From the NCBI RefSeq assembly GCF_000348945.1, contig NZ_AOCK01000014.1, positions 62,001-126,000 on the forward strand: DNA of 64,000 nucleotides, given 5' to 3'. The translations under genes and the position numbers were made by a program. Origin of the DNA: Paeniglutamicibacter gangotriensis Lz1y (lineage in GTDB: Bacteria > Actinomycetota > Actinomycetes > Actinomycetales > Micrococcaceae). Each line of letters begins with the position of its first letter. The stretch's first letter is position 1. A model generated the notes under the pieces. It was not told the DNA's origin and ran no database searches. It saw only the letters and a list, made by a program, of their open reading frames with translations. This document shows, in pieces, positions 1 through 64,000 of this stretch.

Positions 1-67
1 CGGTGTGGGCGAACCAGCGCTCAGGGGCCCTGACACCGCCCGTTTCCCGCGAGGCATAGCTGAGGCA

Positions 68-98
68 TGACCCATTGACCCATTGACACATTGACCCA
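68..98. repeat. short tandem CATTGAC repeat
   Basis: Four closely spaced copies of a CATTGAC(C/A) octamer lie in the otherwise unassigned left edge of the window (1-183). I see no gene in that edge. The repeat could be a minor binding site or simple slippage; nothing ties it to a function. Confidence 0.45.
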
Positions 99-183
99 AG
101 CCAGTATGTGGGTAAATGAAGCCCCACCGGGCAACGGACCGATGACCGGCCCTAGCCGGCAACCAGGAGTCAGCCGAGTTGGA

Positions 184-1503
184 TCAGCTGGCGTAAACGG
201 TGAGCAGTTCGTCCCAGTGGGTGGTGTAGCGCGGGGACATCATCTCCCGGCGCATCGTCCATTCAGGGCCGGTCTTCATCCCCGCCAACCCCAGGCCGAC
301 CGCGTTCACTCCGTGGCGCTGCTTGATCCGCTGGATCAGCGGACCAATGTCCTTGGCCTCGTGGGGGTGTATGAATGGCTCGAAGGTCTCTTGGGCGCCG
401 GCCGGGCGGATATCGGACACCACGATTCCTGCCCGGGCGTACTTCACCCCATCAAGGATCTTGGGAAGCAGCGCCTTAGCCGCCCGCGTGAGCAGCAGCG
501 GATCGGCGGTCGGACCCGGAAGGGCGACAGTCACCGCCGGCTGATGGTTATCCTGGGTGTTGTAGTGGCCGGTCATGGCCCAGGCGGTGAGAACCTTGGC
601 CTGCCGCTGATGCTTGTGCAGGCGCGCCGAGGCCTGTTGGGCATAGATCCCCAACACCTGCTCCATACCATGGGTGTCGGTAATGGGAGTGGAGAAGGAA
701 CGGCTGAAGATCAACTGACCCTTGATCTCATGCTCCTCATCCATAGGAATGCAGGGGATTCCCCGCAGCTCGAGCACGGTGCGCATCATGACAATCGAAA
801 ACCTGTTGCGCAGCATCACCGCATCGGCATCACGAAGATCTTTCATACTCCGGATCCCCAGACCCAGCAGACGCTTAGCCAGGCGCGCGCCGATGCCCCA
901 GATTTCCACCGTCGGCAACCGACCCAACAGCTTTTCGCGGTCCTCCTCGGTGACGGCATCCCACACGCAGACCCCGCCCAGGTTCCGGAATTTTTTGGCG
1001 CATTGGTTTGAAAGCTTGGCCAGGGTTTTCGTTTTGGCGATCCCCACACATACCGGCAGTCCAAGGTGGTCCATCACGTCCTGCTTCATGTCTCGGGCCA
1101 GGGCCTGGAGTTCCGGCAGGGTACCGCGGACGCCCAGAAAGGCCTCATCGATGGAATAGACCTCAACCCAGGCCGAGTGCCTGCCCAAAAGCTGCATGGT
1201 TCGGGCCGAGAGATCCCCGTAGAGCTCGTAGTTACTGGATCTGGCGACCAACCCGGTGGAGGCCGCGGTGGGGGCGAGCTTGAACCACGGGGCGCCCATC
1301 TCCACGCCCAAGGCTTTGGCCTCGTCCGACCGGGCGACGGCGCAGCCGTCGTTGTTTGACAATACGATCACCGGCATACCGATCAGCGTCGGGTCAAAGG
1401 CACGCTCGCAGCTCACATAGAAGCTGTTCACGTCCACGTGGGCGATGTATTCGTTGGAGTCCGCCTGTGGGCTCCAGGGGGCTTCTAGAGTCGATGGATG
1501 CAT
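184..1503 (-). CDS. umuC: Y-family translesion DNA polymerase, UmuC-type
   Basis: This is the catalytic subunit of an error-prone DNA polymerase V-like enzyme that copies past lesions during the SOS response. The palm has the N-terminal metal-binding stretch [17 protein letters not shown], the steric YELYGD region and the catalytic SIDEAF motif. A helix-hairpin-helix follows ([20 protein letters not shown]), and the C-terminus [18 protein letters not shown] is typical of the DUF4113 tail of UmuC proteins. The ATG at 1503 is preferred over an ATG 36 bases further upstream because it gives the usual short overlap (about 19 bases) with the end of umuD. Length (439 aa) is normal. It is probably expressed only with umuD. 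Close paralogous N-terminal sequence survives as a fragment near 30.2 kb. Confidence 0.93.
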
Positions 1504-1916
1504 GTTTCCGCCACTGCCCACACGCTCAGGGCGCCCCACTCCCCCACCAGGATGTCCGGGTACTCGGGGTTTTCGGCCTGAAGCACCACACCCTGCGGGG
1601 TGAGCCGAAGACGCTTGACGGTCATTTCCCCATCAAGGACCGCCACCACGATGGACCCATCCACGGGCTTGCGTGCCCGGTTGACGATCAGCTCGTCCCC
1701 GTCGGAGATGCCGGCACCCTGCATCGAATCACCGGAGACGCGCACAATGAAGGTGCTGGTCTTGTCGTGGATCAGGTAGTCGGAGAGGTTGATTTCCCCG
1801 GAGAAATAGTCCTGGGCAGGTGATGGATACCCGGCCGGAATCGATGTCCCGGCGACCAGGAGCGGTATAGGTGAGCCCTCCACATCTATAGAACATAAAT
1901 TCTGAATACTTGCCAT
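1485..1916 (-). CDS. umuD: UmuD-type SOS mutagenesis protein, S24 peptidase fold
   Basis: This is the partner of UmuC. It is a LexA-like protein expected to cleave itself when RecA filaments form, yielding the active polymerase accessory UmuD'. Visible features are an Ala-Gly cleavage site (AAGYPSPA-like, here [12 protein letters not shown]), the serine nucleophile in VSGDSM and the lysine general base in GEMTVKRL. At 143 aa it has the normal length. It is the first gene of a two-gene operon with umuC. A near-palindromic LexA-like site lies inside its first codons, and a TATCCT -10-like hexamer lies about 36 bases upstream of the ATG; both are conserved at the second umuD copy. Confidence 0.93.
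1891..1902. promoter_or_regulatory. LexA-like operator inside the umuD start, with upstream -10
   Basis: GAACATAAATTC resembles the actinobacterial SOS box (GAAC-N4-GTTC) with mismatch in the right half, and sits about 14 bases downstream of the umuD ATG. The conserved block AGGATACGTCCG at 1952-1963 (TATCCT on the minus strand) is shared with the second umuD and is a likely -10 region. The same spacing at both copies supports regulation, but the downstream position is unusual. Confidence 0.5.
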
Positions 1917-2108
1917 TGCGACCCCGACTTTAGAAAATATCTACTAAAACTAGGATACGTCCGTACCCAACGATTTGGTCCATCCGAGTTCCGGGGGGAA
2001 ACTGCTTGGACTACCGCGGGTCCGGACCGAGTGCCTCCTGATACCTCGAGAATTCCGGGGATTCCCTCAGTGTGCCAGGCTACAACTCTCAAGCCGAGGG
2101 CTAAACCC

Positions 2109-2550
2109 GCAGTCCTGCGGCCTAAACCCCGCATCCTCCAGGGCCCTGAACTCCCGATCGACACTCATCTAAAAAGTATTGCTAGTAGCACAAGCAATAC
2201 TTGTATTACTGGTAATACTTTCCTTACAAGGCTTGTAAGGAAAGCAAAGAATCAAACTCTCACGTCCGACGGTATTTCTGCCCCTTACTTAGGACTTCAA
2301 CTTTGGAACGGACGCCCGGATCGAAACACGCAATCCTGAGGCCCAAACCCGCGCATCCTCCAGGGCCCTGAACTCCCGATCGACACTCATCTGAAAAGTA
2401 TTCCCAGTAACACAAGCAATACTTGTATTACTGGGAATACTTGCCTTACAAGGCTTGTAAGGCAAGCAAAGAACCAAACTCTCACGTCCGACGGTATTTC
2501 TGCCCCTTATTTAGGACTTCAACTTTGGAACGGACGCCCGGATCGAAACG
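2109..2550. repeat. tandem 221-bp repeat with paired palindromes
   Basis: Two directly adjacent units, about 2109-2329 and 2330-2550, are nearly identical. Each contains a long hairpin-capable palindrome; in unit 2 the arms are AAGTATTCCCAGTAA at 2396-2410 and its complement at 2428-2442. A second perfect palindrome follows: CTTTCCTTACAA/GGC in unit 1 (2218-2244) and CTTGCCTTACAA/GGC in unit 2 (2440-2466). The T/G difference is matched by an A/C change in the opposite arm, so symmetry is preserved. The right edge of each unit includes the last codons of the ParB-like gene. Position next to parB suggests a centromere-like or control region; this is inference. Confidence 0.75.
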
Positions 2551-2881
2551 CTCCAGATAGAGGTTCAATACGTTCACCGTTATTGAACTCGTCAGCTAGT
2601 CCAGCAAGTTTTTCTTCTATCGCCCCTGAGATGAGGCTAGCAAGAGAACGATAACCTGATTGGTGCGTTTGGGACATCAACACTGCCGCACGAGCTCGGT
2701 CAATCAACTCAACATCCGCGCTAAAGGTCACCGGCTTCTTCGTAGTAACTTTTTCGACCGGGGGAGTCGTCTCCTTACCGGCGAATTCTTGAGTTGTTCC
2801 CGTAAAGATTTCTTCTCGTTTGACTTCGAGCTGTGGCCGCACTGTTGCTGCGCCCGGTCGCTTGCGTTCGGGCTTACTCAC
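2519..2881 (-). CDS. ParB-like plasmid partition protein (small)
   Basis: This 120-aa basic protein has a disordered N-terminus (RKRPGAATVRPQ) and a C-terminal helical domain (SADVELIDRARAAVLMSQ... GYRSLASLISGAIEEKL) ending in GAFRSGRPFQS. The last segment parallels the end of the second partition protein at 39.5 kb (GAVRAGRPIKLD), and both genes overlap the end of a parA by four bases. That makes a centromere-binding partition role likely, although it is not a classical ParB with an HTH and CTPase domain. Its parA is broken, so it may be unable to work alone. Its 3' end is duplicated in the tandem repeat downstream. Confidence 0.72.
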   Translation of the reverse strand: MSKPERKRPGAATVRPQLEVKREEIFTGTTQEFAGKETTPPVEKVTTKKPVTFSADVELIDRARAAVLMSQTHQSGYRSLASLISGAIEEKLAGLADEFNNGERIEPLSGAFRSGRPFQS

Positions 2882-3111
2882 TTGGCGGCCTCGATCTTGG
2901 TAAGGAACGAAACTGCCAATTCATCAAACATTTCAGTCACTCTTTTTCCAGCTGCAGTCTTGTATTCCGAAACCGATGCACCAGCAGCGGCTGCTTCTTT
3001 GATAACGGCCCTCTCGGGGATCACCGGCTCAAGGATTTCGTTTTCGCCAACCAACTCACGGAGACCATCCATCTGGAATACGTGTTCGTTGAGGTTCTTG
3101 TGCAGGTTAAC
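2878..3111 (-). pseudogene. parA: parA ATPase, 3' fragment cut by a transposon end
   Basis: The open frame runs leftward from the transposon border and encodes the C-terminal part of a Walker-type partition ATPase (NLHKNLNEHVFQMDG... ILEPVIPERAVIKEAAAAG). This matches the region after switch II in ParA proteins, where the sequence gives way to IPxxxxxxEA. The Walker A half is missing: at 3112 the sequence becomes a Tn3-family inverted repeat. The ATGA overlap with the ParB-like gene shows the original operon. It probably makes no functional ATPase. Confidence 0.8.
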
Positions 3112-3149
3112 CGGCCTTGGGGACCAGCGGTACAGCGGTTGGCGCTAAG
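3112..3149 (+). repeat. left terminal inverted repeat of the sulfur transposon
   Basis: Begins CGGCCTTGGGGACC and ends GGCGCTAAG. The GGGG and TAAG blocks are typical of Tn3-family ends. It pairs with 17163-17200 on the other strand with four mismatches in 38. Confidence 0.85.
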
Positions 3150-3239
3150 CGTGTGATCATGGCCCCGGACTGCGGTTCACCTGGTGCCAGAGTCGCCTGT
3201 ACTCCGCTGGGGCATCAGTGATCACTGTCTTTCGACGGA

Positions 3240-3863
3240 TCAGGCCTTTTGGCCGAGGTGGCGGTAGAGCGTCGCGCGACTCCACCCAACCAAACGTGCC
3301 GCGTCTTCGGCGGTGCGTCCCTTCGCGCGGGCGTCCTTCGCGATCGCAAGCTTATCCGCGATCACGGCCGGATCGGAGAGCGGCCGGCCGAAACGGGTGC
3401 CGGAGGCCCGGGTCGCGGCGATCCCGGCGTTGACGCGTTCAATGATCAGCTCGCGCTCGTACTCGGCCAAGGAGGCCAAGAAGTTCAGCATCATCCGCCC
3501 GGTCGACGTCGCGGGGTCGATCCCGTCCGAAATGGACCGGACGTTTACGCCGCGTTCGCGCAGCAGGTTCACGGTGTTCAGGACATCGATCAGGGACCGG
3601 CCCAGCCGGTCGACCCGCCAGACCACCACGGTGTCCCCGGCCTCGGCGTATTCCAGCAGCTTCTTCATCCCGGGCCGCTCGATCGCCGTCCTGCTTCCGG
3701 AGGTGACATCGGCGAAAACATCCCGCTTCTGCACCCCGGCATTGACCAGCGCGTCGAGCTGAAGCTGCGCATCCTGGCTCGAAGTGCTCACCCGCGTGTA
3801 TCCCAAATGTCTCACGCCCTCATTTTGACTCAGAAACCTCTTCGCGACACTCGATTGAGACAT
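3240..3863 (-). CDS. tnpR: serine recombinase (Tn3-family resolvase)
   Basis: This resolvase is expected to resolve transposition cointegrates at a res site. The N-terminal catalytic domain has the nucleophile serine in YTRVSTSSQD, the VWRVDRLGRSL arginine motif and the E-helix LASLAEYERELIIERV. The C-terminal DNA-binding helix-turn-helix follows (GRTAEDAARLVGWSRATLYRHL). Length (207 aa) fits the small resolvase/invertase group; an in-frame GTG 16 codons downstream (VRHLGYTRVS) is a plausible alternative start. It lies just inside the left transposon end and is transcribed outward, away from the res-like DNA upstream of it. Confidence 0.92.
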   Translation of the reverse strand: MSQSSVAKRFLSQNEGVRHLGYTRVSTSSQDAQLQLDALVNAGVQKRDVFADVTSGSRTAIERPGMKKLLEYAEAGDTVVVWRVDRLGRSLIDVLNTVNLLRERGVNVRSISDGIDPATSTGRMMLNFLASLAEYERELIIERVNAGIAATRASGTRFGRPLSDPAVIADKLAIAKDARAKGRTAEDAARLVGWSRATLYRHLGQKA

Positions 3864-4045
3864 TTTACGGCGCGACGACTTTCCGAGACATTTTGTGCCA
3901 CGTCATCTCGGGCCAGCCGATTTGAGGATGGGGACCCGTGCCCCTGTCTCGAAAAACTTTAGCTTTTCAAGACATTCAAACGCGTCTATTTCGTTCAGGA
4001 ACCCTCACACGGCTTCCGCGAGGCGGATTGTCTCGGAACTGTGGG
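3826..4045. other. putative res site of the resolvase
   Basis: The gene-free stretch upstream of the resolvase (3864-4181) holds several TGTCTC/GAGACA half-sites: GAGACATTTT at about 3853 and 3890, and a 30-bp dyad at 3945-3974 with arms TGTCTCGAAAA and TTTTCAAGACA; TGTCTCGG recurs near 4035. Spaced dyads next to tnpR are the usual design of a res site, which would also control tnpR expression. Further right, 4104-4125, is a GGACCT hexamer repeated tandemly. No other gene is seen here. Confidence 0.6.
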
Positions 4046-4181
4046 CGAGCTCAGCATGGCCATGCGCCGGGTTATCCCCGAGGGGTCCCTTCTGAGCGGA
4101 AGTGGACCTGGACCTGGACCTGGACGAGCCCCACACTGTCCGGCCTCTAATGACCAACGAAATCCGTGAGGATCCGATCAA

Positions 4182-4580
4182 CTAGAGCAGGGACTTGAGG
4201 AAGGCGGCGTCCTGGGGGTCGAGCATGCCGGCGAAGCGGGTGAGGCAGCGCCGGCGGTCGTTGGTCTCTCCCAGCGTGCGCACCATGTGCGCGGCGGAGA
4301 ACTGGCACCCGGTGAGCGTGGCACGGTAGGACCATACGCCGCCGATGAGTTCGCGTTCCGCCAGCGCCTTGTCCACCAGGTGGCCCAAGACGGTGGCGAC
4401 GGTCGTGTATGCGGGTTTCTGGCCTCCCGGCGCCGTGAGCTCCTGCACCATGCCCCGCGTGGTGTGTGCCTGGCGGGTCTTCCAAAGCACGTCCAAAACA
4501 CGCCGTTCCAGTGCCCCTACTGGGGGCGCCTCCCGGGGCTTGAAGGGTAGTTCGCCGGTGTCTTCAATGGAGGTCGTCAT
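4182..4580 (-). CDS. BlaI/MecI/CopY-family transcriptional repressor
   Basis: This is a winged-helix repressor of the penicillinase-repressor family. The N-terminal wing-helix domain spans about residues 20-90 (GALERRVLDVLWKT... TTRGMVQELT... PAYTTVATVLGHLVDKAL) and the C-terminal dimerisation helix ends LDPQDAAFLKSLL. Length (132 aa) is normal. Its start overlaps the stop of the upstream membrane-protein gene by four bases (ATGA), so the two are co-transcribed. Two perfect CTACTAT/ATAGTAG dyads between this operon and the divergent dsbA-ccdA-dsrE genes are its likely targets, implying autoregulation and control of the redox genes. The inducing signal is unknown; no metal-binding CxC tail or BlaR-type sensor protease is visible. 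Confidence 0.88.
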   Translation of the reverse strand: MTTSIEDTGELPFKPREAPPVGALERRVLDVLWKTRQAHTTRGMVQELTAPGGQKPAYTTVATVLGHLVDKALAERELIGGVWSYRATLTGCQFSAAHMVRTLGETNDRRRCLTRFAGMLDPQDAAFLKSLL

Positions 4581-5128
4581 GAATCCATCCTTTCCCGCTC
4601 AGCGGCCTGGCGACCGGGTATCGCGCATTGCTGCTGCCCAGACAGTCGGAACACCAGTGCAAGAACAGTCAGCACCATGGCCAGTGCCGCCAGCCAAGGC
4701 TGCAACGGCGCGAAATAGGTCATGGCTCCGGAATATCCCAGCGCCAACAGGGCGATCTTGTTGCAGACCGGGCAGCCGATCGCGAACCAGGCCAGTAGAC
4801 CGCCGGCCATCCCCCAGCGGGAGGTGCGGTCGGTTGGTTCCGCGGTCCCTGGGGTTGCCGGGGCCGCTGGCCGGATGTAGCTGGCGGCCAGCAGGCCGGT
4901 CAGGACGGAGGTGGCCAACCAGACGGGGTAGTTCCACGGCACCGGCGGGATGTCCCGGCTGAAGACGTCGTTGGGGATTAGCACCGTGGCGAAACCCAGC
5001 AGCAGCGCCATGGCCAGTGCCGAGGCCACTGCCACCGCCCATTGCCGGGAACCCCACCAGCGCAACGCCGCGCCGGCCAGCGGCAGGCGGCGGCGGAAAT
5101 CGATCAGCAAGCGTTGCGTGCGGCTCAT
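4577..5128 (-). CDS. membrane protein with GCPVCNK motif
   Basis: This is a 183-aa protein with four or five predicted membrane segments (about residues 25-45, 65-83, 110-130 and 140-175). A CxxC pair in the sequence AIGCPVCNKIALLALG sits at the start of a membrane helix, suggesting thiol or metal redox at the membrane face. The ATG at 5128 is chosen because it follows GGAGGAAC; the longer open frame upstream covers the operator region and has no ribosome site. It is the first gene of the operon with the BlaI-type repressor and is divergent from a DsbA-CcdA pair, so a role in electron transfer or disulfide exchange is plausible. I do not recognise a named family. Confidence 0.75.
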   Translation of the reverse strand: MSRTQRLLIDFRRRLPLAGAALRWWGSRQWAVAVASALAMALLLGFATVLIPNDVFSRDIPPVPWNYPVWLATSVLTGLLAASYIRPAAPATPGTAEPTDRTSRWGMAGGLLAWFAIGCPVCNKIALLALGYSGAMTYFAPLQPWLAALAMVLTVLALVFRLSGQQQCAIPGRQAAERERMDS

Positions 5129-5196
5129 TGTTCCTCCGTGTGCTTGATGTGTGATCCGTCCCGAGAGCGTCCCCGCTTGCCCTTCGGACCGCTTGT

Positions 5197-5236
5197 CTAC
5201 TATAAAGAATAGTAGACCTACTATGCAGCATAGTAG
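5197..5236. promoter_or_regulatory. two tandem BlaI-type operators
   Basis: Two perfect dyads, CTACTATAAAGAATAGTAG (5197-5215) and CTACTATGCAGCATAGTAG (5218-5236), share identical 7-bp arms and 5-bp centres. Their centres are 21 bases apart, about two helix turns. TACTA/TAGTA arms fit the BlaI/CopY operator style. They lie between the divergent operons starting at 5128 and 5263. Confidence 0.85.
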
Positions 5237-5262
5237 CCAATCGAGCCGAAGGCAGCGAAACC

Positions 5263-6066
5263 GTGCAGCAAATCCCCGAGAACCGCAAGCCCGCACCGGA
5301 GCGGGGGGACAAGCCTGGAACACGGCGCAAGGTTCCGTGGCTGTGGGTCGCACCCATTCCCGTGGCCCTGGCCATCGGCCTGCTCATCGGCGCGCAGCTG
5401 CCCGTCGGTGACCGGGCGCCGGGCCCGGAAGCGTCGTCCGCCGCAGTCCAAAATCCCGGCTCACAGACCCCCGGGCAGGACACCGACCCACCGGCACCCG
5501 CATTTCCCGATGTGGCGCGACTGGAGGCACAGGATCCCACTGCGCTGGGTGATGTGGATGCCCCGGTGGTCATGGTCGCCTTCACCGACTTCCAGTGCCC
5601 ATACTGCGCGAAGTGGACGGAGGGCACCCTGCCCGAACTGATCACCAAGTACGTCGACCAGGGGAAGTTGCGCATTGAATGGCGTGACCTTGACCTGTTC
5701 GGCGACGCCTCCCTGACCGCCGCTCACGCCGCACAGGCCGCGGCCATGCAGGGAAGCTACGTGCCCTTCCATACGCGCATGGCCGAAGGCGGCACCATCG
5801 CCCCCGGATCCGCCTACAGCGCGAAGAGCCTCAGGGCCACCGCCGAGGACCTGGGCCTGGACGGGGAGCAGTTCCTGGCCGACATGGACAGCAAACAGGC
5901 CAAGGATGCGGTGAAGCGCAACCTAGACGAGGCCCAGGAGCTGGCCGTCATGAGCACCCCGGTATTCCTGATCAACCAGATGCCGTTCGTCGGCGCGCAG
6001 CCCCTGGAGAACTTCGTGGCCGCCATTGACGCCGAATTGCAGCAGGCCGAAGCAGGCCAGCAGTAG
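5263..6066 (+). CDS. DsbA-family thiol oxidoreductase, membrane-anchored
   Basis: This is an extracytoplasmic thioredoxin-fold enzyme for disulfide formation or reduction. A basic N-terminus is followed by one membrane anchor (WLWVAPIPVALAIGLLIGA, about residues 26-45), a proline-rich linker, then the catalytic CPYC in FTDFQCPYCAKW (about residue 112). The inserted helical domain and the cis-proline loop (VMSTPVFLINQMPF) follow. The start is a GTG about 27 bases after the second operator. It is the first gene of a tightly packed operon with the CcdA-like gene, which probably supplies electrons. The family resembles actinobacterial DsbA/BdbD-like proteins; the direction of reaction cannot be read from sequence. 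Confidence 0.9.
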   Translation: MQQIPENRKPAPERGDKPGTRRKVPWLWVAPIPVALAIGLLIGAQLPVGDRAPGPEASSAAVQNPGSQTPGQDTDPPAPAFPDVARLEAQDPTALGDVDAPVVMVAFTDFQCPYCAKWTEGTLPELITKYVDQGKLRIEWRDLDLFGDASLTAAHAAQAAAMQGSYVPFHTRMAEGGTIAPGSAYSAKSLRATAEDLGLDGEQFLADMDSKQAKDAVKRNLDEAQELAVMSTPVFLINQMPFVGAQPLENFVAAIDAELQQAEAGQQ

Positions 6067-6974
6067 TGGAAGCCGGACTGGTCTTCGCCTTTGCCGGCGG
6101 TGTGCTCGGACTCTTCAGCCCGTGCAACGCCATGCTGCTGCCCGCGTTCTTCGCCCATGCCGCGACCTCCGGGCACCGGCTGCGGGTACTGGGGATCGCG
6201 TTCCTAGCCGGCATGCTGGCCACGCTGGTCCCATTGGGCCTGGGCATCGGATGGCTCGGCGGCGTCCTGGTCATCGACCGCCGCCTCCTGCTGGTCGCTG
6301 CCGCCTGGGTCATCGTCGCCCTGGGACTCATCCAGATCTTGGGCGGCGGCTTCGACCTGTCCCGCCTGCTACCCTTGCGTACCCGGCGCCGACGCGCCGC
6401 GGCAGGCTCGCCGTGGGGGGCGGTGTTGCTTGGGACGGTGGCCGGCGTTGCGGGGTTCTGCACCGGACCGGTGCTGGGGGCAATCCTGACCCTCATCCTG
6501 GCCAACGGCAGCGCACTGGGCGGGGGCATGCTGCTGGCCAGCTACGCGCTGGGTATGGTGCTGCCGGTGCTCGGCGTGGCCGCGGCCATGCGCCGCGCCG
6601 GCACCTTCCGAACCGGATGGCTGCGCGGACGCACCGTGACTGTGGGCCGGTTCCGCTTCCACACCAACGCGCTGCTGGCAGGAACCGTAACAATCACCGT
6701 CGGGATCCTCATGCTCACCACCGGGGGGCTACTCACCATGCCCGACCTGCTCTCCGCTGGCCTGATGGACCGGATCTCCGACGCGGCGTCCCGGATCGAT
6801 GCCGTGCTCCCGGACTGGGCATGGCCTTCCATGCTGGGAGCGCTGCTATTGGCCTGGTGGATCGGGCTTGTACGCCGAACCCTGCGCACCAAGGACGCGG
6901 CCGTGGCCCCTGAATCACTCGAGGAGGCAATCCTTGGGGATAATACCGGGGTTCCCGCGAAGGCCCGACCATGA
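6066..6974 (+). CDS. CcdA/DsbD-like transmembrane electron carrier
   Basis: This 302-aa polytopic protein of the cytochrome c biogenesis transmembrane family passes reducing equivalents across the membrane. Conserved cysteines are in the first helix (FSPCNAMLLPAF) and the fourth (VAGFCTGPVLGA), the pair that shuttles electrons in CcdA/DsbD. About seven membrane segments can be drawn. The GTG start overlaps the stop of the DsbA-like gene by one base, so translation is coupled, and the DsbA-like protein is the obvious partner. The C-terminal tail after residue 285 is cytoplasmic and unremarkable. Confidence 0.9.
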   Translation: MEAGLVFAFAGGVLGLFSPCNAMLLPAFFAHAATSGHRLRVLGIAFLAGMLATLVPLGLGIGWLGGVLVIDRRLLLVAAAWVIVALGLIQILGGGFDLSRLLPLRTRRRRAAAGSPWGAVLLGTVAGVAGFCTGPVLGAILTLILANGSALGGGMLLASYALGMVLPVLGVAAAMRRAGTFRTGWLRGRTVTVGRFRFHTNALLAGTVTITVGILMLTTGGLLTMPDLLSAGLMDRISDAASRIDAVLPDWAWPSMLGALLLAWWIGLVRRTLRTKDAAVAPESLEEAILGDNTGVPAKARP

Positions 6975-7321
6975 CCTGGCGGTTGCTGCTGCACCTAGCC
7001 GGACCGGGCACCGAACCATTCCCGGATGTGGCCACGGCCCTGCAGGTGGCCCGCAATGCGCACGAACGGATGTCCGACACCATCGTGGAAGTCATCGTGC
7101 AGGGCCCGTCGGTGTCCCAGTTGGCCGCGGACGGGAAGCACGCCCCCGACATTGCGGCCCTACACGGCATCCCCGGCATTTGCATTACCGCATGCGCGAA
7201 CAGTCTGCATGCAGCCGGATTGGCCCCGGATGCGCTGGTCGAGGGTGTCGCGGTCGTCCCCGCGGCCATCGCGCATCTGGCCCAACGCCAGCACGACGGC
7301 GCTGCATATGTCCGCCTCTGA
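6971..7321 (+). CDS. DsrE-family sulfur-relay-like protein
   Basis: This 116-aa protein has the DsrE/DsrF fold: LLLHLAGPG... ALQVARNA... IVEVIVQGPSV and one conserved cysteine in ITACANSLHAAGL. DsrE-like proteins bind sulfur as a persulfide on such a cysteine and hand it on. It overlaps the CcdA-like gene by four bases (ATGA), completing a three-gene operon of thiol oxidoreductase, membrane electron carrier and sulfur carrier. The acceptor is unknown. The remnant just downstream suggests a DUF302 gene once followed it. Confidence 0.85.
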   Translation: MTWRLLLHLAGPGTEPFPDVATALQVARNAHERMSDTIVEVIVQGPSVSQLAADGKHAPDIAALHGIPGICITACANSLHAAGLAPDALVEGVAVVPAAIAHLAQRQHDGAAYVRL

Positions 7322-7393
7322 CCCGAGCTTGGCGCACTGCTCCCGTGCAAAAAGACCGTGCCAGTGACCTTCACCAACCAGGGGAGAACCTAG
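7322..7393 (+). pseudogene. DUF302 gene fragment after the DsrE-like gene
   Basis: Reading on in the DsrE frame after its stop gives PELGALLPCKKTV and a stop codon at 7391-7393. This closely matches PQLGALLPCNVVV in the intact DUF302 protein encoded on the other strand just to the right. It is too short to act and looks like a relic of a second DUF302 gene lost by deletion. Confidence 0.5.
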
Positions 7394-7809
7394 GAGCCTG
7401 CTTTTTCGGAGATTTCCTTCAGCGCCGCCTGAAGGCGGCCATCGGCATCGTTGGCGACCTCGCGTGTCGCGTCACCCGGGCTGAGTTGGACCATGGTTTG
7501 CGGGTCGATGGCCTCAATGGTGGTTTCCTTGGCATCGGGGGCGCGACGCACCACGACGTTGCACGGGAGCAGCGCGCCCAACTGTGGTTCGGCGGCGATG
7601 CCGCGCTGGGCCAATTGCGGGTTGCAGGCCCCGAGGATGATGTAGTTCCCCACGGCGTCCCCGGCTTCCTGGCCCAGCTTCCGGGCGAAGGTCTCCTTCA
7701 CGTCAATCTCCGTCAGCACGCCGAATCCCTGTTCCGCCAAGGCGCCGCGGGTCCGGTCGACGGCGTCTTGCCATGACAGCGCGACGGTGATGGCGTGGGT
7801 GTACGTCAT
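7390..7809 (-). CDS. DUF302-family protein
   Basis: The full 139-aa protein matches DUF302: N-terminal HAITVALSWQDAVDRTRGALAEQGFGVLTEIDVKET-type sequence (residues 5-40), central NYIILGACNPQLAQ and LGALLPCNVVVR. The two cysteines are the only ones present. DUF302 proteins are small, often found with sulfur-oxidation or heavy-metal genes, and their biochemical role is not established. It is the last gene of the long leftward operon that begins with the persulfide dioxygenase. Its stop meets the DUF302 fragment on the other strand. Confidence 0.85.
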   Translation of the reverse strand: MTYTHAITVALSWQDAVDRTRGALAEQGFGVLTEIDVKETFARKLGQEAGDAVGNYIILGACNPQLAQRGIAAEPQLGALLPCNVVVRRAPDAKETTIEAIDPQTMVQLSPGDATREVANDADGRLQAALKEISEKAGS

Positions 7810-7895
7810 GGTGTTTCCCCTTGGGTTGTCGTGCGGAGGCCGGCCAGGGCGGCTGCGGGTCCCGCCACGGCGGGACTCTCGGTTCCGTGCCCATG

Positions 7896-9221
7896 CTACG
7901 TGTTGGGCCGATCGCGCGGAAGCATTGCCAAGGTATCGCCGGCATGGAAGGGCGGTGAAAGCCGTTGGTGCGTTTCATACATGCGGACCGCGACAACCAG
8001 GGACGCGGCTGCGCTGAGGGCGGCGGCCATCCAAATGGCCGCGTGCAGCCCCATGAGGTCGGCAATGATCCCGCCGGCGATGGCACCGACGGCGTATCCG
8101 AGGTCGCGCCAGACCCGGTAGACCCCCACGGCCCGTCCTCGCCATGAGGGATGGGCGACGTCGCCGACCGTTGCCAGCAGCGTGGGGTAGACCATGGCGG
8201 TTCCCGCTCCGAGCAATACGGTTCCCGAGGCCCAGGCACCAAAGCCGTCCCCGAGCGCGATGATCGCAAGGGCTCCGGCCTGGACCAGCATGCCGGTGGT
8301 GATGAGGTGTTTGCGTCCGATCCGGTCCGAGAGAGCGCCGGTGGCCATTTGGCCGATGCCCCAGACCCCGGGATAAAGGGCGAAAAGCAGGCCGATCTGG
8401 CCCGTGCTGAGATCCGCGGTGGCGAACAGGAGGGGGAACAGGCCCCAGGAGAGTCCGAAGTTCAGGTTGTTCACCAGGCCGGCCAGGCTCGCCGAGGACA
8501 AGGCAGGTTCGCGGAAGCTGGTCAGGGAGAAGATTTGGCCGTTGGCTAGGTTGGCGTCCAGGCCATGCCGGGCGGAGGTGCCCCGGGCGGCAATGTTTCC
8601 GGCATCCAGGAGGGCATGTGGGTGGGTCTCCCGGACGAAAAGGCCCGACAGCAGCAGTGCCAAGGCGGTGTAGGCGATTCCCAAGAGGAAGGGCGCCGGA
8701 CGCAGCCCGTACTGCTCGGCGAGGTATCCGGCCAGCAGGGAGGTGGCGGCCACGGCCCCGTAGCCGGCGGCCTCGTTCAGGCCCATGGCCAGGCCGCGCT
8801 GTGCCGGGCCCACCAGGTCGATTTTCATGATGACGGTGGTCGACCAGGTCAGGCCCTGGTTGATGCCCAGCAGCACGTTCGCGGCGACGACCCAGCCCCA
8901 GTCCGGCGCAAGGATGAGCATCAGCGGCACCGGAATGGCGAAAAGCCACCCGGCCAGCAGCACGGGTTTGCGTCCGTAGCGGTCCGAGAGGGTCCCGGCG
9001 AACCAGTTGGAGGTCGCCTTGGCGATCCCGAAGGCCGCCACGTAGGCAAACAGGAACGTGTATCCATTCAAACCGAACTCAGTGTGGGCGAGCAGTGGCA
9101 GGACGGTTTGTTGCTGTCCAACCATGCCCCCGACCAGCGCGTTGACCGCGACGAGCAGGGTGAACTGCGCCGCGTTGGCGCGCAAACCCAAGCTGGGGAG
9201 TGCCCTGGTGGACTGCTTCAT
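7896..9221 (-). CDS. MFS transporter
   Basis: This is a 441-aa major facilitator with about 12 membrane segments. The loop 2-3 signature is FAGTLSDRYGRKPVLLAG and a repeat occurs in the second half (ATGALSDRIGRKHLITTG). The ATG at 9221 follows AGGAGA. It sits between the TauE/SafE exporter and the DUF302 gene in the persulfide operon. The substrate is unknown; by context it may export a sulfur compound or a product of sulfide stress, but that is inference. No close match to a drug-specific subfamily is apparent by eye. Confidence 0.88.
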   Translation of the reverse strand: MKQSTRALPSLGLRANAAQFTLLVAVNALVGGMVGQQQTVLPLLAHTEFGLNGYTFLFAYVAAFGIAKATSNWFAGTLSDRYGRKPVLLAGWLFAIPVPLMLILAPDWGWVVAANVLLGINQGLTWSTTVIMKIDLVGPAQRGLAMGLNEAAGYGAVAATSLLAGYLAEQYGLRPAPFLLGIAYTALALLLSGLFVRETHPHALLDAGNIAARGTSARHGLDANLANGQIFSLTSFREPALSSASLAGLVNNLNFGLSWGLFPLLFATADLSTGQIGLLFALYPGVWGIGQMATGALSDRIGRKHLITTGMLVQAGALAIIALGDGFGAWASGTVLLGAGTAMVYPTLLATVGDVAHPSWRGRAVGVYRVWRDLGYAVGAIAGGIIADLMGLHAAIWMAAALSAAASLVVAVRMYETHQRLSPPFHAGDTLAMLPRDRPNT

Positions 9222-9275
9222 GCTCGGTCTCCTGGTGTGCCGGGGCTGAAGGGCCGGACGGCGATGAGCCGGCGG

Positions 9276-10172
9276 TTAGTGGGCTTCGGTTGCCGTGGTG
9301 GTGGCGGGGGACCCCAGGGACGTGCGTCGCAGGGGGCATGCGGGGATGGCAAACCAGCACAGGGCCGCGGCCGTGGCGATTGCGGTGGCCGTGAGGCCCA
9401 TGATGAGGTTGGCCGGGGAGGGTAGTTCCTGGACGAGGACGAAGACGCCCATGGCCAGGACGAAGAAGCCAAAGCCCTTGCGCAGGGCCGCTTCGGGGAT
9501 GCGTCCGGCCAGGCGTGCGCCGAGGAAGGAACCGAGGATCGCTGCGGCCGTGACCCCGCCGACCAGCACCCAGTCCAGGGAGACCGTGGTGAGGTAGCCG
9601 CCGAGTCCGGCAAAGGACTTCATGGCGATAACCACCAGCGAGGTGCCGACCGCGACGGGCATCGACAGGCCGCCAAGCAGGGCGAGTGCCGGGACGACGA
9701 GGAAGCCACCGCCGGCGCCCACCAGCCCGGTGACCAGGCCCACGACCAGGCCCTCGATGATGACCTTGAATACGGGCAGCTCGGCGTCGTGGGTGGCGCC
9801 GGTGTGGTTCTTGCGGCCGCGGATCATGGCCAGGGAGGTGGCGACCATCATGAGGGCGAAGGCGATCATGAGGATGGTTCCGGGGATGTGGCCCCCCAGC
9901 AGCCCGCCGCCGAAGGCCCCTGCCATGCCGGCTGCGCCGAAGACCAGGCCGGTGCGCCATTGCACGCGTTTCTTGCGGGCGTGGGTCACGGCGCTGACCG
10001 CGCTGGTCGCTCCAACGACGAAGAGCGAGGCGGCGATGGCTTCCTTGGGGTTCATGCCTGCGACGTAGGTGAGGATCGGGACGGTGAGGATGGACCCGCC
10101 GCCGCCGAGCAGGCCGAGGGAGATCCCGATCAGCACCGAGAGCAGGAGGGTGAGTGCGAGGGTGAGGGTCAT
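9276..10172 (-). CDS. TauE/SafE-family sulfite/organosulfur exporter
   Basis: This 298-aa membrane permease of the TSUP family is often linked to export of sulfite or other small sulfur anions. It shows the two-repeat architecture with glycine-rich openings (LLGGGGSILTVPIL near residue 25 and GLVGAGGGFLVVPALALLGG near residue 145) and 7-8 membrane helices. It directly follows the rhodanese gene and precedes the MFS gene in the same operon. Since the operon's first enzyme releases sulfite from persulfides, export of sulfite or thiosulfate is the natural role. Confidence 0.88.
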   Translation of the reverse strand: MTLTLALTLLLSVLIGISLGLLGGGGSILTVPILTYVAGMNPKEAIAASLFVVGATSAVSAVTHARKKRVQWRTGLVFGAAGMAGAFGGGLLGGHIPGTILMIAFALMMVATSLAMIRGRKNHTGATHDAELPVFKVIIEGLVVGLVTGLVGAGGGFLVVPALALLGGLSMPVAVGTSLVVIAMKSFAGLGGYLTTVSLDWVLVGGVTAAAILGSFLGARLAGRIPEAALRKGFGFFVLAMGVFVLVQELPSPANLIMGLTATAIATAAALCWFAIPACPLRRTSLGSPATTTATEAH

Positions 10173-10240
10173 GGAGGCAGTCCTTGCCGGGTCAGGGGTG
10201 CGGGTCGGTGTGTGGGGGCGATGCGGTCGGGGCGTTCTTG

Positions 10241-10537
10241 TTAGCTGACGGGCAGCCCGGCGCGTTGCCAGGCGATCATGCCGCCGGCCATGGTGTCTGC
10301 GGTGTAGCCAGCCCCGGTGAGGGCGTCGGCGACGCGGGCACTGCGGTTGCCGCTGCGGCAGATGACGATGACCGGGCGGGACCGGTCGAGTTCGCCCAGA
10401 CGCGTGTTCAACTCGCCCATGGGGATGTGGATGGCGCCGGGAATCATGCCCTCGGCGACTTCGAAGTCTTCACGGACATCGAGGATCTGGTCCGTAGCAC
10501 GTCGGCCGTCGGTGTCGGTGATGGTGATTTCTGGCAT
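10241..10537 (-). CDS. single-domain rhodanese (sulfurtransferase)
   Basis: This small sulfurtransferase has one rhodanese domain. The active-site loop is CRSGNRSARVA, with the persulfide-carrying cysteine at about residue 59; upstream are the LDVREDFEVAEGMIPGAIHIP signature elements. The start at 10537 is preferred because it follows GAAGGAGCA; an upstream ATG would add 20 unrelated residues. It probably moves sulfane sulfur between the persulfide dioxygenase, sulfite (forming thiosulfate) or thiols. Confidence 0.88.
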   Translation of the reverse strand: MPEITITDTDGRRATDQILDVREDFEVAEGMIPGAIHIPMGELNTRLGELDRSRPVIVICRSGNRSARVADALTGAGYTADTMAGGMIAWQRAGLPVS

Positions 10538-10651
10538 GATTGCTCCTTCGGGGGCGTGTTCAAACGGTACGTGGTGGTTCCCGGGCACCGGATCCACTCG
10601 CCCCGGGCCCGGAAACCGGAGGAAAGCGATTGGCCGCGGGCCAACCGGGGG

Positions 10652-11251
10652 TTAGGACTTCTTGGCCGGAAGCTGGGCCATGACCGATTCACGGGTCGGC
10701 TCGTTCCCGGTCTTGTTCCAGGGCATCACGGCTAGGGCCTTGCCCATGGCGCAGGTGTTGGTGGCCGCGGAGAAGGTCAGGCCGGCACCGATGGCCCCTG
10801 CGACGGTGCGCAACTGCGGGGAGAGGAACTTGCCCCCGGCCAGGCCGGCCACCACGAGGGAACCGGCCACCATGCGCACCTGGCGTTCCAGGGCCCAGCG
10901 CTTGGACCCTTCGACGGTCTGGCCGCCGGCCTGCTGGTAGGCGGGAACCCCGCCGGACAGGACATGGGCGTTGCCGAAGCCGACCGATGCGAGGTTCGTT
11001 TTGGCTTCGGTGGCGCGCACGCCGGATTGGCAGACCAGCACCACCTTGGTGTCAAGCTTGGCCGCGAGTTCTTCGGTGTGTTCGGCCAGCAACGGGAGGG
11101 GCACGTTGTAGGAGCCCTTGATATGCAGGGTTTCGAATTCGGCGGCGGATCGCACGTCCAGCACCACGACGTCGGTGCCGTTGGCGATCCAGTTCTTGAG
11201 CTCTTCGGGACTGGTGCTCTGGGGGATGGTGGATTGGGGGGTGGTGTTCAT
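10652..11251 (-). CDS. rhodanese with C-terminal DUF2892 membrane domain
   Basis: This 199-aa protein combines an N-terminal rhodanese domain (VVLDVRSAAEFETLHIKGSYN, active loop VCQSGVRATEA) with a C-terminal pair of membrane helices (RMVAGSLVVAGLAGG and AGAIGAGLTFSAATNTCAMG) typical of DUF2892/YgaP-like sulfurtransferases. The membrane part carries one more cysteine near its end. YgaP-like proteins have been linked to sulfur transfer at the membrane. The ATG at 11251 replaces an upstream ATG because the intervening residues are low in similarity. It is the second gene of the operon, after the persulfide dioxygenase. Confidence 0.85.
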   Translation of the reverse strand: MNTTPQSTIPQSTSPEELKNWIANGTDVVVLDVRSAAEFETLHIKGSYNVPLPLLAEHTEELAAKLDTKVVLVCQSGVRATEAKTNLASVGFGNAHVLSGGVPAYQQAGGQTVEGSKRWALERQVRMVAGSLVVAGLAGGKFLSPQLRTVAGAIGAGLTFSAATNTCAMGKALAVMPWNKTGNEPTRESVMAQLPAKKS

Positions 11252-11357
11252 GGCTTGCGGGCCCTTTCTGCCGGGCGTGGCGCCTGGCCGGTCCAGCATC
11301 CGGAAAAGGGGGATGCGGGACCGAGAATGAGTGGAATGGGTGGGGGTGTACGGGGCT

Positions 11358-12755
11358 TTAGGCGTCCTGCGTTTGCTTCCAGGAGGACCATCCGGCGTAG
11401 CTGCCCTCGAGCTCGATGACGTCGAACCCGGCGCGGCGCAGGGCGGAGGCGGCCACGGAGTTGCGGACCCCGGACTGGCAGTAGCTCACGATCACGCCGT
11501 CGGCCGGCAGTTGGTCGGTGTGCCAGAGCACCCGTCCGGCGTTGAGCTGTTCGGAGCCGGGAATGTGTCCGGCGGTGTGCTCGGACTTGTTGCGCACATC
11601 CAAGACGATGGCCGCATCGAACCCTGCCAGGTCGGCCGGGTCCAGGGTCTGCGGGGTGTAGGTCGGAAGACCCTCGAACGAGGTCACATATCCGGCGACG
11701 TTGTCGATGCCCACGCGGATGAGGTGGTCCCACATCTCCATGGCGCTCTCGCTGTCCGGAGCCAAGAGCACCAGCGGTCGCTGGTCCGTTTCCGGGTCCA
11801 CGGCCCAGGCCCCGTAGCTTGCGGCTTTGGTGCCGGCGGGGATGTTCAGCGCCCCGGAGACGGTGCCCTGATGGACCTGGGTGTGGGGGCGGGTGTCGAC
11901 CACGCCGATGTCATCCGCGGCCAGGGCGGTCGCGACGTCCGCGGTGGCCAGTTCTGCCAGCGGTGCGCGTTCGCCCAGGAGGGCCGGGCCCTGGCGGTTT
12001 TCGCGCTTCATGCGGCCGAAATAGGCATGTGCGTCGGGCTGCCCGTCGAGCAGGGCCTCGACGAAGCCCGCCTCGTCGTTGGCCTCCAGGTAGGGACCCC
12101 ACCATGCGAAGCTGCGCTCATACCCGACCGTGGAGGACGGGATCGCGCCCAGCGCCTTGCCGCAGGCGCTGCCGGCGCCGTGCCCGGGGTAGACCTGCAC
12201 GTAGTCGGGCAGGGTCAGGAACTTTTCCTGGAGGGAAACGAACAGGTCGTGGGCCCCGGCGAAGCGGGTGTCGATCCCGCCAGCGGCCTCGTCGAGCAGG
12301 TCCGGGCGGCCCAGGTCGCCGGAGAAGACGAAGTCGCCCGAGAGCAGGAAGCCCGGTTTGTCACTGAAGGCGCCGTCGGTGACCAGGAAGGAAAGGTGTT
12401 CGGGGGTGTGTCCCGGCGTGTGCAGGGCGGTGGCGGTGATGTTTCCCAGGGTGATGGTGGACTGGTCAAGGAGGCGTTCGGCTTCGAATTCGTATTGCCA
12501 GTCCGGCCCGCCCTCGCCCGAAACGTAGATTGCCGCACCGGTGGCGGCGGCAAGTTCGCGGGTCCCGGAGAGGTAGTCGGCGTGGATGTGGGTCTCGGTG
12601 ACGGCGGTGATCTTCATGCCGTTTTTCGCTGCAAGGTCCTGGTACACCTGGATGTCGCGGCGGGCGTCCACCACGAGGGCCTCGCCCTTGGCCTGGCAGC
12701 CGATGAAGTAGCTGGCCTGCGCGAGGTCTTCGTCGTAAATACGTTCCAGAAGCAT
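11358..12755 (-). CDS. persulfide dioxygenase fused to rhodanese domains
   Basis: This is an ETHE1-like metallo-beta-lactamase-fold enzyme that oxidises glutathione- or other low-molecular-weight persulfide to sulfite. The iron-binding residues lie in THIHADYLSG (about residue 55), HTPGHTPEH (near 112) and LSGDFVFSGDLGR. Two C-terminal rhodanese domains follow: an inactive one (DIGVVDTRPHTQVHQG) and an active one with VSYCQSGVRNSVAA near residue 435. Length (465 aa) equals the known CstB/BlrB-like fusions. The ATG at 12755 is preceded by AAGGAGAGAC. It heads the operon and is controlled from a pair of CstR-type operators just upstream. Confidence 0.92.
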   Translation of the reverse strand: MLLERIYDEDLAQASYFIGCQAKGEALVVDARRDIQVYQDLAAKNGMKITAVTETHIHADYLSGTRELAAATGAAIYVSGEGGPDWQYEFEAERLLDQSTITLGNITATALHTPGHTPEHLSFLVTDGAFSDKPGFLLSGDFVFSGDLGRPDLLDEAAGGIDTRFAGAHDLFVSLQEKFLTLPDYVQVYPGHGAGSACGKALGAIPSSTVGYERSFAWWGPYLEANDEAGFVEALLDGQPDAHAYFGRMKRENRQGPALLGERAPLAELATADVATALAADDIGVVDTRPHTQVHQGTVSGALNIPAGTKAASYGAWAVDPETDQRPLVLLAPDSESAMEMWDHLIRVGIDNVAGYVTSFEGLPTYTPQTLDPADLAGFDAAIVLDVRNKSEHTAGHIPGSEQLNAGRVLWHTDQLPADGVIVSYCQSGVRNSVAASALRRAGFDVIELEGSYAGWSSWKQTQDA

Positions 12756-12797
12756 GTCTCTCCTTGTTGATGGTCGTGGTTGGTTCGCCTACCCTCC

Positions 12798-12849
12798 ATA
12801 CCCCCAGGGGTATGAACTTCACTTCAAACGATAATACCCCTAGGGGTAT
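12798..12849. promoter_or_regulatory. CstR-type operator pair for the persulfide operon
   Basis: Two near-identical 16-bp dyads, ATACCCCCAGGGGTAT (12798-12813) and ATACCCCTAGGGGTAT (12834-12849), lie upstream of the dioxygenase gene with centres 36 bases apart. Such C/G-tract dyads with AT edges are the recognition class of CsoR/CstR regulators. The cognate regulator gene is 450 bases to the right. Confidence 0.87.
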
Positions 12850-12959
12850 GCGTCAAGTCATCCGCCGTCCAGACCCCAGGGTCGCTTGCCCCACAAAAAG
12901 CGGCGGTCGGCACCATCCGCGCTGGCGCCGCCCACTGTTCGGCATGGGATGGCCGGGGC

Positions 12960-13136
12960 TTAGCGGCCAAAGAGGCGTGCGAAGAACCCGCCCTCCTTGC
13001 CGGTCCCCTTCGGGGCGTTCGGGTCGCAGGAGCAGCGTTCATTGCGTGGCACGTGGGCCATGACCTGCTTGACGTGCTGGCCGCATCCGGACCAGGTGAT
13101 TTTTTGGCATTTGCGGCATTTGGCTGCTCGGCACAT
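12960..13136 (-). CDS. small Cys-rich zinc-finger-like protein
   Basis: This 58-aa protein begins MCRAAKCRKCQKITWSGCGQH and ends with CSCD and a phenylalanine-rich tail (GGFFARLFGR). Six cysteines and one histidine, in CxxC-like spacing, suggest zinc or persulfide binding. It is a recognisable companion of CsoR/CstR loci in actinobacteria, with no known activity. GAAGGAAT precedes the ATG. It is divergent from the CstR-like gene and shares its operator pair, so it belongs to the regulon. Confidence 0.75.
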   Translation of the reverse strand: MCRAAKCRKCQKITWSGCGQHVKQVMAHVPRNERCSCDPNAPKGTGKEGGFFARLFGR

Positions 13137-13204
13137 GTGGCGATTCCTTCGGTTTGGGATTGTCGATGGAGGCTCGTCCCTCCTCTGGTACTCGATTATG
13201 GCAC

Positions 13205-13264
13205 ATACCCCTAGGGGTATCGAGTATCCACTGTCAACGATACCCAGGAAACCCCCCGGGGTAT
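13205..13264. promoter_or_regulatory. second CstR-type operator pair
   Basis: A perfect ATACCCCTAGGGGTAT at 13205-13220 and a looser site at 13249-13264 (AAACCCCCCGGGGTAT) lie between the Cys-rich gene and the CstR-like gene. They imply autoregulation of the regulator and control of its divergent neighbour. Confidence 0.82.
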
Positions 13265-13301
13265 ACAATTGAGAAAAACCAACACCGGGAGGAACCCCAT
13301 C

Positions 13302-13559
13302 ATGGAACTTGAAGTGGACACCATGAAGCCCGTCATCAACAGGCTCAAGCGCGCCCAAGGACAGCTCAACGCGGTGATTCGCATGCTGGAGGAAGGCAGC
13401 GACTGCCGCGCGGTCGTCACCCAGTTGTCCGCCGCGTCCAAGGCCATCGATCGCGCCGGGTTTGCCATCATCGCCACCGGACTGGAGCAGTGCCTCAAAA
13501 GCGAGGACCCCACGGCCGACCGTGCCGACATGGAAAAGCTCTTTCTCTCGCTGGCCTAG
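13302..13559 (+). CDS. cstR: CstR-like (CsoR family) persulfide-sensing repressor
   Basis: This 85-aa all-helical regulator of the CsoR/RcnR family has the N-terminal INRLKRAQGQLNAVIRMLEEG signature. A first cysteine follows in SDCRAVVTQL and a second in TGLEQCL. In copper-sensing CsoR a histidine lies four residues before the second cysteine; here that position is glycine, leaving just two cysteines. That pattern is the one known for CstR, which forms di-, tri- or tetrasulfide bridges on exposure to sulfane sulfur. GGGAGGAAC precedes the ATG at 13302, so the ATG 33 bases further upstream is unlikely. It would derepress the dioxygenase operon under sulfide or persulfide stress. Confidence 0.87.
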   Translation: MELEVDTMKPVINRLKRAQGQLNAVIRMLEEGSDCRAVVTQLSAASKAIDRAGFAIIATGLEQCLKSEDPTADRADMEKLFLSLA

Positions 13560-13917
13560 CCCGTCGCATGGCATATTCCTGGCCGAATCGTTCAGCTCCC
13601 GAGACGGGCGGCTACCGACTCATGAATCAGCTTAAATAGTGGGTCCAACCGTCACTTGCGGCATGTTGCGCCGGCCGCCAAACGAGTTGAAACGCTGGGC
13701 ACCCAGCACCTTCATCGGCATTTCTCGCGGTGACAGCTCGTTCTGCAATGGTTGCGAGCAATTTGAGGTTGAGAACCACATGCCCCGGAACGTGGCAGAA
13801 CCAATCACCGAGGGCCAATTTATGCGAATGGCCAGCTACGAGGCTTGGTGCCAAGGAAAACGCCGGCACTGAAGTGGTGGCAGGAAAGCCCATCACCGCT
13901 TAGCGAGAGCACACCAT
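13560..13917. other. gene-poor gap between cstR and tnpA
   Basis: No confident gene is visible here. A frame at 13639-13872 on the plus strand (GTG start, 77 aa, with CNGC and four other cysteines) is open but has no recognised relatives or good ribosome site. No further transposon end resembling 3112-3149 is seen. Confidence 0.5.
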
Positions 13918-16900
13918 TCAGTCTTCCGCGCCGTCCTCGTCGTCGTCGAGTCCGAGTGTGTCCGGATCACGGAGCGGGCGCAGGGTGCCGCCCGCCGGCT
14001 GGGTGGCGGTGAAGCTGTAGCGGCCGAGCAGGTTGAGGTTCTTGTGTTTGAGCGGGGAGAGCCGGGCCACGTCCTCGTCGCGGATCTCGTGGCCCTCGGT
14101 GCGGAGCTGGGCGACTGCGGCGTCGAGGTAGCGGGTCGTCCAGAGCACGACGGCATTCAGGACCAGGCCGAGCGAGCCGAGTTGGTCCTCCATCCCGTCG
14201 CGGTACGCCTGGTGAATGGTGCCCTTCTTGCCGTGGCAGATCTCCCGGGCCAACTTGTGGCGGGACTCCTGCACGGTGAGCTGCTTGTGCATTTGCCGCC
14301 GGTAGGTGTCATCCACGGGGTCCACAACGGCAAGCAGGTGCAGGGTCTTGGCGATCCGCCCGTATTCGGCGAACGCCTGGCCAAGCGGTGTGGGGCGGCC
14401 CTCGTGCCCGAACATCCGCAGCAGGTCATAGGCGCGCACCTGGTTGGTGACCAAGGAGCCGGCCACCCGCAGCATGTCCGGCCAAGCCGTGAGCACCTTG
14501 TTCACGTTCACTTTGTTGTTGCGGGCCAGTGCCTCCAACGCTCCGTATCCGTCTGCCGGCTCGGCGCCGGGCATTTGGGCCTTCCAGAACCGTTGGTCTT
14601 CGAGGTCTCTGAAGCGCGGGGAGAAGCGGTAGCCGAGCATCTTGAAAATCCCGAAGACCGTGTCGGAGTAGGAGGCATTGTCGGTGGCGACCATCTCGGG
14701 CTTCACCCCGCCGTCCAGGTTCAACAGGGCGTCCAGGATGAACAGGGAGTCACGTGGGGTGCCGGGCACCACCATCTGCCCGATGCCGGCCACCTGGTCG
14801 TTGATCGCGTTCAGCCAGGTGACGCCCTTCTTCTTTGCGAAGTACTTCGGCGAGGGCGCGGCGTTGATAGTGCGCACGGGAACGACGAAGCGCAGGCCGT
14901 CGACGGAGGCGAGCAGGCCCTTGCCCCAGAACTGCACGATGGGCACCCTGGCTTGGGCTTCGATCAGAGCGGCGTTCGCCGCGGCGATGGTGGTGGTGCG
15001 CAGGTAGTACTGGTCAACGTGGACCAGCCGGGAGCGGGTGAGCGCCTCATGGCCCGGGTTGATCACCGGGGTCATGCCGATGTTGCAGGCTTCCGAGACA
15101 AGCAGCGCGACGATCGAGGTGCTCAGGTCCTTCATCCGGGTCTTGCCATCGCCCAGGTGCACGAAGGCGTCCAGGAATCCGGTCCAGGCGTTCACCTCGA
15201 AGAGCAGGTCCGGCAGGTCGATCTTCGGGAGCATCTTCTCCACCCGTCCGCGCAGCCACGCCAGCGACTTCGGCTCCCCGAGCGCGTGAAGCTTCTCCAC
15301 ATTCAGTTTCGCCCTCCCGCTGGGCTGCACCTCGATGCTGATCTTCGCGTCGTCACCGGCTTCTTCGAGGCGCTCGGCCATCTGCCTCCAAGTGGCATCC
15401 AGTACCTCGAGAAGTTCCCGCAGGTGCTGCTCGGCATCCTCCTCCAGGCTCAGGCCGGCCAGGATGTCCTCGCGCACCGCCTCCCACCCCGTGCCCATGA
15501 GCAGGCGGGCGCGTGGGTCAGACCAGCGGTGCGAGGGTGAGGCGAAGATGTCCCGACGCTTCAGGGCGCGGAAGAGCTGTTCCAGGACACACACCACGTA
15601 CGCGTCGCGATCCACAGTCCCCTGGGGCAGCTCGGCGTTCGCATACACTGCCTGGTGCCAGTGCGGCGGCACGAGTTTGTCGTCGATCTCCCGGGGCAGC
15701 AGCGGCTTCTCGCCGACCTTCCGACGCGAGAGTGCCGGCAGCTTCTTCACCCCGGCCAAGATCCGTACCCCGCCGGTCGCGGCTTCCAGCGCCGAGGTCT
15801 CACCCAACAGCGACAGGAACGGCTTGACGGTGTTGTAGCGCAGTGCCAGCGCACCACGCAGTGCGGTTTGCGCCGAATCGCCGTCCTGGGGCACCAACGT
15901 CACCACGGTGGCGGCCGCGCCCGACATCACCGACCGGGGCGCGATCTCCTCCAACGCCCGCCACAGTGCAGCCACATCCACATCGCCACCGGCCTCCTCG
16001 ATGGACTCCAGCTTCTCGATGAACACCTTCGCCGCCCTGGCCACAATCCGGGACGCCTTCTCCAACTGTGGCAGGGTGGACAGGCGCTGCTTGTCGGTGG
16101 AGCGCTTCGCGGTGCTGATCAGCCTGGTCGCCATCAGGATCTCGAACAGGTCAAGGGCATCATCGATCGCCTTGGCCTCCAGATGGCGCATCACCGCGGT
16201 GAGTATCGCCGTGCGCTTGGGTTCCGCGGTCCGCTCCAGCTTCGGGGCCTTGGTGCCCAGCCCGTACCGGGCCAGCACGGCGAGCCGGTTCGGCGGTATC
16301 TGTTCCAGTTTCAGCCGGCCCAGCCCGAAGGCGGCGATGTCCTCAACCCGCTGCAACGCACCCTTCATCGCGGTGCCGGTGCTCCGCGTTGGCGGTCGAC
16401 GCATCCGCTCCAGTTCCGAGTACCGGGTGCCCTCCGGTGTTTTCAGCGTGGCAACCAAGTCCCCGGGCAGCGCCGGATCCGCCCGCAGGGCGGCCTTGGC
16501 AACCGTGGCGTGCAGCCGCTTCTCGGCGATGGTGCGGACCTCGGAAACCTGCCGGGCCAGCACGTTCACCCCGGGTAGCAGCACCCGGTGCCGACGCAGC
16601 CAACCCGCCGCGTGGTTGAACAACGCGACAGGTCCCTCGGCGTGCGTCCATGCCCGCCCGTGCAGGAACGCCCTGAACCTTCGGCCGTGGTCGGGGTCCT
16701 CGTACTGGTGGTAGCCGTACGCATCGCGGATCTCCCACGCGTGTTCGTACGCCGTCTTTGGCCGCTCGGTGTATTCCTTGAGGCAGGAGGGATCCTCAAT
16801 CTCCAGCTGTGCCGCCAGATGCTCAACGACCGGCCACGGCACAGCCGAGGGGTCCTCCAGGAACAGCCCGATGTACCGGACCGTGCACATCTGCAGGGCG

Positions 16901-17055
16901 AAGCCCAGGCGGTTGTGGTCGCCTCGCCGCTTCGCGATCAGGCTCCGGTCCTCGTCGTCGAGGAAGAAGAAGCGCTCCAACTCGGGCCGCGTCGGTTCCT
17001 CGGCGAACCTTCCATAGGCCTCGGCCTGTTCATCAGTCAGAAATTCCACGGGCAT
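13918..17055 (-). CDS. tnpA: Tn3-family transposase, full length
   Basis: This large DDE transposase moves the enclosing transposon by a replicative route. The N-terminal DUF4158 DNA-binding domain (FLTDEQAEAYGRF... RRGDHNRLGFALQ) is followed by the catalytic region with aspartates in LASVDGLRFVVPV and MVATDNASYSDTVFGIF. The C-terminal tail is complete: HKLAREICHGKKGTIHQ..., LNAVVLWTTRYLDAAV. The ATG at 17055 (MPVEFLTDEQ) is preferred over one 57 bases upstream because homologues begin there. At 1045 aa it is of usual length. Its 5' end, not its 3' end, faces the nearby inverted repeat, which is the reverse of classical Tn3. Confidence 0.94.
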   Translation of the reverse strand: MPVEFLTDEQAEAYGRFAEEPTRPELERFFFLDDEDRSLIAKRRGDHNRLGFALQMCTVRYIGLFLEDPSAVPWPVVEHLAAQLEIEDPSCLKEYTERPKTAYEHAWEIRDAYGYHQYEDPDHGRRFRAFLHGRAWTHAEGPVALFNHAAGWLRRHRVLLPGVNVLARQVSEVRTIAEKRLHATVAKAALRADPALPGDLVATLKTPEGTRYSELERMRRPPTRSTGTAMKGALQRVEDIAAFGLGRLKLEQIPPNRLAVLARYGLGTKAPKLERTAEPKRTAILTAVMRHLEAKAIDDALDLFEILMATRLISTAKRSTDKQRLSTLPQLEKASRIVARAAKVFIEKLESIEEAGGDVDVAALWRALEEIAPRSVMSGAAATVVTLVPQDGDSAQTALRGALALRYNTVKPFLSLLGETSALEAATGGVRILAGVKKLPALSRRKVGEKPLLPREIDDKLVPPHWHQAVYANAELPQGTVDRDAYVVCVLEQLFRALKRRDIFASPSHRWSDPRARLLMGTGWEAVREDILAGLSLEEDAEQHLRELLEVLDATWRQMAERLEEAGDDAKISIEVQPSGRAKLNVEKLHALGEPKSLAWLRGRVEKMLPKIDLPDLLFEVNAWTGFLDAFVHLGDGKTRMKDLSTSIVALLVSEACNIGMTPVINPGHEALTRSRLVHVDQYYLRTTTIAAANAALIEAQARVPIVQFWGKGLLASVDGLRFVVPVRTINAAPSPKYFAKKKGVTWLNAINDQVAGIGQMVVPGTPRDSLFILDALLNLDGGVKPEMVATDNASYSDTVFGIFKMLGYRFSPRFRDLEDQRFWKAQMPGAEPADGYGALEALARNNKVNVNKVLTAWPDMLRVAGSLVTNQVRAYDLLRMFGHEGRPTPLGQAFAEYGRIAKTLHLLAVVDPVDDTYRRQMHKQLTVQESRHKLAREICHGKKGTIHQAYRDGMEDQLGSLGLVLNAVVLWTTRYLDAAVAQLRTEGHEIRDEDVARLSPLKHKNLNLLGRYSFTATQPAGGTLRPLRDPDTLGLDDDEDGAED

Positions 17056-17155
17056 GAGACTGACAATAGCCGCCCCACTAGTGATCGAAAGTCTTCCGAC
17101 GAAAATCTGCACGAAACTCCGCGCAACCTGGATCGCCTGAGCTAAACAATCATGA

Positions 17156-19954
17156 TCAAGTGCCTAGCGCCAACCGCTGTACCAGTAGTCCCCAAGGCCG
17201 TATCTGGCCCCTCCTGCCGTGGAAGATGAGTCTGGCCAGGGCATGCCGGGATTCCTGCACAGTCAACTGGGTATGGATTTGCCGGCGGTACCCCTCATCG
17301 GCATCGATGAAGTCCAACAGATGCTCGGTCTTGGCAATCCTCCCGTACTCCGCCAACGCCTTCCCGAGCAGCGTCGGTGCCCCGCCTCCCTGGGTGACCC
17401 GCAGGACTTCCGAGGCACGCACGGTCCCGACAGTCAGGGACCCGGCAAGGCGGAGCATGTCCGGCCAGTTCGACGTGATGAGATCCAGGTTGATGCGGTT
17501 GCGGCCGGCCACCGCGTTCAGCTTCCCATAATCCGCCGTGGCGTCGATGCGCCAGAACCGTTGGTCCGGCAACCCGGCCAGTCGGGGTGAGAACCGATAT
17601 CCGAGCAGCGTGAAAAGCCCGAAGACATGGTCCGAGTAGGAGGCCGTGTCAGTGGCGACCATCTCGGGGCGTTGGCCGCCGTCAAGATCGAGCAGCCCAT
17701 CGAGAATGTGCAGGGAATCGCGGACCGTTCCCGGAACCACGACGGCGCCCAGGCCGGAGACCTGGTCGTTGAGATAGTTCAGCCAGGTCAGGCCGCGGCC
17801 CTGGCCGAAGTAGCGCGGATTTGCCCCGGCATTGACGGTGGCCACCGGCACCACGAACCGCATCCCGTCGACGGACGCCAGCAGGCCTGTGCCCCAGCGC
17901 TGCGCGAGTCCGAGACCGGACTGGGCCTTGATCAGGCGGGCGTTGGCCGCGCGCAGCGTATCGGCACGCACATAGTTTTGGTCAACGTGGCTCAGGCGTC
18001 CACGGGTCAGGGCGGGGTGGCCGTCCCTGACCACCGGTGTGAGCCCGACGTTGCAGGCCTCGGCCACCAGGATGGCGGCGACGGAGACATCAAGCTGGCC
18101 CATCCTCGCGGAGGCCTCCGAGACGTGGCTGAATTCCGAGAGGAACCCCGTCCAGGAATGCACTTCCAGCAGCACATCGGGCAGATCCACCCGCGGCAGC
18201 ATCCCGGAGACCAACCCCCGCAACTGCGTCAAGGACTCCGGGACCGTCTTGGCCTCCAGGGGTGAGAGGTGGACCTTGCCGGCATCATCAATCCGTACCG
18301 TTGGATTGTCGGCCAACTGCTCAGCCGCCGCACGATATCGGGCATCAAGGCGGTGGCGGACACCAGCCAGATGGTCCGCTGGCTCTTCGGGCAGCTGGAG
18401 CGCCCTCAAGGTCTCGTTCTTGGTGGCCTGCCACGCAGGATCGGTCAGCAACCGCGCCCGAGGGTCTCCCCAGCGCCGCCCGCCCACCACGAAGATGTCC
18501 CGGCGCCGCAGCGCCTTGTGGACGGCCACCGTCACTGCCACCGTGTAGGCCTTGCGGTCGATTTCCTCCGAAGCCGTGACAAGGCGATGCCAAGTTGGAG
18601 AGAGTACGGACAGATCAACCTCGGCAGGGTCTTTCTTGCGGCCGTCCAGAACTTCCGGCAGTGCCGTCAGCGCCGCCAACGTTGGCGTCCCGCCCGCGGT
18701 GGCCCCGAAGGGTGCCGCCTCGGCCAATGCTGGCAGGAACGAGCGCACGGTGGCGAACCGGCGCAGCATCTCGGCCGCGGTGTCAGCCTCGGCACCCCCG
18801 GGATTCACCACTTCGTTCACCACCTCGAGCGCGGCGCGTAGCTCGGACAAGGAAACCTGATCGGCCAGCACCGAGGCGGCCTCTGCGCCGGAATATTCCG
18901 TGTTGTCCAACACCTCGACCAGTGTTTTCGCGGCCTTCGCCAATTGCAGTGAGGCCTTGGACAAACGGGGCAGGGACTTCAACCGGGCGGCAGTGGATTC
19001 CCTGGTTGCCTTGCGCAGAACGCGTTCGTTGACAATGGCGTCCAGGGCATCACACAAATCATCGGCAACCTCCGACGTCAAGGCGCGCACGGCACAAAGC
19101 AGTGTCGCACCCCGCCGCTGTCCCGATAGTCCTCGAAGCGATGAGGCCTTGCCCGCCAACCCGTAGCGGGCAAGGGCGTTCATCCGGCCCTCGGGGATCA
19201 TCTCCACATCGATGGTCCCGGCACCCAGGGCCCGCAGGCGTGCCAGCCGCTCCAACTGCCGCAGCAATTCCGGCACCGAGACCCTCGAGGGCCCGGTCCG
19301 CAGCCGTTCCCACGCGGTCAGCCGTGACCCCTCCCCAACGCGAAGCAGACCTTCCAATTCCAGAATCAATGCGGGGCCGGCCGCGTCCACCAGCATGGAA
19401 TGGAGGCGGTCATTTGCTCCGGAGCGGACCTCTAAAACCAGTCGTGTCAACGTGGAGACGCCGGGGAGAAGGACCTTGCGCTCACGCAGCCAGAGAGCTG
19501 CCCGTTCAAACAAACGCACCGGTCCCTCCGACGAAGTCCAGGCCCGGGCCTCCAGAAACAGCCTCAGCTCTTCGTACCTGGCCGGATCGGAGAAATCCGC
19601 ATACCCGTACTCGGTGGAGATTTCCGCGGCGTGCTCGTACCCGGTCTGTCCCCGCTGCGCATACAGCTTGAGCACGGAAGCATCGGCAATGCCCAGCTGC
19701 CCGGCCAGGGATTCCACCACCGGCCACGGAACAGCCAATGGATCCGTCAAAAAACGTCCGACTACCCGCACCGTGATCAGTTGAACAGCAAATCCCAGGC
19801 GGTTGTGCATTCCCCTGCGGCGACCAACCACCGACAAATCGGCATCGTCCAACCAACAGAAACGTTCCAGGTCCTCCGCTGGTACCTCGTCGGGGAATCC
19901 GCTGAACCCTGCGACCTGCTCATCACTTAGAAAATCGACCGCCATGTCACCCAT
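17156..19954 (-). pseudogene. tnpA: second Tn3-family transposase, C-terminally truncated
   Basis: This is a second Tn3-family transposase of a different lineage. It starts MAVDFLSDEQVAGFSGF (ATG at 19945 more likely than 19954), has the DUF4158 domain (RRRGMHNRLGFAVQ), and carries catalytic blocks LASVDGMRFVVPVATV and MVATDTASYSDHVFGLF. After VQESRHALARLIFHGRRGQIR the frame enters the right repeat of the sulfur transposon and ends 13 codons later (PWGLLVQRLALGT), so the last 70 or so residues that homologues have are lost. It is probably inactive. Its own 38-bp end is intact upstream, and a fragment of a sister copy lies near 45.0 kb. Confidence 0.88.
17163..17200 (-). repeat. right terminal inverted repeat of the sulfur transposon
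   Basis: On the minus strand it begins CGGCCTTGGGGACTAC and ends GGCGCTAGG, matching the left end at 3112-3149. It cuts into the older tnpA to its right. Confidence 0.85.
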
Positions 19955-19972
19955 TCAACAGGCCGCTGACTC

Positions 19973-20010
19973 CTTAGCGTGAATTTCCGGGCGATTCTTC
20001 CCCAGACCCC
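19973..20010 (-). repeat. 38-bp inverted repeat of the truncated Tn3 element
   Basis: On the minus strand it begins GGGGTCTGGGGAAGAATC and ends TTCACGCTAAG, exactly 38 bases with canonical GGGG and TAAG ends. An identical copy in opposite orientation lies at 44959-44996. The partner end of this copy is not seen nearby. Confidence 0.87.
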
Positions 20011-20130
20011 GGCTTGGCATGCGTTAAGCCTACGGCCACAGCAGAGATTCGAATTGCGAGGATCGCGTGATTTTGAGGATCACCAAGCCAATTGGGCGCT
20101 GCTGAAGAGTGTGGGCTCGATCTTCGCCGA

Positions 20131-20874
20131 TTAACCGAGTTGTGAGACCCCGAGGAGCGTACCAATGCCATAGGTGGCCGCGACGGCGATGCCGCCGAAG
20201 AGCAGCTGGCGGCCCGCGCTCGCGAAGGGGTTGCGGTCAGTGAACTTTGCGGCAGCGAAGCCCGCAGCGAGAAGACCCACTCCGCCGAAGAGGAGCCCCC
20301 ACCCGAGGGTTCCGAAGCCGATCAGGAACGGAAGGACCGGGATAATCGCACCCACGCTAAAGGAGACAAGAGATGCGATTGCCGCCACCCTCGGCGATTG
20401 CTTTTCGTCGGGGCTCAAGCCAAGTTCGTGCGCGAGGTGCACTCTGAGCGCCTGTTCGGTGTTCGCGTGCACCTGTGAAGCGGCATCGCGAGCTGTACTA
20501 GGGTGCATGCCGAGCGACTCGAACATGATCGAGAGTTCGGCCTCCTCGCCTTCTGGATTGCGAGTGAGGGCGTCGCGCTCGGTGTCGATCTCAACTTGAA
20601 GCTGCTCGTTCTGCGTCCGCACGGAGGTGTATTCGCCAAGCGCCATTGAGATCGCGCCAGAGATGAGGCCCGAGATACCGGTGATCGCGATAATGCCAGG
20701 GGAAGCGCCTGCTGCGGCAATACCTGAAATGAGGCCGGTGTTTGAGACGAGGCCGTCCATCGCACCGAACACCGAAGCGCGAAGCCACCCAGACCCGGCG
20801 GAGGACGAGTGAGTGTGGTCGTACTCGTGTGGGTTTGCGATGTTGATTTCCTTCACGTGAGGCAACGTTAGCAA
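20131..20874 (-). CDS. VIT1/CCC1-family iron/manganese transporter
   Basis: This is a membrane transporter of the vacuolar iron transporter family, moving Fe2+ or Mn2+ out of the cytoplasm. The signature first helix FGAMDGLVSNTGLISGIAAA and second GISGLISGAISMALGEYTSV are clear. A charged cytoplasmic metal-binding stretch (RTQNEQLQVEIDTERDAL... EEAELSIMFESLG) and three further helices follow. The start is uncertain: TTG at 20874 or GTG at 20856; no strong ribosome site is visible for either. It lies outside the Tn3 ends, in a segment of different codon flavour, and its combination with two terC genes suggests metal homeostasis as a theme. Confidence 0.85.
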   Translation of the reverse strand: MLTLPHVKEINIANPHEYDHTHSSSAGSGWLRASVFGAMDGLVSNTGLISGIAAAGASPGIIAITGISGLISGAISMALGEYTSVRTQNEQLQVEIDTERDALTRNPEGEEAELSIMFESLGMHPSTARDAASQVHANTEQALRVHLAHELGLSPDEKQSPRVAAIASLVSFSVGAIIPVLPFLIGFGTLGWGLLFGGVGLLAAGFAAAKFTDRNPFASAGRQLLFGGIAVAATYGIGTLLGVSQLG

Positions 20875-20971
20875 TCATTCTCGATGCGTGAGAACCCGTT
20901 TTTGAAGGTGGTCGGGCCGCGCAAATCGACTGCGTCACGACGAAGATTTCCTCCGTGAATGGCCCAGTTTG

Positions 20972-21274
20972 TTACTCCGGGCGGGGGCTGCTGAGCTGAA
21001 CGAGCACGTTGAGGTGCTGTTGGGCGATGACACGAACTCCCACAAGCAGAAGCGCAGAGAACAGGCACAATAGGCCGATCAAGATCAAAAACGTTCCGAG
21101 CATGGCTTGAAAGGGGGCTCCGGAGAAGAAATCACGGCTTGAGGTGCCCATGAAGATCATCCAGCCGAGAATCAAGAGGATCGGCGTGAGCGTAAAGAAG
21201 ATTGCGGCGATACCGGGCAGGCCGATCCTCGGAGAAACTGAGCCGGATGCGTTCTGTGGTTGTGAATCGGTCAT
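20972..21274 (-). CDS. small two-helix membrane protein
   Basis: This 100-aa protein has two hydrophobic segments (LPGIAAIFFTLTPILLILGWMI-type stretch near residues 20-40 and MLGTFLILIGLLCLFSALLLV near 58-80). I recognise no family. It lies between the VIT gene and the regulator, all on the same strand, and may be co-expressed with the latter. Confidence 0.6.
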   Translation of the reverse strand: MTDSQPQNASGSVSPRIGLPGIAAIFFTLTPILLILGWMIFMGTSSRDFFSGAPFQAMLGTFLILIGLLCLFSALLLVGVRVIAQQHLNVLVQLSSPRPE

Positions 21275-21319
21275 GGTTGAAGCTTATTCGGGAGGCCTGA
21301 TGAGTGCCATGCCGTCTGG

Positions 21320-21649
21320 CTACGACTCCTTAGCTACAGTGCTGTCAGACGAGACGCTGAAATTGCTCCCCGCGAGCAAGGCTTCTAGTGCGGCCCGATG
21401 TTTTTCGTACGCGGTGCGACCTTGCTTGGTGATTCGAAATGTGGTCGTGCCGCCTCGCCCGCGGCCCGCCTTGGCGACCGTGATGTAGCTGGCCTCAGTC
21501 AGAGCAGTGGCCTGCTTGGAGAGGTCGGAATCGCTGACCCCCAATGCATCGCGCACAAACCCGAAATCTGCGTCTTGAGCGTGGGCAAGCAGTGCCATAA
21601 GCGCGAGCCGTTTGGGCGCGTGAATGACCGGGTCGAGGTCGGAAATCAT
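21320..21649 (-). CDS. winged-helix transcriptional regulator
   Basis: This 109-aa protein has a MarR/ArsR-like winged helix: IHAPKRLALMALLAHAQDADFGFV (helices 1-2), GVSDSDLSKQATALTEASYITV (recognition helix) and a wing with KAGRGRGGTTTFRIT. The ATG at 21649 overlaps the stop of the upstream membrane-protein gene (ATGA), so it starts there and not at the far-upstream codon of the longer open frame. The family includes regulators paired with small membrane proteins, in which the membrane partner tunes the regulator; the ligand is unknown. Dyads upstream of the operon could be its target. Confidence 0.8.
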   Translation of the reverse strand: MISDLDPVIHAPKRLALMALLAHAQDADFGFVRDALGVSDSDLSKQATALTEASYITVAKAGRGRGGTTTFRITKQGRTAYEKHRAALEALLAGSNFSVSSDSTVAKES

Positions 21650-22113
21650 GCCAGTCGAACCCGTACACGATCGGCAGCCCGCTCGTAGGCGATGCCGAAC
21701 CAGGTCAGCCCACCCAGGCATGCCACGAAACTTACCGGAATGCTTACCCAGAGTGAACTCGTGACGGCCAGCGCGAAGACGCCTGCTATGAGTATGATCG
21801 TGCCGAGTAAGTACCAGTTGAAAACTCGGCGGATTTCTTGGGGAGCCTTGCCCTTTGGGGTGACGCCGCGGCGTTTTCTTTGGTCGAGGATCACGACAAG
21901 TGCAATGAGCACGATCGTAAGGGTCGGGATAGACCCCAAAGGGGTGCGCTCGGAAAACAATCCCTGCGTTTGCGTCACGAGCAGCACGAGGGCTGGACCC
22001 GTGAGGCTGATCAGGAGAGTGTGCCACCAGGGGGACCTGGGGAGAGCGATATGGGGCGCGGCGGCTGCCCGCTCGGCCTCGCGGAGCTGTTGTTGAATCT
22101 CATTACTTTCCAT
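21646..22113 (-). CDS. membrane protein paired with the regulator
   Basis: This 155-aa protein has four predicted helices (WWHTLLISLTGPALVLLVTQ, TLTIVLIALVVILDQ, LLGTIILIAGVFALAV and VSIPVSFVACLGGLTWFGI) and a charged N-terminus. No named family is recognised. Its stop is fused to the ATG of the winged-helix regulator, a strong sign of functional pairing. Confidence 0.7.
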   Translation of the reverse strand: MESNEIQQQLREAERAAAAPHIALPRSPWWHTLLISLTGPALVLLVTQTQGLFSERTPLGSIPTLTIVLIALVVILDQRKRRGVTPKGKAPQEIRRVFNWYLLGTIILIAGVFALAVTSSLWVSIPVSFVACLGGLTWFGIAYERAADRVRVRLA

Positions 22114-22155
22114 GTTGGAAAGATTAAGCTATCACTTTCCAGTCTGTCAAGTGAT
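22106..22155. promoter_or_regulatory. dyads at the start of the membrane-protein/regulator operon
   Basis: CTTTCCATGTTGGAAAG (22106-22122, perfect 6-bp arms) covers the start codon, and a wider dyad with ATCACTT/AAGTGAT arms spans 22131-22155. They are plausible operators for the winged-helix protein encoded downstream. Confidence 0.5.
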
Positions 22156-22209
22156 CGATTCTGTGGATCACTTCCTGCCTGCGCGCGAGTCTGCGGCAGA
22201 TTTCAAGAT

Positions 22210-22746
22210 CTACGGGTGAGGCGTCTCTCGGAGTACCCGGTATCGAATGCAAATGAAATCGCGATTGCGAGCGTGGTCAATGATTTCGAGTTGCAGATTT
22301 CGCGGAAGGAGAGGCTGGCCGGAACCAAGTGTTACCGGCGCGAACTGTACCCAGACTTCGTCGAGTAGCTCAGCATCTGCGAACTGGCCAGCAAGGTCGC
22401 CACCGCCCACCACCCAAATATCTTTTCCCTGCGCAGCTAGGACGGCCTCTGCGTGAGCCTGCGTCACTGAACCCTGAACAAAGCGGATATCTGCGCCTTC
22501 TGGAACGGGCAGGTCGCGATGAGTGAATACCCAGACCGGCTGCTCGTAGCCCCACTCATCTTGGTTGCTCAGTAGCCACTCATACGTGGAAGCACCCATG
22601 AAGAGAGCGCCAATTCCTTTCACGAACTCTGGGTATGCCATGGGGCCTTCGAAATCGAAGTCCTGCTTGAACAGCCACTCAAGGGAATGCTCGGGGGTGG
22701 CGATGAACCCGTCGAGGCTTGAAGCAGTATAGAAGTGGGTGGTCAT
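22210..22746 (-). CDS. dihydrofolate-reductase-like (RibD C-terminal family) protein
   Basis: This 178-aa protein belongs to the DHFR-like superfamily. It has an N-terminal THFYTASSLDGFIATPEHSLEWL, a central GALFMGASTYEWLLS and the nucleotide-binding IWVVGGGDLAGQFADAELLDEVWV stretch. The family uses NADPH, but many members (YwjB/YyaP type) have no known substrate. It is not a close match to the folate enzyme. It stands alone between the regulator operon and the next membrane protein. Confidence 0.87.
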   Translation of the reverse strand: MTTHFYTASSLDGFIATPEHSLEWLFKQDFDFEGPMAYPEFVKGIGALFMGASTYEWLLSNQDEWGYEQPVWVFTHRDLPVPEGADIRFVQGSVTQAHAEAVLAAQGKDIWVVGGGDLAGQFADAELLDEVWVQFAPVTLGSGQPLLPRNLQLEIIDHARNRDFICIRYRVLRETPHP

Positions 22747-22818
22747 GGGAGCGCACCTTTCTTGCGATGTTCTGGAAATCAGGGTCAGAGTTCTGCATCA
22801 TTGAGCGCAAGCCGCAAG

Positions 22819-23400
22819 TTATATGGATTCCTCGTCCCTTCGATGCCAGGCAAACCAGGCGACCACACAGAAGGCTGCGAGCATGACGAGGTCAGCGATG
22901 AACGCAACTGGGACAGATCGAGATATCCGCGCAACCGGGAACGCAGCCGCCGCAAATACCAACAACACAGCGCTCCAGCGGGGCGTGAGCCCGGTCCACC
23001 AATGCATTGCGCCCAAGGACAAAAGCGCGACCGGAAAGAGCGGTCCGGCCAGAATCAGCACAATAGCCACCGGGAGTGGGTAGATGTCGAAAGTAGCTAG
23101 CGAGCGAAACTCGGTGATACCGAACACACTCTCAAACACGCCTTGCAGCCCGAACGCGACGGTGCCGAACATGCCGATCAGCACCAGAAGCATCCATAGC
23201 CCCGACAGAAGGGGAAACCGGGGGCGGAGGGCGTTGTATTCCCCAATGAGTCCGTACACCCAGGGCACGGCGGCTATGGCAATGAGAAGCCCGCCGGTCA
23301 CTCCATAGTGTCCGTCGATCCAGAAGAGCGGTGACAGGGCGAACAGCAAGGGTCCGATAATCAGACCAAGGCTTTCCAAACGGCGTACCACCATGCCCAA
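22819..23400 (-). CDS. hypothetical integral membrane protein
   Basis: This 193-aa protein has five or six hydrophobic helices (LGLIIGPLLFALSPLFWI, GGLLIAIAAVPWVYGLIG, LLSGLWMLLVLIGMFGTVAFGLQ, and others) and a short charged C-terminus HRRDEESI. I do not recognise the family. The start could also be the next ATG two codons in. Directly upstream lies the left end of an insertion sequence. Confidence 0.65.
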   Translation of the reverse strand: MGMVVRRLESLGLIIGPLLFALSPLFWIDGHYGVTGGLLIAIAAVPWVYGLIGEYNALRPRFPLLSGLWMLLVLIGMFGTVAFGLQGVFESVFGITEFRSLATFDIYPLPVAIVLILAGPLFPVALLSLGAMHWWTGLTPRWSAVLLVFAAAAFPVARISRSVPVAFIADLVMLAAFCVVAWFAWHRRDEESI

Positions 23401-23452
23401 AGAGTAACACTGCCAAAGCTCTGGCGCTTAGCCGTCGCGTTGACTCACTAGT

Positions 23453-24796
23453 AATGCTCGCGAAATGAGGTGCGTGCCTCATTTAAGAATGCTCGCGAAA
23501 CTCTGGCCACCAGGGCGGGCAGCAGGCTGTGCTGGGGAGATGAAACAGGGGATATCGATGCACACCCGGCGAGAGCTCGTCAGCGGCTTCGCCGCCGAGT
23601 ATGCGAAAGGGACCAAGGGACAGAAGGGCGTGATGCTCGACTACCTGTGCGCATCGACCGGCTGGTCAAGGGCCAACGCCCGCCGGCGTCTGGCCACGGA
23701 ACTGCGTAAGCCCGCACGCGGGATTCCGAAGCCCCTGCCGCGGCGCAGGCCCCGCAAGTACGGGCCGGCGGCCCTCAAGCTCCTGGAACGAATCTGGACG
23801 CTTTCCGGAGAGCCCTGCGGGAAATACTTGGCTCCGATCATGGCCGACGAGCTCGAGCGTTTGGAACGCTTCGACGAACTCGGGACAGTGGCGGGACTGC
23901 TGACCGACGAGGTCAGGGACGAGCTGCTATCCATGTCGGCCTCCACGATGGATCGGTATCTGAAGCCGTTGCGCGCCGCTCGATACCCCTCGGCACTGTC
24001 CTCGACCAAGCCCGGGGCGATGCTGCGTTCGGAGATCCCGGTGCGGTGGTCGGGCACGCCCATGGAGCAGGAACCGGGGTTCTTCGAGATCGACACCGTC
24101 GCCCACTGCGGACACAGCCTCAAGGGCGAGTTCCTGTATTCGATCACCCTGACAGATGTGTTCACCGGGTGGACCGTGAACACGTGTGTGAAAAACCGTG
24201 CGCACAGCCATGTCGTGGCCGGGGTCGACCTGCTGGTCCGGTCCCTGCCCTACCCGATGCGGGCCCTGGATTTCGACAATGGCGGTGAATTCATCAACAC
24301 CCAGCTCATCGAGTGGGCGCAGGAACGAAACATTGATCTGACTAGGGCGCGGGCGTATAAGCATAACGACAATGCGCATGTCGAGCAGCGAAATCGGGAT
24401 TGGGTCCGTCGCCATGCCTTCAGGTTCCGCTACGAGGGTCCGGAGGAGATGGCCCTGCTCAATGAGCTCTGGGCGCTGGTGAACCAGCGCAAGAACCACC
24501 TGCTGCCGATGGTCAAGGCCAACGGCTACGGCACCGCACGTTCGGGTCGCAGGAAGCGGACTTATGACCGGCCGCGGACCGCGTACCAGCGCATCATGGA
24601 TCTGGAGGCCATGGACCCGGAACATGCCAAGGCCCTGGCGGGCATCCACGGGGACCTGAATCCGGCGGCCATCACTCGCCGCATCAATGCCATCCAGAAC
24701 CATCTCATCAACCGGGCCAAGATGCGCGCGCAGTCCGGGGATGCCCTATTTGGCGAGCAAATTAGTTGAGGCATGCGGGATTATTTCGCGAGCATA
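23453..24796 (+). mobile_element. insertion sequence with TGCTCGCGAAA ends
   Basis: A 1.3-kb element with one transposase gene. The left end starts ATGCTCGCGAAATGAG and the right end reads ATGCTCGCGAAATAAT on the opposite strand. A second TGCTCGCGAAA or TGCTCGCCAAA block recurs about 38 bases inside each end, with GCCTCA between, giving a double-motif end. It separates a membrane-protein gene from a truncated terC partner gene. Exact borders and any target duplication are not certain. Confidence 0.75.
23558..24769 (+). CDS. DDE transposase with integrase catalytic core
   Basis: This 403-aa transposase has a retroviral-integrase-like core. The N-terminal helix-turn-helix region (MLDYLCASTGWSRANARRRLA) precedes the DDE triad: FFEIDTVAHCG (about residue 187), LDFDNGGEFIN and NDNAHVEQRN. 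The motif spacing is that of families such as IS481/IS1202-like groups; I cannot name it more closely. The ATG at 23558 with AGGGGATATCG before it is preferred; an ATG 18 bases upstream is possible. It appears intact. Confidence 0.87.
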   Translation: MHTRRELVSGFAAEYAKGTKGQKGVMLDYLCASTGWSRANARRRLATELRKPARGIPKPLPRRRPRKYGPAALKLLERIWTLSGEPCGKYLAPIMADELERLERFDELGTVAGLLTDEVRDELLSMSASTMDRYLKPLRAARYPSALSSTKPGAMLRSEIPVRWSGTPMEQEPGFFEIDTVAHCGHSLKGEFLYSITLTDVFTGWTVNTCVKNRAHSHVVAGVDLLVRSLPYPMRALDFDNGGEFINTQLIEWAQERNIDLTRARAYKHNDNAHVEQRNRDWVRRHAFRFRYEGPEEMALLNELWALVNQRKNHLLPMVKANGYGTARSGRRKRTYDRPRTAYQRIMDLEAMDPEHAKALAGIHGDLNPAAITRRINAIQNHLINRAKMRAQSGDALFGEQIS

Positions 24797-24799
24797 TTG

Positions 24800-24919
24800 A
24801 CATGAGGCAAGGCGGATCGCACGCCAGTCTTTCTGGCCGGCGCTTTGGGGCTGATTCGTCGTACCGGACTTGTCCAGGGCTTACTGGGAGAGGCCGGTAT
24901 GTTTGGCGAGCATGCTCAT
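24800..24919 (-). pseudogene. fragment of the glycine-rich terC partner gene
   Basis: The sequence next to terC copy 1 starts MSMLAKHTGLSQ and hits a stop. Nucleotide similarity to the start of the intact partner gene at 32.4 kb (MSMFSKLTGLALKALDKS...) runs on for about 110 bases and then ends at the insertion sequence. The rest of the gene is gone. Confidence 0.72.
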
Positions 24920-25938
24920 TTGGAGTCATCCTTCGTGGTGGAGGGGTCGCTCGGTGCAGGTGCAGCGGGACGCTTTTGGTTTCCGCGGGTCTTGAACAGG
25001 CTCGCGACGGTGGCCACGGTGATCGTGGCGGCAATAAAGATGAGGGAGAAGGAGATCGGGATTTCCGGGATCCACAACAGCGGCTGCCCGCCGTTGATGA
25101 AGGCAATCTCATTGACGTGCAGTGCGTGGAAGACGAGCTTCACGCCAATGAACGCCAGGATGACGGCAAGGCCTTGGGAGAGGTAGACCAGTCGCTCCAG
25201 CAAGCCGCCGATGAGAAAGAACAGCTGTCGTAGCCCCATCAAGGCAAAGACGTTCGCCGTGAAGACGATGTAGGCCTGGTCGGTGAGGCCGTAGATGGCG
25301 GGGATCGAGTCGACAGCGAAGATCAAGTCGACGAACCCGATGGCGATGATGGTGAGCATCATCGGGGTAACGAACCGCTTGCCGTCCTTCTTCACGGTGA
25401 GCTTGTCTTCGTGGTACTCATCGGTCACCGCCAGGTGGCGGCGTATGAAGCGCATGAACCGGTTGTTGGCCGGATCGCTTTCGTGGTTTGAGAATGCCTG
25501 GCGGTAGGCCAACAAGAGCAACAGGGCGCCGAAGACGTAGAAGATCCAGGACAGGTTCTCGATCAGCGTCGCGCCGACGGCAATGAAGATGCCACGCAGT
25601 ACCAGCGCGATGATGATGCCTACCATCAGTACCTTCTGCTGGTAGATCTTCGGTACGGCGAACGCACCCATGACCAGCAGGAAAACAAAGAGGTTGTCGA
25701 TCGACAGTGCCTTTTCGGTGAGGTAACCGGCGAAGTACTCACCCCCGTATGTCCATCCCGAGAGCGTGCCGACGCCGACGCCGAACAGCAGTGCGAGGCT
25801 GATGTAAAACACCGACCATCGGGCGGATTCACCGATGGAGGGTTCGTGGGGCTTGCGCACGTGGACGAAGAATTCGTAAACGAAGAAGACGATCGTCACG
25901 GCGATGGTGATGATCCAGATCAGGGGCGATACCTGCAT
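24916..25938 (-). CDS. TerC-family membrane protein, copy 1
   Basis: This 340-aa integral membrane protein of the TerC/Alx family is associated with manganese export or tellurium resistance. It has about nine helices and the diagnostic ALSIDNLFVFLLVMGAF motif near residue 80 and IFAVDSIPAI near 208, whose acidic residues are thought to bind metal. The C-terminal tail is charged and proline-rich. It is almost identical to copy 2 at 32.4 kb. The minus-strand leader holds a yybP-ykoY-type manganese riboswitch. Its downstream partner gene is truncated. Confidence 0.92.
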   Translation of the reverse strand: MQVSPLIWIITIAVTIVFFVYEFFVHVRKPHEPSIGESARWSVFYISLALLFGVGVGTLSGWTYGGEYFAGYLTEKALSIDNLFVFLLVMGAFAVPKIYQQKVLMVGIIIALVLRGIFIAVGATLIENLSWIFYVFGALLLLLAYRQAFSNHESDPANNRFMRFIRRHLAVTDEYHEDKLTVKKDGKRFVTPMMLTIIAIGFVDLIFAVDSIPAIYGLTDQAYIVFTANVFALMGLRQLFFLIGGLLERLVYLSQGLAVILAFIGVKLVFHALHVNEIAFINGGQPLLWIPEIPISFSLIFIAATITVATVASLFKTRGNQKRPAAPAPSDPSTTKDDSK

Positions 25939-25969
25939 GAGGGTACTCCAAAGGGATATGGCGTGGACA

Positions 25970-26075
25970 TGATGCCAAGGTCTCCTCCGCTCTGATCAGT
26001 TCAGAACCGATGGCCCGGGATGCACCATTGCACACGTATTGACGGACGATCGCGGACGGGAGTACTCCCCTTGAT
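25970..26075 (-). promoter_or_regulatory. yybP-ykoY (Mn2+) riboswitch upstream of terC copy 1
   Basis: On the minus strand the leader has AAGGGGAGTACTCCC, then CCGTCAATACG, then GAGGAGACCTTGGCATC, in the order and spacing of the conserved blocks of the yybP-ykoY class (GGGGAGTA, CGTCAA, AGACCTT). A paired variable arm lies between. The class senses Mn2+ and commonly controls terC-like genes, so induction by manganese is likely. The copy at 33.5 kb keeps all blocks. Confidence 0.85.
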
Positions 26076-26381
26076 ATAGACCAGAATACAACATGGCCAA
26101 CCGGTCGTTGAGGCCGTGAGTCCAAGATCCAGGATTCACCCATCGAATTCTTGGCGATTATGGAGCCTTGACATTGCCCCGCTACCAACCAGAAATCCCC
26201 CATAGCCCGGATAAGAACCGGAAATCACACGGACGGGGCAACACCTCGTGGGCGTCAAGACCAGGCATCGTCCACCATGCGCCCACAGCCCCGAAGGCCC
26301 CCGTTGACGGTCCCCTCTGGCGGCGCGGAGCGTCGACGCACCAAAGGCATGGCGAGCCCGGTGGCACAGCGAGTGCTCTAT

Positions 26382-26409
26382 TTTCCCAAGATCAGATAAG
26401 CTTGGGAAA
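26382..26409. promoter_or_regulatory. inverted repeat upstream of the Fic gene
   Basis: Perfect 9-bp arms TTTCCCAAG and CTTGGGAAA flank a 10-base centre, 68 bases before the Fic start. A further TTTCCCA occurs near 26424. It could be an operator or hairpin. Apart from this, 26076-26476 shows no gene. Confidence 0.5.
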
Positions 26410-26476
26410 GTAGGACGCTCGGTTTCCCACCCACACCGGAACCAGTCCACGCACCCGGCATCCGCGAGAGGCACCC

Positions 26477-27667
26477 ATGGGCACCGAGAACACCACCTGG
26501 CCCTCGATCCGCTTCGAGGAAGTCCCGTGGGACGCGGCGCCCGATGCCAGCCAGTCACGCCGCCAGCGCCTGCTCGCCCGCGGACCCTACCAAGCCGCCG
26601 TCGTGCCGCCCATCAAGGACGCCACCGCCCTCATCAGCACCCGGGTCCTGGCCCTGGCTGAGGAGGCAACCATTGACATGGTCCGCTTCGACCGGGATCT
26701 GGGTGAGAGTGCGGCCCCCTTCGCGACCCTGCTGCTGCGCAGCGAGTCCGTGGCCAGCTCCGAAATCGAGAACCTCACCGCGGGAGCCAAGAGAATCGCG
26801 CTGGCCCAACTGGGAGACCAAACAAGTCCCAATGCCTCTCTGATTGCCTCCAACGTCTCGGCCATGCACGCCGCCATCGCGCTCTCCGATGAGTTGTCCC
26901 TGCCCAACATCCTAGCCATGCACCGTGCCCTGCTGCAGGCCTCGCATCCGCAGATCGCCGGGACGCTGCGCACTGCACCGGTGTGGATCGGGGGCAACTC
27001 CCCGCACACCGCCATCTTCGTTCCGCCACGCCATGAAAGCCTTGAAGCCGCACTGGAGGACCTGGTCGGCTTCATGCGGCGCGATGACCTGCCGATCCTG
27101 ACCCAGGTCGCCATCGCCCACGCCCACTTCGAGACCATCCACCCGTTCCCCGACGGCAACGGCCGCACCGGCAGGGCCCTGGTCGGTGCCCTGCTGCGCA
27201 ACAAGGGCGTGACCCGGAGGGTCACCATCCCCGTTTCCTCCGGGCTCCTGGCAAACACCACCTCCTACTTCGAATCCCTGGGCGCCTACCAACACGGCGA
27301 CCCGGAACCCATCACCGAAATGTTCGCCGAATCAACCTTCGCCGCCACCGACAATGGCCGACTCCTGGCCGCCGACATCACCCAGGTGCAGTCCGACATC
27401 CATGCCGCACTGCCCCACAAGCCCAGCGACAGCATGGCCGCCACCATCAGCTACCTGGTGCGGGAACCGGCCCTGAGCGCCGAATCCCTGATCGAGATGA
27501 CAGGCCAATCCTCAAGCTCCGCCTACCGCAACATCACCACCCTGGAAACCCTCGGTGCGCTCAAAGCCAGCAGCCACATCAAGGGCCGCAAGATATGGAT
27601 CGCCCCGGCCGTCATCGAAGCCCTGGACGAATTTGCGCTGCGCGCCGGAAAGCGCACCCGCGCCTAA
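26477..27667 (+). CDS. Fic-family protein (AMP-transfer type), self-inhibited class
   Basis: This 396-aa Fic protein may attach AMP or another nucleotide moiety to target proteins. An N-terminal Fic_N-like helical region is followed by the motif HPFPDGNGRTGRAL near residue 217 that holds the catalytic histidine. An upstream SSEIEN (about residue 96) fits the [S/T]xxxE[G/N] inhibitory motif, so it resembles the class with an internal inhibitory helix. The C-terminal winged-helix (TIATSYLVREPALSA-like, VITIEMTGQSSSSAYRNITTLETLGAL region) suggests DNA binding and autoregulation, as in many chromosomal Fic proteins. The ATG follows GAGAGGCACCC. Confidence 0.9.
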   Translation: MGTENTTWPSIRFEEVPWDAAPDASQSRRQRLLARGPYQAAVVPPIKDATALISTRVLALAEEATIDMVRFDRDLGESAAPFATLLLRSESVASSEIENLTAGAKRIALAQLGDQTSPNASLIASNVSAMHAAIALSDELSLPNILAMHRALLQASHPQIAGTLRTAPVWIGGNSPHTAIFVPPRHESLEAALEDLVGFMRRDDLPILTQVAIAHAHFETIHPFPDGNGRTGRALVGALLRNKGVTRRVTIPVSSGLLANTTSYFESLGAYQHGDPEPITEMFAESTFAATDNGRLLAADITQVQSDIHAALPHKPSDSMAATISYLVREPALSAESLIEMTGQSSSSAYRNITTLETLGALKASSHIKGRKIWIAPAVIEALDEFALRAGKRTRA

Positions 27668-27736
27668 CCGTCCGCCAAGATGATCCCTGCATCAGTCACC
27701 CGGTGCGGGCATCCATGGTCCCGAATTCGGTAACGC

Positions 27737-27937
27737 CTACTCTTCGGTGCCCTGGTTTCCTGTCTTGTCGGTGTTGTTCCAGTACAGCGCGGCCTGTTCC
27801 TGCAGGACGGCCAGGGCCCCGCGGGCCTCGGCCAGGGCTTCGCATGCCTCCTGGGTGCGGGCCTGCTCGGCTTTCAGGGCCTCGGCCGCCACCCGGCGCT
27901 CCCCCTGATGGCGGGCGGCTTCTTCGGTGCGGTGCCC
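27737..27937 (-). pseudogene. coiled-coil protein remnant
   Basis: The minus-strand frame encodes an alanine/glutamate-rich helix (EEAARHQGERRVAAEALKAE, then QARTQEACEALAEARGAL) and ends NNTDKTGNQGTEE with a stop. Upstream codons of the same protein seem to continue in another frame, so a frameshift is likely. The composition recalls C-terminal coiled coils of plasmid KfrA-like proteins, but no DNA-binding domain remains to prove it. Confidence 0.45.
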
Positions 27938-28839
27938 ATAGCCGGGCCACCTCTTCCTCCGCGGCGATGGCGATTGCCGCCACCCACGCGCGTCAACAAC
28001 CCAGCACTAGTGGCCGCTGATTTCCTTGGCCGTCAAAGGCCACGCGTTCCGCCCGATGGAGAAAGGCTCAACGTAGTACCTATTAGGTCTTCTCCGCTTC
28101 CGTTTCATGACGAGTCTCCTCCACGAGGATCGGTGTCTCTCAATTTTCTCGTCTGATACATACACCGTCAAGGAACGTCGGGCGCAACCAGCGGCAGAAT
28201 CCACTCAGTGCCAGCCTGCGCCCGGCACTAGGAGAATTGAGTCAGGTACCCCTTCGCCCTTCGAACCACGGATGACGAGGTAATGACGTCCACTGGTCAT
28301 CGCTGGCTGGATCGTGGCCATGTGCCGTTGTCAGTGGACCAAGACCACCACCGAGGTCTTTGAAACCGGCGGATTCAAGGGTTTCCGCTGGTCCGATGGC
28401 GAAAACACGCCGCACCTCCCCCTGCATAATCCCGCAGAAGCCCAAATCCTGGATGTGGGAACCCGAATCGAGCTCCATGACAACCAATGCCACCCCGCCC
28501 TGCTCACCGGCTGGATACTCACGGGGACCGGAATCCTGTGCGCCGTGACGGGATTCATCCTGATGATGCCCTGACCCGACTACACGCCATTTCGCAGTCA
28601 TCCGAATCGGGCCTGGAACCGGTCCCGCCGCCTGGGAAGCCACCGGGTTGCGGGTGTCGGCATACGCCTGGGACTGCAACCACCTTCGCGTCCACAAATC
28701 CACCCGCGTCCCATACCCTACGGTGCGCCGACGAAGGGCACCTGCCCGCGCAGGACACAGGAACCACGACCCGGAACCACTGCGAACGAGGGATCTTTCG
28801 CATCAATCGCGGTTTGCCACGGAACCCGCAGTGTTCGGA
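27938..28839. other. degenerate stretch with a truncated membrane-protein fragment
   Basis: There is no confident intact gene here. A plus-strand frame at 28314-28574 (86 aa) encodes WTKTTTEVFETGGFKGFRW and ends with a clean membrane helix (LLTGWILTGTGILCAVTGFI). Just upstream a hydrophobic stretch in the same frame lacks a start codon, so this looks like the C-terminal half of a small membrane protein, weakly like DUF3592. The rest has only short frames. Confidence 0.4.
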
Positions 28840-29724
28840 TCAGTCATTGCGTCGAATCCGGACATGGTCAATGCTCATGGTCGCCGGGAACCTGGTGCTT
28901 TGGTCAGGATCCCCCGGATACTCGCCCCCGACGGCCAGGTTCATCACCAGGTACATCGGCTCGTCCGGCACCTCCTTGCCGTCTAGTCGCCATACGCGCT
29001 TTCCATCAAGGATGAAATCCAACCTTCCGGGGGACCAGTCCAGGCCGATGGTGTGCCAACCGCCGGCCAGGGAAGCCCCTCCCGGCAGGAGATAGTCTTT
29101 CCCGATGGATGGGGCCGAGTCGTCCTTGGGATGCAGGTGCAGTCGCAGGCGTCCCGTATCCTCACCGGTTACTTCCAGCATGTCTATCTCGGGTCGGGAA
29201 TTCTCGCTGGCGGGAAGCAACCAGATGGCCGGCCACAGGCCGCGGCCGGCGGGCAGGCGAAACCGGACCTCGACCTTCCCATACGTGAAGGCCAGCCTGG
29301 GTGCCCTCTGGTGGGCCGGCGGGCCCGTCGTCACCATGCCCGAGGCGAAGCGATAGTCCTTGCCGTCGGATGCAGATATCGCACTGCGCTCGGCCGTCAG
29401 GTGAAGTGCTCCTTCGGAGACCTTGACCTGTCGCGGAAGGTACCATTCGAGTTCGTTGTTGGTCGCTATGGTGCATCCGTCGTCCTGCCACCAGTGGCAG
29501 GTGTTCCAGAGGGAGGCATCCAGCGTGTTTTCGTCGAACCCCTCGTCCAGCAGCATCCCGTCCGTGGAAGCTGCATCGGGGTGGATCCCACTGTTGAGGC
29601 CGTCAGTTGGCTGAATTTGGGTACTGCCTGGATTTTCGTCCGGAACCTGAGAAGTACATCCCGACAGCAGCGCCAAGGCGATCAATCCGGTGACGGACCC
29701 AAAAACTTCTCTCTTCCGGCCCAT
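28840..29724 (-). CDS. GH16-family glycoside hydrolase lipoprotein
   Basis: This is a secreted, lipid-anchored beta-glucanase-like enzyme. A lipoprotein signal (LIALALLSGCTS, about residues 12-23) precedes a linker and the GH16 sandwich. Catalytic residues lie in the diagnostic PEIDMLEVTG (E-x-D-x-x-E), with supporting FTYGKVEVRFRLPAGRGLWPAIW and the terminal WHTIGLDWSPGRLDFILDG and VMNLAVGGEYPG motifs. Family members act on beta-1,3- or beta-1,3-1,4-glucans and galactans; the exact substrate is unknown. The ATG at 29724 is chosen because the signal peptide follows directly; the upstream part of the open frame is unrelated. Length is 294 aa. Confidence 0.88.
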   Translation of the reverse strand: MGRKREVFGSVTGLIALALLSGCTSQVPDENPGSTQIQPTDGLNSGIHPDAASTDGMLLDEGFDENTLDASLWNTCHWWQDDGCTIATNNELEWYLPRQVKVSEGALHLTAERSAISASDGKDYRFASGMVTTGPPAHQRAPRLAFTYGKVEVRFRLPAGRGLWPAIWLLPASENSRPEIDMLEVTGEDTGRLRLHLHPKDDSAPSIGKDYLLPGGASLAGGWHTIGLDWSPGRLDFILDGKRVWRLDGKEVPDEPMYLVMNLAVGGEYPGDPDQSTRFPATMSIDHVRIRRND

Positions 29725-30043
29725 GACCCGATGATAGCTGTAACGATCATGCCCCGCCACCGGCCATCCTTCCATACAAGATTTCCGGTCGTGGCGGACG
29801 GTGCCCGCGTCGGAACGCTCGCCCCATGGCTGGAGAGCAGGCGACCGGACCACTGAATCATTCGGCCCGCCGGATGCCCAGGACATGACTCCATGGGGCA
29901 CCTTGGACAACCCCGTACCTGGCCGCTGCATACAACTCCTGGGGAACTGCCCACCCAGGTTCCTCTGACTTGATGGAACCGGGACCGACCCCGCCTGGTG
30001 CCCGAGCAACTGAAAAAGCGCGAACCCGAATACCGCGGGTCAC

Positions 30044-30310
30044 CTATATGGAAGCGGCGGTGGGGGCGAGCTTGAACCAAGGAGCCCCCATCTCCACGCC
30101 CAGGGCCTTGGCTTCGTCCGAGCGGGCGACGGCGCAGCCGTCGTTGTTGGACAGCACGATCACCGGCCGGCCGATCAGCGTGGGGTCGAAGGCTCGCTCG
30201 CAGCTGACGTAGAAGCTGTTCACGTCCACGTGGGCGATGTATTCGTTGGAGTCGGGCTGTGGGCTCCAGGGGGCTTCTATGTCGGTAATCGGTGCTATTT
30301 GTTGTGGCAC
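30044..30310 (-). pseudogene. umuC: umuC N-terminal fragment
   Basis: It encodes the first 80 or so residues of the UmuC palm ([20 protein letters not shown], ... [13 protein letters not shown]) starting from a GTG, then stops after one extra residue. Nearly all residues match the intact umuC at 184-1503. The active-site SIDE motif and everything after it is lost. It may be the remainder of the partner of the orphan umuD at 37.8 kb. Confidence 0.85.
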
Positions 30311-30421
30311 TATTCCTTCTCTTTTTATCCCGGATTGGGCCCGAAACCACCATATTCTCCGGCCACCCCGTTTAGCTGTGCATACAGTAGCGGGTCAGCA
30401 TGAGAATTCTGTGTCAACTCG

Positions 30422-31003
30422 TCACTGGAGTACCAATTCGCACAGACCGAGCTCCCTCAGCATGTCTTCGACAATCTGTCCGGAGGGGAGAGTCGCGTCG
30501 ATGACGACGAAGGACGGGAAATTCTCCATCTCCCGGTATGCCGCATCGAATGCCTGCAAGTGCCCGAGCGCCTCCGTGTCCGTGGCTCGACTCTCAATCC
30601 GTGCGTGCGCGAGGTCAGCTGGGATAGCGAAATAGAAAATAATGTCTGGAGTGGGCAGGATCTTAGACAGGAAAGGAAGAAGCCACCCCGAAAGCAGGCC
30701 CCGCGCCCGTCGCAGTGCCACTTGGCAATAGAGGTACCTGTCCATGATCACGGTCCCGGGACCGAACGTGGCTCGGCAGTGGGAGATCAGTACGTTAACG
30801 CAGCGGATCGCCGTTTCGATCGTCTCGAACACCATCACAGGAGGATGGATGTTGTGGCGAGCGGAGCACGTGGACAGGCTTCGTCGGCCTGAACGGTTCT
30901 TGATGAAGGTTGCAGGGTAGTGCGCCGCATTGAGTCGTTGCGTAAGCAGCCGACCCGTTGTGGTTTTACCAGCCCCATCGATACCGGCGAGAACAATGAT
31001 CAT
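30422..31003 (-). CDS. thymidylate-kinase-like P-loop nucleoside kinase
   Basis: This 193-aa P-loop kinase resembles dTMP kinase. Walker A is LAGIDGAGKTTTG at residues 5-17; the DRY motif is in VIMDRYLYCQVALRRARG, and a lid-like ARIESRATDTEA segment follows. It is shorter and more divergent than housekeeping thymidylate kinases. Plasmid copies sometimes associate with defence or sugar-nucleotide loci, which are not evident here. It stands alone between a umuC fragment and a lipoprotein. Confidence 0.75.
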   Translation of the reverse strand: MIIVLAGIDGAGKTTTGRLLTQRLNAAHYPATFIKNRSGRRSLSTCSARHNIHPPVMVFETIETAIRCVNVLISHCRATFGPGTVIMDRYLYCQVALRRARGLLSGWLLPFLSKILPTPDIIFYFAIPADLAHARIESRATDTEALGHLQAFDAAYREMENFPSFVVIDATLPSGQIVEDMLRELGLCELVLQ

Positions 31004-31109
31004 GACTCACCGCCATGCTCTCCGGACGACGCCGGCAACGATCGGCGTTGGCCGTGCGCAAATGCGCGCTGTCCCCTCATCATGGAATATTCCCAGCTCT
31101 CATCGGACG

Positions 31110-31415
31110 TTAGTTCTCTTCTTGATCTTCGTTCTGGCCGTCCTGCTGGTCAGTACCCTCGTCCTGATCGTCCTGCTGGTCAGTACCTTCGTCCGAATCG
31201 TCCTGCTGGTCAGTGCCTCCGTCCTGATCGTCCTGCTGGTCAGTGCCTCCGTCCTGATCGTCCTGCTGTTCAGTGCCTTCGTCCTGGTTCTCGGCACCAT
31301 CCTGTTCTTCCACTGCTGGTGTTTGTGGGAGTTGGGTGTTGTCGCAGCTGGTGAGGAAAAGGGCTCCGGTAAAGAGCAGGGTGGAGCCCAAGATCGCTGT
31401 GGCTCGGTTTTTCAT
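31110..31415 (-). CDS. acidic repeat lipoprotein
   Basis: This 101-aa secreted lipoprotein has the signal peptide ILGSTLLFTGALFLTSC (lipobox LTSC at about residues 21-24). The mature part is almost wholly Asp/Glu/Gln: a 10-residue unit DGGTDQQDDQ is repeated about five times with small changes (EGTEQQDDQ, EGTDQQDGQ). The 30-base DNA repeat is equally regular, so unit number could vary. No domain is recognised; highly acidic tails can bind cations. The stop lies in GAAGAGAACTAA context. Confidence 0.75.
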   Translation of the reverse strand: MKNRATAILGSTLLFTGALFLTSCDNTQLPQTPAVEEQDGAENQDEGTEQQDDQDGGTDQQDDQDGGTDQQDDSDEGTDQQDDQDEGTDQQDGQNEDQEEN

Positions 31416-31611
31416 GGTGATTCCTTTCGTAGGTGGCTGTCGCTGGCGGGGAAGACCGTCAGGAGCGCATTGATCTCTTGATGCGTTGTAGCGGGAGGCG
31501 TCCCAGTAAGCGGATCGCCCAAGTTCCCAATATCTCGTTTAGCTATCCGAGGAGATGATTGCCGGGATGAACGGGTACGTAGTGCCCACTGCCGACGATC
31601 TGGCTTCGGGC

Positions 31612-32445
31612 TCAGCGGCCGAAGAGGTCATTGAGTCCCGGCAAGGAGAAATTGGATCCGACATCGTTGAACTGCTCGCCAAGGCCCGAGACGGTTTCAC
31701 CGGCGTTGGCCGTGAACTCTCCCAACCCTCCGGTCAGGCCCTCGAGATCGATGCCGTTACCCAAGGCTTCGAAGTCAACTCCCATGCTTGATGCCTGTTC
31801 CAGGAGCGGTCCGGCCAGCGAGCTGACGACGGCTCCTCCAACGACCGCGGTGAGAACACCTCCTGCCAGGAGCCCTGCCCCTGCCGCGGCGCCTCCGATC
31901 ATCACACCACGGCCGATGCCGCCGCCCGGACGTGAACCGTTACTCCCGGCGCGATCGAGCAGGCCCCTCAGGAAACCGGGCCGCCCGGCCTCGGCTCGGG
32001 CTGCGGTTCGTGCCAGGTCATCGGCACCCGAGGTTCGGGGATGGTCCTCGGTGGGAAGTTCCGTGCGCATCCGCTGCTGGATTTGATCCCGCTGGGCCGG
32101 GGTCAGGCGTTCGAAGGCTTCGCGGTGCATCTGCTCTATCTGGTGCGGATCGGCGGTTTCCAGGAGGTAATCGTAGCGCGCGATGGCCGCCCGGTCAGCG
32201 TTGCTGATCTCCTCGGATGGAACACGCGAATCGGAGTGGTGCGACTGGGCGCGATATGTCTCGGTGGAAGCTGGCTGGCGGCCGGCAGAAGCCTCGGTGG
32301 CGCGTCCGTCGCCAGTTAGGGTATCTGCTGCAGTGCGGACGATCGCACGCCAGTCTTTCTGGCCGGCGTTCCTGGGCTGATTCGGCGTACCGGACTTGTC
32401 CAGGGCTTTCAGGGCGAGGCCGGTGAGTTTGGAGAACATGCTCAT
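31612..32445 (-). CDS. glycine-rich TerC-associated protein
   Basis: This 277-aa protein begins MSMFSKLTGLALKALDKSG and has a mid-region of conserved helices (ADRAAIARYDYLLETADPHQ and QMHREAFERLTPAQRDQIQQ). A glycine/alanine-rich membrane-like segment follows (GRGVMIGGAAAGAGLLAGGV, then LTAVVGGAVVSSLAG). The C-terminus is rich in small residues (GETVSGLGEQFNDVG). It recurs beside terC in related actinobacteria and has no known activity. Its ATG is fused to the terC stop (ATGA), so the two are translationally coupled. In terC copy 1 only its first codons remain. Confidence 0.75.
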   Translation of the reverse strand: MSMFSKLTGLALKALDKSGTPNQPRNAGQKDWRAIVRTAADTLTGDGRATEASAGRQPASTETYRAQSHHSDSRVPSEEISNADRAAIARYDYLLETADPHQIEQMHREAFERLTPAQRDQIQQRMRTELPTEDHPRTSGADDLARTAARAEAGRPGFLRGLLDRAGSNGSRPGGGIGRGVMIGGAAAGAGLLAGGVLTAVVGGAVVSSLAGPLLEQASSMGVDFEALGNGIDLEGLTGGLGEFTANAGETVSGLGEQFNDVGSNFSLPGLNDLFGR

Positions 32446-33464
32446 TTGGAGTAATCCTTCGTGATGGAGGGGTCGCTCGGTGCGGGTGCACTGGGACGTT
32501 TTTGGTTGCCGCGGGTCTTGAACAGACTTGCGACGGTGGCCACGGTGATCGTGGCGGCAATAAAGAGCAGGGAGAAGGAGATCGGGATCTCGGGGATCCA
32601 CAACAGCGGCTGCCCGCCGTTGATGAAGGTAAGCTCATTGACGTGCAGTGCGTGGAAGACGAGCTTCACGCCAATGAACGCCAGGATGACGGCAAGGCCT
32701 TGGGAGAGGTAGACCAGTCGCTCCAGCAAGCCACCGATGAGAAAGAACAGCTGTCGTAGCCCCATCAATGCAAAGACGTTCGCCGTGAAGACGATGTAGG
32801 CCTGGTCGGTGAGCCCGTAGATGGCGGGGATCGAGTCGACAGCGAAGATTAAGTCGACAAAACCGATGGCGATGATGGTGAGCAGCATTGGGGTAACGAA
32901 CCGCTTGCCGTCCTTCTTCACGGTGAGCTTGTCTTCGTGATACTCATCGGTCACCGCCAGGTGACGGCGTACGAAGCGCATGAACCGGTTGTTGGCCGGA
33001 TCGCTTTCGTGGTTTGAGAATGCCTGACGGTAGGCCAGGAATAGCAATAGGGCACCGAAGAGGTAGAAGATCCAGGACAGGTTCTCGATCAGGGTCGCGC
33101 CGACGGCAATGAAGATGCCACGCAAGACCAGCGCGATGATGATGCCTACCATCAGTACCTTCTGCTGGTAGATCTTCGGTACCGCGAACGCACCCATGAC
33201 CAGCAGGAAAACAAAGAGGTTGTCAATCGACAGTGCCTTTTCGGTGAGGTAACCGGCGAAGTACTCGCCCCCGTACGTCCATCCCGAGAGCGTGCCGATA
33301 CCGACGCCGAACAGCATTGCGAGGCTGATGTAAAACACCGACCAGCGGGCGGATTCACCGATGGAGGGTTCGTGGGGCTTGCGCACGTGGACGAAGAATT
33401 CGTAAATGAAGAAGACGATCGTCACTGCAATGGTGATGATCCAGATCAAGGGTGATACCTGCAT
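32442..33464 (-). CDS. TerC-family membrane protein, copy 2
   Basis: The paralogue differs from copy 1 at only a handful of residues (for example I-to-V and V-to-L exchanges within helices, and a few in the tail). It keeps the ALSIDNLFVFLLVMGAF and IFAVDSIPAI motifs. The operon is intact here: riboswitch, terC and partner gene. The high nucleotide identity extends outside the gene on both sides, showing a segmental duplication rather than independent acquisition. Confidence 0.92.
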   Translation of the reverse strand: MQVSPLIWIITIAVTIVFFIYEFFVHVRKPHEPSIGESARWSVFYISLAMLFGVGIGTLSGWTYGGEYFAGYLTEKALSIDNLFVFLLVMGAFAVPKIYQQKVLMVGIIIALVLRGIFIAVGATLIENLSWIFYLFGALLLFLAYRQAFSNHESDPANNRFMRFVRRHLAVTDEYHEDKLTVKKDGKRFVTPMLLTIIAIGFVDLIFAVDSIPAIYGLTDQAYIVFTANVFALMGLRQLFFLIGGLLERLVYLSQGLAVILAFIGVKLVFHALHVNELTFINGGQPLLWIPEIPISFSLLFIAATITVATVASLFKTRGNQKRPSAPAPSDPSITKDYSK

Positions 33465-33495
33465 GAGGGTACTCCAAAGGGATATGGCGTGGATA

Positions 33496-33603
33496 TGACG
33501 CCAAGGTCTCCTCCGCTCTGATCAGTTCAGAACCGATGGTCCGGGATGCACGAGTGCATACGTATTGACGGACCGATCGCGGACGGGAGTACTCCCCTTG
33601 ATA
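33496..33603 (-). promoter_or_regulatory. yybP-ykoY (Mn2+) riboswitch upstream of terC copy 2
   Basis: Same blocks as the first copy on the minus strand: AAGGGGAGTACTCCC, CCGTCAATACG, GAGGAGACCTTGGC. Base changes between the copies fall mainly in variable parts. The rest of 33465-33722 holds no gene. Confidence 0.85.
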
Positions 33604-33722
33604 TAGACCAGAATACAACATGGCCGACCGGTCGTTGATGCCATGAGTCGAAGATCCAGGATTTACCCATCGGATTCGTGGCGACCGTGGAGCATTGGCA
33701 TCGTCCAGGGACCCACCAGAAA

Positions 33723-36209
33723 TCAGCCGAGCGGAGTGGCAGGCATGGCTAGTGCCGCGTACCGGGCGTTTGACGCCGCTACGGCAATGGACCAACGGAT
33801 CGCGGTGGTCGTGGAGTTGCCCGTCAGCCGTGCCAATATGGCGGGCGGCAGTTCTTGGGCCAACTCAGCCATGGCGCCTGTCCTGCCACGGGAAGCAGAG
33901 ACTCCCAGCTGCTTCATGCTTCCGATCAACGTGGATGCCGAGAGGGGATATCCGGTCCTGATCCCGGGAAAAAGCCAGTCGGTGTCACGGGTGGGCGCAA
34001 ACAGTCGTGGTGCCATCCGGTTCTCGTGGGTTCCAATAGCCAGGTCCACCAGGGCATCGGGAAGCAGCAGGGGCTCGTTCCCCAATTTCAGGTAGACCCG
34101 TTCGTCGTTCGTGCTGATGTCGGACACGCGCAGCTCCACGATTTGCTGTGGTCCGGCGCCGAAGAGCAACACCAGGGCCGCGGCAAAGCGCACCGCAACC
34201 TGCGAGGTGCACCCGGGATCCAGGATTTCGTGCAACAGGTGCGCCCGTTCGTTTGCTGGCGTGCCGGCCACGTCAAGGGCGTTGCCGGGTTTCCTGAGGA
34301 TCTCGATGCTTCGGACCCTCCCGTTGGCGTGTGCCCACGCGAGAAAGGGCTTGACCCGGTGTCTTTCCGCCGACCCGTTGGCTCTCCAGCGATCCATGTC
34401 GGACTGTGTGAGGGAGACCAGTGCCCGGTTCTGCTGCTGCAGCCATGCGAGAAGTTCCATGACCAAGCGCAGTTCCCGGCGGCGGCTCGTCGTCAGGCTG
34501 GAATGGACCGGGGATTTCCGCTTCCGTAGTTCCCGCACGTGGCGCCACCGGGCAAACTGGACAAAGGCCGCTCTCTGTTGTGGATCCGTGATTCGCTGTG
34601 CCGTGCGGGTGATCCATTCCTCGAACCTCGCCAGGTTGTTGTCGCGGTACGGCAGCAATCCTGCATCAATCAGGAGCGAGCGCACGGCCCGTGTCGCCTG
34701 GTCCGCCCCTGCATGGTCGAGGAATTCATGGGTAGGTATGATCTGCGAATCAATGATGCTGCGAAGTAGCCCCATGGATGAGTTCCTCGCCGCGGCAAGG
34801 ATGGACTGCGGCTTGGCATCCTGGCAGAGATCATGGATGGCTTGGGCCACCGGGCTGTTTGCCCTGGCTTCAAGGGGCACCAGGCGTTCGAGTTCATCAT
34901 CCGCGGCGCAGTGCTGACACAAGTCGGCCACCTGGAGGTTTTCGTGGCGTCCGCATCGACCGCAGTCGCGAAACGACACCGGGTCCTTGGGGTAGCAGTA
35001 GTCGCAAAGCGGTTTCCCCTGCGCCCGGCCCACCACAATCCGGTGCCGTCCGCAGTCGGAGCATGGCTCGGGTTTGCGCGAGCACCGGCCGCAGATGGCT
35101 ATTCCCTGGTCATTGCGGGTGGCGGCTCTGACTTGTGTGCCACAGAGCGCGCAGGTTTCCTTCCGGCGTGAGCACTCGTGGCACCGTGCCCGGGAAGTGC
35201 CGGCGAACAAGCACGGTTTTTGCCGCTGGCATCCGGGGCAGTAGTCGATGCGGTGCTTGGGCCGACATTTGGAACAGACCGGCCCGTCGGGTCCGTTCCA
35301 GGCCACGTACCGCCGTTGCCCACAGTCGATGCATGTGGCCGTGCGGTCGGGCAGTTTCTTCATGCACGTTTGGCAGATTCCGGTCCCGTCAGCGGCGTGC
35401 AGCACCAGTACTTGCTCCCGCCCGCATTGGGAGCAGGTTTCCCGTTTGCTCGCGGAATAGCACCTGGCACAACAACGCAATCCTCCCAGGATGTTGGCCA
35501 GGGTCGCTTCCCGGCCGCACCGCCCACATGCCACGGGAGTCACCTTGACGCCGGCTTTCTCCAACGCGGCGTGGAATCTCAGGAACAACACCGATCCCGC
35601 CGCAGGCTGGGCGAACCACTGCTCGGACCGGGTGTTCAATTCCAGGGAAAGCCTAAGGATGGCTCCTGCTTTCCAGGTGCTGTGCACCGTCGCGGCCACG
35701 GTCTCGAACTGGCGTGCGGTGATGCCGCATCCGCTGCCGAGAACGGCGGTCCTGAACACGGCCTCCACCTGCCCCAGCTGGCCTTCCCAGCAGGTGCCGC
35801 ACCATTCCTGCCCGTCCACCACGGCGCGCCGCTTGCGCCGTTGCCCGCAGCGGGAGCACTCGATGTGCACGCGGCGGTCTAGTGAATAGCACGAAGCGCA
35901 GATGCCGTGCCCTCCTCTGCGGTTTGGCAGGCGGCGTTGCTCGTGGCAGCGGTGGCATCGCGGGCGTTTGAGCGTGGTGGCTCCTTCGTGAATCAGCTGG
36001 TCGATGATGCCGGCCAGGCTTGAGGGCATCGTATCGTCCCCGGATGTCAGAAACCGGATGTCATTCTGCAAGACCGAGAGCAGTTCGGGGACTGCGGGCC
36101 GTGCTGCCACGGTCCGCGCCACGACCTGGAGAATCCGGGGCCGGGGAAGGCCGGGTTCTATCCGATGAATAAGTTCGGCAATGTCGTCAAGGGCAGCCTC
36201 ACGCTTCAT
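33723..36209 (-). CDS. large multi-zinc-ribbon protein with recombinase-like C-terminus
   Basis: An 828-aa protein. After an N-terminal helical region it has a long central block (about residues 95-470) with some nine CxxC...CxxC zinc-ribbon units, for example CHRCHEQRR, CGRCGREATL, CSQCGREQVLVL, CPGCQRQKPC and CSDCGRHRIVV. The C-terminal third resembles a tyrosine-recombinase fold: a core-binding-like domain, RFAAALVLLFGAGPQQIVEL, LFPGIRTGYPLSASTL, and AILARLTGNSTTTAIRWSIA. The catalytic R-H-R-Y set is not obvious, and the last helix has no clear nucleophile. The ATG at 36209 overlaps the HTH gene by 11 bases. It may be a targeting subunit for the integrase encoded upstream. Confidence 0.75.
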   Translation of the reverse strand: MKREAALDDIAELIHRIEPGLPRPRILQVVARTVAARPAVPELLSVLQNDIRFLTSGDDTMPSSLAGIIDQLIHEGATTLKRPRCHRCHEQRRLPNRRGGHGICASCYSLDRRVHIECSRCGQRRKRRAVVDGQEWCGTCWEGQLGQVEAVFRTAVLGSGCGITARQFETVAATVHSTWKAGAILRLSLELNTRSEQWFAQPAAGSVLFLRFHAALEKAGVKVTPVACGRCGREATLANILGGLRCCARCYSASKRETCSQCGREQVLVLHAADGTGICQTCMKKLPDRTATCIDCGQRRYVAWNGPDGPVCSKCRPKHRIDYCPGCQRQKPCLFAGTSRARCHECSRRKETCALCGTQVRAATRNDQGIAICGRCSRKPEPCSDCGRHRIVVGRAQGKPLCDYCYPKDPVSFRDCGRCGRHENLQVADLCQHCAADDELERLVPLEARANSPVAQAIHDLCQDAKPQSILAAARNSSMGLLRSIIDSQIIPTHEFLDHAGADQATRAVRSLLIDAGLLPYRDNNLARFEEWITRTAQRITDPQQRAAFVQFARWRHVRELRKRKSPVHSSLTTSRRRELRLVMELLAWLQQQNRALVSLTQSDMDRWRANGSAERHRVKPFLAWAHANGRVRSIEILRKPGNALDVAGTPANERAHLLHEILDPGCTSQVAVRFAAALVLLFGAGPQQIVELRVSDISTNDERVYLKLGNEPLLLPDALVDLAIGTHENRMAPRLFAPTRDTDWLFPGIRTGYPLSASTLIGSMKQLGVSASRGRTGAMAELAQELPPAILARLTGNSTTTAIRWSIAVAASNARYAALAMPATPLG

Positions 36210-36549
36210 GGTCGGGAACAATGTTGGCACGCTTGGGACGGAACCCTTCTTTCCGCAGGAAATCCGCCGTTCCCGTGGTGTCCTGATCCTCTGTACCTGT
36301 CTTGGCAGATGAATGACGCAGTTCGACGCGTTGAACCAGGTCATCGGCGCTGCAATCGAAAATGTCCATGAGTGCCACCAAGACATGCAGGTTCAGCCGT
36401 TCGGGTTTCTCCGTGGCAAGCCGGTAGGCCTGGCTTGAGGACAACTCGATTCCGCGTTCTTTTAGCTCACGATTGAGCTTGGTGGTGGTGAAAATTCCCG
36501 CGGCAGCCATGATTTCCCTCAACCGCCATTCGTACCCGATCGTTTTCAT
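36199..36549 (-). CDS. XRE-type helix-turn-helix protein
   Basis: This 116-aa protein has one helix-turn-helix domain: WRLREIMAAAGIFTTTKLNRELKERGIELSSSQAYRLATEKPERLN-type layout, followed by LHVLVALMDIFDCSADDLVQ, as in the Cro/CI-like YozG group. A short charged tail follows. It overlaps the integrase by four bases (ATGA) and the zinc-ribbon gene by eleven, so the three form one transcription unit. It probably controls the cassette or guides the recombinase. Confidence 0.83.
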   Translation of the reverse strand: MKTIGYEWRLREIMAAAGIFTTTKLNRELKERGIELSSSQAYRLATEKPERLNLHVLVALMDIFDCSADDLVQRVELRHSSAKTGTEDQDTTGTADFLRKEGFRPKRANIVPDHEA

Positions 36550-37667
36550 GTTGCGCCTTTCGTCTTGGGTGATTCCGGCAAGAGCTTGGCCAGTGCCTGG
36601 TGCATCATTTTGTTGGCGAAGTCCCCGCTGACTGCCGTGTAGATCGCCGTGGTGGATTGGTAGGCGTGTCCTACTTGTTGCTGCACGAAGACCGGATCGA
36701 TCCCCAATTCGATCAGGTGGGTCACGTAACTGTGCCGTAGGCAGTGCGGCGAGAGGGCCTTCTCGAGGCCCAGACCGTCACGTAGTTGTCCAAAGGTTTT
36801 CCGCAGTTCATGCGTGCTGGTGCGGGTTCCCCGTTCGGTGACCCACAGGGCATCGGAATCCTTGGTGCGCACTTGCGGCCAAACGTTCTCCACATAGTCA
36901 CGCACGGCGTCAACCGCCCACGGGTGCAGGGACATGACCGAGCGGCGCTTGGGGGCCGAGCCCGCCGAGGATTTGCCGTGACGGACCTGCAAGACGCCGA
37001 AGCGCCCGAATTCCGGGTGGTGCGGGTTGGCGTAGAAGTCGTTGACGTCCAGCTGCACGGCTTCGTTGATGCGAAGGCCCCACCCGTAGATCACCTTCAG
37101 CATCGTGGAATCACGGTATGCCGACACCGCTCCCTTGCGTCGTGCGGCGATGCAGTCCTCGACCCTTTCATCTGCCCGGTCCAGGAGTTGTTGGATCTCC
37201 ATTCGGCTCATCGGCCGGCGCCCGGGCCGGCCCTCGTATTCCTGCAGGTGTGCCACGCTGTTCCACTCGTGGCAGACCTGGGACGGGTAATTTCCGAAGC
37301 GGGAGGAGCATTCTTCAACCCAGCCGTAGTGCTCGGAACACAAGTAGCTGCAAAACTCCCTAACCGCGTACTGGTAGGTGCGAATCGTCGAGGGAGCCAG
37401 TTGCTTGACTGCCACCAGATGCATCATCCACTCGTCAAAATCAGCGGCGCTCCAGTTCCAGGGCCAGTCGTTGGTAAACGCCTGAAACTGCGAAATCTGG
37501 CTCACGGTGCCCCGCACGGAGGATTCCTTGAGGTTCCGTCCGCCACGCTGGCGCATCTGCCAGCCTTCCAGCATGGCAGTGAAAACCGATTCTGCTTCGT
37601 TCAGGAAGGAGACGTCGGGCAAAAGCGACAGCGAGGCAGAGCCCGGCGGTGCTCCTCGATCAAGCAA
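36546..37667 (-). CDS. tyrosine-type site-specific recombinase (integrase)
   Basis: A 373-aa integrase. The N-terminal SAM-like domain (SVRGTVSQISQFQAFTNDW) precedes the catalytic domain. The first arginine is in YGWGLRINEAVQL; the HxxR box is HCLRHSYVTHLIELG; the late His and Tyr nucleophile are in VGHAYQSTTAIYTAVSG. All catalytic residues are present. It is first in the three-gene cassette. A perfect 15-bp inverted repeat directly upstream is a candidate crossover or operator site. Confidence 0.93.
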   Translation of the reverse strand: MLDRGAPPGSASLSLLPDVSFLNEAESVFTAMLEGWQMRQRGGRNLKESSVRGTVSQISQFQAFTNDWPWNWSAADFDEWMMHLVAVKQLAPSTIRTYQYAVREFCSYLCSEHYGWVEECSSRFGNYPSQVCHEWNSVAHLQEYEGRPGRRPMSRMEIQQLLDRADERVEDCIAARRKGAVSAYRDSTMLKVIYGWGLRINEAVQLDVNDFYANPHHPEFGRFGVLQVRHGKSSAGSAPKRRSVMSLHPWAVDAVRDYVENVWPQVRTKDSDALWVTERGTRTSTHELRKTFGQLRDGLGLEKALSPHCLRHSYVTHLIELGIDPVFVQQQVGHAYQSTTAIYTAVSGDFANKMMHQALAKLLPESPKTKGAT

Positions 37668-37673
37668 AATATT

Positions 37674-37710
37674 CTCCCGTCTAATGCACTATTCCTGCAT
37701 TAGACGGGAG
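37674..37710. repeat. inverted repeat upstream of the integrase
   Basis: Perfect 15-bp arms CTCCCGTCTAATGCA and TGCATTAGACGGGAG surround a 7-base centre, six bases before the integrase start. A partial half-site (GGAATAGCACCTAG) recurs near 37811. This arrangement suits a recombination core or an autoregulatory operator. Confidence 0.7.
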
Positions 37711-37821
37711 ATCTCCTGCTAAGTCCAGAGCGTTTCGCCCTTTTCGTCGGCTCAATGCTAGACAACAATGGCAATAGCACCCCTTGTGCGGGCCGTAATC
37801 ACCCGTTTAACGGAATAGCAC

Positions 37822-38253
37822 CTAGTTAAGCTGGTGCAGACATGTTTCGGCAACTCCCCACACGGTGAGGGACGCCAGCTCCCCCACCACCAGATCCGGA
37901 TATTCCGGGTTCTCCGCCTGCAGGACCACACCCCGCGGGGTCAGGCGCAGTCGCTTGACGGTCATTTCCCCGTCCAGGACCGCCACCACGATCGAGCCGT
38001 CCACCGGCTTCCGGGCGCGGTTGACGATCAGCTCGTCCCCGTCCGAGATGCCGGCACCCTCCATGGAACAGCCCGAGACCCGCACGATGAAGGTGCTCGT
38101 GGTGTCGTGGATCAAATGCTCACTGAGGTTGATCGTGCCGTCGAAGTAGTCCTGGGCCGGCGAGGGATACCCCGCCGCGACCGCGGTTTGGGCCACCAGC
38201 AGCGGGACCGAAGTGCCGCCCACTTCGACAGAACGTATGTACTGAATAGTCAC
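37822..38253 (-). CDS. umuD: UmuD-type protein, orphan copy
   Basis: A 143-aa paralogue of the first UmuD, with the same [12 protein letters not shown] cleavage site, serine in VSGCSMEGAGI and lysine in GEMTVKRL. The GTG at 38253 gives the same length as copy 1; the longer upstream frame lacks similarity. One aspartate next to the nucleophile is replaced (SGCSM rather than SGDSM), which might alter self-cleavage. No umuC follows; instead the recombinase cassette lies downstream, and a umuC stub is found at 30.2 kb. Confidence 0.87.
   Translation of the reverse strand: MTIQYIRSVEVGGTSVPLLVAQTAVAAGYPSPAQDYFDGTINLSEHLIHDTTSTFIVRVSGCSMEGAGISDGDELIVNRARKPVDGSIVVAVLDGEMTVKRLRLTPRGVVLQAENPEYPDLVVGELASLTVWGVAETCLHQLN
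38231..38242. promoter_or_regulatory. LexA-like operator inside the second umuD
   Basis: GAACGTATGTAC matches the GAAC-N4-GTTC SOS-box pattern except one position, and sits 11-22 bases downstream of the GTG start, as at the first umuD. The conserved AGGATACGTCCG block lies at 38291-38302. Confidence 0.55.
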
Positions 38254-38302
38254 TTTACGACCTAAATTTATGGAACAAGTATTCACCTCAAGGATACGTC
38301 CG

Positions 38303-38785
38303 CCACCCACAGTTTGATCCGCTCCACTCCTGTGGGTACAACCCAGGGGAATGATCAATGCCCCGCACGGCCGGAAGCCGGTCGCAGGCAAATCCCTGTC
38401 GAGACGAAAACCACGAGGCCGCATATGCCCAGGTGCCGGCGAATCGCGCAGAGGGCCAGCGGTTGCGATCCGCCCGCCGGCAAGGGCAGGAAATAACCGC
38501 TGCCTCCCGGCCTTGTGGCCGGAAGACCGCGGTTAGTACCCCATGCGAGAACGCCGGTTGCCTCTCGGCAGGCATGTGGGCGCTGCGCGCCATCAATGCC
38601 CTTGGCTTGCAGCTACCCGAGAACGGCAGCGCCTCATCTGCCTGAGCCGTGACCCGGCGGAGGTGCCGGCAGGGCGGTCCGGCCTCGTTTCGGCTTAGTT
38701 TCGGCCTGCTTCGTTCTGCATGCGTTCAACGGCCGGCCAGACGATTTTGTTGAGCATGTACTGGATGCTGCGTTCCTCACGGGCT
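38303..38785. other. gap without confident gene before IS630 remnant
   Basis: Several short frames exist on both strands, but none has a recognisable domain or good start. The left side belongs to the umuD promoter region and the right side is the missing 5' part of the transposase. Confidence 0.5.
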
Positions 38786-39478
38786 TGGAAGGGCAGCACG
38801 GATCCCGACTACGAGGCCAAGGCCAGGCGCGTCAATGAGCTTTATGACCTCGCCGACGGCAAGTCCATACCCGGGGAGGGCGACCCCGAGATCGTGCTCT
38901 GCTTCGACGAATTTGGGCCGCTGAACCTCCAGCCCCACCCCGGGCACCAGTGGGCCCCGGCCGCCACCGGGATCGGGGACCAGGACTCCCCGCGCCGGCG
39001 ACGGCGACGGGCCACCTACAAGCGCCCGCACGGGGTGCGGCACCTGTTGGCCGCCTACGACCTGTCCACCGACAAGCTCTATGCCCACGTCAAACCTCAC
39101 AAGCGGCGAACTGAGTTTCTGGCCTTCATGCGCTACCTGCGCACCCTGCACCCGACGACGCAGCGGATCGCCATCATTATGGACAACTACGGGCCGCACC
39201 TGTCCACCAGGATCGACGCCCGGGTCGGGGACTGGGCCGCGGCGAGCAACGTCGAACTGGCCTACGTGCCATTCGACAGCTCATGGCTCAACCGGATCGA
39301 GCCCCAGTTCACCGCGCTGCGCTACTTCGCGCTCAACGGCACCGACCACCCCAGCCACAAGGCGCAGGGCAGCATGATCTGCCGCTTCATCATCTGGCGA
39401 AACCACCACACCACCGACCCCAAGCTGCGCAAGGTCATCCGCCGGGCGTCCATCGTCAAGAGGGCAAAGGTTGCTTGA
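38786..39478 (+). pseudogene. IS630-family transposase, 5'-truncated
   Basis: This is the catalytic half of an IS630-type DDE transposase: LCFDEFGPLNLQPHPG (first aspartate, about the 44th codon of the fragment), IAIIMDNYGPHLSTR (second) and NRIEPQFTALRYF (third, glutamate). Homologues carry about 100-150 additional N-terminal residues with helix-turn-helix units, which are absent here; an upstream ATG only adds unrelated codons. It ends a few bases before the parB-like stop on the other strand. Confidence 0.85.
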
Positions 39479-39485
39479 CGCGGTA

Positions 39486-40043
39486 CTAGTCGAGTTTGAT
39501 AGGGCGTCCGGCGCGTACCGCACCGGGCCGGACTGTGAAGGGCTCTCCCCCGTTGTAGGTCTGTTCCATATGGTCGTTGAGTGCGTCGATGGCTGCGGCC
39601 GCGTACTCGGACATCGTCTGGTAACCAGTCAGGTGTCTGGTCGCATCGAATGTCGCGCGCAGCCGAGTGTACTGCTCGGGCGTTTGGAAAATACCAGTCT
39701 TCTTTTTCTTGGTGAGGTCCTCGGCTGGAGTCGGCGGCGCAGGGGCTTGAGACTGTGGCGCAGCGAATGTCTGATATATCGGTGCTGACTGCACGTAGGC
39801 CGGGCTCTGCGCCAACGGGGCGGGCGGGGTTACCTGAGGCGGCTGAGCAACCTCGGGTTCCTTCGCCTCTGGCTCGGCGGCGACAGCGGGTGGTTCCTGA
39901 ATCAGGGGATCCTGCTTCGACGGAATTTCTCCGTCGGTAGAGACGATCTCAGCGATTACACTGGTTCGGTTTGCTTTCTTGAGCCCACGCAAGATGTTGC
40001 CGGCTGCAGCGCCTCGCTCCCCGCGTTGCGCATCCTGAGTCAT
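39486..40043 (-). CDS. ParB-like partition protein, second locus
   Basis: A 185-aa protein with a long proline/glutamate-rich N-terminal half (AEPEAKEPEVAQPPQVTPPAP...) and a C-terminal helical domain (TPEQYTRLRATFDATRHLTG, then YQTMSEYAAAAIDALNDHM) ending GAVRAGRPIKLD. The C-terminus parallels the first ParB-like protein (GAFRSGRPFQS). Its start overlaps parA by four bases. It probably binds centromere repeats; the gene-free iteron region upstream of parA is the obvious candidate. The domain may be ribbon-helix-helix-like. Confidence 0.75.
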   Translation of the reverse strand: MTQDAQRGERGAAAGNILRGLKKANRTSVIAEIVSTDGEIPSKQDPLIQEPPAVAAEPEAKEPEVAQPPQVTPPAPLAQSPAYVQSAPIYQTFAAPQSQAPAPPTPAEDLTKKKKTGIFQTPEQYTRLRATFDATRHLTGYQTMSEYAAAAIDALNDHMEQTYNGGEPFTVRPGAVRAGRPIKLD

Positions 40044-40849
40044 GGGGCTGTCCTCTCCATGATGTTTTCCGCCAGTCGCTTCAGGGATGCCAGTTCGATC
40101 GTGCTTGAAGATCCGAAAGTCTTCAATGGCACATAGCCTGCCTGGGATTTAGCGTAGATTTCTCGGTCGAAAAGGGATGGCTCAAGAACGAACCCGTCGT
40201 AGTCCTGGCGCATTTGCATGATCCAGCGATCTTGGTCCAGGCGGTTCTTTTTCTTCTTGTTGACCACGATGCCAACGACGTCCAGGTTTTCGTTCAAGCT
40301 TTCCTGAACCTCAGCGATGGTGGTGACAATTTCTGTCAACCCTTCCACAGACCCCACGCGAGGCTCACTAACCATCAAGGCATGGGTGGCTGCAGTGAGC
40401 GCATTGACTGTGAGCAGCCCAAGAGAAGGCGGGCAGTCGATCAGTACGATGTCGTACTGATCGGCAACACCGCGTAATGCAGTTCGCAAACGACCCTCGC
40501 GGGCCATCATGGAGTCTCGCTCGCGGGATGCCAGGTTTCTTTCAGAGGCGATAAGGTCGAGCGAGGGGTGCCCCCCCTGCCATGCATCACCGGCAGGCAT
40601 AACTGCATCCGCAGCTACGCCAGGGAGAATCCTATGCTTCTGCTCTTCGTCGCCATACAGGACGTCGTTGAGGGTGAATTCCGGGTCAACGATTCCCAGG
40701 GTGGACGTTGTGTTTCGCTGGGGGTCTGCGTCGACAACAAGAACCTTGAGCAACAAGTCCCTTGAGAGCACCTCGGCGAGGCCAGTGACGAGGGTCGTCT
40801 TGCCGACGCCACCCTTCTGGTTACATACAGCGATGATCCGGGCTGCCAT
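40040..40849 (-). CDS. parA: ParA partition ATPase
   Basis: A 269-aa Walker-type ATPase that moves plasmid copies apart by forming gradients on the nucleoid. The deviant Walker A is CNQKGGVGKTTLVTG, followed by VVDADPQRNTTS (A'), YDIVLIDCPPSLGLL (Walker B) and a C-terminal domain (GFVLEPSLFDREIYAKSQAGY) lacking the long N-terminal HTH, so it is a short type Ib-like ParA. It is complete, unlike the parA remnant at 3 kb. It is transcribed away from the iteron region. Confidence 0.93.
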   Translation of the reverse strand: MAARIIAVCNQKGGVGKTTLVTGLAEVLSRDLLLKVLVVDADPQRNTTSTLGIVDPEFTLNDVLYGDEEQKHRILPGVAADAVMPAGDAWQGGHPSLDLIASERNLASRERDSMMAREGRLRTALRGVADQYDIVLIDCPPSLGLLTVNALTAATHALMVSEPRVGSVEGLTEIVTTIAEVQESLNENLDVVGIVVNKKKKNRLDQDRWIMQMRQDYDGFVLEPSLFDREIYAKSQAGYVPLKTFGSSSTIELASLKRLAENIMERTAP

Positions 40850-42195
40850 GAGGCTACTATTTCTCCAAAGGTCGGGCTTCTGGTGAATGCAGCCGTTAGA
40901 TGGGTGCCAAAATAGCCCCTGTCGTCCGGCTACGACGGGAAGTCTTCACCAGCCACAATATGCCTTACTCCCCCACTCTTAGGTGTGTTGATGCTTCGAC
41001 ACGCCGGAAACTGTTTCAGCCTTGCGGCGGCCGCCTATGGAAGAAATGGAACCATTAGCACCGCAAGTTCCAATGGTTCCACTTGCACTAAAACCTCCAG
41101 GGCGCGAAAGGTTCCATTAGTTCCATGCAAATGGCTCTAATAGTAGTCATGGAATTTATGGTTCCATAAGTTCCTGGAACCTTTGTAACCAATATTTACA
41201 TTACTTCTAAAGGTTCCAGTTGCGATCGTGGTCACTTATTGCACCAATAGCTCCATTAGGGTCGATCGATTGTGTGGGCTCTCCTTCGCTAGGAGGTGTG
41301 TCAGTGATCCAGGGGCACGCCTGCTGATGCTTAGTTATCAACAAGGCACTTAGACGGCTGGTGGAGCTGTCTACCGATTATCGCTTGGAGGGCAGCGCTG
41401 CGGATTCAAGGTGGCGGAACCAATGGTTCCATTACTTCTAATACTGTCTATGGCACCTTTGGAACCATTTATGGCCGGCACTTATGGATCTATTACCTCC
41501 AATGTCCATCTGCCTGTCGCCACGGCACCTATAGTTCCAATGGTTACATTAAAGTCAAATGGAAGTATTGTTACCATTGCCATCTATGGAACTATTTGAA
41601 CTATAGGTTCTAAAGGTTCCTCGAGTAATCGGCCGGTAGAGCGGGGGAGTTGTATGTTTTTCGCCAGTGCGCAGGAAATCCCTCTTCCCAGGGGCAGAGA
41701 CCGGGCTAACTGCATCAGCATGCTGCGGGCGACGCGACGAAGAGCCGGCTCTTGAAATATTGATAAAAATGGATCCATTCATTCCGCTTTGGCAGGGAAA
41801 GGCGTTGCTGTGATGCGGCGGATCAATCGTGCCCGCGTCGTCCTGATTTGGTGTAGACGGTTCTCCCTACTGATGCCAGCCCGGGGGATCGGGGTCCCCA
41901 TGCTGTCGTAAATGGAACCATTTATGCCATTAGTTCCATCGGCATCCTGCGCGCGGAAGAGTGTCTACGATTTCCTTTCTATCCCAAAGTGCCGCGCGCT
42001 CTCATGGCTTGAACTATTCGCACTTATGGAACCATTGCTTCCATAGGTGCGAATAGTTCCCAGGTGTTTGGTGCCAGGGGAGTGGTTGCACGGCCGGACC
42101 AAACATGGCTGGTAGATATCGGCGCAGGCTCGTGTGGCATGCGAACTAATGGAACCATTTCTGCCATTGATTCCAGATGGGCCCAGAACTGGAAC
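40850..42195. repeat. iteron-like region between parA and rep (oriV/centromere candidate)
   Basis: A gene-free, comparatively AT-rich 1.35-kb stretch is packed with variants of TATGGAACCATT and its complement, both directly and inverted: for example near 41046, 41071, 41110, 41150-41180, 41415-41430, 41460, 41530, 41590, 41912, 42025 and 42150. The dense array lies between the partition operon and rep, as expected for a replication origin with iterons and/or a centromere. Further copies lie beyond the rep block at 44760-44880. Function is inferred from position. Confidence 0.75.
42011..42059. repeat. 49-bp near-perfect palindrome within the iterons
   Basis: Outer arms GAACTATTCGCAC and GTGCGAATAGTTC (13 bp, perfect) and inner arms TATGGAA/TTCCATA enclose the iteron core ACCATTGC. 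It is the largest palindrome of the region and could be an origin cruciform or a high-affinity binding site. Confidence 0.8.
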
Positions 42196-44067
42196 CTAAG
42201 AGGCTCTTCGGAGCATCATGTCCGAAAGAGTCCACTCATCCGGTGGGCCCTCGAATTCTTCCCATGGATAATCGTCCCCGGGGGAGAGCAGTAGCAGGGG
42301 TCCAGCCTGGCGCTGGGCAAGCCACTGTCGCCAGGCGGCGCGCTCAGCGCGGTGCTTATGGATTTGGTCGGCAACGAAATCAGCGACCCCGAGGATTTCG
42401 GCCAATGCAGCGAGTGAGGTGCTTGCCACGGCCTCCCATCCGTTTTCGCATCGTCTGACGAGGTTCCATGCCGCCAGAATTTCTAGTGCTTCATGTACCG
42501 TCGACCGGCTCATCCTTGTTTCGGCAACTATGTCTTTGACAAGAGCAGGGGAGTGCTCGATTGCCTCGTAAACAAAGGCAGCAGGCATCCCCAAGAGGCG
42601 GAATGCAGGTCGCATTGCATGCACTTTGCCCTTGCGCCAGGAAATCTCGTTCGCACCTTCTTCGATGTGGCTCGGGATAACCAGGGTGTATTGGTCAGCG
42701 TTCACACCGATTGCCTCGGCAGTGTGGGCAATCAAGGGGTCAGGTTCAGATCTGAGGGCCCGCAGATGAGCTGCAACGGTCGTAGGCTCAACCCCTGATG
42801 CGACGGCCAGCGACCTCACGCCGAATTCAACTATTCGGCTCTCTGTCTTGTGGGCTGCTTCGCCTATGGCTCGTAGAATCATGCGGCGAGCAAGACCAAC
42901 TTTACTTGCGCCATACCTGGGTTCAGCAATCCTTAGAGCAGTGCGCCAGGATCTGATGAACTGGTGTTCGGCTGCAGCACTGCTGATATCAGCCTTGTAC
43001 CTACCCCCCTGTGTTGAAGGCTGGCTTGTGTTGGTTTTCTGGACACTCTTCTTCCCTCTAGATTGCGCCATGAATCTTTGGGCGGAAATCCAGTCTCGGT
43101 GAAGGGCCTTTGACCTGTTGGCGGGGGAGTAGCGGGCGTAGAACTGGGCAAGGCCGGGCCATGTGCCATCCTTGGTTCGACGATCGATGTCGGTGCTGTT
43201 CATCCCTGCAGCGGCAGCCGCCAGCACAACAGCCTGACGGGCTTCCGATGGGCTGCTGTAGCGCGCGGAGTCGTAGATTCCCTGGCTAGCGAGGACGGTC
43301 ATGGTTCGTGACATTCTGGACCCGGGGGCAGACATGGAAATTGCCAGTACTGCTTCGGTCTGTGCTTCCGCCTCCATCGAGTGGATCTCGGGGTCAAGAT
43401 CCTTGATCAGGGCTTGGACGGCCGTCTCATCCGCGGGAGAGTCGAATACGGACTGGGCCATCCGGACGCTCATCTCCAGCTTCTGATATCCGCCGGACTT
43501 GTGGGAGCTGCCAGGCACACGGATGCATCCGTGTCGGAGGTTTTGGTGCGGGGTTGGGTCCAGGCTTTTGTGCCGGCGCGACAGCGCAGTGACCATGTCG
43601 CGGGATGTGTGGAAAGGCATCGGGGTGCTCAACGGCACGTAGACGTGGCGCCCACCATTCGGGGAGTAATCCTGGATCCACTTGAGGCCATGGTCGTGCA
43701 GCCATTGCGTGAGCGCTCGAACATCGGCATCTACTGCTTCTTGTCCACCTTTGGAGGTGTCGAAGTCCAGGCAGAGAGTACGGCAGGCTCCATCGACTCC
43801 GTGAATGATGACGGCTGCCGGCTGGCTGGGGCGGTCCCGGGTCAGATCGCGTTCGTACCGCTGAGGATAGTTGCGGCCGGAGTCGCGGGAAACGCGTACC
43901 CGTGCTTGGCCGCTGATGCGATGAGAGAACTCAGCCCACAGAGCGTCGGGATCTGTGGAGGACTCGAAAGACGGCTGATTTGAGACACGCCAGTGTTTTT
44001 GGGCGCGCTCGTATGGCACGCCCGATGGGGGCTGTTGTAAGATGGGGATAATCCTTCCGGATGGCAC
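42196..44067 (-). CDS. plasmid replication protein with primase-like domain
   Basis: A 623-aa Rep candidate. The N-terminal part resembles archaeo-eukaryotic-type primase/polymerase domains: acidic motif TLCLDFDTSKGG near residue 95 and YSPNGGRHVYVPLS near 132, followed by NLRHGCIRVPGSSHKSGGYQ. The middle is a linker-rich helical region. The C-terminus has winged-helix character (SPALVKDIVAETRMSRSTVHEALEIL) that could bind iterons. It lies between iteron arrays and upstream of parAB, the normal place for rep. No helicase Walker motif is visible, so a host helicase would be needed. The start ATG may be a few codons further in. Confidence 0.82.
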   Translation of the reverse strand: MPSGRIIPILQQPPSGVPYERAQKHWRVSNQPSFESSTDPDALWAEFSHRISGQARVRVSRDSGRNYPQRYERDLTRDRPSQPAAVIIHGVDGACRTLCLDFDTSKGGQEAVDADVRALTQWLHDHGLKWIQDYSPNGGRHVYVPLSTPMPFHTSRDMVTALSRRHKSLDPTPHQNLRHGCIRVPGSSHKSGGYQKLEMSVRMAQSVFDSPADETAVQALIKDLDPEIHSMEAEAQTEAVLAISMSAPGSRMSRTMTVLASQGIYDSARYSSPSEARQAVVLAAAAAGMNSTDIDRRTKDGTWPGLAQFYARYSPANRSKALHRDWISAQRFMAQSRGKKSVQKTNTSQPSTQGGRYKADISSAAAEHQFIRSWRTALRIAEPRYGASKVGLARRMILRAIGEAAHKTESRIVEFGVRSLAVASGVEPTTVAAHLRALRSEPDPLIAHTAEAIGVNADQYTLVIPSHIEEGANEISWRKGKVHAMRPAFRLLGMPAAFVYEAIEHSPALVKDIVAETRMSRSTVHEALEILAAWNLVRRCENGWEAVASTSLAALAEILGVADFVADQIHKHRAERAAWRQWLAQRQAGPLLLLSPGDDYPWEEFEGPPDEWTLSDMMLRRAS

Positions 44068-44262
44068 GACTGAGGCGGAGCTCAGATAGTCGGGAAACCG
44101 CTACTGAACTGCTCCAGATGTCTAGGGGATCAAATTGAATACCGTTGTAGTCACCGAGTCCTTTCTTCCACTGAGATTTGATTCGTTTGCGTCATTTGGG
44201 GATGAGCGGATGCCCGTCCACTGATCTCCAAGAACCAAAGTTCTTTTTGACGCTCCATCCAA

Positions 44263-44330
44263 GTTCTTCGTTCGTCCCGGCAAAAGAGGTACGAAGAACC
44301 TATTCTTCGGAAGGCCCGCGAAAGCGGGCC
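44263..44330. terminator. inverted repeat and bidirectional hairpin between rep and RHH gene
   Basis: A 9-bp dyad GTTCTTCGT/ACGAAGAAC (44263-44299) is followed by a strong hairpin GGCCCGC-GAAA-GCGGGCC (44313-44330) with TTTCT on its plus side. The hairpin lies just after the stop of the ribbon-helix-helix gene and before the rep leader; it can act as a terminator or attenuator for rep. Confidence 0.7.
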
Positions 44331-44339
44331 TTTCTGCAT

Positions 44340-44549
44340 TTACGCGGTTTTCTGCAGGCGCGATCCATGCAAGTCAACGTCACGAACAGCCTGGGCGATC
44401 AAAGCTTCGACGTATTCGCTCACAGACAGGTTGCTGGAGCGAGCCGCTGCATCTAGCTTTGCGCGGCACTCCACAGACACCCTCGTGGCAACGAAGCTGC
44501 GTTCGCCCTTACTTCGCTGTCCGCCTCCACGATTCCCAGTTGCACTCAT
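44340..44549 (-). CDS. ribbon-helix-helix protein, possible copy-control regulator
   Basis: A 69-aa protein with a basic N-terminus (GNRGGGQRSKGER), the beta-strand SFVATRVSVE and two helices (CRAKLDAAARSSNLSVSEYVEALIAQ-type layout), matching Arc/CopG-like regulators. The ATG at 44549 follows AGGACGAGCAG; the longer upstream frame has no similarity. It is immediately upstream of rep on the same strand, where such small DNA-binding proteins usually control copy number or mobilisation. Confidence 0.8.
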   Translation of the reverse strand: MSATGNRGGGQRSKGERSFVATRVSVECRAKLDAAARSSNLSVSEYVEALIAQAVRDVDLHGSRLQKTA

Positions 44550-44958
44550 CTGCTCGTCCTCTGCTTGTGTCCCATTCGGGCCTGCTGCCTGAATGATTCG
44601 GTCAACGGTGACTAGCGGTCGGTGAGTCAGGTAGGCCCGATGGCTTCCCTGTTTCACTTTCCAGCTACACATGAAATTACCACCGTGTGACTCTGGTTTC
44701 TTGGACCTGTTTCAGTTTGCGCGTGGCTTCTGATGCTGTGCTGCTCAGGAAGAAATAGAAACAATGGAACCATTGGCTCTTTCGGCTTGCTGACTGGCAG
44801 ATATGGCTGTTTTGGGACTGGGAACTTATGGGGCAATTGGCAATATTGGTACAAATGGTTCCAATGAACGGAGCGGATAATTTTTTCGTTTGGGCGTGTC
44901 GCCACTGGGGGAGTGGCCGGAAAGTGCTTCATCTTTCGCCGCATACACCGCAAGATAC
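44550..44958. other. gene-free stretch with further iteron-like repeats
   Basis: No convincing gene is seen. ACAATGGAACCATTGG near 44761, ACTTATGGGGCAATTGG near 44823 and AAATGGTTCCAATG near 44855 echo the iterons upstream of parA. The right border is a Tn3-family end. Confidence 0.65.
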
Positions 44959-44996
44959 GGGGTCTGGGGAAGAATCGCCCGGAAATTCACGCTAAG
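44959..44996 (+). repeat. 38-bp Tn3-family inverted repeat, sister of 19973-20010
   Basis: Begins GGGGTCTGGGGAAGAATC and ends TTCACGCTAAG, identical to the end at 19973-20010 but in the opposite orientation. It is followed by the first codons of the same transposase. Confidence 0.87.
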
Positions 44997-45014
44997 GAGT
45001 CAGCGGCCTGTTGA

Positions 45015-45116
45015 ATGGGTTCCATGGCGGTCGATTTTCTAAGTGATGAGCAGGTCGCGGGGTTCGGCGGATTCCCCGGCGAGGTACCGGCGGAGGACCT
45101 GGAACGTTTTTGTTGG
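45015..45116 (+). pseudogene. tnpA: Tn3-family transposase, 5' stub
   Basis: Codes MAVDFLSDEQVAGFGGF and continues to LERFCW, almost identical to the start of the transposase at 19945, then breaks off where another insertion sequence begins. Only about 34 codons remain. Confidence 0.87.
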
Positions 45117-45143
45117 TGTGGACTTTCGCAGTTTTGGGTTCGG

Positions 45144-45970
45144 TCACGCCGCGTAGGCCAGCGTGTCAATGAGCGTCCGGGATATTTGCGTGGTTTCGGC
45201 TTCGGAGCGGGAAGCTTCGGATATTCGGTGGGACCACATTTCCCGGCGTAGTGCGGCCAGGGCATCGAGGAAGCACGGGGTCGCCTTGGACCTGTACCAG
45301 GGCCGAACGATCCACGTCCTCCTCTCCGGTGCGCCTCCACGTACCAGCACCAGGTGGCCGCGTGGAGCCACAGGGACAGGGCGGCGGCCCGTTCGGGTCC
45401 CTGCCGCTTGCGGGACTGCGGGTCCTGTCCGCCGAGGTCCTGCTTGGTGTCGCGGAAGCAGACCTCGATCGCCCAGCGGGCGGCGTAGCGCGAGAGGACA
45501 TCCGCCCCGCCGGCGGTGAGGTCGGTGGTGAAGAAGTAGTCGTCGGGTTCGACGCCCTGGGGGTCACGCACGATCACCAGCCGGACCAGGCTTTCCTTGT
45601 TGACCCGGTACCACAGGACGTCTTGGACGTGGATCTGGCGTTCGATGGTGGTGCCGCGGCTGTCGGCCTGAATGGTCCTCCAGTCTTCCGCCGGAACGGT
45701 TGCCGAGAATGCCGTCGGGGTGGGAAGGCGCTCTCCCTTGGTGCGGGGCCACCCGCGCTTGCCGGTGGGCGGCGGGGCCGCCTCGTAGAGGGCGGCGTCG
45801 CGGCGCATCCGCGAGGTGATCTTGGTGCGGGGCAGGTTGGCGCCGGCGAGGGTGGCGTAGGCACCGTCGGCACACAGGTGGAAACACCTGTCGGGGAACC
45901 ATTCGGCGATCTCGATCATCATCGCGGCGGCGTGCGCGATCGTGGTGGTTGTGCTGTGGGCCGTGGGGAA
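45144..45970 (-). pseudogene. DDE transposase remnant, truncated and frameshifted
   Basis: A decayed insertion sequence. The readable part has MMIEIAEWFPDRCFHLCADG, then TTIERQIHVQDVLWYRVNKE and RWAIEVCFRDTKQDLGGQDP, as in IS701/IS4-like transposases. Reading continues upstream of 45922 without a start, so the 5' end is missing. Near 45350 the frame slips: the expected C-terminus (WYRSKATPCFLDALAALRRE, ending TLAYAA) is in another frame and stops at 45144. The left border at about 45117 cuts the Tn3 transposase stub. Confidence 0.75.
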
Positions 45971-46059
45971 CGAGCCAGGAACCGTAAAGGAATCGATCCC
46001 ATCTCCGCAGAATCCGGGAACCTAACGGTTAGCGAAGGACGGGACGGGTTCCCCTTTGG

Positions 46060-46362
46060 CTAAAGATCGTCGCATTCGCGGCAGATCGTCACGCCCGCCG
46101 ACACCTTGGCCGCTTGGCTGCGGTGGCGGACGCTGAAGCATTCCCCGCACACGAACTCATCGGCTCCTTGCGGTATCACCTCGACAATCAGTTCGTCCAG
46201 GACGATGGCGCCGGGCAGCTCCTGTCCCTCGGAGAAATCCGTCTCCTCGAGGTCGACCTGGACGCTCTTGGCGTTGGGGGCATCCATCTTCTGGACGTCC
46301 TTGAGGACGCGTTCCGATGCTTCGGCAACATCCGGGCGTGCTTCGTCGTAATCCTGGGCCAT
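46060..46362 (-). CDS. DUF4193 zinc-ribbon-like protein
   Basis: A 100-aa protein of the actinobacterial DUF4193 family: acidic N-terminal half (DVAEASERVL... DLEETDFSEGQELPGAIV), then FVCGECFSVRHRSQAAK and TICRECDDL. The two CxxC pairs would bind zinc. Function is unknown; the chromosomal version is widely conserved in actinobacteria. It ends in a stretch (CCTAACGGTTAGC) that recurs beside a decayed second copy at 47.1 kb. Confidence 0.87.
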   Translation of the reverse strand: MAQDYDEARPDVAEASERVLKDVQKMDAPNAKSVQVDLEETDFSEGQELPGAIVLDELIVEVIPQGADEFVCGECFSVRHRSQAAKVSAGVTICRECDDL

Positions 46363-46483
46363 GGTGGTCCTATCTTTCTGGTGGAGCTATTTACTGCCGA
46401 AAGTGTAGGTCCGGGGCTGTGGCTTGACCAATTAGCGGCGGGCTTCACATGGTTGTGTCACCGCTCAATGACACGATTGGTGC

Positions 46484-46685
46484 ATGGAGCTGCTTGAACT
46501 GAACGCAGCCGCATTTGGAGGCGCGATGCGCGCACGGCGGAAATCGCTGGGATGCAACCAACAGGCCCTGGCCGAGTCCAACGTCTCGGAAGTTCATTGT
46601 GGAGCTGGAGGCGGGCAAGGAGAACGTGTCCCTTGCGGTGGCACTGGGGTCCTTGCCGCCCTGGATCCTGTCGCGCCCGCGCTGA
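46484..46685 (+). pseudogene. HipB-like helix-turn-helix gene, frameshifted
   Basis: The first frame gives GGAMRARRKSLGCNQQALAE; after SNVS the homologous sequence continues in another frame as KFIVELEAGKENVSLAVALG and stops soon after. Together they form the start of a HipB/XRE-type antitoxin. A small deletion disrupts the frame, and no toxin gene follows. Confidence 0.7.
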
Positions 46686-46810
46686 GTGCCGTGGCCTTGA
46701 AACGGCGCTGGCCGGCCTTTATGGGATCTTGTGTATTTTTCGTGCTTTCGACTGGTCAATTCGCCATTGGGAAAAGTCGATAACCTATCTTATGTCATTA
46801 AATGTCTAAT

Positions 46811-46837
46811 TTTTATCCTATTTTAAATAGGATAAAA
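46811..46837. repeat. perfect 27-bp AT-rich palindrome with downstream TTGACA
   Basis: Arms TTTTATCCTATTT and AAATAGGATAAAA (13 bp each, no mismatch) flank a single base. TTGACA follows at 46843-46848. No gene starts directly downstream; the nearby HipB and DUF4193 relics suggest an orphaned control region. The rest of 46686-47076 holds no gene. Confidence 0.65.
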
Positions 46838-47076
46838 CTCACTTGACATAATCTATATTATCGGCAATGTAAATTCGATTTAGGGGAGTGGTCCGAAAGT
46901 GAACGTGAGCACAAATCGAGTGTTGTCCACATGGTTTGGCTTCACCCGGTAAAAAGGCCGGGGAAACAACAAATCCCAGGCGATACCGGCCAAGCGTTGC
47001 GTAGGCAACGACATGCCACCACTGGGGCGACCGACCAACCTAACGGTCAGCAGAAGATCGATAGGATTCCCGCAGC

Positions 47077-47147
47077 CTACAGATCGTTGCAGTCGCGGCA
47101 GGTTGTCAGGCCGGCCATTACCATTGCTGCTTGGCTGACCCGGTATT
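47077..47147 (-). pseudogene. DUF4193 3' fragment
   Basis: Encodes YRVSQAAMVMAGLTTCRDCN and stops, matching the last 23 residues of DUF4193 protein at 46.1 kb (VRHRSQAAKVSAGVTICREC). Similarity of the flanking DNA (AACCTAACGGT) extends to the left. The first half of the gene is absent. Confidence 0.65.
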
Positions 47148-47325
47148 GAGGCTAGGGCCAAACATCGGAAGATTGCTGCTTCCGGATATGGAAGTGGTCA
47201 TAGTGACGAGTTACCAAGCACTTTCCGTCTACGGTCCGGGTCACCGGATCCATGCTACTTGGACACTGCGGAGGTTTTTGTCAACGTGGGATCATCATCG
47301 AGATAGATGCCCCAAAGAAGCGTAT

Positions 47326-47353
47326 TTTCCTGAAATATCGGGATATCAGGAAA
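47326..47353. promoter_or_regulatory. inverted repeat upstream of the regulator/membrane pair
   Basis: TTTCCTGA and TCAGGAAA arms with partly paired interior lie 122 bases upstream of the 47475 start. Possible operator. The rest of 47148-47474 shows no gene. Confidence 0.4.
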
Positions 47354-47474
47354 TCCCCTGAACCTCTCGCCTTGGCCCTCCATATATGCCTCATTACAGC
47401 TCCGGGTTCGTATCGCAACTTCGGCCGGTGATCAGCTAGATTAGGTCCATAAGCTCCTTGACCGGGAAGCAATT

Positions 47475-48170
47475 ATGGCGCTGACTAAGACTGACGTTGA
47501 ACACTGGCTTCGCTCCGTTGCGCCCGGCATCGGTTTGACCGTTCTGTCCAAGAAAGCCGGCTTTTCCCGGATCCGCCTCATTCAACAGTTGACCGGCGAC
47601 CGGGTCCAAGAGGAAACGATCATCAAGGTTGCCCGAGTCCTAGACCTTAGTCCCTTGGAGCAGCTGCGCTCCTTCCCCGGCTTTGGCTATCTAAAACCAT
47701 CTTCTCCTGACCGGTCCGAAGTTGGGGCCTTTATCCAGTGGAAGCACCTGATGCGTGCGAGTACCGCGCTCGAATTCGGTGAACCCGTCACCGAGTCCCT
47801 CCTGGGCCCCACCCATTTCGGGGAGACCAGCAGGCAATGGATCGACAGCATCGACCCCGACGGCGGATTGCGCAAGCACCTGCAAGCAGCCGGCCCGATC
47901 AGCAACCCGGGACTTTCAAAGATGCTCAATGGTCCCCTCAGATTGGACCTCGCGTTGCTTGCTACGCAGTACGCTGATATTCCGAGGGTTTCGGCGTTCG
48001 TGGCAGCCCACCTGCTGTCGCCTGCGGAGGCAGGATGGGCTACGGATGAACGTGTTCAGTGGATCCAAGGGTTGGGGCAGGTCGAACGCCTCCAGCTCGT
48101 GGAGACACGAATCCATGCCGCCATTGTGCGGGAACAACGGACTCAGGACTTTATCAACCACCTGGGGTGA
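47475..48170 (+). CDS. putative helix-turn-helix regulator
   Basis: A 231-aa protein with an N-terminal helix-turn-helix-like region (LSKKAGFSRIRLIQQLTGDR, then VQEETIIKVARVLDLSPLEQL) that fits XRE-type folds, and an uncharacterised helical C-terminal part. A second repeat-like stretch (ISNPGLSKMLNGPLRLDLAL) may duplicate the N-terminal pattern. No close named family is recognised. It ends six bases before the membrane-protein start, so the two are one unit. Confidence 0.65.
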   Translation: MALTKTDVEHWLRSVAPGIGLTVLSKKAGFSRIRLIQQLTGDRVQEETIIKVARVLDLSPLEQLRSFPGFGYLKPSSPDRSEVGAFIQWKHLMRASTALEFGEPVTESLLGPTHFGETSRQWIDSIDPDGGLRKHLQAAGPISNPGLSKMLNGPLRLDLALLATQYADIPRVSAFVAAHLLSPAEAGWATDERVQWIQGLGQVERLQLVETRIHAAIVREQRTQDFINHLG

Positions 48171-48175
48171 TAAAT

Positions 48176-48916
48176 ATGGGTGATTTGATCGCCGGCATTC
48201 TGGCCACGGTGTTCAGCATCTTGGTCGTCGTCAGGGCCCCTGGTGCGTTGCGCGAGGCGGCCAGGGTACGCATGTGGCTGGCCCATCTTGTCATGGCTCT
48301 GGTGTTGTGGCTCAGTGTCACCGCCGTCTATATGTCCGTCGATGCACTGTTGGGCGGACGGAACATCACCAACCTTCTGTCGCACTTCGGCTTCTATCTG
48401 ATGTTCTGGCTGGGCGGCGCCGAGGTCGCCTTGAGCATCGGGCGCCACGATTTGTACCGGTTGGTTCACGGCACCATCGGTGCCATGGTCCTGGGCGCCG
48501 GAGCCGCGGCCATGACCGCCACGTTCATCGCCGCCGCACCCGAGTACTCAGCCATGGGCCTGAACCCGTTCCGGGATGATCCGCTCATCGTTCTGTACAA
48601 GGTCCTGAGCTACCTCTACCCGGGGTTTGTCGCCGCCGTACTGGCCAGACCCATGCTCCGCGCCGCCGTGGAGAGCCCCGGTTTGCTGGGATCCGCGAAG
48701 CGGTTCATGGCGATCGGATTCATCCTGGTGCCCCTGGTCCCCGTGGCGCATCTGGGAGAGTTGCTCGATCCCGGCTATGCCATGATCGTGGATCTTCTCT
48801 TGTATCCGGCAATCATCTTGGTCGCCACAGGCGTCACCCTGGCCTTCATTGCCCGACGGCAGATCAACCGGGACGCCTCAACGGAGCACCGGCAGCAGGC
48901 CGAGCATAGCGACTAG
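48176..48916 (+). CDS. seven-helix membrane protein
   Basis: A 246-aa polytopic protein with about seven membrane segments (MGDLIAGILATVFSILVVV, LAHLVMALVLWLSVTAVYMS, LLSHFGFYLMFWLGGAEVAL, and so on) and a short polar tail. It pairs with the HTH protein upstream; such regulator-plus-membrane pairs are widespread in actinobacteria but of unknown role. The last 39 bases overlap the PAP2-like gene on the other strand. Start: ATG at 48176, close to the previous stop. Confidence 0.72.
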   Translation: MGDLIAGILATVFSILVVVRAPGALREAARVRMWLAHLVMALVLWLSVTAVYMSVDALLGGRNITNLLSHFGFYLMFWLGGAEVALSIGRHDLYRLVHGTIGAMVLGAGAAAMTATFIAAAPEYSAMGLNPFRDDPLIVLYKVLSYLYPGFVAAVLARPMLRAAVESPGLLGSAKRFMAIGFILVPLVPVAHLGELLDPGYAMIVDLLLYPAIILVATGVTLAFIARRQINRDASTEHRQQAEHSD

Positions 48917-49462
48917 TGCGCCGATGATGGCACCGGCGAAAACCTGGCTGCTGGTGTGGTGGCTCAATTTCACCCGGGCCCAGCTGGTGATCGCGACCAT
49001 GGCCACCGCCAGATAAGGCCCGTATGGCTGACCGGCGAAGGCATGGAGGAAGACGAAGGCGGCCACGGCCACGTGGATGGAAATCTTCCACACCAGCGTA
49101 ATGGCACCGGTGGCCAGCAGCCCGGCCATGATGAGCAGGACCTCGCGGATCATGACCGGTTCGGCCCGGGTCACAAACATCAGTACCAGGCCAGCCAGGA
49201 TGGAGACCAACGCGACCAGCAACAGGGGCCAGCGTTGTTCGCGCCGGGTCACATGGACATCGCTGACCTTGCCCCTGCCCCGCGCCCACATCAGTGCGGC
49301 CCACGGAATCAGGGTGGTGAAGGTGGTGGCCAGCAGCGCCTGCCCCCAGGGCACCTCGGGGAACCGCAGCGGGGTCAAGGCCAACAGTAAGGTGGCGAGG
49401 ATGGTCGGGGCCAAGACGTGGGAGATCAGCCGCGGCAGCCGGGACGTCTTCAAAGGTGGCAT
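48878..49462 (-). CDS. PAP2-like membrane phosphatase
   Basis: A 194-aa membrane protein with five helices. Weak but ordered PAP2-type residues are seen: SIHVAVAAFVFLHAF, then WARVKLSHHTSSQVFAG, corresponding to the second and third catalytic blocks (SxxH and SRxxxxxHxxxD), with the final aspartate not conserved. The first block (KxxxxxxRP) is not evident. It may be a degenerate lipid phosphate phosphatase. The ATG at 49462 is preferred to the far-upstream start. Confidence 0.65.
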   Translation of the reverse strand: MPPLKTSRLPRLISHVLAPTILATLLLALTPLRFPEVPWGQALLATTFTTLIPWAALMWARGRGKVSDVHVTRREQRWPLLLVALVSILAGLVLMFVTRAEPVMIREVLLIMAGLLATGAITLVWKISIHVAVAAFVFLHAFAGQPYGPYLAVAMVAITSWARVKLSHHTSSQVFAGAIIGALVAMLGLLPVLR

Positions 49463-49587
49463 GGTTCGGGGGTTTCCTGCCAAGTCATGGTGGGTGGGGT
49501 TATGGCGAGGTGGACGGGCCTCCACGCAGGTGGTGCTCCCATTCTTACTGACTCCTCGGGCTGGTTCTCCCTTCGGCATCGTGGTTC

Positions 49588-50154
49588 TCAGCTGTGTCGG
49601 GGGTATTCCTCATAGGTGTAGTCGCTGACCTTCCACCCCTGAGGGGTGTTGGCCATCGCGAGGCTGTAGAGGCGGACCGAGGCGCCCGGTGTGGTCTTTC
49701 CTGCCGTGTCCACCCAGTCCCAGGTGACTTCGTAGGCCAGGGATCCCGGGACCAGCGAATCGGTTCCCTCCACGGCCAAGACACGCGGCATCGAAACGCT
49801 GTGGGGGTGGTCGAACCATTCGCCGCTGGCCCCGTTGCGTGCCGGGGCGGTGATCGTGGCGGCCAGTTCCTGCGTGAAATAGGTGCGGGCCCGTAGGTCA
49901 GCGGACGTTTGGGTGGCATCCGAATCGGTGTGCCAGGTTGTCATGAGCGTCAAGGCCTCAATGGCTGCCTGCTGCTGTGCCGGCACCGGTGGCCCCGTTG
50001 AAGTGCTGCCTGGCGCCGACACTGTGGTTCCCGGGGGCTGTTGTGTCGCAAACTGGGCGGGCCCGGCCGGTGGTGCCGGGTCGGGTTTGGGTGCGCAGCC
50101 GGCCAGAAAAACAAGGGTTGTGGCGCTGAGCAGTGCGCGTCGTGTGATGGTCAT
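49588..50154 (-). CDS. secreted lipoprotein of the transfer region
   Basis: A 188-aa lipoprotein: basic N-terminus, signal peptide with lipobox VFLAGC (about residues 15-20), a proline/threonine-rich linker, then a compact domain of NTF2/TraM-like appearance (AIEALTLMTTWHTDSDATQT ... EVTWDWVDTAGK). Such domains occur in accessory proteins of actinobacterial type IV secretion. It overlaps the peptidoglycan hydrolase by four bases (ATGA), so both form a unit divergent from the main transfer operon. Confidence 0.75.
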   Translation of the reverse strand: MTITRRALLSATTLVFLAGCAPKPDPAPPAGPAQFATQQPPGTTVSAPGSTSTGPPVPAQQQAAIEALTLMTTWHTDSDATQTSADLRARTYFTQELAATITAPARNGASGEWFDHPHSVSMPRVLAVEGTDSLVPGSLAYEVTWDWVDTAGKTTPGASVRLYSLAMANTPQGWKVSDYTYEEYPRHS

Positions 50155-51236
50155 AGGATGCCCTTTTCGACGAGTATCGGGGTCGGATCAATGGTGTCGG
50201 CGTGGATCATGCGCTGGTCGTTTGAGTCGGGTTTGATCACCTGGAAATGCAGGTGTGCCGCCGTCGAGTTCCCGGTGCTCCCCTCGATCCCCAAGGGCGT
50301 TCCGGCTTCGATCTCCTGCTGCTGGCGCACGAGCATGGATCCGACGGCGAAGTGGTGGAAGTCGAAGATGTAGCCGGGCTCCAGCAGGCACCGGGCCATG
50401 ATGCGGGACCCGTAGCCTCCGGCGAGTTCCTGGACGAGGGTGATGCGCAGCGGTGTGGGCGCGATGACTGTGGCGCCCCGGCCCGTGGCCCTTCCGCGGC
50501 CGGTGGAGAAATCCAGGCCGTAGTGGAAGGTGGTCCATTGGTTGCAGGTGGCGCCTGCCGGGCAGGGTCGGTGGCCGTATCCGCTGGTGATCCGGCTGTG
50601 CGGCAAAGGGTGCACCCAGGAGCCCTCCCCCGGCCGCAGTTCCAGGGGCCCGCTGCCTGCGCAGTCGGCGCTGTAGACGCGCTGGGCGAGGTCGAAGATC
50701 TTGGAGACATAACTTTGGGTTTCCCGAAACGGCGGGATCCCCGAATACTTGAGCACGGTGCCCGGGCCGGCGTTGTAGGCGGCGAACACCAACCGCTGTG
50801 GGTCCTCCCCCGTGATCCCGGCGATCGCCTCCTGCAAGTCGTGCAGGTAGCGTCCTTGGGCTTGGATTCCTGCGACGGGGTCAAAGGGATCGGCGCCGTT
50901 GCCATACTGGTCCCAGGTGCCGGGCATGAACTGTGTCAGTCCCCGGGCACCGGCAGAACTGACCGCATCGGGGTTCCACCCGGACTCGGCTTCGATCTGC
51001 GCGGCCAAGAACTGTGCCGGGATACCCGCCATCAAGGCCGCGGCCTGCAAGGCGGGCACCCATTCGCGGTGTTCCACGGCCTCGACACGCAACCCCTTAC
51101 CCGTGGGCGTACACATGGGACCGAGGGCCTCAGGAGTCTGGCCGTTATTTGGTCCAGGGCCCAGAAACAGCGGGATGGCCAGGCCGCCGAGAACCAACCC
51201 GGCTCCCCCGCCGATGAGTGTTCTGCGACTGATCAT
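50151..51236 (-). CDS. lytic transglycosylase plus M23 peptidase, cell-wall hydrolase
   Basis: A 361-aa secreted enzyme that opens peptidoglycan for the transfer channel (VirB1-like role). After a twin-arginine-like or Sec signal (SRRTLIGGGAGLVLGGLAI) comes a lytic transglycosylase domain (AAQIEAESGWNPDAVSSAGA, RGLTQFMPGTW, AAYNAGPG) and then an M23 peptidase-like domain (HPLPHSRITSGYGHR, HYGLDFSTG, AAHLHFQV). The expected histidines of M23 are mostly in place. The ATG at 51236 directly precedes the signal sequence. Two hydrolase domains in one protein is common for Gram-positive conjugation. Confidence 0.9.
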   Translation of the reverse strand: MISRRTLIGGGAGLVLGGLAIPLFLGPGPNNGQTPEALGPMCTPTGKGLRVEAVEHREWVPALQAAALMAGIPAQFLAAQIEAESGWNPDAVSSAGARGLTQFMPGTWDQYGNGADPFDPVAGIQAQGRYLHDLQEAIAGITGEDPQRLVFAAYNAGPGTVLKYSGIPPFRETQSYVSKIFDLAQRVYSADCAGSGPLELRPGEGSWVHPLPHSRITSGYGHRPCPAGATCNQWTTFHYGLDFSTGRGRATGRGATVIAPTPLRITLVQELAGGYGSRIMARCLLEPGYIFDFHHFAVGSMLVRQQQEIEAGTPLGIEGSTGNSTAAHLHFQVIKPDSNDQRMIHADTIDPTPILVEKGIL

Positions 51237-51337
51237 TCGCGTCCACGTGCCTTCGCAAAAAAGTATCATCTCGTTGACCTAGAGACTATCTCCAAATCTG
51301 CTGATACTCTAGGGCCACGAGGCATAAGGAGGTCATC

Positions 51338-52534
51338 ATGACCGTGGAACCTGACTGGCCGGGAACGGCTCGACGACGCACTGCGGCCGTGGCCGCACTC
51401 AAACCCTTCGCCGAACCACCCGAAAAACCTCCCGATGAGGAAAGGCACTTCTCAGACCCGCAATCCCCACTCTCCAGCCCTCCCCCGAATCAGCCGCCTG
51501 CCGGCTTGGTGCGGGGACGTAGGAGCGCAGCGGTCCTCAAGGAAGAGAACGTGGATCAGCAGCTTCCGGCCGGAGACGGGTGGCAACGCTGGGCCAGGAC
51601 CCTCACCGCGGGACTTTGGAAACCCGCCGCCGGCAAGGACGAGCTTGAACGCCGCAACGACATCTCCACGATCCAACGGGTGTTCCCGCGTCCCATGACC
51701 GTGTTCGTCACCCAGCCCCTGGGCGGGGCAGGTAAGACGATGGTCAGTGTGGGGATCGGCTCCACCTTCGGGATCCACAGCACCCTGGACACCTTGGTGT
51801 GGGACAACAACGAAACCATGGGGTCCCTGGGCATCAGGACCAATTCCAACGGATCGCGCACCACCGTCTGCGACCTGCTCGAGGAGCTGCCCAACCTGCA
51901 GGCCGAACACACCCGCAAGGGCGACTTGTCCTTCTACACCCGCCACCAGGGAAACAACCGCTTCGCGGCCCTGATCTCGGATGAGGATCCCGAGCGGATG
52001 AAAATGATCGGGAACACCGAATTCAACGCCATCCGCACCGTGGTCGAACGCTTCTACAACATCGTCGTTGTCGATTCGGGAAACAACACCCGCGCCGCCA
52101 ACTGGCTCGCCTGCCTCGATGAAACCGACCAGCTGGTCATCCCCGTGACCCTGAAACAAAACTCGGTGGCCTCCATGCTGCGGATGATCGAGCAACTCGA
52201 ATCCATGAGCGACCTGGAAGGCACACCCCGCTACGAGGAACTCTGCCGGCGCGCGGTCATCGTGATCACCCCGGGATCCCAGCGCACCCAGGCGGATGCG
52301 AAGGAACGCCGCCGCCTGCGCGACCTTGTCGCCGAGGCCGTCGGGGACCGCGGACATCTCCTGGACATCCCCTTCGATCCGGCCTTGGATACCGGGGCCA
52401 TCATCGACTGGCAATTGGTCAGCGATGAGACCCGCAGAGCCTTTGAACGCGTCTGCGCGCGCATCGCCGAAGGCCTCTACGCCTGGGCGCTGGATGAGAA
52501 GAAGAACCCGGCTTTGAAAGGAACACAGGGCTGA
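51338..52534 (+). CDS. MinD/ParA-like ATPase of the transfer operon
   Basis: A 398-aa protein with a disordered N-terminal 100 residues and a MinD-like ATPase domain. The deviant Walker A is TQPLGGAGKTMVSVGIGS (about residue 130) and the Walker B-like part is NIVVVDSGNNTRAANWL. It heads the type IV secretion operon, and the following pilin-like gene overlaps it by one base. Comparable ATPases are found at the start of actinobacterial conjugation operons and may position the apparatus; no experiment is implied by sequence. Confidence 0.85.
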   Translation: MTVEPDWPGTARRRTAAVAALKPFAEPPEKPPDEERHFSDPQSPLSSPPPNQPPAGLVRGRRSAAVLKEENVDQQLPAGDGWQRWARTLTAGLWKPAAGKDELERRNDISTIQRVFPRPMTVFVTQPLGGAGKTMVSVGIGSTFGIHSTLDTLVWDNNETMGSLGIRTNSNGSRTTVCDLLEELPNLQAEHTRKGDLSFYTRHQGNNRFAALISDEDPERMKMIGNTEFNAIRTVVERFYNIVVVDSGNNTRAANWLACLDETDQLVIPVTLKQNSVASMLRMIEQLESMSDLEGTPRYEELCRRAVIVITPGSQRTQADAKERRRLRDLVAEAVGDRGHLLDIPFDPALDTGAIIDWQLVSDETRRAFERVCARIAEGLYAWALDEKKNPALKGTQG

Positions 52535-52875
52535 TGAACACCCACCCACACCTCACGGACCTTCTGCTTCAAGGCCCCTTGGCGGCGGGACCGAACCCGC
52601 TGGACGGGGTCACCCCAAATCTGGAACTGCTGGGCGTGCGGTTCTCCAACATGGTCACCCTGGTCCTGGGCGCCATCTGGGCCTTGGGCCTAGCAGTCAT
52701 CGCCGCGGCCTTCCTCTGGAACCTGACCAAGTGGGGACTGGCAGGGCAACGCGGCAACATCGATGACGTCGAAGACGGGTCCGCCGGCGCCAAACGCTCC
52801 GCGATCGCGTTCTTCGGCACGGCAATCGCCGGCATCATCCTCGGCGCCCTGCTGGCTGTGGCGGGGATGCTGTAG
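52534..52875 (+). CDS. small two-helix VirB2/TrbC-like protein
   Basis: A 113-aa membrane protein with two helices (FSNMVTLVLGAIWALGLAVI and AIAFFGTAIAGIILGALLAV) linked by a charged loop. Size, topology and place in the operon fit pilin-like VirB2/TrbC components or the DUF6112 group. The ATG overlaps the stop of the ATPase gene (TGATG). Confidence 0.75.
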   Translation: MNTHPHLTDLLLQGPLAAGPNPLDGVTPNLELLGVRFSNMVTLVLGAIWALGLAVIAAAFLWNLTKWGLAGQRGNIDDVEDGSAGAKRSAIAFFGTAIAGIILGALLAVAGML

Positions 52876-52877
52876 CC

Positions 52878-53615
52878 ATGACTCGGAAGCGGACCCTGGT
52901 CATCACCATCTTGGTGCTGCTGGCCGCCTCCGTCGTCACCGCGAGCATCATGCTATCCGGGAAACGCGACAACATACCAAGCCCGGGGACCTCCCTGGGA
53001 ACCAATGCCGAGGGATTCGCAATCTCCCCGGTGGTCGCCGGCGCGGGCGGCACCGCGTTGGGACCCGACGGAGTGACGCCCATTGGCTATCCCCCGACGT
53101 GCGAGGGCGCATATGCGGCAGCCATCAACTACCGCAAAGCGATCCAAACTACGGATTCGAATTGGCCAAAAGTACGAGAAACGCTGCTGCAAATTTCCGC
53201 AGACCCACAGGCACTCGCGTCACGGCTCGAAATAACCGATGAACTTGTAGAGCAGTACGGCATGGGGAACTACGTTTCTGCCGACACGCAAACGTTGGGG
53301 ATTTTTAAGCCCTTGGAATGCGAAGCGGGCAAGTCAGCTCTCCTGCTCGTGTCAGATGTGAGTACTCTCCACTATCCCGAGAGCAACCCATCCGTCATGG
53401 TTCAGGCCGCTCCGGTTAAGGTCGTCTGGCAAAACGGAGATTGGAAATTTGCTTCGACCCCCAGCCTCGAGTCAACAGAATTCCTCAGTCTCGAATTACA
53501 AGCCGATACGGCTCCTGCTATGACTCCGGAGATCATCAACGCACTGTTCACCGCCAACGATGGACAGGCGATCAGTCGCGAGGGGTGGCTGGTGGTAAAC
53601 AATGCGTCACGTTAA
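52878..53615 (+). CDS. membrane-anchored transfer protein of unknown family
   Basis: A 245-aa protein with an N-terminal anchor (LVITILVLLAASVVTASIML) and an extracytoplasmic domain. Position between pilin-like and VirB6-like genes suggests a VirB8/TraM-like or adaptor role, but no motif confirms it. From about 53120 to 53600 the DNA is clearly poorer in GC than its neighbours, so the C-terminal two thirds may have been exchanged by recombination. Confidence 0.72.
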   Translation: MTRKRTLVITILVLLAASVVTASIMLSGKRDNIPSPGTSLGTNAEGFAISPVVAGAGGTALGPDGVTPIGYPPTCEGAYAAAINYRKAIQTTDSNWPKVRETLLQISADPQALASRLEITDELVEQYGMGNYVSADTQTLGIFKPLECEAGKSALLLVSDVSTLHYPESNPSVMVQAAPVKVVWQNGDWKFASTPSLESTEFLSLELQADTAPAMTPEIINALFTANDGQAISREGWLVVNNASR

Positions 53616-55638
53616 ATTCTTCAAGATACTGTGCCTGCTGTTGTTTGCCGTCTTTGCCGTCCAGTTGACGGTCGCACCCATGGCCTTGGCAGCCGGCGAG
53701 GTTCCGGCCAGCATGACCCCGGACGAATGGAAGAGATTCCAAAAACTGGAACCGGCGCAGAAGCTTGAGATCAGGGATGCCATCATCAGTGAAAACGCCA
53801 AGCAACGGTGCGGCGACTTCCTGTTCTACAGCCTGCTGGGTGAGGGAGGCGCCTGCGAAGACCTGGTCAGGCAGGCATCGGTTCATGTGTGGCCGACGGC
53901 AGAACATGCCCTCGGAATGGCATCCATCCCCATGGGAATCTGCGAAGCACTGCGCAAGGAGGGCGCGTCGACCTTGGCCACGCATCGGTGTGTGGCCAAA
54001 AACCTAGTTGCTGCTTTCAAGATCGCGGGCAGCCCCTTGGTAAAGCTCGCTCTGCAGCAGACACCGGGCGGACGCAGGGTGCTCGGGCTGGCCGAGGGAG
54101 GGATCACCGTGGTGAAGTTCATCGCCGATCCGAAGTCGGAACTCGAGAGCATGGCCAACACGGCCAAGGCCGAAAGCGTGAACTCAACCCAGAAGGTCCT
54201 CGAGCAAATCACCACCGTCTCGTCCTTCGACGCCGGGGACGAGGGGTTCCGGAGCATGTGGGCGACCTTCGCCGGCGTCGGGCTGGTGCTCATGGGCCTG
54301 ATGATCTTCGCCCTCCACCATTCATACAGCCGCGGGGAAATGTCCGACGACACCTACCAAAACGCCCTCATGTACTACGCACCGGGAGGGGCGATCCTGG
54401 CGATCTGGGGCCCGCCCTTGATGCACCAGCTCGGTATTTGGTCCTCAGGCCTCGCCACGGGGACGGGGGTCTTCGCCGGCTCCCAGGTCACCGACTTCAT
54501 CGCCGTCATCGCACGCTTCGGGGCCCTGGAATCCACCGAATGGTTCGGTCCCCTGATCGCCCTGCTCTTTTTCGGCCTGTTGCTGATTGGTTCGTGGGGC
54601 GTATTGATCTACCTGGCCATGGTCCCCTTCCTGCAGGCCTCCGCGGCTCTGGCCTTGGCGTTGCTGGTGGGCATGTTCATCCACCCCCGCACCAAGCCCT
54701 TTGCCCTGAAGGTCGGCAGCACCGTGCTGGGACTGATGTTCCTCAAGCCCGTCCTGTACCTGCTCCTGGGTGGCATCTTCTGGATCCTCGCGCACCAGGA
54801 AGCCCTCACGGCCGGAGCGGAAGGCGTCCTGTCGACAGCGGTCAGCCTGGCCGTGACGGCCATGGTACTGATCGCCGTGTTGTTTGCCCCGGCCGCGATC
54901 TTTAGGCTCATGCCCGCGATGCCGGCCGGCGATTTCCAGTTTGGGGGAGGACCCAACGTGGCCGGGCCTGCGCTGGCAGCCGGGGCCGGGGCCGCGGTGT
55001 CGCGTTCCATCTCCTCCAAACGCGGCGGAACCACCGCCTCCAATTCCAGAGGTCCCGGAGGCGGTGGATCCTGGGGGCCCCGCACCGGCCCTGCACGTTC
55101 CGGGGACGCCGGGGGCGGGCCCGGACCCGCCGGGCCTCCGCCGGTGCCACCGCCTAGGCCGGGCCCTGTGCCTCGGCCCGGACAGCCCGCCCTAGCGGGT
55201 GCGGGAGGCCATGGCACCGATGGCAACGCCAGCAGGAACAATGCTGCCCCCTCGCCCCAGGGGCCTCAAAGACCTCGGCACCAAGGAACTGGCGGGGGAC
55301 TCGGCCACACGACGCCTCCGCAGCACCCGAAGCAACCACCAAGCGGGAAACCAGCCCCTTCACCCACTGCCCCGGTGGCCGGACCCGCCACCACCACCGT
55401 CGGGGGTGCAACCCCGGGCGGACCGCCTGCCGGACCGCCTAGCCAAGGCGGCGGCACCCCAGGCAGCAAGATCCGGTCGGTCGGCAGCACCTTGGGTGCC
55501 GCGGCCGGCTCCGTGGCCCGCGCCTCGGTGACACCCCTGCAGGCCGGTGCCGTGGGGGCTTTGCATGCCGGCCGGGAAGGCGCCCGACGCGCACGCGAAG
55601 CCGCCGACGCCATGGTTCCCCAGAAATGGGGGGAATAG
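53602..55638 (+). CDS. VirB6/TrbL-like channel protein with glycine/proline-rich tail
   Basis: A 678-aa protein: signal peptide (ILCLLLFAVFAVQLTVAPMALA), an extracytoplasmic domain, then about six membrane helices between residues 215 and 440 (VGLVLMGLMIFALHH, LIALLFFGLLLIGSWGVLIY, ...), and a long glycine/proline/serine-rich cytoplasmic tail (about 465-640). This architecture fits inner-membrane channel subunits VirB6/TrbL. It overlaps the preceding gene by 14 bases. The tail is low complexity and may bind the ATPases. Confidence 0.85.
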   Translation: MRHVKFFKILCLLLFAVFAVQLTVAPMALAAGEVPASMTPDEWKRFQKLEPAQKLEIRDAIISENAKQRCGDFLFYSLLGEGGACEDLVRQASVHVWPTAEHALGMASIPMGICEALRKEGASTLATHRCVAKNLVAAFKIAGSPLVKLALQQTPGGRRVLGLAEGGITVVKFIADPKSELESMANTAKAESVNSTQKVLEQITTVSSFDAGDEGFRSMWATFAGVGLVLMGLMIFALHHSYSRGEMSDDTYQNALMYYAPGGAILAIWGPPLMHQLGIWSSGLATGTGVFAGSQVTDFIAVIARFGALESTEWFGPLIALLFFGLLLIGSWGVLIYLAMVPFLQASAALALALLVGMFIHPRTKPFALKVGSTVLGLMFLKPVLYLLLGGIFWILAHQEALTAGAEGVLSTAVSLAVTAMVLIAVLFAPAAIFRLMPAMPAGDFQFGGGPNVAGPALAAGAGAAVSRSISSKRGGTTASNSRGPGGGGSWGPRTGPARSGDAGGGPGPAGPPPVPPPRPGPVPRPGQPALAGAGGHGTDGNASRNNAAPSPQGPQRPRHQGTGGGLGHTTPPQHPKQPPSGKPAPSPTAPVAGPATTTVGGATPGGPPAGPPSQGGGTPGSKIRSVGSTLGAAAGSVARASVTPLQAGAVGALHAGREGARRAREAADAMVPQKWGE

Positions 55639-55640
55639 CC

Positions 55641-57167
55641 ATGTCCCGCAGTGTCATCCTCGGAGGGGAAATCCGCGCTCGCGACGCCGGAGGACGCACC
55701 CGATACGAATGGGCCCTCGCCCTCGCCGGCCTGCTGCTCGCCCTGGTCATCGGGCTCTCCGGAGGGAACAACCTCGGAACGTTCTTCCTCGCGGTCCTGG
55801 TCGGTGTCGCCGCGGCGGCCGTGAGCTCGCCAGCGTCCATCTGGGGCGGACGCAGCCCCGCCGGGCTATTGCTCGAACGCGCCTACTTCCTATACCGTCG
55901 CCGCACCGGACGAAACACCTTTGACCCCGCCGCACCAGGCACCGCAACGCCGCCGGATACGAAACCGGGCAGGGCCAGGAAGCGGATCCAGGACAACGCC
56001 CCCTTGATGGTGGGGGACGTAAGGGTCATCGAGGTTCCCTTTTCCATCCGGGACAACGTCACGATCTTCCGCCAGCAATCCGGAGGCGCCTCCTACTACA
56101 CGGTCATCCTGGAGGTCCAGGGCGCTGCCAGCGGGGTCCAGGAGGAAGACTTCGAGGACGCATCCCACATCGGGTGGGGCCAGGTGCTGGCGCGCTGCGC
56201 CCGGCGCACCTCCCCGGTCAGCCATGTCCAGTCCTTCGCCCGCTCGGTGCCCTCCGACATCACCGACCACACCCAATGGCTGGCCTCCTATGTCTCCCCC
56301 GATGCGAACGACGAGGTGCTGCGCTCCTACCAGGACCTCTGCTTGGAAGCCGACGCCCGGGCCGAACAGCACCGCTCCTACGTGGTGCTCAGGTTCAATG
56401 CCTCCGTGGTCCTGGGTCGGATGGGCACGGCCCACGGCGGCGGCCTGGAGGGCACCTACCGGGCCATCACCACCGAGGCCCGGGCCGTCATGGAACTGGC
56501 GGTCTCCCTGAACGCCATCACCGCCTTCCGGCCACTGGACAATTCCTTGGTCGCGTCCCTCTTCGCCCACTGCCAAGACCCCTACAGCTACGCCATCGAC
56601 GACTACGAGGCCGCATCCATCAACACGGTGTGGCAGCATCTTGATGCCAATGCGTCCCGGCACGGGGTGCAGGTCAACGGGAAAGGATTCACCAGGGTCG
56701 GGTATATCCCACGGGACGGGTTCGAGGTCGGCGAACTTCCCGTCCAGGCGCTCAAGCACTTGGTCTCGGGGATCTATCCCCCGGTGATCCACTCGGTGTC
56801 GTGGATCAATGCGCTGGAGGACGGTCAACAGGCGCGCGTCAAGGCACGCCGACACCGGACCCGGGACTATGCGAAAAAGCGTGAGCGGGCCAAGAAGGGC
56901 ACGATTTCCGACGGCACGGACGAGGTAATGCTCGGTGCCTCCGAACAGCGAGCCCTAGACTTGATGCCCGGCCAGGGACACCACGGGGCCTCCTGGGCCG
57001 CGTACCTGAGCTACACGGTGGAGAGCGAGGACCAGCTGGAGTCGGTCGCCACCCATCTGGAGGCGGCCGCCTCCAATGCCGGGGTGCGGCACATCCAATG
57101 GCTGGACCTCAAACAGGATCTGGCCCTGGCCGTCGTGCTTCCCTTGGGGCGGGGAATCCGGACATGA
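55641..57167 (+). CDS. SCO6880-type protein (VirB3-VirB4 N-terminal half)
   Basis: A 508-aa protein with two N-terminal helices (WALALAGLLLALVIGLSGG and FFLAVLVGVAAAAVSS) corresponding to a VirB3/PrgI-like segment, followed by a domain equivalent to the N-terminal part of VirB4 (VEPFSIRDNVTIF-like region, RSYVVLRFNASVVLG). It lacks Walker motifs; those are in the next gene. This split organisation is typical of the actinobacterial SCO6880 family. The ATG at 55641 follows GGGGGAATAGCC. Confidence 0.85.
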   Translation: MSRSVILGGEIRARDAGGRTRYEWALALAGLLLALVIGLSGGNNLGTFFLAVLVGVAAAAVSSPASIWGGRSPAGLLLERAYFLYRRRTGRNTFDPAAPGTATPPDTKPGRARKRIQDNAPLMVGDVRVIEVPFSIRDNVTIFRQQSGGASYYTVILEVQGAASGVQEEDFEDASHIGWGQVLARCARRTSPVSHVQSFARSVPSDITDHTQWLASYVSPDANDEVLRSYQDLCLEADARAEQHRSYVVLRFNASVVLGRMGTAHGGGLEGTYRAITTEARAVMELAVSLNAITAFRPLDNSLVASLFAHCQDPYSYAIDDYEAASINTVWQHLDANASRHGVQVNGKGFTRVGYIPRDGFEVGELPVQALKHLVSGIYPPVIHSVSWINALEDGQQARVKARRHRTRDYAKKRERAKKGTISDGTDEVMLGASEQRALDLMPGQGHHGASWAAYLSYTVESEDQLESVATHLEAAASNAGVRHIQWLDLKQDLALAVVLPLGRGIRT

Positions 57168-58759
57168 GCCTGACCCAGAACAAACGGACCGGTGCCCAGC
57201 ACCAGGACCACGCGACTGCCACAGCCAAGGGTCCGCGGCCCGGTGGTCGCCGAAACGGCCGGTCGCGGGACACCAGCGAAGAAATGCCCGTGCCCCGGCA
57301 GGGCGGCGTTCCGTCCATGGGGACAGACGACGGTGCGGCGGGCCAGAGCCGGTCCCGGCGAGGCAAGAACCCCAGAACGTCAGAAGACCAAGGTACTTCC
57401 ACTGGGGAGAACAGTTTGCGGTGGCACGCCCATCGGCGGCTGTCCACCGGCTCCAAGCTGGGGCTCTATGACCCAGCTCCGCCTGGCGCCCTGTCCTCCA
57501 CCCGGCAGATGGAAGCCAGCCTGCTGGCCGTTGCCGCTCCCCCGACCAACCACAAGGGTCTGATCTTCGGCTTGGACACCAGCACCGGGTGGATCATCAG
57601 CCATGACCCGTTCTTCGCCTACGGACACACCGTCCAGAACCCCAACGTCTGCTATATCGGGGATCTCGGATCCGGGAAAAGCTCGGCCATGAAAACCTGG
57701 GGACTGCTCCGTCCCCTGATTCTGGGCCGCGACATCGTCGTCCTGGACAAGAAACTCCAGAAAAACACTGGAGAAGGAGAATATGCTCCGCTATCTCGGC
57801 ATCTGGGCCGCGAACCGATCATCTTTAGGATCGGTGGCGGTGGATCCTGTATCAACATCCTCGATCCCCGGATCGGGACCGGGGATCAGGACGAACGCAA
57901 CAGTGGGTCACCGGCCGGTCAGTCCATGTTGCTGCGGGCCGTCACCGAAGAGGCCCTCGGCCGGCCCCTGTCCCCCCTGGAGGGCAAGGCGTTGCGCACC
58001 GCCCACCGCCGGGCGCTGCACACCGCCACCGAGCAGGGATATGTGGCAACCATCAGCCACGTCATGGACGCACTGCTGCACCCGGACGAACGGGACGCAA
58101 CCGAGGTGGAGGTCACGCGCGCCGAGTTGCGCGGTTGGGGCCTGGAAATCGCCTTCGAACTCGAACGGCTGATCAGCGATGACCTTGCCGGGCTCATCGA
58201 CGGAGAAACCTCCCCCGAGGTCCAACTCGGCGAGGGCCTGACGGTCTTCGACGTGTCCAACCTCCCCGAATCGGGCCCAGCCTTGGCCATCGTGATGACG
58301 CTGGTGAACACCTGGCTGGCGAACATGCTGCACCACCGCACCCAGAGCCGGCCCACGCACCTTTTGGTCGAGGAAGCCTGGCACCTGGTGCGCGGCACCG
58401 TCGCCGAAGTCATCGCCCGCAACCTCAAGCTCTCCCGCGCCCTGGGCCTGTCCAGCCACTTCGCCTTCCACCACATCAGCGACGTCCCCGAAGGCTCTAC
58501 GGCCCAGGCCATCATCAAGGAATGCGACACCATCTTCATTTACCAACAGAAGAAGCCGGCCGACGCCCGGGCGGTCCTGGAGATGTATGACTTGCCGGCC
58601 TCCAGCTACCTGGACATCCTGAAGATGCCCACCGGCAGTTGCCTGCTGAAGATCGGCAGTGAGGTGCCCATCAGGGCCAGGCACCTGCGCAGCCCCACCG
58701 AGGTCACGCTCACCGACACCGACGCGGCGATGAAGCAGGTCCGGCATGCCACGGGCTAA
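57164..58759 (+). CDS. VirB4-like conjugation ATPase
   Basis: A 531-aa ATPase of the type IV secretion system. A basic disordered N-terminus (about 80 residues) precedes Walker A YIGDLGSGKSSAMKTWG (about residue 165), Walker B HLLVEEAWHLVRG and the RxxRKxx-like C-terminal ARA region (QQKKPADARAVLEMYDL). It overlaps the SCO6880-type gene by four bases (ATGA), and together they equal one VirB4. Confidence 0.9.
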   Translation: MSLTQNKRTGAQHQDHATATAKGPRPGGRRNGRSRDTSEEMPVPRQGGVPSMGTDDGAAGQSRSRRGKNPRTSEDQGTSTGENSLRWHAHRRLSTGSKLGLYDPAPPGALSSTRQMEASLLAVAAPPTNHKGLIFGLDTSTGWIISHDPFFAYGHTVQNPNVCYIGDLGSGKSSAMKTWGLLRPLILGRDIVVLDKKLQKNTGEGEYAPLSRHLGREPIIFRIGGGGSCINILDPRIGTGDQDERNSGSPAGQSMLLRAVTEEALGRPLSPLEGKALRTAHRRALHTATEQGYVATISHVMDALLHPDERDATEVEVTRAELRGWGLEIAFELERLISDDLAGLIDGETSPEVQLGEGLTVFDVSNLPESGPALAIVMTLVNTWLANMLHHRTQSRPTHLLVEEAWHLVRGTVAEVIARNLKLSRALGLSSHFAFHHISDVPEGSTAQAIIKECDTIFIYQQKKPADARAVLEMYDLPASSYLDILKMPTGSCLLKIGSEVPIRARHLRSPTEVTLTDTDAAMKQVRHATG

Positions 58760-60536
58760 CCGGCACGGCACCGCGGCGGGCCCGTGGCTGGTGCTGGCCC
58801 TTCTGCTCACGATCCCCTATCTGGCGCTGAACCTGGGCGAGGCACTGACGCCCACGGGATCGGCCATCACCTGGAATGCCCGGGACCTCGGTGCGGGTCT
58901 CGTGCAGGGCCGGGTTGCCTGGCCGGTTGCTTCCACGTTCATTGCCGTCGGCTTGTTCCTCGCCCTGGTCCTATTGGCGGCATTCCTCGTTGAAGGCACC
59001 AAGAACCTGCGAACCCGAAAAGGTGGACCCGGTCCCTCCCCCGGAACCTTGCGGGTATTGTCCTTGCGCCGCGCCGCCAGGTATGCGCGCAAGGCCCTGC
59101 AGGTTCCTCCCAAAACCAAGGACAAGGACCTCGTGGTCTCCATGGCGGCCACACCCCAGGGCAACAAACCCCTGTATATGCAGTTCGAGGATTCCTGCTG
59201 GACCTACGCCCCGGCCCGCGCCGGCAAGACCCTCACCATCGTCGCCCCCGGCATCCTCTCGGCGCCGGGCCCGGTCCTGGCGACCTCCACCAAGGTCGAT
59301 GTCCTCACCCACACCGCCATCCCCCGGCTGGAGGCCGGCCAGGTGCTCGCCTTCGACCTGGAACAAATCACCGGTTGGCCCCACCAAGTCCTCTGGAACC
59401 CGGTGCGCGGATGCCAGGACGAGAACGAGGCCCTGGCCCGCGGCAAGGCCTGGGCCAGGGCCACGTCCCGGGGCAACGTGAAAAACGGGGACTGGTTCGC
59501 CGACCAGGCCGCCGCCGTCCTGGGTCGCCTGCTGCATGCAGCGGCGCTGGAGGGCAAGGACCTGCGCGATGTCATGCGCTGGGCCTCGGACTTCACCGAT
59601 GCCGAGCCGGTGGAAATCCTGCGCCGCAACGGCGCCACCGAGTCGTTCATCTCCCGGCTGGTGGACCTGCGCTCCTCCCGGGCCGGGGAGGCGGTGGACG
59701 GCATCAAAATGACCCTCCAGGGACTCTTCGAACCCCTGGCCTCCTCTCGAGTGCTCTCCCAACTGGTCCCCGGGGACCGGACCGCCTTCGACGCCCAAGA
59801 CTTCCTGGCTGGGCGCAACACGCTGTATGTGATCGCCGACGGGGACGCCTCCCCGTTGGCACCCTTGGTGACGATGTTCACCGACTTCGTGTTCCGTACG
59901 GCCAAGCATTTGTCCCAGCAACGGGCCGGAGGCCGGTTGTGGCCGGTGTTCACCATGTTCCTGGACGAAGCCCCCAATGTGGCCGCCATCCGGGACATGC
60001 CGGCGGTGCTCTCCGAATCAGGGGGACGCGGCATCCGGGTGCTGGGCTTTTCCCAGTCTTTCGCCCAGAACGAGGCGCGGTGGGGAACCGATGCGGCCAA
60101 GGCCATCCAGGAGACCGCGAACGTCATCATCCTGATGCCGGGGCTGAAGCGCGAGGCGTTGAAGGACTATGCGGCGGAAATGGGCACCAGGCACCGGCAG
60201 CGGCGCAGTCACTCCACCGGACGCAGCGGCGGCTCCACGACCACCAGCCTCGAGGAGGTGCAGGTGATGAAGGCCGAGGAGATCAAGCACCTACGTGTCG
60301 GGGAGGCGTTGGTGGTGTATCGGAACCTGCCACCCTTTGTGGGCAGGATGCACCCGTTGTGGGAACGCAAGGACTGGAAACGGCTCGAGCAGCAGGCCCG
60401 GGAGGCGGAGCTGATGTGCGGGAAGCTATTCGCCGGCGGGGAACTCGGGGCGGGGGTGCATGGCCATGGACACGGAGGATTCATCGGACGAATCGGGGAA
60501 CGGATCGGGGAATGGATCGCCAGGCGCGATACCTGA
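58746..60536 (+). CDS. VirD4/TraG-type coupling protein
   Basis: A 596-aa coupling protein that recruits the relaxase-DNA complex to the channel. Two N-terminal membrane helices (WLVLALLLTIPYLALNLGEA and TFIAVGLFLALVLLAAFLVE) precede Walker A YAPARAGKTLTIVAPG (about residue 160) and Walker B TMFLDEAPNVAAIRDMP, with the FSQSFAQNEARWG motif following. It overlaps the VirB4 gene by 14 bases. The substrate is presumably the MobF-type relaxase encoded at the right edge. Confidence 0.92.
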   Translation: MPRANRHGTAAGPWLVLALLLTIPYLALNLGEALTPTGSAITWNARDLGAGLVQGRVAWPVASTFIAVGLFLALVLLAAFLVEGTKNLRTRKGGPGPSPGTLRVLSLRRAARYARKALQVPPKTKDKDLVVSMAATPQGNKPLYMQFEDSCWTYAPARAGKTLTIVAPGILSAPGPVLATSTKVDVLTHTAIPRLEAGQVLAFDLEQITGWPHQVLWNPVRGCQDENEALARGKAWARATSRGNVKNGDWFADQAAAVLGRLLHAAALEGKDLRDVMRWASDFTDAEPVEILRRNGATESFISRLVDLRSSRAGEAVDGIKMTLQGLFEPLASSRVLSQLVPGDRTAFDAQDFLAGRNTLYVIADGDASPLAPLVTMFTDFVFRTAKHLSQQRAGGRLWPVFTMFLDEAPNVAAIRDMPAVLSESGGRGIRVLGFSQSFAQNEARWGTDAAKAIQETANVIILMPGLKREALKDYAAEMGTRHRQRRSHSTGRSGGSTTTSLEEVQVMKAEEIKHLRVGEALVVYRNLPPFVGRMHPLWERKDWKRLEQQAREAELMCGKLFAGGELGAGVHGHGHGGFIGRIGERIGEWIARRDT

Positions 60537-61071
60537 CGGCACGATTGAAGAAGTCGTCCTGGACCACGACAACAAGATCGAGTACCTGCACACCATGATG
60601 CAGGACCAGCAAAAAACGCTGGCGGCGCTCGTCAAACATCGGGAGCGACCCAGCAGCTCCCCCGATCAACAGGACCCTGCCCCGTGGAACCTGTTGGACG
60701 GGACAGACAAGCAGCGGCGCAAGATCCTGGAACAGCTCTACGACTGGATCCGTTGGTACAACGAAACCTACCCCGGGGTAGAGGAACACGTCATCCCGCC
60801 CTGCTGGTTCCGCCACCGCGCCGTCATCCAGGAATTGCTGGCCGTGTTCGTGGCGTGGCAGGCCGCATACTGTGGCCTGGAGGAACCCGACGATGCCCCG
60901 GCGTATTGGCACGAACGGATCCTCCACCCCACCATCGCACGATTGTCGAGCGACAAGGCAGCAGGGTGGGGCAACTGCCTCGGCTCCCACCGGGAACCGC
61001 ATCCACCGGACACCGGCGGCGCCCATCGTGAGGCGTTCCAAGCGTGGCTTGCCACCCCGGGCGGCACGTGA
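60466..61071 (+). CDS. DUF4913 protein
   Basis: A 201-aa protein with a disordered N-terminus and a coiled stretch (DHDNKIEYLHTMMQDQQKTL). Then comes the DUF4913 core: LYDWIRWYNETYPGVEEHVI, PPCWFRHRAVIQELLAVFVA and WHERILHPTIARLSS. This family is seen at the ends of actinobacterial transfer operons and has no defined role. It overlaps the coupling-protein gene by about 70 bases. The start could also be the ATG six bases earlier. Confidence 0.85.
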   Translation: MDTEDSSDESGNGSGNGSPGAIPDGTIEEVVLDHDNKIEYLHTMMQDQQKTLAALVKHRERPSSSPDQQDPAPWNLLDGTDKQRRKILEQLYDWIRWYNETYPGVEEHVIPPCWFRHRAVIQELLAVFVAWQAAYCGLEEPDDAPAYWHERILHPTIARLSSDKAAGWGNCLGSHREPHPPDTGGAHREAFQAWLATPGGT

Positions 61072-61178
61072 GTTTCTCTCCAGCGTCGAGGCCGGCTGTG
61101 CCCTCGTTAACGGTCATGTTCTCTGGTGCCAGACCGTCAATTCCACCCACGGGGCGTTGAGCCCGAGAGGCGTAATGT

Positions 61179-61805
61179 TCAAGGGTCCAGGGGGCGTATG
61201 CAGTCGCTGAACATCACGATGAGCGGCTGGTAGTTCTGCTCTTCGCGGGCGATCTGGCTGGCTTCGTTGAGTTGTTCTCCATGCACTTTGCCCCAGTCGA
61301 TGAACCAGCCGGCATCCTCTGCCACCCGGTTCCAGAATTCCCGCTGGGTCCGGCCGTTGCCCTCCCGAAAGGGGTGGATGTAGTTGAAACTGTCGTAGTA
61401 GTAGGACAGTTTTTCCACGAATTCCCGGCGCTCCAGACCTTGGAGGAGGTTGTCCTCGGTGAGTTCGCGGGAAATGCTCGCCGCCGCCCGCTCGATCAGA
61501 TTTACGGGGCAGAACGGCTCGTTCTTGGGACGCACCAAATCGGTCGTCCGGAGGTGTCCGGCCCATGAAAAAATATCGGCGAACAGTTGCCGGTGGATCG
61601 CCTGAAATTCCCGAAGGTCCCGACTTGGTTCGATATACGCGCTGTCACGCAACTGGACCACACGAACAGCTACGAGGTCGGCTTCTGCCGCCGCAAGCTC
61701 TTTGCTGGTGATCGCTCCGACGAGGTTCCTGAGAATGCCCGTTGTCGGGTCGAGGTAAGGATCGGGAGCCGAACTATCGAAATCAGTCGAGCCCAAACCG
61801 TGCAC
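61179..61805 (-). CDS. Fic-family toxin (VbhT/FicT-like)
   Basis: A 208-aa Fic protein with PYLDPTTGILRNLVG at the N-terminus and the catalytic IHPFREGNGRTQREFW motif near residue 145. Length and motif match the small FicT/VbhT toxins, which adenylylate targets such as topoisomerases. It overlaps a 57-aa antitoxin gene by 23 bases, as expected of a class I Fic module. Unlike the larger Fic protein at 26.5 kb it lacks an internal inhibitory helix. Located between the transfer operon and the relaxase, it probably stabilises the plasmid. Confidence 0.9.
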   Translation of the reverse strand: MHGLGSTDFDSSAPDPYLDPTTGILRNLVGAITSKELAAAEADLVAVRVVQLRDSAYIEPSRDLREFQAIHRQLFADIFSWAGHLRTTDLVRPKNEPFCPVNLIERAAASISRELTEDNLLQGLERREFVEKLSYYYDSFNYIHPFREGNGRTQREFWNRVAEDAGWFIDWGKVHGEQLNEASQIAREEQNYQPLIVMFSDCIRPLDP

Positions 61806-61956
61806 GTGCTTTTCTTACCAGTTCGTCGGATGTCACTTTTCCCGTGACATACTCCTCAGACTCCGCACGGTATTCGTCACTGACTTCAAGGCCCTCGAGG
61901 TTCATGCTGTGGGCGGCCTCGTTGACCCACTTGGATCGCTGCTCTGTCATCGTCAT
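61783..61956 (-). CDS. VbhA-like antitoxin for the Fic toxin
   Basis: A 57-aa helical protein with the inhibitory motif [S/T]xxxE[G/N] in HSMNLEGLEVSDEY (S-MNL-E-G). The glutamate blocks ATP binding in the toxin's active site in known VbhA-type antitoxins. A second helical stretch (VTSDELVRKARARFG) completes the fold. GGAAGGAAACGGC precedes the ATG at 61956. It is upstream of and overlaps the toxin gene. Confidence 0.87.
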   Translation of the reverse strand: MTMTEQRSKWVNEAAHSMNLEGLEVSDEYRAESEEYVTGKVTSDELVRKARARFGLD

Positions 61957-62222
61957 GCCGTTTCCTTCCCACACCGCATTGTCGAAATATCCACAGGGGG
62001 TGCTGCCGATCCCGTGAGTGCAGGAACTGGCAGAAACAACCTTGCGGACTAGTGAATCGATTCTACTCGTGATCGGTCCTGAAACTGTGTGCCACACAGA
62101 AGAGCCGGGCCACGTCGTGGGGCGAGCATGCCCCTTTAGCCACGGTTTCAACTCGTTGGCTGCTCAGGTGCACTCGGAAGCTGGGCTTCTCGAGGCCATG
62201 GTCCGAACCCACGGCGGACTCG

Positions 62223-64000
62223 CTAGCCCAATCGCGGGCCTTCGGACTCCGGGCCTGCGCTCGGTCCATCGTGCCGCCGGGTCCCGCGGGCCTTCCTGGC
62301 CCGCGTTTCCTGGAGCCGGGCCAGCCGCTCCCGCAAGGTGCGCGGCCCGTCCTCTTCGTCATGGGGCGGAGGCGCCGCAGCCACCGTTTGCTTCCCCACA
62401 TCCTGTTCTGTGAATGGCATAGCGCCCGGCTGCCGCTGCCCGGTGCGGCGGCGGCGCAGTTCGGCAATGGCCTCCTCGGCCGCCGTGGGTGCTGTGCCGG
62501 GGGCTGCCTGCTCGGCCTCGAGACGATCCGCGGTCCGCTCCCCCGGGGTCAATGGGGGCCTCGTGGTGAGGCTGCTGTGCTTGTGCAGCGAGGTCGCCCG
62601 GGCCTTGAGGTCCCGGGCGATCGGGTTCTTGCGGTGTTCCTTGGGGACCAGGCGCGGCTCGCTGTCGGGGATGTTGTAGGTTCCGCGGTAGGCGGCGATT
62701 TCGGCCGCGAGGTTGCACCAGTCTCGGCGCCGGTCAGGTCGGCGCGGCACCGGCCCCAAATCGGTCAGCCAGGCCGGCGGTTTCTCGGCCAGTTCGGCGC
62801 CCACCCGGGTGAACTCGCGTTTCACCACGCCTCGGTATTGCTGGCTTTGCGTGGCCCAGGCGGCCGGGGTCTCGGGCTTCCAGAGGTGCTCGGCGGGGGC
62901 GAACCATTCGGGCAGGTCCTTCGGTGTCTCGTGTTCGCGCTGGTCCATGAGGGACCTCAATTCCAGTTCGTCGTTGATACGCTCCAGGATGGTCCCTGTG
63001 CCGCGGATCCGGCTGGTGCGTTCGCGTTCAAGGGTCTCGGCCCGGTGCACGGTCCCGGGCATGGTGCCCCGAAGGGCTTGTTCCCGGCGCAACCGTCCCA
63101 ATTCCCAAGTAAGCTCTTGGGTCTTGTTTTCCGGGTTGGAGGGGATCTGCCGTTCCCGTTCATCCTCGGTCCGGGCGATCCGCGCGATCAGTTCGTCATC
63201 GCCGAGATGCCCGTAGAGGCGGTGCCGCCACGGTTTGAGCCCCGCGGTCTGCCGTCCCACGGGTTCCTCCAGGATGCTGTGGCGGCGTTCCAGGGCGAGG
63301 TCGTGCAGGTGCTCCAGGTGCTCGGTGGAGACCTCCTTGAGTGGGCGGTTGGCTTCGGCGAGGACGTGCTTGCGGCTTTCCAGGAGTCGTTCCACTCTCC
63401 AGGCCATGACGGCCGAGCGGTCATGTGCCGATTCGATTTCGCCCACTTCCAAGGCATCTTGGATGAGCAGGGGCATGTGCAGCCCTCGGTCCTCGGCGAC
63501 CCCCAGATGGTGGGCCACGGCGTCCCACGCCGTGGAGCGGAAGTACCGCTCGGCTTCCCTGGATCCTGCCTGGGTGGCAAAGAGGGTGCGCATTCGTTGT
63601 TCCCGGGCCTGGTCGACGAGGTCGCGGTGGATGGCGCCCAGGTGTTCGATGCTGCGGGAGCGGGCTCGTTCGGCCGTTGAGGTGTCGTGGGCGCTGAGGT
63701 TCCCCGCGGTGTTCGCGGCGATCCGTGCCAGCACTTCTGGGGCCTCCTCCCCCGTTTCCAGTGCCACATAGATCTTGTTGTCGTAGCGTCCGCGGCTGGT
63801 GGCCACATACCCTTGCGCCCGGTCCAGGCCGGCGGACAGCAGGGCGTGGGAACTGTCGTACGTCATTCCTTGGGCGCGGTGGATGGTGGAGGCGTACCCG
63901 AGCTCCACATGGGTGCGCACGTATTCGGCGGGCAGGGTGGTGGTGCCGTGGTGGGCGCGGTGCTGCACATCCAGCGCCCCGTCATCCCGGATGCCGGTGA
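62223..64000 (-). CDS. MobF/TraA-type relaxase-helicase, C-terminal part
   Basis: The visible frame runs in from the right edge without a start (codons continue upstream of the GTG at 63968). It contains the last RecD-like helicase motif YASTIHRAQGMTYDSSHALL and ATSRGRYDN, as at the C-terminal end of TrwC/TraA helicases, and then a 480-aa charged, helical tail (EKPPAWLTDLGPVPRRPDRR etc.) typical of actinobacterial TraA proteins. The relaxase domain with its tyrosines would lie beyond the window. It should nick at an origin of transfer outside the visible region. Confidence 0.85.
   Translation of the reverse strand, partial: TGIRDDGALDVQHRAHHGTTTLPAEYVRTHVELGYASTIHRAQGMTYDSSHALLSAGLDRAQGYVATSRGRYDNKIYVALETGEEAPEVLARIAANTAGNLSAHDTSTAERARSRSIEHLGAIHRDLVDQAREQRMRTLFATQAGSREAERYFRSTAWDAVAHHLGVAEDRGLHMPLLIQDALEVGEIESAHDRSAVMAWRVERLLESRKHVLAEANRPLKEVSTEHLEHLHDLALERRHSILEEPVGRQTAGLKPWRHRLYGHLGDDELIARIARTEDERERQIPSNPENKTQELTWELGRLRREQALRGTMPGTVHRAETLERERTSRIRGTGTILERINDELELRSLMDQREHETPKDLPEWFAPAEHLWKPETPAAWATQSQQYRGVVKREFTRVGAELAEKPPAWLTDLGPVPRRPDRRRDWCNLAAEIAAYRGTYNIPDSEPRLVPKEHRKNPIARDLKARATSLHKHSSLTTRPPLTPGERTADRLEAEQAAPGTAPTAAEEAIAELRRRRTGQRQPGAMPFTEQDVGKQTVAAAPPPHDEEDGPRTLRERLARLQETRARKARGTRRHDGPSAGPESEGPRLG

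Follow-up and report, generated by a model that had tools for sequence, protein, structure and literature searches.

The CstR-CstB pairs are persulfide systems of the S. aureus type. The locus described here resembles them in having a two-cysteine CsoR-family repressor that lacks the metal-binding His, together with a metallo-beta-lactamase-rhodanese fusion, but it differs in being transposon-borne and in carrying extra MFS and DUF302 genes, and its persulfide sensing is a prediction.

A paper by Kholodii from 2001 reportedly bears the title "The shuffling function of resolvases." Resolvase recombination at res is known for toxin-antitoxin modules, with inter-transposon recombination at res site I swapping neighbouring DNA in the Tn5501/TnTsp1 and Tn5501.12/Tn4662a exchanges (Lima-Mendez et al., 2020, PMC7157771). 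That paper notes that passenger genes other than toxin-antitoxin pairs are mostly found at some distance from the resolution genes. Its exchanges concern toxin-antitoxin pairs within Tn3. In the present set, by contrast, site I directly adjoins sulfur, copper-oxidase and metal-ATPase cargo, and one of the two partners lies outside the Tn3 family.

In plasmid pA58H2, a thiol-redox module (CYT) and a persulfide/sulfide module (SUL) are passenger genes of the 12,978-bp transposon ISArsp9 (Romaniuk et al., 2018, PMC6305408); the two modules had therefore been seen together on a mobile unit before, in another transposon. A preliminary description of the present locus had called this combined cargo seemingly unusual for one Tn3 unit, which is true only in part. 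The combination is not unique: besides the ISArsp9 passengers, a resolvase with BlaI/DsbA/CcdA/DsrE genes and a persulfide module, but without our tnpA, occurs in pA40H2, pA58H2 and a congener (G013). The accessible text of PMC6305408, however, gives only Tn6516 and Tn6517 as Tn3 elements and places CYT and SUL in neither. Literature searches found no paper joining the Tn3 family with a persulfide dioxygenase, and only PMC6305408 as touching on at least four of the five subjects Tn3, transposon, sulfur dioxygenase, rhodanese and CsoR; most subscription journals lay outside both searches, and a description may exist there. Our element shares with ISArsp9 the two modules on a mobile element and a related resolvase (tnpR 92% at the amino acid level), but ISArsp9 has a Mu/rve-type transposase with an AAA ATPase, other ends, and no Tn3 transposase. 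The 12,978-bp span between two ISArsp9 ends was re-found in locus L009. The present element is not of the ISArsp9 or Tn5053/Tn402-like kind: Pfam detected no Mu/rve transposase or AAA ATPase in 3112-17200 (15 ORFs, 13 with matches), and the window, that is, the whole 64,000-nucleotide stretch analysed, has no ISArsp9-type end at up to 4 mismatches. The persulfide-detoxification set and the BlaI-controlled thiol-redox set are tied to a second, bordered transposon type, and their spread in soil actinobacteria therefore has more than one vehicle.

Two Tn3-family elements offer structural comparisons. Tn6517 of pA40H2 (7,080 bp), whose passengers are given as hypothetical proteins (PMC6305408), is likewise bounded by 38-bp repeats whose inner core is similar but which start with GGGG. 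A 7,078-bp element elsewhere in the genome of our strain (C9) shares both end sequences with Tn6517, has its resolvase gene near one end and its transposase gene near the other, and shows an AGTAA duplication; its tnpA and tnpR are 51% and 42% identical to those of the window element. Tn4556 of Streptomyces (PMC6403206) likewise has 38-bp ends; its tnpA starts some 200 bp from one of them and points toward the interior, with tnpR at the far end and cargo in between. Unlike ours, it resolves with a tyrosine recombinase (PF00589), and it carries unrelated cargo.

Structure and Ends of the Element

Positions 3112-17200 form a complete Tn3-family transposon of 14,089 bp; it has 38-bp ends, tnpA, res and its serine resolvase gene, and two sulfur/thiol modules, each with a regulator. 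As a whole, the locus is best explained, with a probability of about 0.85, as a Tn3-family replicative transposon of Paeniglutamicibacter with a mosaic sulfur cargo swapped at res and an adjacent deletion on the left. Its borders and transposition functions are as follows.

3112..3149, plus strand: left terminal inverted repeat, 38 bp, at the resolvase end (blind repeat search, pattern scan; identical in P. terrestris)
3240..3863, minus strand: tnpR, serine resolvase, 207 aa (PF00239, 1.6e-42)
3864..3974, no strand: putative res region
3945-3974, no strand: res site I (TGTCTCGAAAAACTTTAGCTTTTCAAGACA), at a conserved distance from tnpR; putative point of cargo exchange
13918..17112, minus strand: tnpA, complete Tn3 transposase, 1064 aa (NF033527, 838 bits; PF01526, 1-389/389; Tn4430 TnpA 7qd8, 1.8e-94)
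17163..17200, minus strand: right terminal inverted repeat, 38 bp, adjoining the tnpA start (repeat search, pattern scan, P. terrestris comparison)

Most of the preliminary description was borne out: the matching 38-bp ends, the resolvase with res-like DNA, the full transposase frame and both regulated sulfur modules were all recovered, the genes by Pfam and NCBIfam profiles within the interval. The transposase has the size and profile matches of the roughly 1000-aa DDE enzymes of the family. The two ends are identical at 34/38 positions (35/39 when 3112-3150 on the plus strand is set against 17162-17200 on the minus strand), and a blind repeat search lengthens the match to 86% over 50 bp. When three of the four mismatched positions are made wild cards, the end pattern occurs twice in the window vs. 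0 expected in 100 shuffles, and a scan of the window tolerating up to 3 mismatches gave no third copy of the 39-bp end. The ends start with CGGCCTTGGGGAC, with a terminal CGGC in place of the usual Tn3 GGGG. A genuine end inside the element, close to the tnpA 3′ terminus, was considered and rejected, as a 38-bp scan of window positions 1-30000 allowing up to 10 mismatches returned only the two ends. No Rfam match reached the gathering threshold in 2900-20100.

The Tn3 reading rests above all on a relative in Paeniglutamicibacter terrestris (14,129 bp, C29:50338-64466), whose ends match those of the window element letter for letter and which lies in merB within a perfect 5-bp duplication (TTACC); the recurrence of the same borders with a duplication is what the preliminary description had proposed to look for. 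The two flanks of this relative match adjacent stretches annotated merB in Rhodococcus erythropolis, and an ORF flanking it carries an alkylmercury-lyase HTH domain. The 5′ side of tnpA does face its own end, as had been remarked, but this is not peculiar, being common to Tn4556 (PMC6403206), the C9 element and the ERGS1:01 copy. Family membership predicts replicative transposition via a cointegrate, in which TnpA would act on the 38-bp ends and TnpR would resolve cointegrates at res.

Flanking Genes and the Missing Target Duplication

No 5-bp duplication flanks the window copy, which has TTAAC on its left and TATCT on its right, and both of its borders interrupt genes.

2878..3111, minus strand: remaining 3′ part of plasmid parA, cut at the left border; parA is intact in pA58H3 and pA40H2
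17156..19954, minus strand: second Tn3 transposase gene (tnpA2), truncated at the right border; 932 aa, the last codons reading into the repeat

The right end of the element sits inside tnpA2, which matches NF033527 to 886/954; three relatives have open frames of 1004-1013 codons, stop to stop, and at three loci the right flank runs on into intact tnpA2. The left flank runs on into intact parA in pA58H3 and pA40H2, while in the window DNA is missing into parA. We infer that in this strain the element inserted into another Tn3 transposase gene and that a later deletion from its left end would have taken away the left-hand copy of the duplication along with most of parA. Homologous recombination between two transposon copies at different sites would yield the same hybrid flanks, and the genome does have several other ends of this type. 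These other ends, however, lie at 5 places beside the window's 2 (≤3 mismatches, 22-bp inner core) and bound no second full copy, and a DNA-similarity search of the strain's own genome (with no positive control) did not turn up the remainder of parA, which would be the reciprocal flank, an absence that deletion predicts. Loss of the duplication by such recombination is thus rather unlikely, and adjacent deletion is the preferred cause.

Two Regulated Sulfur and Thiol Modules

The resolvase-proximal part of the cargo is the CYT module.

3975..7323, no strand: thiol-redox (CYT) module, interchangeable cargo block delimited by homology break points
4182..4580, minus strand: BlaI/MecI-family repressor (PF03965, 3.3e-13)
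4577..5128, minus strand: 183-aa membrane protein with a GCPVCNK motif, invariant in 7 aligned homologues
5197..5236, no strand: two perfect dyads CTACTAT-N5-ATAGTAG, likely BlaI operators, between divergent transcription units
5263..6066, plus strand: membrane-anchored DsbA-like thioredoxin-fold protein, the anchor judged by eye (PF13462, 2.1e-29; PF01323)
6066..6974, plus strand: CcdA/DsbD-type membrane protein (PF02683, 2.6e-12)
6971..7321, plus strand: DsrE-like protein (PF02635, 2.1e-4; 21.9 bits, slightly below the Pfam cut-off of 22.7)

A PF03965 repressor with two perfect 19-bp dyads at a divergent promoter (0.01 expected at up to 2 mismatches) has the make-up of a BlaI/MecI-regulated operon. 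BlaI would control a membrane thiol-redox set of DsbA, CcdA, DsrE and the CxxC membrane protein, the last of which matched no Pfam or NCBIfam family when searched with a longer 258-aa ORF.

The SUL module follows.

7390..7809, minus strand: DUF302 protein (PF03625)
7896..9221, minus strand: MFS transporter (PF07690), within which the swapped tract ends on the right, at ~8600-8750 by sliding identity
9276..10172, minus strand: TauE/SafE family exporter (PF01925, 2.9e-51)
10241..10597, minus strand: single-domain rhodanese (PF00581)
10652..11299, minus strand: rhodanese with a YgaP-like transmembrane domain (PF00581, PF11127)
11358..12755, minus strand: CstB-like persulfide dioxygenase-rhodanese fusion (PF00753 and PF00581; near full-length matches to 3tp9 and 3r2u)
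12798..13264, no strand: four ATACCCCNNGGGGTAT operator-like palindromes, exact at 12798, 12834 and 13205, with one mismatch at 13249
13269..13559, plus strand: CsoR-family repressor of CstR type, two Cys and no His (PF02583; alignments to 6ahx and 7mq1)

The CstB-like protein joins a metallo-beta-lactamase domain and a C-terminal rhodanese on a single chain. In the repressor, both Cys align with those of 6ahx and of 7mq1, which we take to be a CstR, and the position of the 6ahx His is Gly; the depositors named 7mq1 CsoR and 3r2u metallo-beta-lactamase family protein. The four palindromes compare with 0.16 expected at up to 2 mismatches. The repressor is predicted to be derepressed by persulfide, not copper, and would control a persulfide/sulfide detoxification set of CstB, rhodaneses and the TauE-type exporter. 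Sulfide/persulfide tolerance, like all of the cargo functions, is a prediction from the encoded domains. A res-like site at the CYT/SUL junction (7323/7355) was also considered and rejected, none being seen by eye.

A Mosaic Cargo with a Junction in res Site I

Between site I and ~8700 the window matches pA40H2 and G013 at 96-100% identity, and outside this tract it is ~98-100% identical to P. terrestris. The segment from the left end through tnpR is 99.9% identical to P. terrestris vs. 84-86% to pA40H2, pA58H2 and G013, and TauE through CstR is 99.6-100% identical to P. terrestris vs. 75-93% to those three. Positions 3973-7323 are 100% identical in pA40H2 and G013 and 98.9% in pA58H2, and do not align in P. 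terrestris. Alignment past CstR is confined to the two Paeniglutamicibacter elements, with tnpA 98.4% and 100% identical. A P. terrestris-type transposon would have exchanged its res-proximal cargo with that of pA40H2 and the ISArsp9-type transposons (pA58H2, G013), on the left by resolvase recombination at the centre of site I and on the right by homologous recombination inside the MFS gene; this direction of transfer is presumed.

The best site I lay 81 bp from tnpR in 30 of 45 resolvase/res copies, at 82-83 bp in 5 and at 92 bp in 1, with none clear in 9; the distance is thus conserved (81-92 bp) in 36/45. Half-sites were compared in 30 copies, representing 19 right-hand sequence clusters, after exclusion of 4 duplicate retrievals of loci already included and 11 copies with a best half-match of ≤14/22, two of which (L193 and L200) had it at the expected position. 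Across the 30, the left half-site goes with the resolvase and the right half-site with the cargo. In 17 pairs with the same cargo and tnpR <95% identical, mean mismatches were 0.18 in the right half-site and 1.59 in the left, and in 8 pairs with the same tnpR (≥98%) and different cargo the left half-site had 0-1 mismatches and the right 2-6; several pairs share loci or ancestry, and all were selected by thresholds on sequence identity to the left and right of the site, such that only the fall of the switch inside 30 bp counts. Because the half-sites track tnpR and cargo, and because pA40H2 and pA8H1 bear mixed ends, of Tn3 type next to tnpR and of ISArsp9 type past CstR, resolvase recombination at res probably moved the window cargo between two transposon families.

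Alternatively, the changes at site I might not be resolvase products at all, res being kept by selection while cargo was inserted alongside it either by illegitimate recombination or by transposition of the res-hunting Tn5053/Tn402 type. Such res-hunting elements have been described (PMC7765201), and Mu-type transposase genes (rve and Mu-transpos_C) adjoin tnpR in pA58H2 and YC-RL1. Those genes, however, sit on the far side of tnpR, away from site I; insertion is expected to leave variable lengths of residual shared sequence or inserted-element ends at the junction, whereas the junctions fall inside site I, with right half-sites differing by at most one base within each cargo type and left half-sites that track tnpR. 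We consider insertion improbable, and resolvase the likelier agent of the swap.

Slightly favoured, as a wider reading of resolvase exchange, is that in Micrococcaceae the site I of this shared serine-resolvase type may be a general cargo port between unrelated Tn3-type and ISArsp9-type transposons. TnpR would exchange entire blocks of stress-response genes, for sulfur, copper oxidase or metal efflux, directionally and without an integrase, each cargo bringing its own right half-site, and the window element, pA40H2 and pA8H1 would be captured swaps. The half-site pattern is a clean, testable case for resolvase shuffling of large passenger blocks beyond small toxin-antitoxin pairs, perhaps across transposon families.

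Occurrence of the Unit

No second copy with exactly the window cargo between the same ends was found among plasmid records and 15 genus genomes, and none of 98 matching plasmid records held 80% of the unit in one place. In the 15 genus genomes, the whole 10.3-kb cargo occurred only in the strain's own genome and in G013, where this tnpA is absent within the 35 kb fetched. That the repeats belong to two separate, partly deleted Tn3 elements lying 14 kb apart by chance around plasmid DNA is very improbable: inverted repeat-tnpR-res pieces with no tnpA relative in the fetched stretch do exist (e.g., L008, L010 and L014), cargo without this end pair occurs in pA40H2, pA58H2 and G013, and the window copy has no duplication, but the same two ends surround the same tnpR, SUL and tnpA within a perfect duplication in P. 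terrestris, which contradicts it. A third, near-identical segment running from CstR through tnpA to the right end is present in P. sulfureus.

Borders and Mobility of the Transposon

The Tn3-family element occupies positions 3112–17200 of the window (the window being G000:C14:62001-126000 of the strain's own genome), and its two ends are identical at 35 of 39 positions (86% over 50 bp). It contains:

3240–3863: tnpR, serine resolvase gene, adjoined by the res region
between the element ends: BlaI-MP183 and DsbA-CcdA-DsrE, two divergent units (the thiol-redox module, CYT)
between the element ends: DUF302-MFS-TauE-Rhd-Rhd-CstB gene row, with a CstR-type regulator divergent to it (the persulfide/sulfide module, SUL)
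13918–17112: tnpA, complete transposase gene

TnpA residues 44–1049 of 1064 match the Tn4430 transposase. The start of tnpA adjoins its own element end and the gene reads inward, which is the opposite of its orientation in Tn3 itself, as the preliminary description had recognized. In Tn3, tnpR and tnpA are divergent (PMC7157771, in extract). The window arrangement has precedents in Tn4556 (PMC6403206, in extract), in a second element on contig C9 of the same genome and in the ERGS1:01 copy.

In Paeniglutamicibacter terrestris, a 14,129-bp element (contig C29:50338-64466) has both ends letter-identical to those in the window, with 99.5% identity over the first 862 bp and 97.8% over the last 9.8 kb. 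It is flanked by TTACC on both sides, and its flanks, searched separately, match neighbouring stretches in other plasmids: 39144–39546 and 39560–40393 of Rhodococcus erythropolis CP032404 (merB by annotation, with the second running on into merA), and 104616–104951 and 104949–105745 of Mycobacterium dioxanotrophicus CP020812, where the slight overlap is what a target duplication would give. Given the shared ends, the duplication and the adjacency of the flanks elsewhere, the P. terrestris copy is an insertion by Tn3-type transposition, and thus supplies the same borders in another context with a 5-bp duplication, by which the preliminary description had proposed to confirm mobility. P. sulfureus is nearly identical to the window in the right portion of SUL, in tnpA and in the right repeat, but its left end is degenerate and its tnpR split. 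The 4,241-bp segment from CstR through tnpA to the right end had some match in 191 of 295 family genomes, many to CstR or a distant tnpA only. Among the matches listed, three genomes covered all 4,241 bp (the strain's own, P. sulfureus and P. terrestris), two (P. antarcticus and G269) matched over tnpA and the right end, starting at query position ~953, and three (G002, G008, G124) had shorter pieces extending to the right end.

Probable Exchange of Cargo at res Site I

The window element is a mosaic. The left inverted repeat with tnpR, and the stretch from ~8750 to the right end, are closest to P. terrestris (~98–100%, with the minimum of 98.4% in tnpA). Between site I and ~8700 the window follows plasmid pA40H2 and a congener (G013), with CYT 100% identical to both; in 150-bp steps up to 8600 it matches them at 98–100% and 96–100%, respectively. 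The same res-proximal slot in P. terrestris and P. sulfureus holds a different 3.4-kb block that includes a multicopper oxidase. The right switch point falls within the MFS gene (~8600–8750), a stretch in which the compared sequences hardly differ (99% at 8600), the trace that homologous recombination would leave. The left switch point falls within an inverted repeat at 3945–3974 whose length and placement fit a res site I.

For ~970 bp left of site I, pA40H2, plasmid pA8H1 and contig C16 of the own genome are 99–99.9% identical; to the right, pA40H2 carries CYT and SUL, pA8H1 SUL alone, and C16 a block of ArsR, P-type ATPase and signal peptidase II. We inspected 45 tnpR-res copies, nine of which had no clear site I, and compared half-sites in 30, excluding four re-fetches and 11 with a half-match of ≤14/22; one pair among the 30 (L055/L180), though identical, stems from two genomes. 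The right-hand sequences of the 30 formed 19 clusters. Pairs with the same cargo and tnpR <95% identical (n = 17) averaged 0.18 mismatches in the right half-site and 1.59 in the left, and pairs with the same tnpR and different cargo (n = 8) had 0–1 mismatches on the left and 2–6 on the right. By these counts the left half-site travels with tnpR and the right with the cargo, a pattern rather than 25 independent events, because many pairs have common history. On C16 (23438–24340 and rightwards), the inverted repeat-tnpR-res cassette is 99% identical to that of pA40H2 and stands beside the ArsR block.

Resolvase-type exchange at site I has been described for toxin-antitoxin pairs, other passenger genes usually sitting apart from the resolution genes (PMC7157771, in extract). 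Within the literature searched, the apparent exchange of metabolic and metal cargo through site I in Micrococcaceae is new, as are the bordered Tn3 transposon itself and its target duplication in a relative. The preliminary description had judged the union of both sulfur modules in one Tn3 unit unusual. The union as such is not confined to this element: PMC6305408 already has both modules, and one transposon with both, assigning CYT and SUL of plasmid pA58H2 to ISArsp9 (12,978 bp). We re-located the ISArsp9 ends at 5629 and 18606 of that locus (L009), spanning exactly 12,978 bp; between them lies the cargo, together with a resolvase that shares 92% identity with the one in the window, an AAA ATPase and a Mu/rve-type transposase. 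YC-RL1 has an ISArsp9-type right end plus a Mu/rve transposase, and G013 (L039) has an exact resolvase-side ISArsp9 end and just a four-mismatch candidate opposite. No ISArsp9-type end was found in the window or in either Paeniglutamicibacter element with up to four mismatches allowed.

A Tn3-type end lies beside tnpR and an ISArsp9-type end beyond CstR in both pA40H2 (L008 7840–7877 and 18520–18551) and pA8H1 (L010 2676–2713 and 10211–10242); these units are apparent chimeras of two transposon families. The economical reading, neutral as to direction and order, would be that Tn3-type and ISArsp9-type elements swap arms through res sites that are compatible.

Predicted Functions of the Two Modules

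In SUL, the CsoR-family protein keeps both cysteines and has Gly at the position of the 6ahx metal His, and four palindromes (three exact, one with one mismatch; 0.16 expected) lie ahead of both divergent units. The 465-aa CstB-like protein aligns over nearly its whole length with 3tp9 and 3r2u. CstB systems oxidise persulfide to sulfite and thiosulfate. Given the CstB-like protein, two further rhodaneses and a TauE-type exporter, SUL reads as a predicted pathway of persulfide oxidation to sulfite and thiosulfate followed by export. The authors of PMC6305408 (in extract) propose sulfur oxidation for energy gain instead.

The BlaI unit has two perfect dyads. MP183, a 183-aa membrane protein and BlaI's membrane partner, carries a GCPVCNK motif invariant in 7/7 aligned homologues, and 45 of the 297 genomes searched within the order contain a match to it (three of them weak). 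At five loci outside the genus, of ~3.5 kb each so that missing neighbours may be edge effects, it is accompanied by relatives of BlaI, DsbA and CcdA at three, BlaI alone at one and none at one. We would guess that MP183 may carry electrons, or sulfane sulfur, from one side of the membrane to the other.

History of the Window Copy and Neighbouring Elements

The window copy lacks a target duplication (TTAAC left, TATCT right). From 17201 on lies a second Tn3 transposase gene, tnpA2 (932 aa), and three sequences (own contig C16, P. antarcticus C141 and G006 C12) continue through its break with open frames that measure 1004–1013 codons from stop to stop. To the left, both pA58H3 and pA40H2 continue through 3111 into an intact parA; the part of parA missing from the window was not found in the own genome (a search without positive control). 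Intramolecular Tn3 transposition can produce a deletion outward from an element end. The simplest history would be insertion into tnpA2, then deletion outward from the left end into parA; recombination between two transposon copies in place of the deletion is a live rival.

Beside the cut parA, two tandem 222-bp direct repeats (2121–2564; 91%) with internal inverted repeats are a candidate partition site or iterons. The C9 element (G000:C9:159911-166988; L013 4912–11989) belongs to the Tn3 family and measures 7,078 bp. Its 38-bp ends are of the GGGG type, its AGTAA duplication is perfect, and it seems to be an isoform of Tn6517, whose two end sequences are the same. On contig C2 (66839–67270; L015 4840–5271), a 432-bp element has a diverged copy of the same type of end at each border and a degenerate tnpA scrap inside, and resembles a miniature element derived from Tn3. 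Immediately past the truncated second Tn3 element of the window, a VIT-family gene and adjoining DNA (~20008–20900) are 100% identical in two congeners (P. sulfureus and G013).
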